Under the pieces are notes generated by a model. That model was not told where the DNA came from. It was given only the letters and a program-made list of their open reading frames with translations, and did no database searches. A DNA stretch of 64,000 nt from Chondrosia reniformis (lineage: Eukaryota > Porifera > Demospongiae > Chondrillida > Chondrillidae): contig OX359190.1 of the NCBI GenBank assembly GCA_947172415.1, positions 5,890,001-5,954,000 on the forward strand, read 5' to 3'. The position numbers and the translations under genes were made by a program. This document shows positions 1-64,000 of this stretch, in pieces; positions within the stretch are counted from its first letter, which is position 1; the number at the start of each line of letters is the position of its first letter.

Positions 1-904
1 ACATATAACTAGTAAATACACATACCTTGTAATTATAAATAGTACATACAACTAGTACATAAAAGTAGTACATAAAACTAGTATCTTCTACATACAACTA
101 GTACCTTCCTAACACCTAGTATAACTAGTAAAAGAACCTACCATTTGTACATACAACTAGTACATACAACTAGAACATACAACCAGTACATAGCTAGTAC
201 ATACAACTAGTATATACATACAACTAGTACATACAACTAGTATCTACAACAAGTAAATATACCTAGTACTAGTCCATACAACTAGTACATACAACTAGTA
301 CTTGCAATTAGTACATATAACTAGTACACACATCTACCACATATAACTAATACATAAAAATATAACTAGTATGTATAAATAGTACATAAACATAGTACTT
401 ACAAGTAGTTCATACTACTACTAGTACATAGAACGAGTACATAAAACTAGGACCTATAACTAGTAAACACCTACTACATATAATTAATACATAAATATTT
501 AACTAGTACATATGAATAGTGCATCCATATAGTATATATAACTAGTACATAAAACTAGTACATGCAACTAGAAACTAGTACATACAACTAATATATACAT
601 AAAGCTAGTACGTTTAACTAGTTCATACAACTATTATATACAACAACTAGTTCATACAACTAGTATTTACAATTAGGCCGTACAAGTAGTTCACACAACT
701 ATTAACTAGTACATATATATAACCAGTACATGAAACTAGTACATACAACTAGTATATACATACAACTAGTTCATACAACTAGTATTCAAAATTAGTACAT
801 TCAATTAGTCCATACAACTAGGACAAAAAACTAGGATATACATCTAGGACATACACCAACTACATATAACTAGTAAATAAACATATACCTAGTAATTATA
901 AATT
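1..904 (+). repeat. 13-bp satellite, + orientation
   Basis: Degenerate tandem copies of ACATACAACTAGT. A diverged marker (CCTAGTATAACTAG followed by AGAACCTAC) lies near 110-150. The same succession of variants recurs near 6000-6660, 12840-13400 and 18840-19480, so this is one copy of a higher-order unit. The block ends where the repeat flips strand at about 905. No gene seen. Confidence 0.95.
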
Positions 905-1930
905 GTACATATACTGGTTAAAAGTACTAGTTTTATATATATACTAGTTGTATGTACTAGTTTCTAGTTGTATGTACTATTCATATATACTAGTTATATG
1001 TAGTAGGTGTGTGTATTTGTTATATGTAGTAGGTGTGTGTACTTGTTATATGTACTAGTTGAAAGTACTAGTTGTTGGTCCTAATTGTATATACACGTTC
1101 TGTGTACCAGTTGTATGTTGATACTGGTTGTATGTACCTAGTTGTATGTACTAGTTGTATGTACTAGTGTTTTGAACTAGTTGTAGGTTCTTGTACAAGT
1201 TATACTAAGAACTAGGAAGGAACTCGTTCTCTATACTACTTGTTTCTTTGTTTGAACTAGTTTTATCTACTAATTGTATGTACTAGTTGTACGTACTAGT
1301 TTTAGGTTCAAGTCCTAGGTACTAGGGAGGGGCTAGTTGTATGTACTAGATTCTAATTGTATGTACTAGTTGTATGTACTAGTTGTATGTACTAATTGTA
1401 TATATACACTAGTTGTATGTACTAGTTTCTAGTTGTGTGCAGTATGTGTATGTACTATTCATATATACTAGTTATATGTTTAGGTATTAGTTATATGTAC
1501 TAGTTGTATGTCCTAATTGTATGTACACGTTCTGTGTACTAGTTGTATGTTTATAGTAATTGTATGTACTAGTTTTTTGAATTAGTTGTAGGTTCTGGTA
1601 CAAGTTATACTAGGAACTAGGAAGGAACTCGTTCTATATACTACTTGTTTGTTTGTTTGAACTAGGTTTTTGTATTAATTGTATATACTAGTTGTATGTA
1701 TTTAGTTGTAGGTTCAAGTCCTGGTTATATTAGGTACTAGGGAGGGGCTAGTTGTATGTACTAGATACTAATTGTATGTACTAGTAGTATGTACCCGTTC
1801 TGTGTAATTGTACTAGTTGTATGAACTATTTATATGTACTATTTTTATGTTTATGCACTATGTATATGTACTACTTGTATGTACTAGCTGTATGTTCTGA
1901 TTGTATGTGCTAATTGTATCTACTTGTTGT
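905..1930 (-). repeat. 13-bp satellite, - orientation
   Basis: The same satellite reads as its complement (TTGTATGTACTAGT) on the given strand. Together with 3374-3864 it forms an inverted block of about 3 kb around element A1. No coding signal seen. Confidence 0.95.
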
Positions 1931-2079
1931 ATGAAAAATCTAAGATACCATTTTCCTACATGCTATATGCCTATTCTGTAAAAAGAGCCTATAGGGGAAC
2001 TAAACCTAAAGAGAGCTTTAGATGAAGATACAGGAGTCTTTTCTTCCTTCTTTTCCCTTCTTTCATGTTCTTCTCCACT

Positions 2080-2125
2080 GGGTCAGACAGCCGTTTCTGG
2101 GAATTCCACCCTTCATCAGTGATCC
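2080..2125 (-). ncRNA. Hammerhead-like ribozyme candidate in A1
   Basis: The minus strand holds CTGATGA (2119 to 2113), a stem II with three G-C pairs, GAAAC, a 2-bp stem III with loop GGCT, and GTC as cleavage triplet. Stem I pairs GGATCA with TGACCC at five of six positions. Such short stem III hammerheads are known from Penelope-like elements. A weakness is an A-A mismatch at the base of stem II (positions 10.1/11.1), where a G-C pair is usual. The core is the same in A2. Confidence 0.55.
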
Positions 2126-2195
2126 TGGGAGTCTTTGTCTTTTTCTTTATCTTGATCTTCTGTGAATCCTTGGCTCACTATGCTAAATCTAGGGG

Positions 2196-2204
2196 CCTTA
2201 TATA
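2196..2204 (-). promoter_or_regulatory. TATA-like box in element A1
   Basis: TATATAAGG on the minus strand, about 180 bp downstream of the RT stop and about 70 nt upstream of the hammerhead-like motif. The same box lies in A2 at 14400-14408. A palindrome TTGGCGCCAA (2212-2221), resembling an E2F site, lies just upstream of the box in A1 and is degraded in A2. A promoter inside the repeat that also holds the ribozyme fits the pseudo-LTR plan of Penelope-like elements. Promoter activity is inferred only. Confidence 0.4.
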
Positions 2205-2380
2205 CACTATTTTGGCGCCAAAACTTGAATAAGGTGTTAACTAAGACACTTGATGAAATTTAATTTTATGAAAGGAATGTAGGTCCAATTAACTTTTATG
2301 AATTAATTATAAATCTATTAGTAATCTTGCTTGTACAGGTAAAACAGACTCAGATTAACTATAGACAAAAGTAGGACATA

Positions 2381-3373
2381 TTACGTAAGTCTACCCTTAG
2401 GTCTTCTAGTAGTAACATTTCTTTGGAGGTGGGGTAACACAATATGGGGTAACACAAGACAGTCCTTAAGCATACTAGCTACTTTTTGCTTATACTTGAT
2501 TCTAACTAGAGGCTGCCGGGATAGGAAGGTTTTAAAGGTTGATTTGAGCTTAAAGTATTTGTAACCCTGCTTAATAAGCCTACTGCATAACTGCAAACTT
2601 TTAGCCTGAAAACTGGAGAAGTCACTACATATTCTAGAATACCTAATTAGTTGTGAAATAAAGACACCATAGGCTGGAGTATTAGGAATATTACTATCTA
2701 AATGGGAGAAATTTACTATATCAAAGTTAAAGTCCTCTCGCTTATCATATACTTTAGTGATAAATTGATTGTTAGTAATGGTTATATCTAAGTCTAAAAA
2801 GGGGGATTTTTTAGGGCTGGTATTTGTCTTTTTAAGAATAAGTTCTTTGGGGTAAATATCACTAATTGACAGTTCAAAATCCTTGTTGTTAATACATAAA
2901 AGGTCATCAATATACCTATAAGTATTGGAAAATTTAATAGCTAGGGTGATGTTATCCTTAAGTAGTCCTTTCATAAACTCACACTCATAGGCAAACAGAA
3001 AAAGATTAGCAACTACAGGGGCACAGTCAGTACCCATAGGGTTACCTACACATTGCTTAAATACAGAACCGTCTACACATACATAAATGTTGTCAATAAG
3101 GTAATTAAAGAGCTCTACTAAATGAACAGCTGTGACTGCTTTATTGGAGACATTGTTAGACCAAAAGGCTTTATCCTGACAGACTTCTATATATTGGGAC
3201 TTTCTACAGGTATAGGCACTATGAATTAGGTTAGTAATCTTATCTTTTAGTAGATTATGGGGGATCGCTGTATATAATGTAGAAAAATCAAAACTAGCTA
3301 GCTGGGCTTTTCTAGTGGGTATAGACCTAAGACTATCTAAGACTTCTAGTGAGTATGTACTAATACTAAATAG
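2381..3373 (-). CDS. Reverse transcriptase of Penelope-like element A1 (5'-partial)
   Basis: The frame is open for 330 codons from just after a TAA at 3374-3376 to the stop at 2381-2383. The first methionine (3037) lies inside the RT domain, so it is not a natural start; the upstream codons also encode recognisable RT sequence. Counting from 3373: motif A FDFSTLYT near residues 28-35 (first catalytic Asp), motif B-like PMGTDCAP near 112-119, and motif C YRYIDD at 152-157 (catalytic Asp pair), then a conserved tract with KREDFNFDIVNF and YGVFISQLIRYSR. The protein would copy element RNA into DNA, normally at a nicked chromosomal target. It ends soon after the thumb-like region in KGRLT, with no C-terminal GIY-YIG nuclease. 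The endonuclease may be absent, or may have been N-terminal and lost with the 5' end. This is the only copy with an undisrupted RT frame. Confidence 0.85.
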   Translation of the reverse strand, partial: LFSISTYSLEVLDSLRSIPTRKAQLASFDFSTLYTAIPHNLLKDKITNLIHSAYTCRKSQYIEVCQDKAFWSNNVSNKAVTAVHLVELFNYLIDNIYVCVDGSVFKQCVGNPMGTDCAPVVANLFLFAYECEFMKGLLKDNITLAIKFSNTYRYIDDLLCINNKDFELSISDIYPKELILKKTNTSPKKSPFLDLDITITNNQFITKVYDKREDFNFDIVNFSHLDSNIPNTPAYGVFISQLIRYSRICSDFSSFQAKSLQLCSRLIKQGYKYFKLKSTFKTFLSRQPLVRIKYKQKVASMLKDCLVLPHIVLPHLQRNVTTRRPKGRLT

Positions 3374-3864
3374 TTATATTTAATATTTTGTTGGTGTTAC
3401 TTGTTTGTACAAGTTGTATTTGGTAGTTGTATTTACTAATTGTAGGTACTAGTTGGATGTACTGATTGTATGTACTAGTTGTATGTACTAGAAATGAGCC
3501 TGTTGTATGTACAAGATGTATGCACTAATTGTTTGTGCTAGCTATATATATACTTGTTTTATGAAGTTATTGTATGTACTAGTTGTATATACTAGTTACT
3601 AGTTGTGTGAACTAGTTGCATTTACTAATTATAATTACAAGGTAAATGTGTATGTACTAGTTGTATGTAGTAGGTGTATGTACTAGTTATATGTCCTAGT
3701 TGTTTGTACTAGTTGTATGTTCTAGTTGAATGTATTAGTTGTATGTACTAGTTGTATGTACTATTTGTGTGTACTATTAGGATGTATTAGTTTAATGTAA
3801 TAATTGCATGTACTAGTTGTATGCACTAGTTTTATGAACTAGTTATATTTATATTTACTAGTTG
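3374..3864 (-). repeat. 13-bp satellite, - orientation
   Basis: Complement-oriented satellite between A1 and the strand switch at about 3865, where TTGTATGAAACTGG is followed by forward repeats. No gene seen. Confidence 0.95.
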
Positions 3865-6800
3865 TATGAAACTGGTATCTACATACAACTAGTACATACA
3901 TCTAGTATATACAAGTAGTACATAAAATTCGTAGGTACAACTAGTTCATAAATTAGTAACTAGTAAATATAATTAGTTCAGGTGACTAGTACATTCAACT
4001 AGGACATATAACTAGTAGATAAAACTTTTACATATAACTAGTACACACACGTATACCTAGTAAATGTAAACAGTAAATACATCTAGTACATACAACTAGT
4101 ACCTACAACTAGTACATACAACCAGTACATAGCTAGTACATACAACTAGTATATATATACAACTAGTACACAGAACTTGTACACACAATTAGCACATGTA
4201 ACTACTACATACATCTAATACATACAACTAGTACCTAAAATTAGTAAATTAACCTAGTTCTAGTACATACAACTAGTACATACAACTAGTACTTTCAACT
4301 AGTACATATAACTAGTACAAACATCTACTACATATAACTATTACATAAAAATATAACTAGTTCAAATAAATAGTGCATCCACATAGTACATACAACTAGC
4401 ACATAAACGTAGTAAATACAACTAGAAACTAGTAGATACAATAAGTATATATATAAAATTAGTACATATAACTAGTACATGCAACTGGTATATACATACA
4501 AGTAGTACATGCAACTAGTACATTAAATTAATAGGTACAACTAGTTCATACAACTAGTAACTAGTACAAATAACTAGTACTTGTGACTAGTACATAAAAG
4601 TAGTACATATACCTAGTACATAAACATATATATAGTACATATAAATAGTACGTACAACTAGTATATATAACTAGTACGAACAACTAGTACATACACCCAG
4701 TACATACAAATGTAACTAGTACATATAAGTAGTACATGCAAGTAGTACATATAAATAGTACATATAAATAGTACACACAACTAGTACATACAACAATTAC
4801 ACAAAACTGGTACATACAACTTGTACATATAACTAGTACATATGACTAGTACATACACATATAATTAGTAAATAAATATAGTACATACAACTAGTACAGA
4901 AAACTAGTTCACACAAACAAACAAGTAGTTTATAGAACTATTTCATTCCTAGTACCTAGTATAACTTGTATTGGAACCTAAAATTAGTTCAAACATCTAG
5001 TACATACAACTAGTACATACAATTAGGCAATAGTACGTATAACTAGTACACACAACTAGTACATACATATAGTACATAAAACCTGTACATATAACTAGTA
5101 CATACAACAATTACCCACTACTTAGACATTCAACTAGTACAAATAATTACTACATTCGACTAGTACATACATCTACTACATATAACTAATAAATACACAT
5201 ATACCTAGTAATTATGAATAGTACATACAGCTAGTGCACACAACTAGTACATATAACTAGTACACAAACATATAACCAGTAAATAAACATATAACCGGCA
5301 CATATAAATAGTACATACATATAGTTCATACAATAACTACATACAACTAATACATACAACTATAAACTAGTACATATAACTGGTTCATAGAACGAGTACA
5401 TAATACTAGAACGTACAACTTGTATATAGAAGTAGTGCATAGCTATTATTTATAACTAGCATATACATACGACTAATACATACAACTGGTATATAACTGG
5501 TACATACAATTAGTACATCCAACTATTACATACAACTTTTACATACAGCTAGTACCTACAACTACTAAATATAAGTAGGTCTAGTACATAAAACTAGTCC
5601 ATGCAACAAGTACATAAAATTAATACATACCAAATAGGACCCACACCTAGTACAAACAATTAGTAAATCCAACTAGTACGTTCAACTAGTCTATACAACT
5701 ACGACAAACAGCTAGGACACACACCTACTACAAATAAGTAGTAAATACATATACCTTGTAATTATAAATAGTGCATACAACTAGTATAAACAACTAGTAT
5801 ATAAAACTAGCACATACAACTAGTACATACAACTAGAAACTAGTTTGTACAACTAGCTCACAGAATGAGTACATAATACTAGAACGTACAACTTGTATTT
5901 TCAACTAGTACATAACTACTACATACAACTAGGAAAAACAACTAGGACATATAAATAGTACATACACATACTAAATATAACTAGTTTATACACTTTTACC
6001 TAATAATTATAAATAGTACATACAACTAGTACATACAAATAGTACCTTTTTAGCACCTAGTATAACTAGTACAAGAACCTACCACTTGTACATACAACTG
6101 GTACATACAACTAGAACATACAACCAGTACATAGCTAGTAAATACAACTAGTATATACATACAACTAGTATATACAACTAGTACCTACAACTGGTAAATG
6201 TAATTAGAACTATTCCATACAACTAGTACATACAACTAGTACTTGCAATTAGTACCTATAACTAATACACAATCTACCACATATAACTAATACAGAAAAA
6301 TATAACTAGTACGTATAAATTGTATACACAAGTAGTTCAATCAACTACTAGTACATAGAACGAGTACAAAAAACTAGGACCTATAACTAGCACACACATA
6401 CCACATATAATTAGTATATAAATATATAACTAGTACATATGAATAGTGCATCCATATAGTATATATCACTAGCATGTTTAATTAGTTCATACAACTATTA
6501 CATACAAACAACTAGTTCATACAACTAGTAATTACAATTAGGTCGTAAAACTAGTTCACACAACTATTAACTAGTACATATAACTAGTACACACAACTTG
6601 TACATACAGCTAGTGCATACAACTAGTATATATAACTAGTTCACAAATATAACTACTACATACATATAACTGGTACTTATAAATAGTACATACACAGAGC
6701 ACATACAAATAGTAGATACAAATAGTACAAACATCTGCTACATATAACTAGCACCTACAACTAGTAAATAAAAATAGAACTACTTCATAAACCTCGTGCA

Positions 6801-8995
6801 CACAACTAGTACATGCAATTAGTACATACAACTAGTACATCCTAACAGTACACACAAATAGTACATACAACTAGTACATACAACTAGTACAATCACCTAG
6901 AACATACAACTAGTACAATCCAACTAGGACATATAACTAGTACATACACCTACTACATACAACTAGTACATACACATATACCTAGTAATTATAAATAGTA
7001 TATACAACTAGTACATAGAACGGGTACATAAAACTAGTACACACAACTAGAAACTAGTCCATACAACTAGTATATATATAACACTAGTACATTTCACTAG
7101 TACATAAAACTAGGATTACATACAAAGAGTACATACAATTAGTACATAAAATTAGTAGGTACAACTAGTTCACACAATTAGTAACTAGTACATATAACTA
7201 GTACATACAACTAGTGTCTAGTATATACAACTAGTAACTCCCTAGTTCCTGGTATAATTAGGAATAGAACCTACAACTAGTATATAGTATTAGTAAATAC
7301 AACTAGTACATGCAACTAGTACATGCAACTAGTACATACAACTAGTACATCCTAACAGTACATGCAAATAGTACATACAACTAGTGCATACAACTTGGAC
7401 ATATAACTGGAACAAACACCTACTATATATAACTAATACATAAAAATGTAACTAGTTCAAATAAATAGTGCATCCACATAGTACATACAACTAGTACATG
7501 AAACTAGTAAATACGACTAGAAACTAGTAAATACAACTAGTTTATATATAAAATTAGTACATTTAACTAGTACATACAACTGTTATATACATCCACTTAA
7601 TAGCTACAACTAGTTCAAACAATTGGTAACTAGTACATATAATCAGTACATGCGACTAGTATATACAACTAGTACATACAACTAGTACATACAACTAGTT
7701 CATAAAACTAGTATGTAGCTTGTACAAAGAACTAGTGCATGCATCTTGTACATACAACTGGTTCATATCTAGTACATACAACTAGTACATACAACTAGTA
7801 CATACAACTAGTACATAGAATTAGTACATACAACCACCTAATACAGCTAGTACATACAACTAGTACATATACCTAGTACCTACACACATATATGGGACAT
7901 ATAAATAGTACGTACAACTATTTTATATAACTAGAACAAACAACTAGCACATACACCCAGTACATACAAATGTAAAGAGTACATATAAGTAGTAGATACA
8001 ACTAGTATATACAACTAGTACATATAAATAGTACATAAAAGTATATAGTACATACAAAATTACACAAAATTGGTACATACAACTAGTACATATAACTAGT
8101 ACATATAACTAGTACATACAACTAGTGTCTAGTATATACAAATAGTAACTCCCTAGTTCCTGGTATAATTAGGAATACAACCTACAACTAGTATATAGTA
8201 TTAGTAAATACAACTAGTACATGCAACTAGAACATGCAACTAGTACATAAAACTAGTGCATTTAACTAGTTCATACAACTATTATATACAAACAACCAGC
8301 TAAAATACAACTAGTATTTACAATTAGGTAGTACAACTACACACAACTATTAACTAGTACATATAACCAGTATATGCAACTAGTACATACGACTGGAACA
8401 TACAACTAGTTCATACAACTAGTAACAAGTACATATAACTAGTACATTCAACTAGTACATACAACTAGGACAAACAACTAGTCTATATAACTAATTCACA
8501 AACATATAACTACTACATACATATAACTGGTACTTATAAATAGTACATACCCATAGTACATACAAATAGTAGATACAAATAGTACATACATCTGCTACAT
8601 ATAACTAGCACCTACAACTAGTAAATAAAAACAGAACTACTTCATAAACTAGTGCATAAAACTAGTACATGCAATTATTACATACAACTAGTACATCCTA
8701 ACAGTACACACAAACAGAACATACAACTAGTACATACAGCTATTACATTGAACTAGAACATACAACTAGTACAAACAACTAAGACATATAGCTAATACAT
8801 GCACCTACTACCCACAACTAGTACATACACATATACCTAGTTATTATAAAAAGTACATCCAACTAGTACATAGAACGGGTACATAAAACTAGTACATACA
8901 ACTAGGAACTAGTCCATACAACTAGTATATATATAACGCTAGCACATTTAACTAGTACATAAAATTAGTAGGTACAACTAGTTCACACAACTAGT
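3865..8995 (+). repeat. 13-bp satellite, + orientation, with long-period substructure
   Basis: Forward satellite. Marker blocks (CCTAGT.CCTAGTATAA then AGAACCTA) recur near 4950, 6050, 7240 and 8155, and 7200-7330 closely repeats 8110-8240, so variants are arranged in higher-order units. From about 8300 rightward, the variant order mirrors 32.3 kb back to 31.74 kb on the other strand, so this is the outer left arm of the large inverted repeat. No gene seen; repeat peptides are interrupted by TAG roughly every 39 nt. Confidence 0.93.
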
Positions 8996-9275
8996 CTACA
9001 AGTAAATAAAAACATTTAAAAAATGAAATGAGAAGTAGGGGTGGCCGTCCCTGCAACCGTATCTATCATATCTAGAAACAATAACGAAACAAGAAAGTGA
9101 TCATATGGTAAGGCTAACATTGCAGAAGTGGCATACTGAAACTTAACTATGCACATCACTTCTATGTTTGGGCGCATCATGGATATACTAGAAGTAGGGA
9201 TCGATGCGCCCAAACATAGAAGTGATGTGCATAGTCCCTACTTCCCTACTTAGAGAGTACTACCGTACTCTCTGA
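8996..9275 (-). mobile_element. Foldback element E1 (internally deleted partner of E2)
   Basis: A 280-bp non-satellite insertion. Read on the minus strand it starts TC, then a short hairpin (AGAGAGTAC/GTACTCTCT, loop GGTA), and ends CTTGTAG. It carries a perfect 33-bp inverted repeat (9146-9178 with 9203-9235, 24-nt loop). E2 at 30915-31735 is the mirrored copy, 821 bp long; E1 lacks about 550 bp of it, with AGTAGG at both edges of the gap. A 65-residue open frame at 9016-9213 is part of the hairpin arm and does not look coding. Confidence 0.8.
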
Positions 9276-10491
9276 TAGCTACTACAAAAAACTTGTGCCC
9301 ATATCTTGTACATACAACTTGTTCATATCTAGTACACACAACTAGTACATACAACTAGTACATCCAACTAGTACATAAAATTAGTACATACAACTACCAC
9401 ACACAACTTGTACATACAACTAGCACCTACAACTAGTGAATATAACTAGTATTACTACATCCAACAAGTACATACAACTAGTCCATACAACTAGTACATA
9501 CAATTAGTACATTAAACTAGTTCAAACAAACAACACAAGTAGTATAGAGAACGACTTCCTTCCTAGTTCCTAGTATAACTTGTACCAGAACCTACAACTA
9601 ATTCAAAAAACTAGTACATACAACTAGTACATACAACTAGTACAAAGCTAGTACCTACAACTAAAATAAACATATAACTAGTATAAACATGCAACTAGTA
9701 CACAGAACGTGTACATACAATTAGCAGGTACAACTAGTACTTTCAACTAGTACATATAACAAGTACACACACCTACTACATATAACAAGTACACACACCT
9801 ACTACATATAACAAGTACACACACCTATCACATATAACTAATGCATAAACATATAACTAGTATATGTGAATAGTACATGCACATAATACATACAACTAGT
9901 ATACATATAAAACTAGTAGATTTAACTAGTACATACAACTGGTATATACATACAACTAGTACAGACAACTAGTACATACAAGTAGTACATAAAATTTTTA
10001 GGTAAAACTAGTTCATAGAATTAGTAACTAGTAAATATAATTACTACATGTGACTAGTACATACAACTAGTACATACAACTAGTGCATGCAACTAGTACA
10101 TGCAACAAGAACATATAACTAGTACACACAAGTATACCTAGTAAATGTAAATAGTACATACAACTAGTACATACAGCTAGGGCTACAACTAGTACATATA
10201 ACTAGTGCAAAGACATATAAATAGAACATACAAATAGTAAATACAACTAGTAGGTACAACTAGTACATGCAACTAGTATATACATACAATTAGTACACAG
10301 AACCTGTACATACAATTACTACATGCAACTACTACATACAACTAATACCCCCAACTAGTACCTAAAACTAGTAAATATAGCTAGTTCTAGTACATACAAC
10401 TAGTACGTATATACAACTAGTACTTTCAACTAGTACTTTCAACTAGTACATATAACTAGTACACGCACCTACTACATATAACTAATATATT
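9276..10491 (+). repeat. 13-bp satellite, + orientation
   Basis: Forward satellite between E1 and B1, mirrored by 29998-30914. It contains a short tandem array of a 26-bp unit (about 9755-9838, near three copies). The last bases before B1 are the same as the complement of the bases after B2. No gene seen. Confidence 0.93.
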
Positions 10492-10979
10492 AAACAAGTC
10501 TTTCGAGATTAAAAACTCGTGGAGTGCCAGGCGCCCCTAAGTAAACTCGAACTACTTGGCATGTTCCCATAGATAGCCGGTTAACTGATTTCCGATCGAC
10601 TCTTGTTGGTCATCAACTTTTCAAGGCCATATCTCGTAGAAAACGTTTTTCGCAAGCTTCACTTTACATAGTATTAGTAAGGGTGGTTTTTAAGTCCATT
10701 TCGTTCGTTCAATGTTCTACGCTAAGGAAGAGAAAGCTAATTTTAAGCTAGAAAACGGAAGCTAGCCGAACGTCCGCCATTTTTTGACAGATATATATAT
10801 ATATATATATAATAAAACTTTGGTAATTGAAGCTCTGTCTTCTCTTCTTACGCCTTTTGTTCATATTTTTACTTGTCCATGTGTAGGAATTAGGAGTGTT
10901 TGTTGCGATCATTATGAGAATAAAGCCTTGTTGAGCTTCAGGAACACGAATTTTCTAAGATATTCCCTTTCCTGTATTA

Positions 10980-11007
10980 CTGATGAAGACTTCCGGGTTG
11001 AAACGTC
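10980..11007 (+). ncRNA. Degenerate hammerhead-like core in B1
   Basis: CTGATGA at 10980-10986, GAAAC at 11000-11004 and GTC at 11005-11007. Stem II would be A-U, G-U, an A-G mismatch and C-G; stem III has no loop, so a monomer could hardly fold. Stem I is poorly paired. Perfect 17-bp inverted arms (10918-10934 and 11037-11053) enclose it. It may be a decayed dimeric-type hammerhead of a Penelope-like relative or a chance match. The mirrored copy is in B2 around 29480-29510. Confidence 0.25.
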
Positions 11008-11643
11008 CAGAACTAGTAAATTTATGTTACTGATGTTCAACAAGGCTTTATTCTTATCCATGTGTGTATGTTTCCCATGTGTACAGTAGAATCTCATAAC
11101 AAAATTGCTCATAGTGAATGTCTTAAGTATAGTGAGGCTAATTACACTCAAGTACACTACACAGTGAAAGTCACTGGCAATATTAAAATTACTATCAAAT
11201 ACTACACAGTACAAGTTACAAATTTAAGAGGGCCAAGTGACTATACAATATTAAAATTACAATCAAGTACTAGCTATACATGCAGTGCAAGTTACAAATG
11301 TAAAGAGATCCAAGTGACCCCTAGGATAATCAGTATTTTAAACAGCACAAGACTTTAGTCACACTAGTACTGTTGCAGGTTTTGAAATCCTCAACTACTG
11401 CATAGAGAGTAGTAGTTGATACAGATCATCCAATTGCGAGGTAGAACACATGGCCTACGAATTACCTATTCACACCTTAGTATAGACTGAAGATGATGCA
11501 TCTGCATGCCATATATCAACAAAGGCTCCAGTATTAAAGGGGTCTCAGCTAATAGCCACAGCAGATTTGATTTTCCTTGTGAGGGAGCTAAGAACACCGA
11601 TGGTTGGTTGCATGCATTTGCATAATCAACAGGGTTAGAAACT

Positions 11644-11727
11644 ATTTTGTAACTTGTACACAAGGGACATAAAAGGTCAAGGCCTTTATATACGTATATG
11701 ATGTCCCTTGTGTACAAGTTACAAAAT
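11644..11727. repeat. Perfect 27-bp hairpin in B1
   Basis: Arms 11644-11670 and 11701-11727 are exact reverse complements, with a 30-nt loop. The same hairpin is at 28756-28839 in B2. It sits just inside the inverted 75-85-bp segment, so the pair may mark a head-to-head join of two element ends. Confidence 0.9.
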
Positions 11728-11903
11728 GGTATTGGTATGATATGGCTACACATGGACAAGTAAAAATATGAACAAAAAGCGTAAGAAGAGAAGACAGAGC
11801 TTCATTTACCAAAGTTTTATTAAGGTCGACTAAACAAATTTCTTTTGCATCAATATACGGACAATTCTGCCTCAAACTTAACGGAAACGTACACAAATAC
11901 ACT

Positions 11904-12083
11904 TTATCTAACCTTCGCTACAACTCGTTTATTCCGTAGCTCCTTCTCGTAGTAGAGCGTCGACTTGTCATAGCCGTTCTCGAAAGGATGATCTTCTTTT
12001 GCAACGAGCCATGACGTTTTCCCAACGTCACATGATAATCCATTAAATATGTACCGAGCAACATACGAGGTGTTGGTGACGCA
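11904..12083 (-). CDS. Unidentified 59-codon open frame in B1
   Basis: A frame open between an in-frame TAG (12084-12086) and a TAA (11904-11906), without a start codon of its own. The composition looks protein-like (for instance TSWLVAKEDHPFENGYDK and YYEKELRNKRVVAKVR), unlike the low-complexity frames around it. A pyrimidine-AG stretch directly precedes it, so an exon is possible. I do not recognise the family. B2 has the same frame at 28400-28579, but the two are recent duplicates, so this is not evidence of selection. Confidence 0.2.
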   Translation of the reverse strand, partial: CVTNTSYVARYIFNGLSCDVGKTSWLVAKEDHPFENGYDKSTLYYEKELRNKRVVAKVR

Positions 12084-12633
12084 CTAGGGAAACATCATAA
12101 TACATCACCAGATTCCGCAATCGTAAACTTGCATTCTTCATTATATCTTGATTGTGTTGCAATTTTAATTAAGCAAAACTTCGCCAGACGTTTGTCATAC
12201 ACATGTACCATGATATATATCGGTTTCACAGTGATCTGATCAATTGATAATTTTTATTAATATAACACTTGGTTTCAATATAAATTTCACATAGGTTTTC
12301 TATAGTCCTATGGCATTTTATATACAGACTTTGTCCTCCGTTTTCTACCAAACCAAGACTTAAATAAAAAATCCCTTAATTAATCCTTTTATACCCTAAA
12401 CTTTATGATACTATGCCCATTCTCTTGCTAGGTCCTTTCCTGGAGTCATATGAACTATTTATATTATATTATATTATATTATATTATATTATTTATTTAT
12501 TTATATTAGATTACCATAGTATATTGTAAATTGTACTGTATATATATATATATATATGTATACAAGACTACGAACAGGAAACCATACGTTAACATAATTT
12601 TTGACAATAATATAGGGGAGCCTCCGGCGCCCC

Positions 12634-13605
12634 AAAAATGTAACTAGTTCAAACAAATCGTGCATCCACATAGTCCACACAACTAGTACAAAAAACTAGT
12701 AAATACAACTAGACACTAGTACATACAATTGGTATATACATACAACTGGTGTATACATTCAACTAGTTCATACAACTAGTCACTAGTACATATAACTAGT
12801 ACATGCGACTAGTATATACAACTAGTACATACAACTAGTATCTACTACATAGAACTAGTACCTTCTTAGCCCCTAGTATAACTAGTACAAGAACCTACCA
12901 CTTGTACATACAACTAGTACATACAACTAGTACATACAACCAGTACATAGCTAGTACATACAACCAGTATATACATACAACTAGTACATAGTACATACTA
13001 GTATTTGCAATTAGTACATATAACTAGTACACACATCTACAACAAATAACTAATACATAAAAATATAAATAGTACATATAAATAGTACATAAACATAGTA
13101 CATACAAGTAGTTCATACAACTACTAGTACATAGAACGAGTAAATAAAACTAGGACCTATAACTAGTAAATACCTACTACATATAATTAGTACATAAATA
13201 TATAACTAGAACATATGAATAGTGCATCCATATAGTATATATAACTAGTACATAAAACTAGTACATGCAACTAGAAACTAGTACATACAACTATTATATA
13301 CAAACAACAAGTTCACACAACTAGTATTTACAACTAGTATTTACAATTAGGTCATACAACTAGTTCACACAACTATCAACTAGTACATATAACCAGTACA
13401 TGTAAATTCGTGGGTACAACTAGTTCATAAAATTAGTAACTAGTAAATATAATTAGTACATGTGACTAGTACATACAACTAGTACATACAACTAGTGCAT
13501 TCAACTAGTACATACAACTAGGACATATAACTAGTACATAAACCTACTACATATAACTAGAACATACACCTATACCTAGTAAATGTAAATAGTACATAGT
13601 ATTTT
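12634..13605 (+). repeat. 13-bp satellite, + orientation
   Basis: Forward satellite between B1 and A2. Its first ~130 bp mirror the bases left of B2 (27856 back to about 27690), after which the right arm is flipped. 12840-13400 repeats the higher-order unit of 1-720. No gene seen. Confidence 0.93.
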
Positions 13606-13621
13606 TCTTTTTCTGTTTGCC

Positions 13622-14223
13622 TATGAGTATGAGTTTATGAAAGGACTACTTAAGGATAACATCACCCTAGCTATTAAATTTTCCAATACTTATAGGTATA
13701 TTGATGACCTTTTATGTATTAACAACAAGGATTTTGAACTGTCAATTAGTGATATTTACCCCAAAGAACTTATTCTTAAAAAGACAAATACCAGCCCTAA
13801 AAAATCCCCCTTTTTAGACTTAGATATAACCATTACTAACAATCAATTTATCACTAAAGTATATGATAAGTGAGAGGACTTTAACTTTGATATAGTAAAC
13901 TTCCCCCATTTAGATAGTAATATTCCTAATACCCCAGCCTATGGTGTCTTTATTTCACAACTAATTAGGTATTCCAGAATATGTAGTGACTTCTCCAGGC
14001 TAAAAGTTTGCAGGTATGCAATAGGCTTATTAAGCAGGGTTACAAATACTTTAAGCTCAAATCAACCTTTAAAACCTTCCTATCCCGGCAGCCTCTAGTT
14101 AGAATCAAGTATAAGCAAAAAGTAGCTAGTATGCTTAAGGACTGTCTTGTGTTACCCCATATTGTGTTACCCCACCTCCAAAGAAATGTTACTACTAGAA
14201 GACCTAAGGGTAGACTTACGTAA
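13622..14223 (+). pseudogene. Reverse transcriptase relic of A2
   Basis: Corresponds to the last two thirds of the A1 RT. The motif C region (YRYIDD) is kept near 13693-13710. Two lesions break it: an in-frame TGA at 13872-13874 where A1 has an arginine codon (CGA to TGA, a CpG-type change), and a 7-bp deletion near 13999 between two CAG triplets, which shifts the frame. The second open piece (14008-14223) ends in the same KGRLT as A1. The copy cannot supply RT. Confidence 0.85.
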
Positions 14224-14399
14224 TATGTCCTACTTTTGTCTATAGTTATGCTGAGTCTGTTTTACCTGTACAAGCAAGTTTACTAATAGATTTATAATTA
14301 ATTCATAAAAGTTAATTGGACCTACATTCCTTTCATAAAATTAAATTTCATCAAGTGTCTTAGTTAACACATTATTTAACTTTTGTCGCCAAAATAGTG

Positions 14400-14408
14400 T
14401 ATATAAGG
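14400..14408 (+). promoter_or_regulatory. TATA-like box in element A2
   Basis: TATATAAGG, about 70 nt upstream of the hammerhead-like motif, as in A1. The E2F-like palindrome upstream is degraded (TTTTGTCGCCAAAA). Confidence 0.35.
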
Positions 14409-14478
14409 CCCCTAGATTTAGCATAGTGAGCCAAGGATTCACAGAAGATCAAGATAAAGAAAAAGACAAAGACTCCCA

Positions 14479-14524
14479 GGATCACTGATGAAGGGTGGAA
14501 TTCCCAGAAACGGCTGTCTGACCC
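14479..14524 (+). ncRNA. Hammerhead-like ribozyme candidate in A2
   Basis: CTGATGA at 14485-14491; stem II GGG/CCC with an A-A mismatch at its base; GAAAC at 14507-14511; stem III AC/GT with a GGCT loop; GTC at 14516-14518 with cleavage expected after C14518. Stem I pairs 14519-14524 with 14479-14484 apart from one C-A. All core nucleotides are kept although the RT in this copy is dead. Activity is unproven. Confidence 0.55.
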
Positions 14525-14673
14525 AGTGGAGAAGAAGATGAAAGAAGGGAAAAGAAGGAAGAAGAGACTCCTGTATCTTCATCTAAAGCTCTCTTTAGGT
14601 TTAGTTCCCCTATAGGCTCTTTTTATAGAATAGGCATATAGCATGTAGGAAAATGGTATATTAGATTTTTCAT

Positions 14674-15237
14674 ACAACTAGTACATACAGCTAGCGCATA
14701 CAACTAGTACATATAACTAGTTAACACAAATAAATAATACATACAAATAGTAAATATAACTAGTACCTACAACTAGTACGTACAACTAGTATCTAGTAGA
14801 TACAACTAGAACATGCAACTACTACATAGAACTAATACATACAACTAGTACCTAAAACTAGTAAAAATAGCTAATTCTCGTTCATGCAACTAGTATATAC
14901 ATACAACTAGAACTTTCAATAGTATATATAGCTAGTACACACACCTACTACATAAAACAAATACATAAAAATATAACTTTTTCAAATAAATAGTGCATCC
15001 ACAGAGTACATAAACCTAGTAAATAAAACTAGTAAATACAACTAGAAACTAGTACACACAACTAGTATATATGTAAAATTAGTACATTTAACTAGTACAC
15101 ACATCTGGTATATACATACAACTAGTACATACAACTAGTACATTATACTAGTTCATAAAACTAGTATATTGCTAGTACAAAGAACTAGTGCATACATCTT
15201 CTACATACAACTGGTTGGTATCTATTACAAAGAACTA
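14674..15237 (+). repeat. 13-bp satellite, + orientation
   Basis: Forward satellite between A2 and P1, ending at the TA target site of P1 (15236-15237). No gene seen. Confidence 0.93.
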
Positions 15238-15745
15238 CAGTGCAGTCCACTTAATTCGAATCCGTTTTTGACTTAATTTCACCTATTTCGAATAGAACTC
15301 CGGTTCCCTGTATAGTCCCAGAATATCAATTTCTTTGGGAATATTTGTTTGCTACGTAGAGAATACGGAAGTATTTCAACACAAATAAGCAAGCTCATAG
15401 TTATTAAGGAGGTAATCACACTTTTACCGGTTAAGAATTTGAGCTAAATTGTCATTAATCATTCTCAGTACAGTGTTATTCTCTAGGTATGCAACGTTCA
15501 CTGTACCAATCACTTATTCTGGAACGAAAACTAGAGATTATCCATCTCGTAGAAAACGCTCCATCTGGAAGGAAAAAAGGGACATTGCTACTACTACTTG
15601 GCTGCATAATCTTCTCTTTTTCATTATATTTCAAATCTATATTTGGTGTTTAGACATCACTTTGCTGTTTTGTACATAAACCTAATAATTCAAAATTCCT
15701 GTTATTTCAAATTCCCTAGAGATTCGAATTAGGTGGACTGCCCTG
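15238..15745. mobile_element. pogo/Tigger-like TIR element P1
   Basis: A 508-bp element flanked by TA on both sides (15236-15237 and 15746-15747), the target duplication of Tc1/mariner-pogo elements. The terminal inverted repeats are about 24 bp, starting CAGTGCAGTCCAC on the left and, read inward from the right, CAGGGCAGTCCAC; both contain AATTCGAA, typical of pogo/Tigger ends. No transposase motif (DDE/D) is present, so it is non-autonomous. P2 (24531-25038) has the same length in mirrored position and orientation. Confidence 0.88.
15449..15679 (+). CDS. 76-codon open frame inside P1, doubtful
   Basis: An ATG-initiated frame with a hydrophobic C-terminal stretch (LLFFIIFQIYIWCL). The mirrored frame in P2 is the same length, differing mainly in one short patch near residues 32-45. 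It matches no transposase that I recognise. With two copies produced by the same duplication, conservation is weak evidence; it may be a chance frame. Confidence 0.15.
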   Translation: MSLIILSTVLFSRYATFTVPITYSGTKTRDYPSRRKRSIWKEKRDIATTTWLHNLLFFIIFQIYIWCLDITLLFCT

Positions 15746-16471
15746 TAGTACATACAACTAGTACATAGAATTAGTAAATACAACCAGCTAATACAGCTAG
15801 TACATACAAGTAGTACATATACCTAGTACATTCACATATATATAGTACATATAAATAGTACGTACAACTAGTATATATAACTAGTACAAACAACTAGTAC
15901 ATACACCCATTACACACAAACGTAACGAATACATATAAGTAGTACATACAACTAGTACATATAAATAGTACACACAACTAGTACATACAACAATAACACA
16001 AAACTGGTACATACAACTAATATATATAACTAGTACATGTACAACTAGTACATACAACTAGTGTCTAGTATATACAACTAGTACCTCCCTAGTACCTAGC
16101 ATAATTAGGACTAGACATTACAACTAGTATATACTACTAGTACATACAACTAGTCCATACAACTATTACATATGACTAGTACATATACATCTAACTCCTA
16201 CATAAATTTAGTATATACAACTAGTACAGAAAACTAGTTCACACAAAGAATCAAGTAGTTCATAGAACTAGTTCCTTCCTAGTACCTAGTATAACTTGTA
16301 TTAGAACCTAATACTAGTTCGAATATCTAGTACATACAGCTGGTACATACAATTAGGCAATAGTACATTCAACTAGTACAAATAACTACTACATTCGACT
16401 AGTACATACAAATGGTATTGAGTACATACAACTAGTAAATACAACTAGAGCATACAATTAGTACACACAAA
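15746..16471 (+). repeat. 13-bp satellite, + orientation
   Basis: Forward satellite between P1 and the LINE. It mirrors 24530 back to about 23790 closely, including the rarer runs AATACAGCTAGTACATAC and CAGCTAATACAG. It also resembles the 390-bp unit amplified at 52471-54810. No gene seen. Confidence 0.93.
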
Positions 16472-17851
16472 TTCTTTCCTGAATACTGGAAGTGTGCTTG
16501 GGTTAAGCCACTCTACAAAGGCGGTGATCGTGTCTCCCCCACGAATTGCCGACCCACTCCTCTGCTTCCAGTCTGCAGTAAACTTCTAGTAAGGTGTGTC
16601 CAGGAGCAGTTTTCTTCTCACCTCATACAAAACGACCTTCTCTTCCCTTATAAATCTGGATTTCGGCCCAAGCATTCTACCCAAACGCTTCTTCTTCACT
16701 GCTTGGATGACTGGTAAAAGGCTCTGGACAGAAGACAGTTCATCGGGGTTGTGTTTCTTGACATCTCCAAAGCTTTTGACACTGTTAACCATGATCTTCT
16801 TTTGTCTAAGCTTTCCCAACTTGGTTTCTCCTCGTCTACAGTTGCTTGGTTTAAGTCTTATCTTTCCGATCGTTGCCAGGTTACTCGTGTCAGTGATTCA
16901 TTCTCCTCTCCTGGTTTTCCCACAACTGGTGTTCCCCAAGGCTCTGTGCTTGGTCCTTCTCACTTCACTCCCTTTATCAATGACCAGCCTTCAGTCCTGC
17001 CTGCTGATTCTGTTGTTCTCTTTGCTGATGACACTGCCATCTACATCACGAGTAGCAATCTTGCTTTTTTAAACTCTTCACTTCAACAGTGTCTAGATGC
17101 AACCAGCCTGTGGATGGCCAGCAATGGACTGCAACTGAATGCAAGCAATACAAAATGTATGCTCTTTCACTCTAGTAGAAGAAAAATTGAGACTGGCTTG
17201 GACGTTCTTGTTGATGGTGTAACTGTTGATCAGGTACGAGTGTTCAAGTCTCTTGGTGTGCTTATAAACGATACCCTAACTTGGAGTGATCATGTTGACA
17301 TGATTTGTAGAAAAGTAAGCTGTCGTCTCAACCTTCTTCGTAGGCTCTCTTGGTTTCTTCCTCACTCTCTCCTCCTCACTTATCTTAAATCATACATCCT
17401 TCCCCACTTTGACTATTGTGATGTCGTCTGGTCTGGCTGTACTCAAGATGAATCTTGCCGCTTGGAATCGCTGCTGAACTTTGGGTGCAAGATTGTGCTT
17501 CATAGGCGTCGTGACTCTTCTTCCACTGCTGCTCTTTAAGAACTTGGATTAACGACTCTCACCTTGAGAAGAAAACTTCACATGGCTCAGTGTATGTTTC
17601 GCAGCCTATCCTCCCAGGCTCCACCTTATCTGTCTCGGCTCTCCTCTTATGTTTCTTGCCACCATAACACTCGCTCCTCTTCCACTTCCCAACTTAATCT
17701 TCCCTTGGTCAGGTCTTCATTCGGACAGAGGACATTCAGTTTTGCCGGTGCTTCTCTCTGGCGCAGTCTACCTACAGCCATTCGTGCAACACCTAACCTC
17801 AGCCTCAACTATTTTACGGAACTATGTAAACATTTATATTCTAATGCATGA
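16472..17851 (+). pseudogene. LINE reverse transcriptase relic
   Basis: A single frame runs through, with two stop codons: TAA at 16715-16717 (after CLDDW) and TAA at 17537-17539. Recognisable parts in order: the fingers region with PLYKGGD, NCRPTPLLPVCSK and GFRPKHSTQ; motif A FLDISKAFD (from 16751); GVPQGSVLGP; the catalytic FADD at 17021-17032; then the thumb and a C-terminal region with FAGASLWRSLP and a final stop at 17849-17851. This enzyme would carry out target-primed reverse transcription. The endonuclease domain is missing through 5' truncation. The sequence is of the CR1/jockey-like group of LINEs; the exact clade is not determined. Confidence 0.88.
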
Positions 17852-18018
17852 GCGACAATTTGTATTATGTAACAATATTAACACAACCGAATTGACAATT
17901 TTATTTTATTTATTTATTTATTATTTATTTATTGTACATATGGTTTTGTACTGGGTGCCTTTGTAGTAGCCTCAGGCTATGGGCCTCCCCAGTTTAAATA
18001 AGATTTCCTGATATCCTG
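16472..18018 (+). mobile_element. 5'-truncated LINE (non-LTR retrotransposon)
   Basis: About 1.55 kb of GC-richer sequence interrupting the satellite. It starts within an RT frame and ends in a 3' UTR with TTTATT runs, a small hairpin (AGCCTCAGGCT), and a short repeated tail (TTTCCTGATATCCTG) rather than poly-A, as in CR1/L2-type LINEs. The mirrored site in the right arm (near 23770) is empty: AACACAAATAGTAAA-like satellite runs through. The insertion therefore came after the arms were copied, or was lost on the right. No clear long target duplication; AAA is shared at the edges. Confidence 0.85.
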
Positions 18019-21000
18019 AAATAGTAAATACAGCTGGTAAATATAACTAGTACATACTACTAGTACATATAACTGGTACATATAACTATACTTATAAACA
18101 GTACATAAAACTAGTTCATAAAACTAGTTCATACAACTAGTACATGCAACAAGTATCTAGTACATACAACTACAACCTACCTAGTACATAGTATAACTGG
18201 TACAAGAATCAACAACTGGTAAATACACATTGTACATACAACAAGTACTTACAAGTAGGATATACAACTGGAAACTAGTAAATACTACTAGTTTTTAGAA
18301 GGAGTTTATAATACTTTATAGAGAATACAACTTGAATATACATCTAGTATTTAGCTAATATTAACAATTGGTATATACATACAACTATTACGTTCAACTG
18401 GTACATAACTTGTACATACAAATAGTATATACAACTAGTACATGCTACTAGTACATACGACTAGTACATACCAAATAGTACCCACAACTAATAAATACAA
18501 TTAGTACATTCAACTAGTCCATACAACTACGACAAACAGCTAGGACATATAACTAATACATACACCTACTACATATAACTAGTAAATACACATACCTTGT
18601 AATTATAAAAAGTACATATAACTAGTACATACAACTAGAAAGTAGTATATACAACTAGCTCACAGAACGAGTACATAATACTAGAACATCCAACTTGAAT
18701 ATTCAACTAGTAAATAACTACTACACACAACTAGGAAACACAACTAGGACATACAAATATTACATACACCTACCACATATAACAAGAACATACAATTTTA
18801 CCTAATAATAATAAATAGGACATACAACTAGTACATACAACTAGTACATAAAACTAGTATCTACAACAAGTAAATATAACTAGTACTAGTCCATACAACT
18901 AGTACATACAACTTGTCCTTGCAACTAGTACATAGCTAGTCCATACATCTAGTACTTGCAACTGGTACATATAACTAGTACACACATCTACAACATATAA
19001 CTAATACATAAAAATATAACTTGTACATATAAATAGTACATAAAGATAGTACATACAAGTAGTTTATACAACTACTAGTACATAGAATGAGTACATAAAA
19101 CTAGGACCTATAACTAATACACACCTACTACATATAATTAGTACATAAATATATAACTAGTACATATGATTAGTGCATCCATATAGTATAGTACATGCAA
19201 CTAGAAACTAGTACACACAACTAATATATACACAAAACTAGCACATGTAATTAGTTCATACAACTATTATGTGCAAACAACTAGTTCATACAACTAGTAT
19301 TTACAATTAGGTCGTCCAACTAGTTCCCAGAACTAGTAACTAGTACATATAACCAGTACATTCAACTAGTACAGACAACCAGGACAAACAACTAGGATAT
19401 ATAACCAGTACATATTCCAACTACATATAACTAGTAAATATACATATACATTGTAATTATAAATAGTACATACAACTAGAGCATACAGCTAGTGCATACA
19501 ACTAGTATATATAACTAGTTCACAAACATATAATTACTACATACATATAACTGGTACTTATAAATAGTTCATACACATAGTACATACAAATTGTAGATAC
19601 AAATAGTACATACATCTGCTACACATAACTAGTACCTACAAGGAGTAAATATAAATAGAACAAGTTCATAAAACTACTGCATAAAACTAGTACATGCAAC
19701 TAGTACATACAACTAGTACATCCTAACAGTACACACAAATAGTACATACAACTAGTACATACAACTAGTACATTCAACTAGAACATACAACTAGTACAAA
19801 CAACTAGGACATATAACTAGTACATACACCTACTACATACAACTAGTCCATACAACCAGAAACTAGTCCATACAACTAGTATCTATATAACACTAGTACA
19901 TTTAACTAGTACATAAAACTAGTATATACATACAAAGAGTACATACAACTAGTACATAAAATTAGTAGGTACAACTAGTTCACACATCTAGTAATTAGTA
20001 CATATAACTAGTACATGAGACTGTGACATACAACTAGTACATACAATTAGTACATAAAACTAGTTCAAACAAACAAACAAGTAGTATATATAACGAGTTC
20101 CTTCCTAGTTCCTAGTATAACTTTTACTAGAACCTACACTTACTTCAAAAAGCTAGTACATACAACTAGTACAAACAATTAGTCACTAGTACATACAACT
20201 AATACATACAATTAGTACATATAAATACTACATTTGATTGGTACATACAAATAGTATCGAGTACATACAACTAGTATATACAGCTAGTACATTAAACTAG
20301 TATATACAACTACTACATGAACAGGAAACCAGTACATACAACTAGTACATAGCTACAACATACAATTAGTATACACATACAACTAGTGTATACAACTATT
20401 ACATACAATTAGTACATACAACTACTACATCAAACTATTACATACAACCAGTACCTACAACTAGTAAATATAACTAGTACTAGTACATAGAACTAGTACA
20501 TACAATTAATACGTTAATATAGTACTAACAACTAGTATATACAACTAATGCCTACTTAGTACCTAATATAACTAGTACTAGAACCTACAACTAGTACATA
20601 CAGCTGGCGCATACCGTAGTATAGGCAACTTGTACATACAACTGTTACATACAACTACTACATATAACCAGTACATACACATATAACTAGTATATAAAAA
20701 TAGTACATACACCTAGTACATACAACAAGTATATACAAAACGTACATAAAACTAGTACATACAACTAGTACACACAACTAGAAACTAGTACATACACCTA
20801 GTTCATAAAACGAGGGCATAAAACTAGAACATACAACTTGTATATACAACTAGTACATAGCAACTACATATAACTAGTACGTACAACTGGTTCATAATTA
20901 ATACATACAACTTGTACATAGTATGAGTACATTAAACTAGCATAAAACTAGAACATACAACTTGTATATACAACTAGTACATAGCAACTACATATAACTA

Positions 21001-22194
21001 GTACGTACAACTGGTTCATAATTAATACATACAACTTGTACATAGTATGAGTACATTAAACTAGCATATACAACTACTACATAAACAGCAAACTAGTATA
21101 TACATACAACTAGTACATAGCTAGTACTTACAATTAGTATATACATACACCTAGTACACACAACTAGTACAAACAATTAGTACATACAACTACTACATAC
21201 AACCGATACCAACATCTAGTAAATATAACTAGTACTAGTACATACAATTAGCACATACAACTAGTACTTTCAACTAGTACATTTAACAAGTACACACACA
21301 TACTACATATAACTAATATATTAATGTATAACTAGTATATATGAATAGTACATAAACATAGTACATACAACTAGAAACTAGTACATTTAACTAGTACATA
21401 CAACTGGTATATACATACAATTAGTACATACAACTAGTACATACAAGTAGTACATTAAATTCGTAGGTACAACTAGTTCATAAATTAGTAACTAGTAAAT
21501 ATGATTAGTAAATGCGACTAGTGAATGCAACTAGTACATGCAACTAGGACATTATACCTGGTACATACACCTACTACATATAACTAGTTCATACACCTAT
21601 ACCTAGTAAATGTAAATAGTACATACAACTAGTACATACAGCTAGCGCATACAACTAGTACACATAACTAGTTCACACACATATAAATAGTACATGCAAA
21701 AAGTAAACACAACTAGTACATACAACTAGTATCTAGTACATACAACTAGAACATACAACTAGTACATAGTTAGTACATACAACTAGTATATGCATACAAC
21801 TAGTACACAGAACTTGTAAATACAATTAGCACATGCAATTATTGTATACAACTGAAACATACAACGAGTACCTAAAACTAGTAAATATAGCTAGTTCTAG
21901 TACATACAACTAATACATACAACTAGTACTTTCAACTAGTACATATAACTAATACCCACACCTACTACATATAACAAATACATAAAAATATAACTTGTTC
22001 AAATAAATAGTGCATCCAAATAGTACATGCAACTATTACCTAAAACTAGTAAATGGAACTAGAAACCAGTACATACAACTAGTATATATATAAAAATTAG
22101 TACATTTAACTAGTACATACATCTTGTATATACATAAAACTAATATACACCTAGTTCAAAAAATTAATAGGTACAACTATTTCATATATGCTGT
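18019..22194 (+). repeat. 13-bp satellite, + orientation; inner left arm and loop of the inverted repeat
   Basis: The stretch to about 19490 mirrors 23.77 kb back to 22.2 kb. From 19490 to 22190 there is no mirrored partner, so it forms the loop. The loop holds a 124-bp direct duplication (about 20817-21064) and a section (20.33-21.25 kb) that resembles 48.96-49.83 and 61.36-62.15 kb, sharing the marker GCCTACTTAGTACCT. No gene seen. Confidence 0.9.
20817..21064 (+). repeat. 124-bp tandem duplication
   Basis: Two adjacent copies with an offset of 124 bp (for example CTTGTACATAGTATGAG at 20911 and 21035), almost without differences, inside the loop of the large inverted repeat. Confidence 0.9.
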
Positions 22195-24530
22195 ATGCTC
22201 TAGTTGTATGTACTATTTATAATTACAATGTATATGTTTATTTACTAGTTATATGTAGTTGGAGTATGTACTGGTTATATAACCTAGTTGTTTGTCCTAG
22301 TTGTATGTCCTAGTTGAATGTACTAGTTATATGTACTAGTTACTAGTTGTATGAACTAGTTGTACGTACTAATTGTAAATACTAGTTGTATGAACTAGTT
22401 GGATGTACTAGTTATATGAACTAGTTGTATGTTCTAGTTGTATGTACTAGTGCATGTACTGGTTATATGTACTAGTTAATAGTTCTGGGAACTAGTTGGA
22501 CGACCTAATTGTAAATACTAGTTGTATGAACTAGTTGTTTGCATATAATAGTTGTATGAACTAATTACATGTGCTAGTTTTGTGTATATATTAGTTGTGT
22601 GTACTGGTTTCTAGTTGCATGTACTATACTATATGGATGCACTAATCATATGTTCTAGTTAAATATTTATGTACTAATTATATGTAGTAGGTGTGTATTA
22701 GTTATAGGTCCTAGTTTTATGTACTCGTTCTATGTACTAGTAGTTGTATGTACTATCTTTATGTACTATTTATATGTACAAGTTATATTTTTATGTATTA
22801 GTTATATGTTGTAGATGTGTGTACTAGTTATATGTACTAGTTGCAAGTACTAGTTGTATGGACTAGCTATGTACTAGTTGTATGGACTAGTACTAGTTAA
22901 ATTTACTTGTTGTAGATACTAGTTTTATGTACTAGTTGTATGTACTAGTTGTATGTCCTATTTATTATTATTAGGTAAAAGTGTATATTCTTGTTATATG
23001 TGGTAGGTGTATGTAATATTTGTATGTCCTAGTTGTGTTTCCTAGTTGTGTGTAGTAGTTATTTACTAGTTGAATATTCAAGTTGGATGTTCTAGTATTA
23101 TGTACTCATTCTGTGAGCTAGTTGTATATACTACTTTCTAGTTGTATGTACTAGTTGTATGTACTATTTATAATTACAAGGGATATGTATTTACTAGTTA
23201 TATGTAGTAGGTGTATGTATTAGTTATATGTCCTAGCTGTTTGTCGTAGTTGCATGGACTAGTTGAATGTACTAATTGTATTTACTAGTTGTGGGTACTA
23301 TTTGGTATGTACTAGTTGTATGTACTAGTTGCATGTACTGGTTGTATATACTATTTGTATGTACAAGTTATGTACCAGTTGAACGTAAAGTTGTATGTAT
23401 ATACCAATTGTTAATATTAGCTAAATACTAGATGTATATTCAAGTTGTATTCTCTATAAAGTATTATATACTCCTTCTAGAAACTAGTAGTATTTACTAG
23501 TTTCCAGTTGTATATCCTACTTGTAAGTACTTGTTGTATGTACAATGTTTATTTACCAGTTGTTGATTCTTGTACCAGTTATACTTTGTACTAGGTAGGT
23601 TGTAGTTGTATGTACTAGATACTTGTTGCATGTACTAGTTGTATGAACTAGTTTTATGTACCGTTTATAAGTACTAGTTATATGTACCAGTTATATGTAC
23701 TAGTTATATTTACGAGCTGTTTTTACTATTTGTGTTTACTAATTGTATACACTAGTTTTATTTACTAGTTGTATGTACTCAATACCTTTTGTATGTACTA
23801 GTTGAATGTAGTAGTTATTTGTACTAGTTGAATGTATAAATAGTGTGTGATTGTTGTATGTACTTGTTATATGTACTAGTTGTATGTACTATTGCCTAAT
23901 TGTATTTACCAGCTGTATGTACTAGATATTTGAACTAATATTAGGTTCTAATACAAGTTATACTAGGTACTAGGAATGAACTAGTTCTATGAACTACTTG
24001 ATTCTTTGTGTGAACTAGTTTTCTGTACTAGTTGTATATACTAAATTTATGTAGTAGTTAGATGTATATGTACTAGTCATATGTAATAGTTGTATGTACT
24101 AGTTATATGTACTAGTTGCATGTACTAGTTGTATGTACTAGTAGTATATACTAGTTGTAGGGTCTAGTCCTAATTATGCTAGGTACTAGGGAGGTACTAA
24201 TTGTATATACTAGACACTAGTTGCATGCACCAGTTGTATGTACTAGTTATATGTACTAGTTGTATGTACCAGTTTTGTGTTATTGTTGTATGTACTAGTT
24301 GTGAGTACTATTTATATGTACTAGTTGTATGTACTACTTATATGCATTCGTTACGTTTGTATGTACTGGGTGTATGTACTAGTTGTTTGTACTAGTTATA
24401 TATACTAGTTGTACGTACTATTTATATGTACTATATATATGTGTATGTACTAGGTATATGTACTACTTGTATGTACTAGCTGTATTAGCTGGTTGTATTT
24501 ACTAATTCTATGTACTAGTTGTGTGTACTA
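22195..24530 (-). repeat. 13-bp satellite, - orientation; inner right arm
   Basis: The satellite flips strand at about 22195. Read as complement it matches the left arm (15.75-16.47 and 18.02-19.49 kb, skipping the LINE) with a few percent difference. The in-frame 64-residue peptide at 24201-24395 is just satellite translation. It ends at the TA target site of P2. No gene seen. Confidence 0.93.
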
Positions 24531-25038
24531 CAGGGCAGTCCACCTAATTCGAATCTCTAGGGAATTTGAAATAACAGGAATTTTGAATTATTAGGTTTAT
24601 GTACATAACAGCAAAGTGATGTCTAAACACCAAATATAGATTTGAAATACAATGAAAAAGAGAAGATTATGCAGCCAAGTAGTAGTAGCAATGTCCTTTC
24701 TTTCCTTCCAGATGGAGTGTTGTCCACAAGATGCATAATCTCTAGTTTTCGTTCCAGAATAAGTGATTGGTACAGTGAACGTTGCATACCTAGAGAATAA
24801 CACTGTACTGAGAATGATTAATGACAATTTAGCTAAATTTCTTAACCGTTAAAAGTGTGATTACCTCCTTAATAACTATGAGCTTGCTTATTTGTGTTGA
24901 AATACTTCCGTATTCTCTACGTAGCAAACTAAAATTCCCAAAGAAATTGATATTCTGGGACTATACAGGGAACCGGAGTTCTATTCGAAATAGGTGAAAT
25001 TTCGTCAAAAACGGATTCGAATTAAGTGGACTGCACTG
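24531..25038. mobile_element. pogo/Tigger-like TIR element P2
   Basis: A 508-bp mirrored copy of P1, with TA at 24529-24530 and 25039-25040 and the same 24-bp inverted ends. It confirms that the element was in place before the inverted duplication. No transposase. Confidence 0.88.
24597..24827 (-). CDS. 76-codon open frame inside P2, doubtful
   Basis: The counterpart of the frame in P1, same start and length. Changes are clustered (DYASCGQHSIWKERKD where P1 has DYPSRRKRSIWKEKRD). Function unknown; it may be fortuitous. Confidence 0.15.
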   Translation of the reverse strand: MSLIILSTVLFSRYATFTVPITYSGTKTRDYASCGQHSIWKERKDIATTTWLHNLLFFIVFQIYIWCLDITLLLCT

Positions 25039-26894
25039 TAGTTGTATGTAATAGATATCAACCAGTTGTATGTAGAAAATGTATGCACTAGTTCTTTGTA
25101 CTAGCAATATACTATTTTTATGAAGTTAGTTTAATGTACTACTTGTATGTACTAGTTGTATGTATATACCAGATGTATGTACTAGTTAAAAGTACTAATT
25201 TTTTATATATACTAGTTGTGTGTACTAGTTTCTAGTTGGATTTACTAGTTTTATATACTAGTTTTATGTACTCTGTGGATTCACTGTATCTTTGAACAAG
25301 TTATATTTTTATGTATTAGTTTTATGTAATAGGTGTGTGTACTAGTTATATGTACTATTGAAAGTTCTAGTTGTATGTACTAGTTGTATGAACGAGAACT
25401 AGCTATATTTACTAGTTTTAGGTACTAGTTGTATGTATTAGTTCTATGTAGTAGTTGCATGTGCTAATTGTATACACAAGTTCTGTGAACTAGTTGTATG
25501 TATATGCTAGTTGTATGTACCAGCTATGTACTAGTTGTATGTTCTAGTTGTATCTACTAGATACTAGTTGTACGTACTAGTTGTAGGTACTAGTTATATT
25601 TACTATTTGTATGTACTATTTATTTGTGTGTACTAGTTATATGTACTAGTTGTATGCGCTAGCTGTATGTACTAGTTGTATGTACTATTTAAATTTACTA
25701 GGTATACGTGTATGTTCTAGTTACATGTAGTACATTTATGTACTAGTTATATGTCCTAGTTGTATGTACTAGTTGAATGCACTAGTTGTATGTACTAGTT
25801 GTGTGTCACATCACATATACTAATTATATTTACTAGTTACTAATTTTATAAACTAGTTGTACCCACTAATTTACATGTACTGGTTATATGTACTAGTTAA
25901 TAGTTGTGTGAACTAGTTGTATGACCTAATTGTAAATACTAGTTGTAAATACTAGTTGTGTGAACTTGTTGTTTGTATATAATAGTTTACGTACTAGTTT
26001 CTAGTTGCATGTACTAGTTTAAGTACTAGTTATATATACTATATGGATGCACTATTCATATGTTCTAGTTATATATTTATGTACTAATTATATGTAGTAG
26101 GTATTTACTAGTTATAGGTCCTAGTTTTATGTACTCGTTCTATGTACTAGTAGTTGTATGAACTACTTGTATGTACTATGTTTATGTACTATTTATATGT
26201 ACAAGTTATATTTTTATGTATTAGTTATTTGTTGTAGATGTGTGTACTAGTTATATGTACTAATTGCAAATACTAGTTGTATGTACTGGTTGTATGTACT
26301 AGCTATGTACTGGTTGTATGTTCTAGTTGTATGTACTAGTTGTATGTACAAGTGGTAGGTTCTTGTACTAGTTATACTAGGGGCTAAGAAGGTACTAGTT
26401 CTATGTAGTAGGTACTAGTTCTATGTAGTTGATACTAGTTGTGTGTACTATTTATAATTATTAGGTAAAAGTCTATATACTAGTTATATGTAGTAGTTGT
26501 ATGTACTGTTTATAAGTCCCTAATTTTTTTTCCTAGTTGTATGTAGTAGTTATGTACTAGTTGATTATACGAGTTGTACATTCTAGTATTATGTACTCAT
26601 TCTGTGAGCTAGTTGTATATCCTAGTTTCTAGTTGTATGTACTAGTTGTATTTACTACTTTTATTTACTAGTTGTATTTACTAGTTGTATGTACTATTTA
26701 TAATTACAATGGATGTTTATTTACTAGTTATATGTAGTAGGTGTATGTACTAGTTATATGTCCTAGCTGTATGTCGTAGTTGTATGGACTAGTTGAATGT
26801 ACTAGTTGTATGTACTAATTGTATGTAATAGTTGTGGGTATTATTTGGTATGTACTAGTTTTACATAATAGTTGTATGTATATAGTAGTTGTTA
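25039..26894 (-). repeat. 13-bp satellite, - orientation
   Basis: Complement-oriented satellite between P2 and a flipped block. Markers with CTAGTTATACTAGG recur near 26380. No gene seen. Confidence 0.93.
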
Positions 26895-27687
26895 ATATAA
26901 GCTATGTACTAGTGACTAGTACATATAACTGGTACATGCGACAAGTATATACAACTAGTAGATACAACTAGTATATACAACTAGTTCATAAAACTTGTAT
27001 ATAGCTAGTCCAGAGAACTAGTGCATACATCTTATACATACAAATGGTTCATATCTAGTACATACAACTAGTACATACAATTATTACATAGAATTAGTAT
27101 ATACAACCAGCTGATACAGCTAGTACATAAGAGTAGTACATATCCCTAGTTCTTACACATATATATAGTACATATATATAGTACGTACAACTAGTATATA
27201 CTACTAGCACATGCAACTAGAAGATGCAACTAGTACATATAAATAGTACATATAACTATTAAATATGACTAGTACATACACATATAATTAGTACATAAAT
27301 ATAGTACAAAAAAACTAGTACAGAAAACTAGTCCACACAAACAATCAAGTAATTTATAGAACTAATTCATTCCTAGTACCTAGTATAACTTGTACTATAA
27401 CCTAAAACTTGTTCAAACATCTAGTACATACAACTAGTACATACAATTAGGCAATAGCACATACAACTAGTACATATAGTTAGTCCTTAAAAATAGTACA
27501 TAACCTACTATATATAACTAGTACATACTAAAATAACACACTACTCATACATTCAACTAGTACAAATAACTACTACAATCGACTAGTACATACAAATAGT
27601 ATTGAGTACATACAACTAGTAACTACTACTAGTTCATAGAACGAGTACATAATACTATATAGAACATACAACTTAAATATACATCTA
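26895..27687 (+). repeat. Flipped satellite block, + orientation
   Basis: A 0.8-kb block with the satellite in the opposite orientation to both neighbours. Its first bases (CACTAGTACATATAACTGG on the + strand near the junction) resemble the left-arm sequence near 12780, as expected if part of the right arm inverted in place. No gene seen. Confidence 0.88.
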
Positions 27688-27856
27688 GTTGTATGAACTA
27701 GTTGTACCTATTAATTTTATGTACTAGTTGAATGTATGTACCAGTTGTATGTATATACCAATTGTATGTACTAGTTTCTAGTTGTATTTACTAGTGTTTT
27801 GTACTAGTTGTGTGGACTATGTGGATGCACGATTTGTTTGAACTAGTTACATTTTT
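27688..27856 (-). repeat. 13-bp satellite, - orientation
   Basis: A short complement-oriented stretch that mirrors 12634-12780 and abuts B2. Confidence 0.9.
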
Positions 27857-28399
27857 GGGGCGCCGCAGGTTCCCCTATATTATTTTAAGAAATTATGTTA
27901 ACGTATGGTTTCCTGTTCGTAGTCTTGTATACATATATATATATATGCAGTACAAGTTACAATATACTAAGGTAATTAACATAAATAAATAAATAATATA
28001 ATATAATATAATATAATATAAATAATCATATGACTCCAGGAAAGGACCTAGCAAGAGAATGGGCATAGTATCATAAAGTTTAGGGTATAAAACTCATTTT
28101 TAATTAAAGGATTTTTTATTTAGTTCTCGGTTTGGTAGAAAACGGAGGACAAAGTCTGTATATAAAATGCCATAGGACTATAGAAAACCTATGTGAAATT
28201 TATATTGAAACCAAGTGTTATATTAATAAAAATTATCAATTGATCAGATCACTGTGAAACCGATATATATCATGGTACATGTGTATGACAAACGTCTGGC
28301 GAAGTTTTGCTTAATTAAAATTGCAACACAATCAAGATATAATGAAGAATGCAAGTTTACGATTGCGGAATCTGGTGATGTATTATGATGTTTCCCTAG

Positions 28400-28579
28400 T
28401 GCGTCACCAACACCTCGTATGTTGCTCGGTACATATTTAATGGATTATCATGTGACGTTGGGAAAACGTCATGGCTCGTTGCAAAAGAAGATCATCCTTT
28501 CGAGAACGGCTATGACAAGTCGACGCTCTACTACGAGAAGGAGCTACGGAATAAACGAGTTGTAGCGAAGGTTAGATAA
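28400..28579 (+). CDS. Unidentified 59-codon open frame in B2
   Basis: The same frame as 11904-12083, bounded by TAG at 28397-28399 and TAA at 28577-28579, no start codon. It encodes a lysine/glutamate-rich peptide ending KRVVAKVR. It may be an exon or a fragment of a captured gene; the family is not recognised. Confidence 0.2.
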   Translation, partial: CVTNTSYVARYIFNGLSCDVGKTSWLVAKEDHPFENGYDKSTLYYEKELRNKRVVAKVR

Positions 28580-28755
28580 AGTGTATTTGTGTACGTTTCC
28601 GTTAAGTTTGAGGCAGAATTGTCCGTATATTGATGCAAAAGAAATTTGTTTAGTCGACCTTAATAAAACTTTGGTAAATGAAGCTCTGTCTTCTCTTCTT
28701 ACGCTTTTTGTTCATATTTTTACTTGTCCATGTGTAGCCATATCATACCAATACC

Positions 28756-28839
28756 ATTTTGTAACTTGTACACAAGGGACATCATATACGTATATAAAGG
28801 CCTTGACCTTTTATGTCCCTTGTGTACAAGTTACAAAAT
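28756..28839. repeat. Perfect 27-bp hairpin in B2
   Basis: Arms 28756-28782 and 28813-28839 are exact reverse complements around a 30-nt loop; same structure as in B1. Confidence 0.9.
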
Positions 28840-29997
28840 AGTTTCTAACCCTGTTGATTATGCAAATGCATGCAACCAACCATCGGTGTTCTTAGCTCCC
28901 TCACAAGGAAAATCAAATCTGCTGTGGCTATTAGCTGAGACCCCTTTAATACTGGAGCCTTTGTTGATATATGGCATGCAGATGCATCATCTTCAGTCTA
29001 TACTAAGGTGTGAAAAGGTAATTGGTAGGCCATGTGTTCTACCTTGCAATTGGATGATCTGTATCAACTACTACTCTCTATGCAGTAGTTGAGGATTTCA
29101 AAACCTGCAACAGTACTAGTGTGACTAAAGTCTTGTGCTGTTTAAAATACTGATTATCCTAGGGGTCACTTGGATCTCTTTAAATTTGTAACTTGCACTG
29201 CATGTGTAGCTAGTACTTGATTGTAATTTTAATATTGTATAGTCACTTGGCCCTCTTAAATTTGTAACTTGTACTGTGTAGTATTTGATAGTAATTTTAA
29301 TATTGCCAGTGACTTTCACTGTGTAGTGTACTTGAGTGTAATTAGCCTCACTATACTTAAGACATTCACTATGAGCAATTTTGTTATGAGATTCTACTGT
29401 ACACATGGGAAACATACACACATGGATAAGAATAAAGCCTTGTTGAACATCAATAACATAAATTTACTAGTTCTGGACGTTTCAACCCGGAAGTCTTCAT
29501 CAGTAATACAGGAAAGGGAATATCTTAGTAAATTCGTGTTCCTGAAGCTCAACAAGGCTTTATTCTCATAATGATCGCAACAAACACTCCTAATTCCTAC
29601 ACATGGACAAGTAAAATATGAACAAAAAGCGTAAGAAGAGAAGACAGAGCTTCAATTACCAAAGTTTTTAATATTATATATATATATATATATATATCTG
29701 TCAAAAAATGGCGGACGTTCGGCTAGCTTCCGTTTTCTAGCTTAAAATTAGCTTTCTCTTCCTTAGCGTAGAACATCGAACGAACGAAATGGACTTAAAA
29801 ACCACCCTTACTAATACTATGTAAAGTGAAGCTTGCGAAAAACGTTTTCTACGAGATATGGCCTTGAAAAATTGACGACCAACAAGAGTCGATCGGAAAT
29901 CAGTTAACCGGCTATCTATGGGAACATGCCAAGTAGTTCGAGTTTACTTAGGGGCGCCTGGCGCTCCACGAGTTTTTAAACTCGAAAGACTTGTTTA

Positions 29998-30914
29998 ATA
30001 TATTAGTTATATGTAATAGGTGCGTGTACTAGTTATATGTACTAGTTGAAAGTACTAGTTGAAAGTACTAGTTGTATATACGTACTAGTTGTATGTACTA
30101 GAACTAGCTATATTTACTAGTTTTAGGTACTAGTTGGGGGTATTAGTTGTATGTAGTAGTTGCATGTAGTAATTGTATGTACAGGTTCTGTGTACTAATT
30201 GTATGTATATACTAGTTGCATGTACTAGTTGTACCTACTAGTTGTATTTACTATTTGTATGTTCTATTTATATGTCTTTGCACTAGTTATATGTACTAGT
30301 TGTAGCCCTAGCTGTATGTACTAGTTGTATGTACTATTTACATTTACTAGGTATACTTGTGTGTACTAGTTATATGTTCTTGTTGCATGTACTAGTTGCA
30401 TGCACTAGTTGTATGTACTAGTCGTATGTACTAGTCACATGTAGTAATTATATTTACTAGTTACTAATTCTATGAACCAGTTTTACCTAAAAATTTTATG
30501 TACTACTTGTATGTACTAGTTGTCTGTACTAGTTGTATGTGGTAGGTGTGTGTACTTTGAATTAGTTGTAGGTTCTGGTACAAGTTATACTAGGAACTAG
30601 GAAGGAAGTCGTTCTCTATACTACTTGTGTTGTTTGTTTGAACTAGTTTTATGTACTAATTGTATGTACTAGTTGTATGGACTAGTTGTATGTACTTGTT
30701 GGATGTACTAATACTAGTTATATTCACTAGTTGTAGGTGCTAGTTGTATGTACAAGTTGTGTGTGGTAGTTGTATGTACTAATTTTATGTACTAGTTGGA
30801 TGTACTAGTTGTATGTTCTAGTTGTGTGTAATAGATATGAAAAATCGAAGATATATGAAGATATGAACAAGTTGTATGTAAAAAGATATGGGCACAAGCT
30901 TTTTGTAGTAGCTA
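29998..30914 (-). repeat. 13-bp satellite, - orientation
   Basis: Mirrors 9276-10491. The junction at the B2 side is the exact complement of the B1 side (AATATATTAG). No gene seen. Confidence 0.93.
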
Positions 30915-31735
30915 TCAGAGAGTACAGTAGTACTCTCTAAGTAGGAATGGCCCGAAAAAATGGATGCCGTATTCAATATATTACGGGTTAACACCTTATA
31001 AGTAGGCAGCTAATGCGTTTTTACCTTTTTTAAACTCATAATGTGTCTTTTTTGTACGATTTCAATTGAGGGAAGCTGTTTTCATGAGCGCATAAAGGCT
31101 CCAAGTTTGTAAATCGGTTTCTGGCCTACTTCCGGTTTTCCTCATTTTCTTCTTCTTCTTATTATTATTCTTTCTTTTATTTCACGCTATTGCATAAACG
31201 CGCTTGTAGATAAATACATTTTAGGGGCATATCGTCTAAAAGTTTTAGAAACTAGGGAATAGCTACCTATCTGTCTTCAAACGATTTGTGCAAAGACGGT
31301 TTTCTGTGTCGCATAAGGAAATTGGAACCTTTTGTCGCCATTTTCCAATTGGGAGTTCTTGGTCATCTCCTGATTTCCTTCGACTACGACGTTTCGAGTT
31401 TTCGCCAAAAAATTACAAAACTAATTTTAATAATTATATAACATTACAGAAAAAAGGAATACAAGTAAATAAAAACATTTAAAAAATGATATGAGAAGTA
31501 GGGATGGCAGTCTATGTTTGGGCGCATCGATCCCTACTTCTAGTATATCCATGAGGCGCCCAAACATAGAAGCGATGTTCATAGGTAAGTTTCAGTATGC
31601 CACTTCTGCAATGTTAGCCTTACCATATGATCCCTTTCTTGTTTCGTTACTTTTTCTAGATGTGATAGATACTGTTGCAGGGACTGCCATCCCTACTTCT
31701 CATTTCATTTTTTAAATGTTTTTATTTACTTGTAG
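30915..31735 (+). mobile_element. Foldback element E2 (longer copy)
   Basis: An 821-bp insertion starting TC, followed by a 22-nt hairpin (30917-30938, arms AGAGAGTAC/GTACTCTCT). It has a central AT-rich part with CTTCTT/ATTATT runs (about 31140-31175) and ends in a large foldback: 50-bp arms 31463-31512 and 31682-31731 with about one mismatch, plus an inner 15-bp hairpin (31511-31525 with 31556-31570). Element F (47572-48332) has the same layout with different sequence, so E and F are one structural family. Open frames at 31288-31482 and 31491-31715 show no protein signature. Confidence 0.8.
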
Positions 31736-34700
31736 ACTAGTTGTGTGAACTAGTTGTACCTACTAATTTTATGTACTAGTTGTATGTACTCTTTGTATGT
31801 ATATCCTAGTTTTATGTACTAGTTAAATGTACTAGTGTTATATATATACTAGTTGTATGGACTAGTTTCTAGTTGTATGTACTACTTTTATGTACCCGTT
31901 CTATGTACTAGTTGGATGTACTTTTTATAATAACTAGGTATATGTGTATTTACTAGTTGTGTGTACTAGGTGCATGTACTAGTTATATGTCCTAGTTGTT
32001 TGTACTAGTTGTATGTTCTAGTTCAATGTACTAGTTTTATGTACTAGTTGTATGTTCTGTTTGTGTGTACTGTTAGGATGTACTAGTTGTATGTACTAAT
32101 TGCTTGTACTAGTTGTATGCACTAGTTTTATGAAGTAGTTCTATTTTTATTTACTAGTTGTAGGTACTAGTTAAATGTAGCAGATGTATGTACTATTTGT
32201 ATGTACTATTTGTATGTACTATGTGTATGTACTATTTATAAGTACCAGTTATATGTATGTAGTAGTTATATGTTTGTGAAATAGTTATATAGACTAGTTG
32301 TATGGTCTAGCTGTATGTACTAGTTGTATGTACTATTTATAATTACAAGGTATATGTGTATTTACTAGTTATATGTAGTTGGTGGATGTACAAGTTATAT
32401 ATCCTAGTTGTTTGTCCTAGTTGTATGTACTAGTTGAATGTACTAGTTATATGTACTTGTTACTAGTTGTATGAACTAGTTGTATGTTCCAGTCGTATGT
32501 ACTAGTTGCATATACTGGTTATATGTACCAGTTAATAGTTGTGTGTAGTTGTACGACCAAATTGTAAATACTAGTTGTATTTTGGCTGGTTGTTTGTATA
32601 TAATAGTTGTATGAACTAGTTAAATGCACTAGTTTTATGTACTAGTTATATGTACTATATGGATGCACTATTTATATGTTCTAGTTATATACTTATGTAC
32701 TAATTTTATGTGGTAGGTGTTTACTAGTTATAGGTCCTAGTTTTATGTACTCGGTCTATGTACTAGTAGTTGCATGAACTACTTGTATGTACTATGTTTA
32801 TGTACTAGTTATATATTTCTGTTTTAGTTATACCTGGTAGATGTGTGTTCTAGTTGTATGTACTAATTGCTTGTACTAGTTGTATGCACTAGTTTTATGA
32901 AGTAGTTCTATTTTTATTTACTAGTTGTAGGTACTAGTTAAATGTAGCAGATGTATGTACTATTTGTATGTACTATTTGTATGTACTATGTGTATGTACT
33001 ATTTATAAGTACCAGTTATATGTATGTAGTAGTTATATGTTTGTGAAATAGTTATATAGACTAGTTGTATGGTCTAGCTGTATGTACTAGTTGTATGTAC
33101 TATTTATAATTACAAGGTATATGTGTATTTACTAGTTATATGTAGTTGGTGGATGTACAAGTTATATATCCTAGTTGTTTGTCCTAGTTGTATGTACTAG
33201 TTGAATGTACTAGTTATATGTACTTGTTACTAGTTGTATGAACTAGTTGTATGTTCCAGTCGTATGTACTAGTTGCATATACTGGTTATATGTACCAGTT
33301 AATAGTTGTGTGTAGTTGTACGACCAAATTGTAAATACTAGTTGTATTTTGGCTGGTTGTTTGTATATAATAGTTGTATGAACTAGTTAAATGCACTAGT
33401 TTTATGTACTAGTTATATGTACTATATGGATGCACTATTTATATGTTCTAGTTATATACTTATGTACTAATTTTATGTGGTAGGTGTTTACTAGTTATAG
33501 GTCCTAGTTTTATGTACTCGGTCTATGTACTAGTAGTTGCATGAACTACTTGTATGTACTATGTTTATGTACTAGTTATATATTTCTGTTTTAGTTATAC
33601 CTGGTAGATGTGTGTTCTAGTTGTATGTACTAATTATGATTATTAGGTAAAAGTGTATGTACCATTTATATGTCCTAGTTCTTTTTTCCTAGTTGTGTGT
33701 AGTGGTTATGTACTAGTTGAATATACAAGTTGGACGTTCTAGTATTATGTACTCATTCTGTGAGCTAGTTGTATATACTACTTTCTAGTTGTGTGTTCTA
33801 GTTGTGTGTACTAATCTTATGTACTAGTTTTATGTACTAGTTGTATGTACTATTTATAATTACAATTTATGTGTAGTTACTAGTTATATGTAGTAGGTGT
33901 ATGTACTAATTATATGTCCTAGCTGTTAGTCGTAGTTGTATGGACTAGTTGAATGTACTAGTTGTATGTACTAAATAGTATGTACTAGTTGTGGGTATTA
34001 TTTGGTATGTACTAATTGTATGCAAAGCTGTATGTACTAGTTGTATGTACTATTCATAAATACTAGGTATATGTGTATTTACTAGTTATATGTAGTAGAT
34101 GTATGTACTAGTTATATGTCCTAGTTGTTTGTCCTAGTTGTATGGACTAGTTGAATGTACTAGTTGTATGTACTAATTGTATGTGTTAGGTGTGTGTACT
34201 ATTTGGTATGTACTAGTTGTATGTCCAATTTGTATGTACTAGTTATACACCAGTAGTTTGTAATAGTTGTACATATATACTAGTTGTTAATATTAGCTAT
34301 TTACTAGATGTATATTCAAGTTGTATGTTCTATATAGTATTATGTACTCGTTCTATGAACTAGTAGTATTTACTAGTTTCTAGTTATAGGTACTAGTTGT
34401 AAGTACTAGTTGTATGTTCTATGTGCATGTACCAGTTGTAGATTCTTGTACTAGTTATATATGTACTAGGTAGGTTTAATTTGTATGTACTAGATACTTG
34501 TTGCATGTACCAGTTGTATGTACTAGTCAATAGTTGTAAAGTTTAGTTGAATGTACTATTTGTATTTACTAGTTGTATGTACAAGATGTATGCACTAGTT
34601 CTTGGTACAACTATATACTGGTTTTATGAACTAGTTGTATGTACTAGTTGTATGTACTAGTTGTATATAGTAGTCGCATGTACTGGTTATATGGACTAGT

Positions 34701-37700
34701 TACTTATTGTTTGAACTAGTGGTACCTATTAAGTTTATGTACTAGTTGGATGTATATACGAGTTGTATGTACTAGTTAAATGTACTAATTTTATATATAT
34801 ACTAGTTATATGTACTAGTTTCTAGTTGTATTTACTAGTTTCATGTACTAGTTGTATGTACTATGTGGATGCACTACTGAACTAGTTACATTTTTATGTA
34901 TTAGTTATATATAGTAGGTGTTTGTTCTAGTTATATGTCCAAGTTGTATGCACTAGTTGTATGTACTATTTGTATGTACTGTTAGGATGTACTAGTTGTA
35001 TGTACTAGTTGTATGTACTATTGCCTAATTGTATGTACTAGTTGAATGTACAAGATGTTTGAACTAGTTTTAGGTTCTAATACAAGTTATACTAGGTACT
35101 AGGAATGAACTAGTTCTACGAACTACTTGTTTGTTTGTGTGAACTAGTTTTCTGTACTAGTTGTATGTACTATATTTAGGTACTAATTATATGTACTAGT
35201 TGCATGTACTAGTTGCATGTACCAGTTGTATTTACTAATAGTATATACTAGTTGTAGGTTGTCTTCCTAATTATACCAGGAACTAGGGAGTTACTAGTTG
35301 TATATACTAGACACTAGTTGTATGTACTAGTTATATGTACTAGTTTCTAGTTGTGTGAACTAGTTGTACCTACTAATGTTATGTACTAGTTGTATGTACT
35401 CTTTGTATGTATATCCTAGTTTTATGTACTAGTAAAATGTACTAGTGTTATATATATACTAGTTGTATGGACTAGTTTCTAGTTGTGTGTACTAGTTTTA
35501 TGTACCCATTCTATGTACTCTTTGTATGTACTATTTATAATTACTAGGTATATGTGTATGAAGTAGGTGTATGTACTAGTTATATGTCCTAGTTGGTTTT
35601 TACTAGTTGTAGGTTCTAGGTGATTGTACTAGTTGTATGTACTAGTTGTATGTACTATGTGTGTGTACTGTTAGGATGTTCTTAGTTGTGTGTACTAATT
35701 GCATGTACTAGTTGTATGCACAAGGTTTATGAAGTAGTTCTATTTGTATGTACTATGTGTATGTACTATTTATAAGTACCAGTTATATGTATGTAGTAGT
35801 TATATTTGTGCACTAGTTATGTATACTAGTTGTATGCACTAGCTGTATGTACAAGTTGTGTGTACTATTTATAATTACAAGGTATATGTGTATTTACTAG
35901 TTATATGTAGTTGGTGTATGTACTAGTTATATATCCTAGTTGTTTGTCCTAGTTGTATGTACTAGTTGAATGTACTAGTTATATGTACTAGTTAATAGTT
36001 GTGTGAACTAGTTGTACGACCTAATTGTAATTACTAGTTGTATGAACTAATTGTTTGTATATAACAGTTGTATGAACTAGTTAAATGTGCTAGTGATATA
36101 TACTATATGGATGCACTATTCATATGTACTAATTATATATTTATATACTAATTATATGTAGTAGGTGTGTACTAGTTATAGGTCCTAGTTTTTTGTACAC
36201 CTTCTATGTACTAGTAGTTGATTGAACTACTTGCGTGTACTATTTATACATGCTAGTTATATTTTTCTGTATTAGTTATATGTGGTAGATTGTGTATTAG
36301 TTTTAGGTACTAATTGCAAGTACTAGTTGTATGTACTAGTTGTATGGACTAGTACTAGTTATATTTACCAGTTGTAGGTACAAGTTGCATGGACTAGTTT
36401 TATTTACTAGACCTACTTCTATTTAGTAGTTGTAGGTACTTGCTGTATGTAAAAGTTGTATGTAATAGTTGTATGTACTAATTGTTTGTTCTATTTGTAT
36501 ATACTAGTTGTATGTACCAGTTATATACCAGTTGTATGTATAAGTTGTATGTATTTACTAGTTATAAATAATAGCTATGCACTAGTTGTATATACAAGTT
36601 GTACGTTCTAGTATTATGTACTCGTTCTAGGAACTAGTTATATGTACTATTTTATAGTTGTATCTATTAGTTGTATGTAGTTATTGTATGAACTATTTGT
36701 ATGTACTATTTATATGTGCCAGTTATACGCGTATTTACGGGTAATATGTTTGTGTACTAGTTATATGTACTAGTTGTGTGCACTAGCTGTATGTACTAGT
36801 TGTATGTACTAGTTTCTAGTTGCATATACTAGTTTTATGAACTAGTTATATATACTATATGGATGCACTATTCATATGTACTAGTTATATATTTATACTA
36901 ATTTTATGTCGTAGGTGTGTACTAGTTTTAGGTCCTAGTTTTATGTACTACTTCTATGTACTAGTAGTTGTATGAACTACTTGTATGTACTATGTTAATG
37001 TACTATATATATGTGATAGTTATATTTTTAGGTATTAGTTATATGTGGTAAATGTGTGTACTAGTTAAATGAACAAGTTGCAAGTTCTAGTTGTATGTAC
37101 TAGTTGTATGGACTAGTACTAGTTATATTTACTAGTTGTAGATACTAGTTGTATGTACTTGTTGTATGTATATACTAGTTGTATGTACTAATTGTATGTC
37201 CTAGGTGTGTGTACTAAATGGAATGTATTAGTTGTATGTACTTTTTGTATGTACTAGTTATATGTACTAATTATATCTACTAATTGTATGTTCAAGTTGC
37301 ATGTACTGGTTGCATGAACATGTTGTGCATACTACTTCAATGTACTAGTTGTGTGTACTCGTTAGTAGTTGTTAGTTGTAGGTGTAAGTACTAGTTTTAT
37401 GAACTAGTTCCAGTTTTATGTACTAGTTGTAGGTACTAGTTGTATTTATTAGTTGCAAGTATGATTCGTATGTCCTATTTGCATGTACTAGTTGTATGTA
37501 CTAGTTGTATGTACTAGTTGTAGGTTCAAGTCCTAGTTATATTAGATACTAGGGAGGTGCTAGTTCTATGTACTAGATACTAATTATATGTACTTATTGT
37601 TTGTACCAGTTGTGTGTAATTGTACCAGTTGTATGTACTATTTGTATGTACGAGTTGTATGTACCAGTTGTATGTACTAGGTGTATGTAGTAGTTGTATG

Positions 37701-40700
37701 TTCTAATTGTTTGAACTAGTTCTATGTACTAATTGTATGTACAAGATATGTACTAGTTACTAGTTTCTAGTTGTATGTACTATTTATAAGTACTAGTTGT
37801 ATGTACTATGTGTATGTACCAGTTGTTGATTCTTGTACTACTTATACTTTGTACTAGGTAGGTTCTAGTTGTATGTACTAGATACTTGTTGCATGTACTA
37901 GTTTTCTGAACTAGTTGTATGAACTAGTTGTATGTTCTGTTTATATGTACTAGTTATATGTACCAGTTATATGTACTAGTTTTATGTACCATTAGTATGT
38001 ACAAGTAATATTTACTAGCTGTGTGTACTATCTGTGTGTACTAATTGTATGCACTAGTTGTATGTACTAGTTGTATGTACTCAATACTATTTGTATGTAC
38101 TAGTCGAATGTAGTAGTTATTTGTACTAGTTGAATGTATAAGTAATGTGTAATTGTTGTATGTACTAGTTATATGTACTAGTTGCATGTACTAGTTGGAT
38201 GTACTAGTTGGATGTACTAGTTGGATGTACTAGTTGTATGTACTAGATGTTTTAACTAGTTTTAGGTTCTAGCACAAGTTATACTAAGTACTAGGAATGA
38301 ACTGGTTCTATGAACTACTTGTTTGTTGGTGTGAACATGTTTTTTGTACTAGTTGCATGTACTATATTTATGTACTGATTATATGTGTATGTACTAGTTA
38401 TATGTACCAGTTATATGTACTAGTTGAATGTACCACTATTGTGTAATTTTTGTATGTACTAGTTGTATGTACTACTTATATGTACCCGTTACATTTGTAT
38501 GTACTGGGTGTATGTACCAGTTGTTTGTACTAGATATGAACCAGTTGCATGTACAAGATATATGCACTAGTTCTTTGTACTAGCTGTATACTAGTTTTAT
38601 GAACTAGTTGTATGTACTAGTTGAATGTACTAGTTGTATGTACTAGTCGCATGTACTAGTTATATGTACTAGTTACTAGTTGTATGAACTAGTTGTACCT
38701 ATTAATTTTATGTACTAGTTGTATGGATATACCAGTTGTATGTACTAGCTATGTACTAGTTGTATGTTCTAGTTTTATGTACTAGTTTCTAGTTGTATGT
38801 ACCATGTGTGTGTACTATTCATATATACTAGTTATATGTTTATGTATTAGTTATATGTAGTAGGTGTTTGAACTTGTTATATGTACTAGTTGAAAGTACT
38901 AGATGTATGTGCTAATTGTATGTACAGGTTCTGTGTACTAGTTGTATGTTTATACTAGTTGTATATACCAGCTTTGTACTAGTTGTATGTTCTAGTTGTA
39001 TTAACTATTTGTATGTACTATTTGTATGTTTGTGTACTGGTTATATGTACTAGTTGTATGCGCAATCTGTATGTACTAGTTGTATGTATTATTTATATTT
39101 TCTAGATATATGTGTATGTGCTCGTTATATGTAGTAGGTGTATGTACTAGTTATATGTCCTAGTTGTTTGTGCTAGTTGTACATACGAGTTGAATGTACT
39201 AGTTGTATGTTCAAGTATTTTGTACTCGTTCTATGAATTAGTTGTATATACTAGTTACTAGTTGTATATACCAGTTGTATGTACTTTTTGTAAGTACTGG
39301 TTGTATGTACTAGGTGTATGTACTATTTTTATATAGTAGTTATATGTGTATGTACTGGTTATATGTAGCTGTTGTATGTTACAGTTGGATGTACAAGTTG
39401 CCTGTACTACGTGTATGCGCTAGCTGTATGTATAAGTTGTAGGTGCTAGTACTAGTTTTATTAGGTACTGAGTAGGAATTAGTTGTTTGTACTAGTTGTT
39501 AGGACTACTTTAACTTATTAGTTGTATATCCTGGTTCTATGAACCAGTATTAGCTAATATTTACTAGTTGTAAGTACTGGTTGTAAGTAGTAGTTGGATG
39601 TAGTGGTTGTATGTACTAATTGTGTGTGTTAGTTGTATGCACTATTTGTATGTATATACTAGTTGTATGTAGTACTAGTTGTATGTACTAGTTTTCTGTT
39701 TATCTAGTGGTTGTATATACTAGTTGAATGTACTAGCTGTATATACTACTTGTATGTACTCGATACTATTTGTATGGACCAATCAAATGTAATAGTTATA
39801 TGTACTAGTTGTATGTATTAGTTTTATGTACTAGTTATAAATTGTATGTACTAGTTGTATGTACTAGTTGTAGGTTCAAGTCCTAGTCATATTAGGTAAT
39901 AGCGAGTTGCTAGTTGTATGTACTAGTTACTAATTGTATGTACTAGTTGCATGTACCAGTTGTGTGTAATTGTACTAGTTGTAGGTACTAATACTAGTTA
40001 TATTTCCTAGTTATAGGTGCTAGTTGTATGTACTAGTTGTATGTTATAGTTGCATGTACTAGTTAGATGTACTAGTTACTAGTTGTGTGAACTAGTTGTA
40101 CTTACTAATTCTATGTACTAATTGTATGTACTCTTTGTATGTATATATTAGTTTTATGTACTAGTTAAATGTACTAGTGTTTATATATATACTAGTTGTA
40201 TATACCAGTTTCTAGTTGAATATACTAGATTTATGTACTATTTGTAATTACTAGGTTTATGTGTATGTACTAGTTGTATGTAGTAGGTGTATGTACTAGT
40301 TATATGTCCTAGTTGTTTGTCCTAGTTATATGGACTAGTTGAATGTACTAGTTGTATGTACAAATTGTATGTGCTAGGTGTGTGTACTATTTGGTATGTA
40401 CTAGTAGTATGTACTATTTGTATGTACTAGTTATGTACCAGTTGTACTTAATAGTTGTATGTACATACTAGTTGTTAATATTAGCTATGTACTAGATGTA
40501 TATTCAAGTTGTATGTTCTATATAGTATTTTGTACTCGTTCTATAAACTAGTAGCCTTTACTAGTTTCTAGTTGTAAGTATTAGTTATAAGTACTAGTTG
40601 CATGTACTATGTGTATGTACCAGTTGTTGTACTAGTTATACTATGTACTAGGTAGATTCCATTTGTATGTATTAGATACTTGTTTCATGTATTAGTTGTA

Positions 40701-41758
40701 TGAACTAGTTTTATGTACAACTTGTATGGACTAGCTGTATGTAATATTTGTATGTATTAGTTGTATGTACTAGGTGAATGTTGTAGTTGTACGTTCTAAT
40801 TGTTTGAACTAGTTCTGTGTACTAATTGTATGTACTAGGTATGTACTAGTCGCTAGTTTCTAGTTGTATGTACTAGTTGTATGTACTAGTTGTTAGCACC
40901 CAATACTATTTGTATCTACTAGTCGAATGTAGTAGTTATTTGTACTAGTTGAATGTATAAGTAATGTGTAATTGTTGTATGTACCATTTTTATGTACTAG
41001 TTGTATGTACTAGTTGTATATACTAGATGTTTGAACTAATTTTAGGTTCTAGTGCAAGTTATACTAGGTACTAGGAATGAACTAGTTCTATGAACTACTT
41101 GTTTGTTTGTGTGAACTAGTTTTCTGTACTACTTGTAAATACTATATTTATGTGCTAATTATATGTGTATGTATTAGTCATATGTAATACCTATATGTAC
41201 TAGTTATTTGTACTAGTTGCATGAACTAGTTGCTTGTACTAGTAGTATATACTAGTTGATGGTTCTAATCCTAATTATGCTAGGTACTAGGGAGGAACTA
41301 GTTGTATATACTAGACACTAGTTGTATGTACTAGTTATATGTACTAGTTATATGTACTAGTTGTATTTACTACTTATATGTCTAGTTGTATGTACTAGTT
41401 GTATGTACTATGTATATGGACTCGTTACATTTGTATGTACTGGTTGTACGTACTACTTGTTTGTACTAGTTGTATATACTAGTTTTACGTACTATTTCTA
41501 TGTACTATATATATTAATACATGTACTAGGTACATGTATTACTTGTATATACTAGCTGTATTAGCTGGTTGTATGTACGAATTCTATGTACTACTTGTAT
41601 GTACTAGTTGTATTTACTAGTTGTATGTACTAGTCGCAAGTACTAGTTATATGTACTAGTTACTAGTTGTATGAACTAGTTGTACCTATTAATTTTATGT
41701 ACTAGTTGTATGTTCTAGTTGTATGTATACAGCAGTTGTATGTACTAGTTAAATGTAC
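31736..41758 (-). repeat. 13-bp satellite, - orientation, with 768-bp duplication
   Basis: About 10 kb of complement-oriented satellite. The first ~600 bp mirror 8995 back to about 8400. Higher-order structure is clear: markers of type TTATACTAGGTACTAGG recur (35090, 38285, 41060) with near-identical surroundings. The frame at 41361-41555 is satellite translation. No gene seen. Confidence 0.92.
32101..33636 (-). repeat. 768-bp tandem duplication, apparently identical copies
   Basis: 32101-32868 is repeated directly as 32869-33636. Line-by-line comparison showed no difference in the parts I checked, although other satellite repeats differ by several percent. This is either a very recent duplication or an assembly error. 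Confidence 0.9.
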
Positions 41759-42023
41759 TTATCAGGGGCTGTTTTATGTATAATATGAGTTCATACTCAA
41801 GTTTTGTAACACTTATTTTATACGTCAATACATCGTTTTTGCAAATGGCGGCGTTCAGGAAGCTTTGGTTAACAAAGCTTTTCCATCGTTATTTATAAAG
41901 TTCAGGACACTCAAATTTTAGTATTCCGAATGTATATATCAAATCCCAATGATGCGGCCAAGTAGTTCAAGTTAATTCGGGGGGCGGCAGCCCCATGAGT
42001 TTTTAAACTCGAAATACTTCTTT
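41759..42023. mobile_element. Short element C with shared terminal module
   Basis: A 265-bp insertion starting near TATCAGGGGCTG. Inside is AAATGGCGGCGTTCAGGAAG. The end has a GGGGC/GCCCC hairpin, then GAGTTTTTAAACTC (6-bp arms, 2-nt loop) and GAAATACTTCTTT. D is about 80 percent alike over most of its length; B shares the end and a similar AATGGCGGACGTTC motif. No coding capacity; non-autonomous, class unresolved. Confidence 0.75.
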
Positions 42024-45000
42024 TATATATATACTAGTTGTATGTAATAGTTTCAAATTGTATTTACTAGTTTTATGTACTAGTTGTATGTACTATGTGG
42101 ATGCACTATTTATTTGAACTAGTTAAATTTTTATGTATTAGTTATATGTAGTAGGTGTGTGTACCAGTTATATATACTAGTTGAAAGTACTAGTTGTATG
42201 TACTAGTTGTGCGTACTAGAACTAACTATAGTTATATGTACTATTTGTATGCACTAGTTTTATGAACTAGTTCTATTTATATTTACTAGTTGTAGGTACT
42301 AGTTATATGTAGCAGATGTATGTACTATTTGTAACTATTATTTGTATGTACTATGGGCATGTACTATTTATAAGTATCAGTTATATGTATGTAGTAGTTA
42401 TATGTTTGTGATCTAGTTATATATACTAGTTGTATGCACTATCTGTATGTACTAGTTGTATGTACTGTTTATAATTACAAGTTATATGTGTATTTACTAG
42501 TTATATGTAGTTGGTGTATGTACTAGTTATATATACTAGTTGTTTGTCCTAGTTGTATGTACTAGTTGAATGTACTAGTTATATGTACTAGTTCTAGTTG
42601 TATGAACTAGTTGTACGTACTAATGGTAAATACTAGTTGTATAAACTAAATGTGTGTACTAGTTTTATGAACTGGTTGTATGTACTAGTTGAATGTACTA
42701 GTTGCATGTACTGGTTATATGTACTAGTTAATAGTTCTGGGAACTAGTTGGACGACCTAATTGTAAATACTAGTTGTATGAACTAGTTGTTTGTATATAA
42801 TAGTTGTATGAATTAGTTAAATGTACTAGTTTTATGTATATATTAGTTGTATGTACTAGTTTCTAGTTGCATGTACTAGTTTTATGTACTAGTTATATAT
42901 ACTATATGGATGCACTATTCACATGTATTAATTGCAGAAGGTGTGTAGAAGGTGTGTACTAGTTATAGATCCTAGTTTTATGTACTTGTTCTATGTACTA
43001 GTAGTTGTATGGACTTCTTGTTCGTAGTATGTTTATGTACTATTTATATGTACTAGTTACATTGTTATGTAATAGTTATATGTGGTAGATGTGTGTACTA
43101 GTTATATGAACTAATTTCAAGTACTAGTTGTATGTACTAGTTGTATGGACTAGTACTATTTATATTTACCAGTAGTAGGTACTAGTTGTATGTACTAGTT
43201 GTATGTATATACTAGTTGTATGTACTAGGTATGTACTGGTTTTATGTTCTAGTTATATGTACTAGTTGTATGTACAAGCGGTAGGTTCTTGTACTAGTTA
43301 CACTAGGCGCTAGGAAGGTACTAGTTATATGTACTATATACTAATTGGATGAAATTGTTGTATGTACTAGTTGTATGTACTATTTATAATTATTAGGTAA
43401 AAGTGTATGTACTAGTTATATGTAGTAGGTGCATGTACTATTTATATGTCCTACTTGTTTTTCCTAGTTGTGTGTAGTAGTTATGTACTAGTTAAATATA
43501 CAAGTTGTACATTCTAGAATTATGTACTCATTCTGTGAGCTAGTTGTATATACTAGTTTCTAGTTGTATGTACTAGTTGTAAGTACTAGTTTTATGTACT
43601 GGTTGTATGTACTAGTTGTGTGTACTATTTATAATTACAAGGTATGTGTATTTACTAGCTATATGTAGTAGGGGTATGTACTAGTTATATGTCCTGGCTG
43701 TTTGTCGTAGTTGTATGGACTAGTTGAATGTACTAATTGTATGTACAAATTGTATATACTAGGTGTATGTAGTGGTTGTATGTTCTAATTGTTTTAACTC
43801 AGTTCTATGTACTAATTGTTGGTACTAGTTATGTACAAGTTGTATAAACCAGTTTTAAGTGCTATATAGTTCTGGGTACTAGTTGTATGTACTAATTGTA
43901 TGCACTAGGTATGTTCTAGTTACTAGTTTCTAGTTGTAAGTACTAGTTGTAAATACTAGTTGTATGTACTTTGTGTATGTACCAGTTGTTGATTCTTGTA
44001 CTACTTATACTATGTACTAGGTAGGTTGTAGTTGTATATACTAGATACTTGTTGCATGTACTACTTGTATGAACTAGTTTTATGAACTAGTTGTATGTAC
44101 TCAATACTATTTCTATGTACTAGTCGAATGTAGGAGTTATTTCTACTAGTTGAATGTATAAGTATTGGGTAATTGTTGTATATACTAGTTATATGTACTA
44201 GTTGTGTGTACTCTTTTATGTACTGTTTGCATGTACTAGTTGTATGTACTAGATGTTTGAATTAGTTTTAGGTTCTAGTACAAGTTATACTAGGTACTAG
44301 GAATTAACCAGTTCTATGAACTACTTGTTTGTTTGTTTGAACTAGTTTTCTGTACTAGTTGTATGTACTATATTTATGTACTAGTTATATGTGTATATAC
44401 TAGTCATATGTATTAGTTATGTGTACTAGTTATATGTACTAGTTGTATGTACTACTTATATGTACTCGTTACATTTGTATGTACTGGGTGTATGTACTAG
44501 TTGTTTGTATGTACTAGTTATATATACTATTTGTACGTACTATTTATATGTACTATATATATGTGTATGTGCTAGGTATATGTATTACTTGTAGGTACTA
44601 GCTGTATTAGCTGGTTGTATGTACTAATTCTATGTACTAGTTGTATGCAATAGTTGAATTTACTATTTGTATGTTCTATTTATATATGTGTGTACTAGTT
44701 CTATGTACTAATTGTTGGTACTAGGTGAGTACTAGTTACTAGTTTCTAGTTGTATGTACTAGTTGTAAGTACTAGTTGTATGAACTATGTGTATGTACCA
44801 GTTGTTGATTCTTGTACTACTAATACTATATACTAGGTAGGTTCTAGCTGTATGTACTAGATACTTGTTGCATGTACTAGTTGTAGGAACTAGTTTTATG
44901 TACTGTTTATATGTACTAGTTATATATACCAGTTATATGTACTCTAAAGTTTTCTGTACTAGTAGTATGTACTAGTTATATTTACTAGCTGTATGTACTA

Positions 45001-46263
45001 TCCGTGTGTTCTAATTGTATGCACTAGTTGTATGTTTGTATGTACTAGTCGAATGTAGTAGTTTTTTCTACTAGTTGAATGTATAAGTAGTGGGTAATGT
45101 TTGTATGTATTAGTTATATGTACCAGTTGTGTGTACTCTTTGTCTGTACTAGTTGTATGTACTAGTTGTATGTTCTATTGTCTAATTGTATGTACTAGTG
45201 TTATGTACTAGCTGTATTTACTAGGTGTATGTTGTAGTTGTATGTTCTAATTGTTGGAACTAGTTCTATGTACTAATTGTATATACTAAGTATATACTAG
45301 TTACTAGTTTCTAGTTGTATGTACTAATTGTAAGTACTAGTTGTATGTACTATGTGTATGTACCAGTTGTTGATCCCTGTACTAGTTATACTATGTACTA
45401 GGTAGGTTGTAGTTGTATGTACTAGATACTTGTTGAATGTACTAGTTGTATGAACTAGTTTTATGAACTAGTTGTATGTACTGTTTATATGTACCAGTTA
45501 TATGTACTAGTAGTATGTACTAGTTATAATTACTAGCTTTATGTACTATTTGTGTGTACTAATTGTATGCACTAGTTGTATGTACTAGTTGTATGTACTC
45601 AATACTATTGTATGTACTAATCGAATGTAGTAGTTATTTGCACTAGTTCAATGTATAAGTAGTGGGTAATTGTGGTATGTACTAGTTATTTGTACTAGTT
45701 GTATGTACTATATTTATGTACTAGTTATATGTACTAGTTGTATGTTATAGTTGTATGTACTACTTATATGTACTCGTTACATTTGTATATACTGAGTGTA
45801 TTGATGTTTTTGTATGTATTTATGTATTCCTAGTACTAGGTACTAGGTTCTAGAAATGAACTAGTTCTATGAACTACTTGTTTGTTTGTGTGAACTAGTG
45901 TTCTGTACTAGTTGTATGTACTATATTTATGTACTAGTTATATGTACTAGTTGTATGTACTATTTGTATGTACTACTTATATGTACTCGTTACATTTGTA
46001 TGTACAGGGTGTATGTACTAGTTGTATGTACTTTTTACATTTACTAGGTATACGTGTATTGTGCTAGTTATATGTAGTAGGTGTATGTACTATTTACATG
46101 GCCTAGTTGTATGTACTAGTTGCATGCACTAGTTGTATGGACTAGTTGTATATACTAGTCGCATGTACTAATTATATATACTAGTTACTAATTTTATGAA
46201 CTACTTGTACCTCCTAATTTTATGAACTACTTGTTACTACGAATATTATGTACTACTTGTATA
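42024..46263 (-). repeat. 13-bp satellite, - orientation
   Basis: Complement-oriented satellite. The 46.0-46.23 kb part mirrors 47.2-47.42 kb, including the unusual variant TACGTGTATTGTGCTAG against TAGTACAATACACGTA, so it is the left arm of a second inverted repeat. No gene seen. Confidence 0.92.
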
Positions 46264-46649
46264 CCTTATATTGTTTTCATTTGCCGATTACGTTGTATGG
46301 CTTCATGTTACGGAAAGAGTATATATATATATCTATATATATAAAACAGGTTAATACGCAACTATTATAACACTTATTTTATACGTCGATATTTGTATAA
46401 TACTAGTTCATACGCAACTATTGTAACACTTAATTTATACGTCAATACATGGTTTTTGCAAATGGCGGCGTTCAGGAAGCTTTAGTTTACGAAGCTTTTC
46501 CAACGTTATTTATAAAGTTCAGGACACTAAATCGTCCTCAATCGTTAGTATTACGAATATATATATTAAATCCCAACGATGTGGCCAAGTAGTTCCAGTT
46601 AATGCGGGGGCGGTAGCCCCACGAGTTTCTAAACTCGAAATACTTGTTT
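46264..46649. mobile_element. Short element D with shared terminal module
   Basis: A 386-bp relative of C. It carries an (AT)n stretch (about 46320-46342) and an internal near-duplication of a segment containing CGCAACTATT.TAACACTTA (about 46355 and 46407), then the AAATGGCGGCGTTC part, the GGGGGC hairpin, GAGTTTCTAAACTC and TACTTGTTT. It is inserted close to the axis of the second inverted repeat. The right arm lacks it. Confidence 0.75.
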
Positions 46650-46740
46650 GTACTAGTTGTATGTATATACCAGTTGTAGACTAGTTAAATGTACTAGTTA
46701 TATATATATACTAGATGTATATTCTAGTTTCTAGTTGTAG
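46650..46740 (-). repeat. 13-bp satellite, - orientation, up to strand switch
   Basis: The last complement-oriented stretch; the flip to forward satellite falls at about 46740. It mirrors about 47110-47180. Confidence 0.9.
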
Positions 46741-47571
46741 TATCTAGTACATACAACTAGAACCTCCCTAGTACATAGTATAAGTAGTACAAGAATCAGC
46801 AACTGGTACATACACATAGTACAAACAATTAGTACTTACAACTATTACATACAACTAGAAACTAGTAACTAGTGCATACCTGTACATACAATTAGTACAT
46901 AGAACTAGTTCAAACAATTAGAACATACAACTAGTACAAAGCTAGTACATACAACTCATATAAACATACAACTAGTACACCAAACGTATACAAACAATTA
47001 GCACATACAACTAGTACTTTTAACTAGTACATATAATAAGTTCACACACCTACTACATATAATTAATACATAAACATATAACTAGTATATATGAATAGTA
47101 CATACACATAATTACATACAACTAAAAATTAGTACATACAACTAGTATATATATAAAACTAGTACCTTTAGCTAGTACATACAAGTATTACATAAATTTC
47201 GTAGGTACAACTAGTTCATAAAATAAGTAACTAGTAAATATAATTAGTACATGCGACTAGTATATACAACTAGTCCATACAACTAGTACATGCAACTAGT
47301 ACATACAAATAGGCCATATAACAAGTACATACACCTACTACATATAACTAGTACAATACACGTATACCTAGTAAATGTAAATAGTATCTACAACTAGTAC
47401 ATACAGCTAGTGCATACAACTAGTACATATAACTAGTACACACACATATAAATAGTACATAAAAATAGTAAATACAACTAATATATACAACTAGTACATA
47501 GACTTAGTACATACAACCAGCTAATACAGCTAGTACCCACAATTAGTACATATAACTAGTACATAAACATA
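46741..47571 (+). repeat. 13-bp satellite, + orientation; loop and right arm of second inverted repeat
   Basis: 46745-47110 has no mirrored partner (loop). 47110-47420 pairs with 46740 back to about 46000, skipping D. No gene seen. Confidence 0.9.
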
Positions 47572-48332
47572 TCAGGGAGTACGGTAGTACTCCCTATGTA
47601 GGGATGACATGTTTTTTCGCATTCCCCATACATCGGTATAGGAGCAAAATCCCGAAATAAGCCGAAAATCGACAAAATAAGGCTATGTATAGCTAAATAT
47701 ACAATATACATACTCTAAATAGACCTTAAAGGCAAGCGAATATGTCCCACTGGCAAAATAATAAACTTTAAAAATTCCCGTTTTCGTCTTCTTCATATTC
47801 TTCTTATTATTATTCTTCTTCTTCGTCAGCCATAACTAAAAAACTAAAAAACCTTTTGGACTAATTGTTAAACGAAACTATTGCAAATTTTCCGAACTGT
47901 ATTCTTTTGTAGAAGCGAGAGCGATAACGCTATTATTGAGTATTACGGTTTTCATGGCCCCAGAGGCAAGGCCTCAATAAATTGGCCATTTTAATGACGT
48001 CGTAATAAGTCGAAGATATCAAAACCAAAATGGGTTTTAATACAATCGAATTCCTAGCTTAGGCTCCATAAAAAGTACAGAAACTAGAGAAAAATAAAAA
48101 TTTTCTACCAAAATAGTGAAGATGCAGGAATGGCACAAAAAGCACATAAACAAGAAAGGGATGTTACACAGTGAAGTATTAGCAATGCATGAATCCTACA
48201 AGCAAGGGTGTTGTATGATTCATGCATATATAGCTAATGCTTCACTGTGTAACATCCCTTTCTTGTTTATGTGCTTTTTGTGCCATCCCTACATCTTTAC
48301 TATTTTTGTAGAAATTTTTTATTTTTCTCTAG
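47572..48332 (+). mobile_element. Foldback element F with Helitron-type junctions
   Basis: A 761-bp insertion in satellite whose undisturbed form is seen at about 4620 (AAACATATATATAGTAC). Removing TC...CTAG restores that sequence exactly with no duplication, as in an insertion between A and T. After the 5' TC comes a hairpin AGGGAGTAC/GTACTCCCT (loop GGTA). A CTT/ATT-rich middle (about 47785-47825) follows, then a long foldback: arms 48084-48195 and 48217-48332 with a 21-nt loop. No Rep/helicase is encoded. A Helitron hairpin would be expected near CTAG, not at TC, so the class remains open. Confidence 0.75.
48084..48332. repeat. Long terminal hairpin of F
   Basis: Arms of about 112 and 116 bp that pair with few mismatches around a 21-nt loop (48196-48216). 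A transcript would form a long double-stranded stem. The 78-codon frame at 48116-48352 is a by-product of the arm. Confidence 0.9.
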
Positions 48333-49998
48333 TATATAGTACATATAAATAGTACGTACAACTAGTATATATAACTAGTACAAAAAACAAATACACCCCG
48401 TACATACAAATGTAACAAGTACATATAAGTAGTACATACAACTAGTACATATAAATAGTACATATAACTAATACATATAACTAGTACATATAACTAATAC
48501 ATACATCTAGTCTAGTATATACAACTGGTACCTCCCTAGTACGTAGTACAATTAGGACTAGAACCTACAACTACTATATACTGCTAGTACATACAACTAG
48601 TACATGCAACTAGTGCATACAATTAGTACAAACGAACAGTACATACAACTAGTACTTACAACTAGTACATACAACTACAAACTAGTAATTCGTATATACT
48701 TAGTACTTACAATTAGTACATAGAACTAGTTTAAACAATTAGAACATACAACTACCACATACACCTAGTACGTACAAATAGTATTTAAAACTAGTTCATA
48801 TAACTAGTACATAACTAGTAAATTTCTAGTATATACAATTAGTACATAGAACTAGTTCAAGCAATTAGAACATACAACTACTACATACACCTAGTAAATA
48901 CTATTTGTACATACAATTACTACATACAAATAGTACATGCAACTAGTACATAAAGCTAGACTATACAACTAATAACTAGTACATACAACTAGTACATAGC
49001 TACTACTTACAACTAGTATATACATACAATTAGTGCATACAACTAATACAGACAATTAGTACATACAACTACTACATTCAACTACTACATACAACCAGAA
49101 CCTACAACTAGTAAATATAAGTAGTACTAGTACATAGAACTAGTACATAGAACTAATTCGTTATAGTAGTACTTACAACTAGTGCATACAACTAATGCCT
49201 ACTTAGTACCTTCTATAACTAGTACTAGAACCTACAACTAGTACTAGAACCTACAACTAGTACATAGAGCTAGCGCATACACGTAGTACAGGCAACTTGT
49301 ACATACAACTGTTACATACAACTACTACATATAACCCGTACATACACATAAAACTAGTATATAAAAATAGTACATACACTTAGTACATACAACAAGTACA
49401 TACAAAATGTACATACATCTAGTACATACAACTAGTACACACAACTAGAAACTAGTACATACACCTAGTTCAAAGAACGAGTGCATAATACTAGAACATA
49501 CAACTTGTATATACAACTAGTACATAGCAACTGCATACAACTAGTATATACATACAACTAGTGCGTACAACTGGTACATAACTACTACATACAACTTGAA
49601 CATAACTAGTACATAGAACTTGTACGTAGTACGAGTACATAAAACTGGCATATACAACTACTACATAAACAACAAACTAGTATATACACACAACTAGTAC
49701 ATAGCTAGTTTTTACAATTAGTATATACATACAACTAGTACATAAAACTAGTACAAACAATTAGTACATACAACTACTACATCCAACCACTACATACAAC
49801 CAGTACCTACATCTAGTAAATATAACTAGAACTAGTACATACAACTAGTACATTCAACAAGTACATACAAAACGTACATACAACTAGTACATACAACTAG
49901 TACATACAACTAGTACACACAACTAGAAACCAGTACACACAACTAGTACACACAACTAGAAACTAGTACATACACCTAGTTCAAAGAACGAGTGCATA
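48333..49998 (+). repeat. 13-bp satellite, + orientation
   Basis: Forward satellite. 48.70-49.10 kb is a copy of 55.5-55.87 kb without the G fragment. 49430-49494 is repeated at 49950-49998 and gives the uninterrupted form of the H insertion site. No gene seen. Confidence 0.92.
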
Positions 49999-51213
49999 CG
50001 CATGTGTAACATGTCCACAAATTTCCGATTTTTGTAAATCGTCTTATTAGCGCTTTCAGAGGTGTCACATTCCAGGCGGAAGTGTCTCTAGCATGTGACC
50101 TGTGCGTGAAGCGGAGCACCAGCCACTGAAATGCCACGAGTCATCACTAGTCGTTACGATGTTAAATTATCAATTGTGAAAACTTATGAGCAATTTATAT
50201 AGTATAGTGGAGGAAGGCCAATGACGGAGGAAGGCCAATAAAGGCCTACGTGACTGAAACGTTCTATTTTTCTTTTGATTATACTACGTTAATAATCAAA
50301 AAAGAATACAACGTTTCTGTCACGTAAGCCTTAATTCCTCAGCTATTATTAACGTATTATAATAGCTGAGGAATTAAGGCTTACGTGACCGAAACGTTCT
50401 ATTTTCTTTTGATTATACTTCGTTAATTGCTCATACATTTTCGCCATTGATAATTACTTAGATATTAGTAGACATGCAATATGCTTACTGTTTCCACTTA
50501 CCTCTTACAACAACAATAAACTCCGATCAAAGAAACTGTATCGCTACCGAGAAGCCTTACTTGACATATCAACTTCGGAAGTCTAATGTTTGTACCAAAT
50601 ATTTGGGTGCATATTAAACGTCATAAGACGTCATTGTATGATGGCTCAGCTATACTACTAATTTTGGCTGACAATCACGTGACAATACCATTACTCGAAG
50701 GAGAAGAGACAAATGGAAAACGAACCGATTATTAGACAGTGGAGAATTGTATATCTAACCATTTTTTGACATCAATTTCTTCAGTAAGTAACAGCCTAAA
50801 AGTTGTATGTATACTCCTGGAATATTCCCTTGTTTAACTGAGATATTAAGTACTAGAGGCGCCTGATAAAAGTACGAAAATACGTTTTCGATTATAATTT
50901 AAAAACTAAAGGGAATTTTAAAGGAGTATACATACCATCGTTAGATATCATTATCCTTCATAGGTTGGTGTCACCATTTATTCTATATTCGTATTTTCCA
51001 TTGTCTAATAAAATATTTTTGGCGATTTGGCACCTATCACTTACGGCCGCTTAAGTTCTCCTTTAAGCCTGCAATCGTGACGCTCTTGTAGCCAAATTAT
51101 TAAGAAAGAATAGGGCTTCAATTCTATATAATTTGTTTAGTGATATGATGTTTCTAAAGTAAAATAGAATAAATTAAAAAGTGTGTTAGTTAGCGACTTT
51201 TATCGAAAATTAC
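49999..51213. mobile_element. Unclassified 1.2-kb insertion H
   Basis: Unique, more complex sequence between satellite that is otherwise continuous with the tandem copy at 49481-49500 (GTGCATA and GAACATA flank six extra bases there). It contains a palindrome (50294-50349 with 50359-50414, 9-nt loop), a direct repeat of its CGTGAC.GAAACGTTCTATTT core at about 50260 and 50375, and a 14-bp inverted pair (50805-50818, 50922-50935). No terminal inverted repeat, long open frame or known domain was found. It may be a non-autonomous transposon or captured non-repeat DNA. Confidence 0.6.
50294..50414. repeat. Palindrome inside H
   Basis: Two 56-bp arms pair around a 9-nt loop, perfect near the loop (AGCTATTAT/ATAATAGCT and beyond) and imperfect towards the ends. 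Confidence 0.85.
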
Positions 51214-54200
51214 GAACATACAACTTGTATATACAACTAGTACATAGCAACTGCATACAACTAGTATATACATACAACTAGTGCGTACAACTGGTACATA
51301 ACTACTACATACAACTTGTACATAACTAGTACATAGACCTTGTACATAGTACGAGTACATAAAACTGGCATATACAACTACTACATAAACAACAAACTAT
51401 TATATACACACAACTAGTACATAAAACTAGTACAAACAATTAGTACATACAACTACTACATCCAACCACTACATACAACCAGTACCTATATCTAGTAAAT
51501 ATAACTATAACTAGTACATACAACTAGTACATTCAACTAGTACGTAAAAGTAGTCCTAACAACTAGTACATACAACTAATGCCTACTTAATACCTACTAT
51601 AACTAGGACTAGAACCTACAATTAGTACATACAGCTAGCACATACAACAAGTACAGGAAACTAGTACAAACAAGTGGTACATACAACTACTACATATAAC
51701 CAGTACATACACATATAACTAGTATATAAAAATAGTACATACACATAGTACATAAACCTACAAAAAGTACATACAACTAGTACATACAACTAATTCATAG
51801 AAAGAGTACATAAAACTTGAACATACAACTAGTACATTCAATTCATACATACAACTAGCACAAACAACTGGGTCATATAACTAATACATACACCTATTAC
51901 CTATAACGAGTACATACACATATATCTAGAAAATATATATAGTTCATACAACTAGTACATACAGCTAGTGCATACAACTAGAACATCGAACTAGTACACA
52001 CACATATAACTAGTACATACAAATAGTAAATACAACTAGAACATAAAACTAGTGCGTACAACTAGGACATGCAAATAGTACATGCAACTAGTATCTAGTA
52101 CATAAAAGTTGTATAAACATACAAGTAGTACACTGAACATGTCCATGCAATTAGCAGATACAACTAGTACTTTTGAACTAGCACACCTGCTACACATAAC
52201 TAGTACATAAACGGATAACTAGTATATATGAATAGTACATACACATAGTACATACAACTAGAAACTAGAACATACAACTAGGATATATAAAAATAGTACA
52301 TTTAACTAGTACATACAACTGGTATATACATACAAATAGGCCATATAACTAGTACATACACCTACTACATATAACTAGTACATTACACGAATACCTAGTA
52401 AATGTAAATAGTACATACAACTAGTACATACAGCTAGCGCATACAACTAGTACATATAACTAGTGCATAGAATTAGTACATACAACCAGCTAATACAGCT
52501 AGTACCTACAAGTAGTACGTATACCTAGTTCTTACACATAAATATAGTACATATAAATAGTATGTACAACTAGTATATATAACTAGTACAAACAACTAGT
52601 ATATACACCCAGTATATACAAATGTAGTGAGTACATATAAGTAGTACACACATCTAGTACATACAACAATTACACAAAACTGGTAAATACAACTAGTACA
52701 TATAACTAGTACATATAACTAATACACACAACTAGTGTCTAGTATATACAACTAGTTCCTCTCTAGTACCTAGTATAATTAGGACTAGAACCTACAACTA
52801 GTATATGCTACTAGTACATACAACTAGTACATGCAACTAGTACATATAAGTAGTACATAGAATTAGTACATACAACCAGCTGATACAGCTAGTACCTACA
52901 AGTAGTATATATACCTAGTACATACACAAAAATATAGTACATATAAATAGTACGTACAACTAGTATATATAACTAGTACAAACAACTAGTATATACCCCC
53001 AGTATATACAAATGTAACGAGTACATATAAGTAGTTCATACAACTAGTACATACAACAATTACACAAAACTGGTACATACAACTAGTACATATAACTAGT
53101 ACATATATCTAGTACAAACAACTAGTGTCTAGTATATACAACTATTACCTCCCTAGTACCTAGTATAATTAGGACTAGAACCTACAACTAGTATATACTA
53201 CTAGTACATACAACTAGTACATGCAACTAGGACATATAAGTAGTACATAGAATTAGTACATACAACCAGCTGATACAGCTAGTGCCTACAAGTAGTATAT
53301 ATACCTAGTACATACACAAAAATATAGTACATATAAATAGTACGTACAACTAGTATATATAACTAGTACAAACAACTAGTATATACCCCCAGTATATACA
53401 AATGTAACGAGTACATATAAGTAGTACATACAACTAGTACATACAACGATTACACAAAACTGGTACATACAACTAGTACATATAACTAGTACATATATCT
53501 AGTACAAACAACTAGTGTCTGGTATATACAACTATTACCTCCCTAGTACCTAGTATAATTAGGACTAGAACCTACAACTAGTATATACTACTAGTACATA
53601 CAACTAGTACATGCAACTAGGACATATAAGTAGTACATAGAATTAGTACATACAACCAGCTGATACAGCTAGTGCCTACAAATAGTATATATACCTAGTA
53701 CATACACAATAATATAGTACATATAAATAGTACGTACAACTAGTATATATAACTAGTACAAACAACTAGTATCTACCCCCAGTATATACAAATGTAACGA
53801 GTACATATAAGTAGTACATACAACTAGTACATACAACGATTACACAAAACTGGTAAATACAACTAGTACATATAACTAGTACATATATCTAGTACAAACA
53901 ACTAGTGTCTGGTATATACAACTAGTACCTCCCTAGTACCTAGTATAATTAGGACTAGAACCTACAACTAGTATATGCTACTAGTACATACAACTAGTAC
54001 ATGCAACTAGTACATATAAGTAGTACATAGAATTAGTACATACAACCAGCTGATACAGCTAGTGCCTACAAGTAGTATATATACCTAGTACATACACAAA
54101 AATATAGTACATATAGATAGTACGTACAACTAGTATATATAACTAGTACAAACAACTAGTATATACCCCCAGTATATACAAATGTAACGAGTACATATAA

Positions 54201-55591
54201 GTAGTTCATACAACTAGTACATACAACAATTACACAAAACTGGTACATACAACTAGTACATATAACTAGTACATATATCTAGTACAAACAACTAGTGTCT
54301 AGTATATACAACTATTACCTCCCTAGTACCTAGTATAATTAGGACTAGAACCTACAACTAGTGTATACTACTAGTACATACAACTAGTACATGCAACTAG
54401 TACATATAAGTAGTACATAGAATTAGTACATACAACCAGCTGATACAGCTAGTACCTACAAGTAGTATATATACCTAGTACATACACAATAATATAGTAC
54501 ATATAAATAGTACGTACAACTAGTATATATAACTAGTACAAACAACTAGTATATACCCCCAGTATATACAAATGTAACGAGTACATATAAGTAGTACATA
54601 CAACTAGTACATACAACGATTACACAAAACTGGTACATACAACTAGTACATATAACTAGTACATATATCTAGTACAAACAACTAGTGTCTGGTATATACA
54701 ACTAGTACCTCCCTAGTACCTAGTATAATTAGGACTAGAACCTACAACTAGTACATACTACTAGTACATACAACTAGTACATGCAACTAGAACATATGAC
54801 TAGTACATATAACTATTACATATGACTAGTACATAGACATATAACTAGTACATAAATATAATACATACAACTAGTGCAGAAAACTAGTTCACACAAACAA
54901 ACAAATAGTTCATAGAACTAGTTCATTCCTAGTACCTAGTGTAACTTACTAGAACTAGAACCTAGAACTAGTTCAAACATCTAGTACATACAACTAGTAC
55001 ATACAATTAGGCAATAGAACATACAACTAGTACAAACAACTAGTACATGTAACTAGTACATACAACAATTACACATTCCTTATACATTCAACTAGTACAA
55101 ATAACTACTACATTCGACAATTACATACAAATAGTATTGAGTACATACACCTAGTTCATACAACTAGTGCATACAATTAGTACACATGGATAGTACATAC
55201 AGCTAGTAAATATAACTAGTACACACTACTAGTACATAAAACTATAGAGTACATATAACTGGTATATAACTAGTAGAAATAAACAGTACACAAAACTAGT
55301 TCATAAAACTAGTTCGTCCAACTAGTACATGTAACAAGTATCTAGTAAATACAACTAGAATCTACCTAGTACATTGTATAAAGAGTACAAGAATCAACAA
55401 CTGGTACATACACATAGTACATACAACTAGTACTTACAACTAGAACTTACAACTAGAAACTAGTAACTAGTACATACCTAGTACATACAATTAGAACATA
55501 GAACTAGTTGAAACAAAAAGAACATACAACTACTACATACACCTAGTACGTACAACTAGTACTTAGAACTAGTTCATATAACTAGTACATA
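51214..55591 (+). repeat. 13-bp satellite, + orientation, includes 390-bp array
   Basis: Forward satellite. The start (51214-51540) repeats 49494-49830. The central part is the 390-bp array described separately. No gene seen. Confidence 0.93.
52471..54810 (+). repeat. Higher-order array, six copies of a 390-bp unit
   Basis: AATTAGTACATACAACCAGC recurs exactly every 390 bp at 52471, 52861, 53251, 53641, 54031 and 54421. 390 is 30 times 13. Shared variants group copies 2 with 5 (GTAGTTCATAC, ACAACAATTAC) and 4 with 6 (CACAATAATATAG), as unequal exchange over several units would produce. Copy 1 is the most diverged. Single relatives lie near 7840, 15770 and 57130. Confidence 0.95.
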
Positions 55592-55650
55592 CAATGGAAC
55601 CTGAGTAAGCGGTCACCTTATTAAAGTGGTCACCTCTCTTTTCCGGTCGC
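55592..55650. mobile_element. Terminal fragment G1 of a DNA transposon
   Basis: A 59-bp fragment starting near CAATGGAACC, then GTAAGCGGTCACC and GTGGTCACC. The start resembles the CAGTGGAACC-type end of pogo/Tigger elements, but no second end or TA pair is visible. Its last ~37 bp are repeated at the start of G2. Confidence 0.5.
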
Positions 55651-55873
55651 AAACAATTAGAACATACAACTACTACATTCACCTAGTATATACTATTTGT
55701 ACATACAATTAGTACATACAAATAGTACATGCAACTAGTACATAAAGCTAGACTATACAACTAATAACTAGTACATATAACTAGTGCATAGCTACTACTT
55801 ACAACTAGTATATACATACAACTAGTGCATACAACTAATACAGACAATTAGTACATACAACTACTACATTCAA
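55651..55873 (+). repeat. 13-bp satellite between G1 and G2
   Basis: Forward satellite closely matching 48.86-49.08 kb, here framed by the two G pieces. Confidence 0.9.
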
Positions 55874-56522
55874 CCTTATTAAAGCGGTCACCTCTCTTTT
55901 CCGGTCGCCAACGTATACTCCCGAACAATCCACTATATTGAAGTATACATCGAGACATTGTTAATTTGGTCACCTGCGTAATGCGTTTAGCGGTCACCCT
56001 TCCGTAGCCCCGAAGGGATTTCTCTACTCTGTAATGCGGCCATACAGATTTGAAAGTACGTAAATGACAACAATTTATCAATAAAATGTTCTAAAGAGTC
56101 TCCTTTACTCCTTCAGTGACTCTTGCAGCTTTCTTATAAAGTTCTGGTGTCCATGGAAATGATATAACATGGAACTTCCAGCCCGAGACCAACACCACAA
56201 TTCACAGGGCTGCCAGTGACCTCACACACAATCTGGTTCCCTTATCTGAGGAGGAAAAAGTGAGTATATCAAGCGAATGACCTTGGAACGTGACCTACAA
56301 CCTGTCCGTTCTTCTTTACCGCCGTTGCCATTGGGTCATATGGGTTGGACGGCTCTGCTTTCACCTCTAAAACTTCTCCTGGCTCTGGTGTCCACAAGTC
56401 TTTATAATCATGGAACCCACGAATAAACGATGCGTAGCTAAAGTGAGAAACAGATATAGAAGTGGCGTTCGCAGCCATACGACCGAAGCTTGATTAGGTT
56501 AGCAGCTGCTATACACCCACGC
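55874..56522. mobile_element. Element fragment G2 carrying a gene relic
   Basis: 649 bp of non-satellite DNA. The left part has repeated GGTCACC motifs (55888, 55969, 55993), as at a transposon end, overlapping G1 in sequence. The right part is a HIRAN-domain pseudogene on the minus strand. The right end meets satellite abruptly near 56522 without a matching inverted end, so it is truncated. The 77-codon frame at 55848-56081 has no recognisable domain and runs into satellite. Confidence 0.6.
56134..56478 (-). pseudogene. HIRAN-domain protein relic
   Basis: A single minus-strand frame of 115 codons from ATG (56478) to TAA (56134-56136), broken by TGA after GHVPRSFA (56269-56271) and by TAA nine codons later. 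Residues of about 15-67 fit the HIRAN domain (FHDYKDLWTPEPGEVLEV; EPSNPYDPMATAV; VVGHVPR). After the two stops the same frame continues with GNQIVCEVTGSPVNCGVGLG and LEVPC, which fits the tail of small stand-alone HIRAN proteins of invertebrates. HIRAN domains in HLTF/Rad5 bind DNA 3' ends; the role of the stand-alone proteins is not known to me. Two stops in an otherwise intact frame suggest a recent pseudogene. Confidence 0.8.
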
Positions 56523-59500
56523 GAGTAAATATAATTCTTACATGTGACTAGTACATACAACTGGAACATACAACTAGTGCTTTCAACTAGTACATACAAT
56601 TAGGACATATAACTAGTACATACACGTATACCTAGTAAATGTAAATATTACATACAAATAGTACATAGAGCTAGCGCTACAACAAGTAAATATAATTAGT
56701 ACACACACATATAAATAGAATATACAAATAGTAAATACAACTAGTACATACAACTAGTACGTACAACTGGTACATACAACTAGTATATACATACAACTAT
56801 ATAGTACACAGAACTTGTACTTACAATTAGCATATGCAACTACTACATACAACGAATACATACAACTAGTACCTAAAACTAGTAAATATAGCTAGTTCTA
56901 GTACCTACAACTAGTACAAACAACTAGTCCTTTCAACTAGTACATATAACATAAAACATAACATAATACATAAAAATATAACTAGTTCAAATAAATAGTG
57001 CATCCACATAGTACATACAACAAGTTCATAAAACTAGTATATAGCTAGTACTAAGAACTATTGCATACATCTTGTACAAACAACTGGTTCATATCTACTA
57101 TATAAAACTAGTACATATAACTAGTATGTAGAATTAGTACTTACAACCAGCTAATACAGCTTGTACATACAAGTAGTACATATGCCTAGTACATACACAT
57201 ATATATAGTATATATAAATAGTACGTACAACTAGTATATATAACTAGTACAAACAACTAGCACATACACCCAGTACATGCAATTGTAACGAGTACATATA
57301 AGTAGTACATACAACTAGTGCATACAATTAGTACACACAAATAGTACATACAGCTAGTAAATATAACTAGTACATACTACTAGTACATACAACTAGTACA
57401 TATAACTGGTACATAAACCTAGTACATATAAAGAGTACACCCAACTAGTTCATAAAACTAGTTCATACAACTAGTACATGCAACAAGTGTCTAGTACATA
57501 CAACTAGAACCTACCTAATACATAGTATAAATAGTACAAGAATCAACAACTGGTACATACACATAGTACATACAACTAGTACTTACATCTAGTGCATACA
57601 ACTAATACATACAACTAGACTATACCACTATTAACTAGTACATACAACTAGTACATAAATTAAATAGTTACAGCTAGTTCATACAACTAGTAACTAGTAC
57701 ATATAACTAGTACATGCGACTAGAACATACAACTAGTCCAAACACATAGTACATACAACTAGTTCCTAAAACTAGTTTACAGCTAGTACACAGTACTAGT
57801 GCATACATCTTGTACATACATCTGGTTCTATCTACAACATATAACAAGTACATACAACTAGTACATAGAATTAGTACATACAACCAGCTAAAACAGCTTG
57901 TACATGCAAGTAGTACATATACCTATTACATTCACATATGTTTAGTATATATAAATAGTATGTACAACTAGTATATATGACTAGTACAAACAACTGGTAC
58001 ACACACCCAGTACATACAAATGTAACGAGTACATATAAGTAGTACATACAACTAGTATATACAACTTATACATATAAACAGTACATGCAACTAGTACATA
58101 CAACTAGTACATATAACTAGTACACATAACTAGTACATACAACTAGTGTCTAGTATATACAACTAGTTCCTCCCTAGTACCTAGTATAATTAGGATTAGA
58201 ACCTTGAACTAGTATATACTACTAGTACATACAACTAGTACATGCAACAAGTATCTAGTACATACAAAAAGAACCTACCTAGTACATAGTATAACTAGCA
58301 CAAGGATCAACAACTGGTACATACACATAGTACATAAAACTAGTACTAACAACTAGTACATACAACTAGAAACTAGAAAATACTCCTAGTTCATAGAACG
58401 AGTATAAAATACTGTATAGAACATACAGCTTGAATATACATCTAGTACATAGCTAATATTAACAACTAGAATATACATACAACTATTACGTACAACTGGT
58501 ACATAACTAGTACATAGAAATAGTACATACAACTAGTACATACCAAATAGTACAAACACCTAGCCCATTCAATTAGTACATACAACTAGTACATTCAACT
58601 AGTCCATATAACTAGGACAAACAACTAGGAAATATAACTAGTACATTCATCTACTACATATAACTAGTACATACATATATACCTAGTAATTATGAATAGT
58701 ACATACAACTAGTACATACTATTTACAATTAGGTCGTACAACTGGTTCACACAACCATTAACTAGTACATATAACCAGTACATACAACTAGTAACTAGTA
58801 CATATAACTAGTACATTCAACTAGTAAATACAACTAGGAAAAACAACTAGGATATATAACTAGTACATACACCAACTATATATAACTAGTAAATACACAT
58901 ATACCTTATAATTATAAATAATACATACAACTAGTACATACAGCTAGTGCATACAACTAGTATATACAACTAGTTCACAAGCATATAACCACTACATTCA
59001 TATAACGGGTACTTTTATATTGTACATACACATAGCACATATATATAAACAGTAGATAAAAATAGTACACACATCTGCTCCATTTAACTAGTACCTACAA
59101 CTAGAACATACAACTAGTACAAACAACTAGGACATATAACTAGTACATACACCTACTATATATATCTATTACATACACGTATACCTAGTAAATGTAAATA
59201 GTACATACAATTACTACATACAGCTAGCGCATACAACTAGTACATATAACTAGTACACACACATATAAATAGAACATACAAATAGTAAATACAACTAGTA
59301 CATACAACTAGTACCTACAACTAGTACATTCAACTAGTACCTAGTATATACAACTAGAACATACAACTAGTACATAGCTAGTAATAACAACTAGTATATA
59401 CATACAACTAGTACACAGAACTTGTACATACAATTAGCACATGCAACTCCTCAATACAACTAATACATACTACTAGTACCTAAAACTAGTAAATATAGCT

Positions 59501-61884
59501 AATTCTAGTACATATAACTAGTACACACACCTATTACATATAACTAATGCATAAAAATATAACTAGTTCAAATAAATAGTGAGTCCACATAGTACATACA
59601 ACAAGTACATAAAACTAGTAAATACAACTGGAAACTAATACATACAACTAGTATATATATAAAATTAGTACATTTAGCTAGTATATACAACTGGTATATA
59701 CAAACAACTAGTTCATCCAACTAGTACATAAAATTAATAGGTACACCTAGTTCATACAACTAGTAACCAGTACATATAACTTGTACATGCGACTAGTACA
59801 TACAACTAGTACATACAAGTGGTACAGACAACTAGTGTCTAGTATATACAACTACTACCTCCCTATTACCTAGTATAATTAGGACTAGAACCTACGACTG
59901 GTATATACCACAAGTACATACAACTAGTACATACAACTAGTACATATAACAAGTACATATGACTAGTACATACACAAATAATTAGCACATAAATATAGTA
60001 CATGCAACTAGTGCAGAAAACTAGTTCACACAAACAAACAAGTAGCTCATAGAACTAGTTCATTCATTTAATAAGTACATACAACAATTACACACTACTT
60101 ATACATTCAACTAGTACAAATTACAACTATATTCAACTAGTACAAATAAATAGTATTGAGTACATACAACTAGTCCATACAACCAGTACATATAACTAGT
60201 ACATTCAACTAGTACATACAACTAGGACAAACAACTAGTATATATAACTAGTACATCCACCAACTACATATAACTAGTAAATACACATATACCTTGTAAT
60301 TATAAATAGTACATACAACTAGTACATACAGCTAGTGCATACAACTAGTATAAATAACTAGTTCACTAACATATAACTACTACATACATATAACTGGTAC
60401 TTATAAATAGTACATACACATAGTACATACAAATAGTACATTCAACATGAAAATACAACGAGTACAAACAACTAGGATATATAACTAGTACATACACCTA
60501 CTAAATACAACTAGTTCCTACACATATACCTAGTAAATATAAGTAGTATATACAACTAGTACATACAACAAGAAATTAGTCCATACAACTAGACCATACA
60601 ACGAGTATATATATAACACTAGTACATTTAACTAGACATAAAACTTGTATATTCATACAAAGAGTACATTCAACTAGTACATAATATTAGTATGTACAAC
60701 TAATTCACACAACTAGTACATACAAAAAATTCATAAACCTATTATATAGCTAGTCCAAACAACTAGTGCATACATCTTGTACTTACAACTGGTTCATATC
60801 TAGTTCATACAACTAATACATACAACTAGTACATCCAACTAGTATATACAATTAGTACATACAACTACCACATACAACTTGTACATACAACTAGCACCTA
60901 GAACTAGTAAATATAACTAGTATTAGTACATACAACTAGTAGATAGAATTAGTACATACAACCAGCACATACAGCTAGTACGTACAAGTAGTACATATAC
61001 CTAGTACATAAACATATAAATAGTACATACAACTAGTACAATTACATACAACTAGTACATACAACTAGTATATACGATTAGTACAAAAAACTACTTCAAA
61101 CAAACAAACAAGTAGTATGTAGAACAAGTTCCTTCCTAGCTCCTAGCATAACTTCTACAACTAGTTCAAAAAACTAGTACACACAACTAGTACATACAAT
61201 TAGTCACTAGTACATACAACTAATACATACAACTAATACATATAAATACTACATTTGATTGGAACATAGTATCGAGTTCGTACAACTACTATATACAGCT
61301 AGAACATTCAACTAGTATATACAACTACTACATAAAGAGGAAACTAGTACATACAACTAGTACATAGCTACTACATACAACTAGTATATACATAAAACTA
61401 GTGCATACAAATAATACATACAATTAGTACATACAACTACTACATACAACTACTACATACAACCAGTACCTACAACTAGTTAATATTACTAGTACTAGTA
61501 CATAGAACTAGTACATACATCTAATATGTTCAAATAGTCCTAACAACTAGTACATACAACTAATGCCTACTTAGTACCTAATATAACTAGTACTAGAACC
61601 TACAACTAGTACATAGAGCTAGTGGATACACGTAGTACAGGCAACTTGTATATACAATAGTTACATACAACTACTACATATAACCAGTACATACACATAT
61701 AACTAGTATTTAAAAATAGTACACACACCTAGTACAACCAACAAGTACATACAAAACGTACATACAAAACGTACATACAACTAGTACATACAACTAGTAC
61801 ACACAACTACATACAACTAGTATATACATACAACTAGTACGTTCAACTGGTACATAACTAGTACATACAACTTGTACATAGTGT
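56523..61884 (+). repeat. 13-bp satellite, + orientation
   Basis: Forward satellite, about 5.4 kb. 57.13-58.20 kb contains diverged relatives of the 390-bp unit. The 61.36-61.80 kb part repeats 48.96-49.45 kb (offset about 12.4 kb) and the loop at 20.3-20.8 kb. No gene seen. Confidence 0.92.
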
Positions 61885-61978
61885 AACCAAAAGCTCTCTT
61901 AAGGTTTAGTTCCCCTATAGGCTCTTTGTACAGAATAGGCATACAGCACGTAGGAAAATGGTATCCTAGATTTTTCAT
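61885..61978 (+). mobile_element. Penelope-like 3' stub A3
   Basis: About 90 bp matching only the last part of A1/A2 (GGTTTAGTTCCCCTATAGGC to TTTTTCAT). CATAGTGT stands at 61877-61884 and again at 61976-61983, overlapping the element end, which looks like an 8-bp target duplication. It is a severe 5' truncation, as expected from incomplete reverse transcription. Same orientation relative to satellite as A1 and A2. The 63-codon frame at 61817-62008 is fortuitous. Confidence 0.8.
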
Positions 61979-64000
61979 AGTGTGAGTACATAAAACTAGC
62001 ATATACAACTACTTCATATACAACAAACTAGTATATACATACAACTAGAACATAGCTAGTACTTACAATTAGTATATACATACAATTGGTACATACAACT
62101 AGTACTAACAAATAGTACATACAACTACTACATCCAACTACTACATACAACCAGTACCTACATCTAGTAATTATAACTAGTACCAGTACATAGTACTAGT
62201 ACATACAAAAACTACATACAACTAGTATATACAACTAGAAACTAGTACATACAACTAATTCATAGAACGAGTACATACACATATACCTAGAAAATATAAA
62301 AAGTACATTCAACTAGTACATACAGGTAGTGCATACAACTAGTACATATAACTAGTACACAAACATATAACTAGTACATGCAGATAGTAAATACAACTAG
62401 AACATACAACTAGGACGTACAACTAGTACATGCAAATAGTACATGCAACTAGTATCTAGTACATACAACTAGAACATACATCTATTTCAAAGCTAGTACA
62501 TTCAACTAGTATAAACATACAACTAGTACACAGAACGTGTACATACCATTGGCACATATATACAACTAGTACTTTCAACTAGTACATATAACAAGTTCAC
62601 ACACCTACTACATTTAACTAGTACATACAACTGGTATATACATACAACTAGTACATACAACTAGTACATACAAGCAGTACATAAAATTCGTAGGCACCAC
62701 TAGTTCATAAAATTAGTAACTAGTAAATATAATTAGTACATGCGACTAGTACATACAACTAGTACAAACAACTAGTACATGCAACTAGTACATACAACTA
62801 TGACATATAACTAGTACATACACTTACTACATATATCTGGTACATACACGTATACCTAGTTAATGTAAATAGTACATACAACTAGTACATATAACTAGTA
62901 ACCACACATATAAATAGTTCATACAAATAGTAAATATAACTGGTACATACACCTAGTACGTACAACTAGTACATACAACTAGTATCTAGTACATACAACT
63001 AGAACATAGAAATAGGACATACGAATCGTACTTGCAACTAATGAATACAACTAGTACCTACAACTAGTACATATAACTGGAACTAGTACATAAAACTAGT
63101 ACATACAATTACTACTAACAACTAGTAACGAGTACATACAACTAGTACATTGAAATAGAACGCACAACATTTCCATGCAACTAGTACATGCAACTTGTAC
63201 ATACAATTAGTAGATAAAATTAGTACATAATACTAGTAAATAGTACAATCACCTAGGACAAACAACTGGTACATACAACTAGGACATACAACTGGTATAT
63301 ACAACTAGGGCATATAACTACTTTATATAACAAGTACATACAAGTAGTTTCTAGTACATATAACTATATAGTCCCTCCCTAGTACCTAGTTTAAGTAGTA
63401 CTAGAACCTACAACTAGTACATACAATTATTGCATTCAATTAGTACACAAATAGTACATACAGCTAGTAAATATAACTAGTACATACCACTAGTACATAA
63501 AACTAGTAGATATAACTGGTACATATAACTAGTACATATAAAGAGTACACACAACTAATTCATAAAACTAGTTCATACAACTAGTACATGCAACTAGTAT
63601 GTAGTACATACAAATAATATTTACCTAGTACATAGTATAACTAGTACAAGAATCAACAACTGGTACATACACATAGTACATACAACTAGTACATATAACT
63701 AGTACTTACAACTAGAAACTAGTAAATACTACTAGTTCATAGAACTAGTACATAATACTATATAGAACATACAACTTGAATATACATCTAGTATATAGCT
63801 AATATTAATAACTAGTATATAGATACAACTATTACATACAAATGGTACATAGATAGTACATCGACATAGTACATACAACTAGTACATATCAAATAGTACA
63901 TACACCTAGTTCATAGAGTTCATAATACTAGAACATACAACTTGTATATACAACTAGTACATAGCAACTACATACAACTAGTATATACATACAACTAGTA
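61979..64000 (+). repeat. 13-bp satellite, + orientation, to window end
   Basis: Forward satellite running off the window. It includes marker blocks near 63370 and 63620. No gene seen. Confidence 0.93.

Follow-up and report, generated by a model that had tools for sequence, protein, structure and literature searches.

The closest known kind of structure to the one described here is the satellite "macro-dyad" of Tribolium. These macro-dyad symmetries are reported from T. madens, T. freemani and T. castaneum, and, in the part of the 2026 account drawn on here, they are said to be documented exclusively in Tribolium (PMC13081366). According to the same part, they are satellite arrays that resemble palindromes, measure kilobases to tens of kilobases, lie in putative (peri)centromeric domains and have highly conserved inversion sites common to many copies. 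In the block described here, transposon insertions serve as time stamps for the origin and spread of a satellite palindrome. Another comparable architecture is that of Candida tropicalis and fission yeast, in which, as far as the consulted portion of the source goes, a core of a few kilobases lies between inverted repeats and is similar across several chromosomes (PMC4741521).

The block considered here, a mirror image of more than 20 kb, lies on chromosome 2 of the kidney sponge Chondrosia reniformis (odChoReni1.1), within a stretch of 64,000 nucleotides that was analysed as a whole and is called the window. Its satellite has a 13-bp monomer, CTAGTACATACAA, which is forward in the left arm; between 3.9 and 22.1 kb the satellite is mostly forward and between 22.2 and 46 kb mostly reverse, the reverse half being interrupted by a short forward stretch (26.9–27.7 kb). 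The original prediction of a large inverted repeat of satellite was confirmed by minus-strand self-alignment, which matched 9948–12772 with 30540–27718 (98%), 12791–13598 with 26456–25679 (93%), 14671–16471 with 25613–23788 (91%), and 18019–19518 with 23758–22310 (91%). With gap columns excluded, the arms are 93.5–98.5% identical in five matched blocks within 9.3–19.5 kb; the background, taken from 40 random forward/reverse satellite pairs of 1.4 kb in the window, with on-axis pairs left in, has a mean of 73.4% and a maximum of 86.7%. The predicted edges of a 2.7-kb loop, at 19.49 and 22.19 kb, were both correct. The mirror is larger than the predicted extent (8300..32300): unique inverted 18-mers stay collinear as far as about 5.0 kb on the left and 37 kb on the right, and reappear at 0–0.8 kb versus 42.6–43.4 kb, with an identity of 87–90% in the outer mirror zone beyond the arms as originally described. 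The other strand switches of the window (at about 0.9, 3.86 and 46.2 kb) had no enriched mirror bin among the 25 bins listed and are therefore, by that test, not mirror axes. The coordinates are collected in Table 1.

Table 1. Features of the inverted block, in positions of the window.
Feature	Position	Strand	Remarks
Left arm	5000..19489	+	Forward 13-bp satellite with P1, E1, B1, LINE and presumed Penelope-like fragment; mirror signal to about 5 kb
P1 insertion	8995..9285	+	Mirrored in right arm
E1 insertion	10497..12646	+	Sequence read by eye, and junction matches
Presumed Penelope-like fragment	13606..14670	+	Private to the window copy
B1	15255..15745	+	Short element flanked by TA; terminal inverted repeats CAGT... 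(read by eye)
LINE fragment	16472..18018	+	Reverse transcriptase, PF00078; left-side marker
Loop (spacer)	19490..22189	+	Asymmetric forward satellite, 2.7 kb
Axis junction (breakpoint)	22186..22200	.	Forward satellite meets inverted copy
Right arm	22190..37200	-	Left arm in inverted copy, carrying P2, E2 and B2
B2	24531..25021	-	Partner of B1; 97% identical (15255–15745 vs 25021–24531)
Satellite segment inside right arm	26906..27690	+	Forward-oriented; right-side marker
E2	27850..29990	-	Partner of E1; 98% identical (10500–12640 vs 29988–27850)
P2	30860..31740	-	Partner of P1; interrupted by insert

Both the satellite and its insertions had been expected to be mirrored. This is so for P, E and B, where reading by eye shows matching junction letters, as predicted, but about 4.4 kb of insertions in the arms have no partner. 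These are the Penelope-like fragment and the LINE on the left, and, on the right, a 1.26-kb unmatched stretch containing the inverted satellite segment, together with the insert within the right P. In P2, the outer 226 bases of P lie at 31736–31511 (95%) and the inner end near 30.86–30.95 kb. Its insert (tested as 31000–31500) is also present in the right arms of all three chromosome-3 copies read, and the chromosome-6 copy has an uninterrupted right P without it; this comparison covers the chromosome-3 and chromosome-6 copies, the stretch read on chromosome 4 stopping inside E. E1 itself contains, when read by eye, a smaller nested element at about 10.81–11.84 kb with long inverted repeats at its bounds. 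The fragment at 13606–14670, which we take to be Penelope-like, has a second copy on the minus strand at 1939–3001 (98%). It was rejected as a mirrored pair of this axis: the second copy mirrors another point, and the fragment was found in only one of the six copies read over at least 40 kb. The open reading frames of at least 110 aa in the window, introns being ignored, are that of the LINE reverse transcriptase plus an overlapping frame, that of the Penelope-like fragment, and a 122-aa frame in E. No gene content was found in the palindrome, and searches of the window against Rfam (gathering threshold) and for tRNAs gave no matches.

The axis junction recurs. A query spanning 22125–22265 matched 17 places over at least 132 of 141 bases with 93–100% identity among the best 40 of 1,232 candidates: two on chromosome 2, seven on chromosome 3, five on chromosome 4 (three of which sit in a 7.65-kb tandem), and three on chromosome 6, with none on the ten other chromosomes in that set. 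One form of the axis has a near 7-base repeat and a second form lacks it. The E junction gave at least 40 matches of at least 207 of 221 bases (best 40 of 2,209 candidates); among these 40 sites, adjacent convergent +/- pairs, 14.7–33.6 kb apart, numbered 15, a figure reached in none of 10,000 strand shuffles (maximum 12). Ten sites were unpaired (three on chromosome 14, one each on chromosomes 2, 3 and 4, and four on chromosome 6). The LINE junction was found at 16 places with at least 156 of 161 bases (best 40 of 1,860 candidates), and 13 of the 15 E pairs hold exactly one LINE, two hold none at full length, and none holds two. In the chromosome-3 pair at 4.09 Mb, the E–B distance is longer on the LINE side, which is the opposite of the 10 other pairs among the 11 that have both distances. 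In the six copies read over at least 40 kb, the LINE is always confined to the left arm and the satellite insert, at full length, to the right arm; the left arm of the chromosome-4 copy has one partial match to this insert (88%, 293 bases). The window holds one of many copies of the block, which is not a local oddity.

The best match of the window on chromosome 6 stops beside a 200-N gap, and the match to chromosome 3 at 4.09 Mb drops to 78% on its right side past about 30 kb. Some copies are altered. The chromosome-3 copy at 3.342 Mb lacks nearly all of the loop. In the chromosome-4 copy at 3.23 Mb, loop and LINE are opposed in orientation (LINE on the + strand, axis on the - strand); its LINE-bearing stretch is 97% identical to the left arm of the window. 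The idea of separate palindrome families with different axes, to which E pairs with no loop match had seemed to belong, was discarded: the copies at 5.979 Mb on chromosome 2 and 4.534 Mb on chromosome 6 carry the same loop, and the one at 3.342 Mb on chromosome 3 is a loop-deleted derivative.

The finding of one palindrome at many sites, on several chromosomes and in both orientations, is what would be expected if the block were a giant mobile element that transposed by means of long terminal inverted repeats. This is highly unlikely: no transposase-like frame occurs among the frames of at least 110 aa (introns ignored; two frames Pfam-scanned), and the stretches compared have no common sharp end. 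Moreover, the copies lie inside satellite, and neighbouring pairs on chromosome 3 occur repeatedly in company, a pattern that fits segmental duplication. Another explanation is an assembly artefact, namely a false join of haplotypes or a chimeric fold-back read. Assembly is difficult in satellite regions, there is the 200-N gap near the chromosome-6 copy, and curation of the assembly fixed 20 misjoins or missing joins, according to the part of the genome report used here (PMC12181767). A false join is, however, exceedingly unlikely because independently marked copies of one axis, each with private differences, lie on four chromosomes; the arms, too, are several percent apart and have arm-specific insertions. 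The mean HiFi read of about 12.9 kb, calculated from the 10.31 Gb and 0.80 M reads given in that part (PMC12181767), also exceeds the combined length of the loop and the interval to the LINE.

The prediction of a single event that inverted an already decorated block is strongly supported by the 17 recurrent axes and by a relative on chromosome 14. There, diverged E (86%) and B (89–92%) junctions occur, and the three E sites among the 40 have no convergent partner. A loop homologue (82%) reaches the position equivalent to 22186 of the window and then continues forward past the axis point. Chromosome 14 keeps an uninverted relative that diverges at the axis junction.

These results make it very probable that the satellite palindrome had a single origin, having been formed once and then dispersed as a whole block. 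P, E and B would already have sat in a forward 13-bp satellite array when one fold-back joined this array, 2.7 kb past the left-arm edge, to an inverted copy of the arm, probably by replication template switching or by end joining with 0–2 bases of overlap. The product would have been palindromic, its arms separated by an asymmetric spacer of 2.7 kb. The LINE would then have entered the left arm and the inverted satellite segment the right arm, after which copies of the marked block would have reached many sites on chromosomes 2, 3, 4 and 6 through segmental duplication or ectopic exchange among satellite domains. Later changes would include the loss of the loop on chromosome 3, the arm-to-arm conversion of some stretches, and, on chromosome 4, an inversion of the loop via crossing-over between the arms. 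We infer this order (insertions, one inverted duplication, LINE and insert, spread) from the presence of P, E and B in both arms, the one-sidedness of the LINE and the insert across six copies, and the sorting of the arms. The common junction, the two-sided and one-sided insertions, the occurrence on four chromosomes, the lost loop and the opposed loop and LINE can be read directly from the sequence, whereas the fold-back mechanism and the route of spread belong, like the order, to the proposed history. This explanation needs no function.

The sorting of the arms bears on a rival explanation. In ape Y-chromosome palindromes, which are large inverted repeats with a spacer, arm-to-arm conversion accompanies near-identical arms. 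The Chondrosia block resembles them in its large inverted repeats, its spacer and its signs of conversion between arms, but no gene content was found in it, its arms are 91–99.8% identical within a copy depending on the block, and its units were copied to several chromosomes. Continuous conversion of this type might keep the arms alike and copy the common insertions from one arm to the other. In trees of five arm blocks, two blocks (c and a2) sort cleanly by side, d does so with exceptions, and b and a1 do not. All right arms of block c (nine left, nine right) form one clade (0.991), as do all left arms of block a2 (four left, six right; 0.999). Between copies, the mean identities for left–left, right–right and left–right comparisons are 97.0, 94.2 and 94.6% in d; 97.4, 94.7 and 94.7% in c; 94.3, 97.4 and 95.3% in b; 97.9, 97.9 and 96.7% in a2; and 97.5, 98.3 and 97.9% in a1. 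In c and a2, arms do not resemble each other more within a copy than between copies; in some copies, a1 and parts of d show the opposite.

Conversion did occur in places. The a1 arms cluster by copy for the window (99.0%) and for the chromosome-3 copy at 3.462 Mb (99.8%), and the left arm of the latter has a 173-bp deletion in E that is otherwise seen only on the right side of chromosome-3 copies. In block d, the right arms of the copies at 4.718 Mb on chromosome 6 and 3.989 Mb on chromosome 4 are left-like near the loop, and the left arms of those at 3.342 and 3.462 Mb on chromosome 3 group with right arms; the chromosome-3 right arms and the left arm at 3.462 Mb sit on long branches. We read this mixing mainly as conversion and partly, perhaps, as an effect of the way in which the block was cut. 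The original prediction had offered gene conversion as a way of keeping the arms alike, and in the a1 pairs and the 173-bp deletion it is real, but it looks local; the left-only LINE and the right-only insert persist in all six copies. With left arms of a2 more like one another than like right arms, the right arms of c in one clade, and one axis junction at 17 places left unexplained, conversion as the main cause is largely refuted, and continuous conversion is improbable.

The single-origin palindrome fits the Tribolium type in having inverted subarrays of one satellite at the kilobase scale and a conserved inversion site (17 sites, 93–100% identical). The satellite, traced with 98 exact 56-mers, is carried by all 14 chromosomes, mainly in one internal domain each, and this domain is therefore probably (peri)centromeric, centromere-like DNA; the axis was found on four of the chromosomes among the best 40 of 1,232 candidates. 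The differences, as far as the Tribolium account was drawn on, lie in the monomer (13 bp versus an element of about 110 bp in T. madens), in the number of inversion sites (at least 17 versus thousands in T. madens), in the 2.7-kb asymmetric spacer, in the transposon insertions that date events, in the survival of an uninverted relative, and in the host, a sponge (PMC13081366). These insertions, the uninverted relative and the derived copies allow the origin and fate of a palindrome to be tested directly in an early-branching animal, and the block gives insight into what is likely a sponge centromere region. As has been proposed for Tribolium, large satellite palindromes might be an architectural feature of sponge centromeres, with fold-back blocks selected or tolerated for shaping (peri)centromeric chromatin. 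We give this idea a small chance; if true, two very distant animal lineages acquired palindromic (peri)centromeric architecture independently of each other.

A more specific possibility is that the palindrome works as a centromere core, with the loop as the kinetochore platform and the arms aiding the loading of the centromeric histone. That all 14 chromosomes have one main satellite domain each is consistent with this, and in C. tropicalis, according to the excerpt used, inverted repeats around the core play an important part in loading new CENP-A (PMC4741521). In that excerpt, however, the core is non-repetitive, is present once in each of seven centromeres, and has repeats that are most alike within a centromere (PMC4741521). 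In Chondrosia, by contrast, the loop is satellite, a single chromosome can carry many copies, and c and a2 are blocks in which arms group by side. The loop is thus not a non-repetitive mid core, and the axis, far from being present once on every chromosome, occurs on four of 14 chromosomes and seven times on chromosome 3 (best 40 of 1,232 candidates). The loop as a centromere core was set aside as a poor fit with this distribution and with the loss of the loop from at least one copy. We regard such a core as unlikely; a centromere role of the palindrome is possible but unsupported. The conservation of the loop points the same way, being 96.9–98.7% among eight loop-bearing copies, which is not above that of the flanking arms in the same copies (97.1–99.3% left, 95.9–99.1% right); these values are for aligned columns only, and BLAST identities of the loops to the window, which count gaps, are 92–93%. 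In composition, the loop is ordinary forward 13-bp satellite, and in the window it contains a perfect tandem duplication of 124 bp (20816–21068).

Minus-strand self-alignment of the window yields four long inverted blocks, 91–98% identical, around one axis, and the inverted repeat of satellite claimed in the original prediction is therefore real. Its arms were said to differ by only a few percent, which holds within 9.3–19.5 kb, where aligned arm-to-arm identity is 95.8% (9.3–9.95 kb), 98.5% (satellite and insertion E), 96.4%, 93.5% and 96.0% (18.0–19.5 kb). Further out it is 90.1% (0–0.8 kb), 87.4% (5.0–7.6 kb) and 88.5% (insertion P). As a baseline, inverted satellite pairs drawn at random (40, with pairs on the axis allowed) averaged 73.4% identity and reached at most 86.7%. 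The window contains 5,146 unique inverted 18-mer pairs, with about 3,590 in bins around the axis (coordinate sums 39,000–43,499); a second set (772) corresponds to two Penelope-like copies, and none of the 25 bins listed is enriched at another strand switch.

Features of the palindrome and related loci (window coordinates unless a chromosome, C, is given)
Feature	Position	Remark
Left arm	~5000–19489	
Loop	19490–22189	
Tandem duplication in loop	20816–21068	perfect, 124 bp
Axis junction	~22186–22200	
Right arm	22190–~37200	
Element nested in E	10813–11835	long terminal inverted repeats; holds the 173-bp stretch missing from chromosome 3 right arms
Penelope-like fragment	13606–14670	98% identical to the second over 1,056 bases
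Second Penelope-like fragment	1766–3037	218-aa open frame, no Pfam match
LINE	16472–18018	
R insert (inverted satellite segment)	26910–27690	
Other satellite strand switches	~900, 3860, 46200	18-mer pairs show no mirror symmetry
Uninverted relative	C14:3.854–3.857 Mb	
Satellite in tandem	C14:2720801–2724400	loop-like, then like arm block c, same orientation
LINE and axis opposed	C4:3.219–3.242 Mb	
7.65-kb tandem block	C4:3966000–3992000	axis, right-arm start, B
Assembly gap	C6:4706001–4706200	200 bases, outside axis
Regular satellite array	C3:7003513–7003620	short, very regular

The palindrome is not confined to the window (C2:5890001–5954000 of a genome of 117,379,552 bases in 15 contigs). 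A 2.9-kb axis query found at least seven other full-length matches at 91–93% (one on C6, four on C3, two on C4; 11 of 1,891 candidates scored), and a 141-base junction query at least 17 matches covering at least 132 of its bases (40 of 1,232 scored). Since the axis recurs on four chromosomes, with private differences, it is very unlikely that the palindrome is a false join in the assembly. The junctions of insertions E and B each gave at least 40 matches, lower bounds from 40 of 2,209 and 40 of 623 candidates scored, those of E each spanning at least 207 of 221 bases. Among the E sites listed, 10 are unpaired and the others form 15 adjacent convergent pairs (two on C2, ten on C3, two on C4, one on C6), compared with a maximum of 12 in 10,000 trials of strand shuffling within chromosomes. 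The axis is intact in 12 of these pairs; the three without it (C3:3.34, 3.51 and 4.04 Mb) are each 14.7 kb long, and C3:3.342, the one whose sequence was examined, has lost nearly the whole loop. On C3, the neighbouring pairs at 3.29/3.34 Mb recur at 3.46/3.51 Mb and, in reversed order, at 4.04/4.09 Mb, as would be expected if blocks of about 67–70 kb or more had undergone segmental duplication. High-identity left-side matches to the window stop beside the gap in the C6 copy and run near the ends of the stretches compared on C3 and C4; on the right, identity at C3:4.09 Mb falls to 78% past about 30 kb. Two copies of the C4 tandem block are 100% identical over arm blocks d, c, b and a2, and thus reflect very recent local amplification.

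The uninverted relative on C14 is 94.8% identical to the left-arm edge and 82% to the loop as far as the equivalent of 22186, past which it still runs forward, whereas in the palindromes the left arm, which ends at 19489, follows there as its inverse complement. A near 7-base repeat accompanies the join in five of the nine axis rows aligned (window, C2:5.979 and three C4 tandem copies) and is lacking in four (C3:3.29, 3.46, 3.93 and 4.09); overlap at the join, judged by eye, is 0–2 bases. The greater divergence and straight continuity of the C14 locus suggest that it may represent the ancestral state. The E and B junctions of C14 are diverged (86–92%) and have no convergent E partner among the matches listed, so E and B are probably older than the fold-back. 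The other C14 arrangement hints at an older tandem higher-order repeat as the source of the arms.

Six copies could be followed over at least 40 kb: the window, three on C3, one on C6 and one on C4. In all six, the LINE occurs in the left arm only and the full-length R insert in the right arm only, the C4 left arm having a partial R-insert match (88%, 293 bases). The proposal that a single event copied an already decorated block is strongly supported by the recurrence of one axis junction, by the C14 junctions and by the uninverted relative. All three predicted insertion pairs are mirrored in the window. B is found in both arms of all six copies, and E and P in both arms of the window copy and of those on C3. 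The C6 left arm lacks P and all of E except a 580-base remnant; the C4 stretch compared ends inside right E, short of right P. An insert inside right P is shared by the window copy and all three on C3 and absent from C6, and among the six the Penelope-like fragment is confined to the window copy. Genome-wide, the LINE junction occurs at full length in at least 16 places, with one LINE in 13 of the 15 E pairs, none in two and two in none. In the simplest order, P, E and B would have entered the satellite array, an inversion would have created the palindrome, the LINE and R insert would have followed, and dispersal would have preceded private changes in single copies.

The original prediction also offered gene conversion as keeping the arms alike. 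In trees from recut blocks (18 arms for c and d, 13 for b, 10 for a2 and a1), one clade holds all nine right arms in block c (0.991) and another all four left arms in a2 (0.999). Block d also sorts by side, except that C6:4.718 R and C4:3.989 R are left-like and C3:3.342 L and C3:3.462 L fall with right arms; block b is poorly resolved. Mean identities between copies (L-L, R-R, L-R) are 97.0, 94.2 and 94.6 for d; 97.4, 94.7 and 94.7 for c; 94.3, 97.4 and 95.3 for b; 97.9, 97.9 and 96.7 for a2; and 97.5, 98.3 and 97.9 for a1. Grouping by side is not borne out by these means in all blocks, partly because the C3 right arms are on long branches. Local arm-to-arm conversion is shown by block a1, where the two arms of one copy pair in the window (0.957) and in C3:3.462 (0.773), and by a 173-bp piece of E gone from both arms of C3:3.462 and otherwise only from C3 right arms. 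In C. tropicalis, by contrast with the grouping by side in c and a2, the available text of PMC4741521 describes the two repeats of one centromere as most alike. LINE and axis share a direction in 11 of the 12 pairs with both marks; in the exception, on C4, the LINE-bearing left arm is 97% identical to the window's and the adjoining loop is inverted, for which crossing-over between arms would be the simplest cause.

In Tribolium madens, satellites form macro-dyad symmetries whose inversion sites are 98–99% conserved, and the authors describe such structures as documented exclusively in Tribolium (PMC13081366, available text). As far as the full-text sources extend, the term appears elsewhere only where that paper is cited, and the literature searched on centromeres, satellites and tandem repeats in sponges, demosponges included, contained no report of such a palindrome. 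By the anatomy of its sequence, the sponge palindrome is best assigned to this kind, which would thereby gain a sponge member.

Most of the window is a degenerate 13-bp repeat, CTAGTACATACAA. A satellite 30-mer has, with at most one mismatch, 9,775 forward and 10,141 reverse matches genome-wide, and none when read backwards as a control. Extrapolated from the window's density (83 matches in 64 kb), the satellite would total, very roughly, 10–15 Mb of the Chondrosia reniformis assembly (odChoReni1.1), given as 14 chromosomes and a mitochondrial genome totalling 117.37 Mb, with chromosomes 2, 3, 4 and 6 of 10.29, 9.42, 8.96 and 8.73 Mb (PMC12181767); the available main text of that paper contains neither "centromere" nor "satellite". 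An exact 56-mer has 98 matches, distributed over all 14 chromosomes with a single one on C2; they lie internally, across as much as about 2 Mb of a chromosome. That each chromosome has an internal main domain suggests that these domains are (peri)centromeres. One clear outlier cluster of 56-mer matches, the regular array at C3:7.00 Mb, lies far from chromosome 3's main satellite domain.
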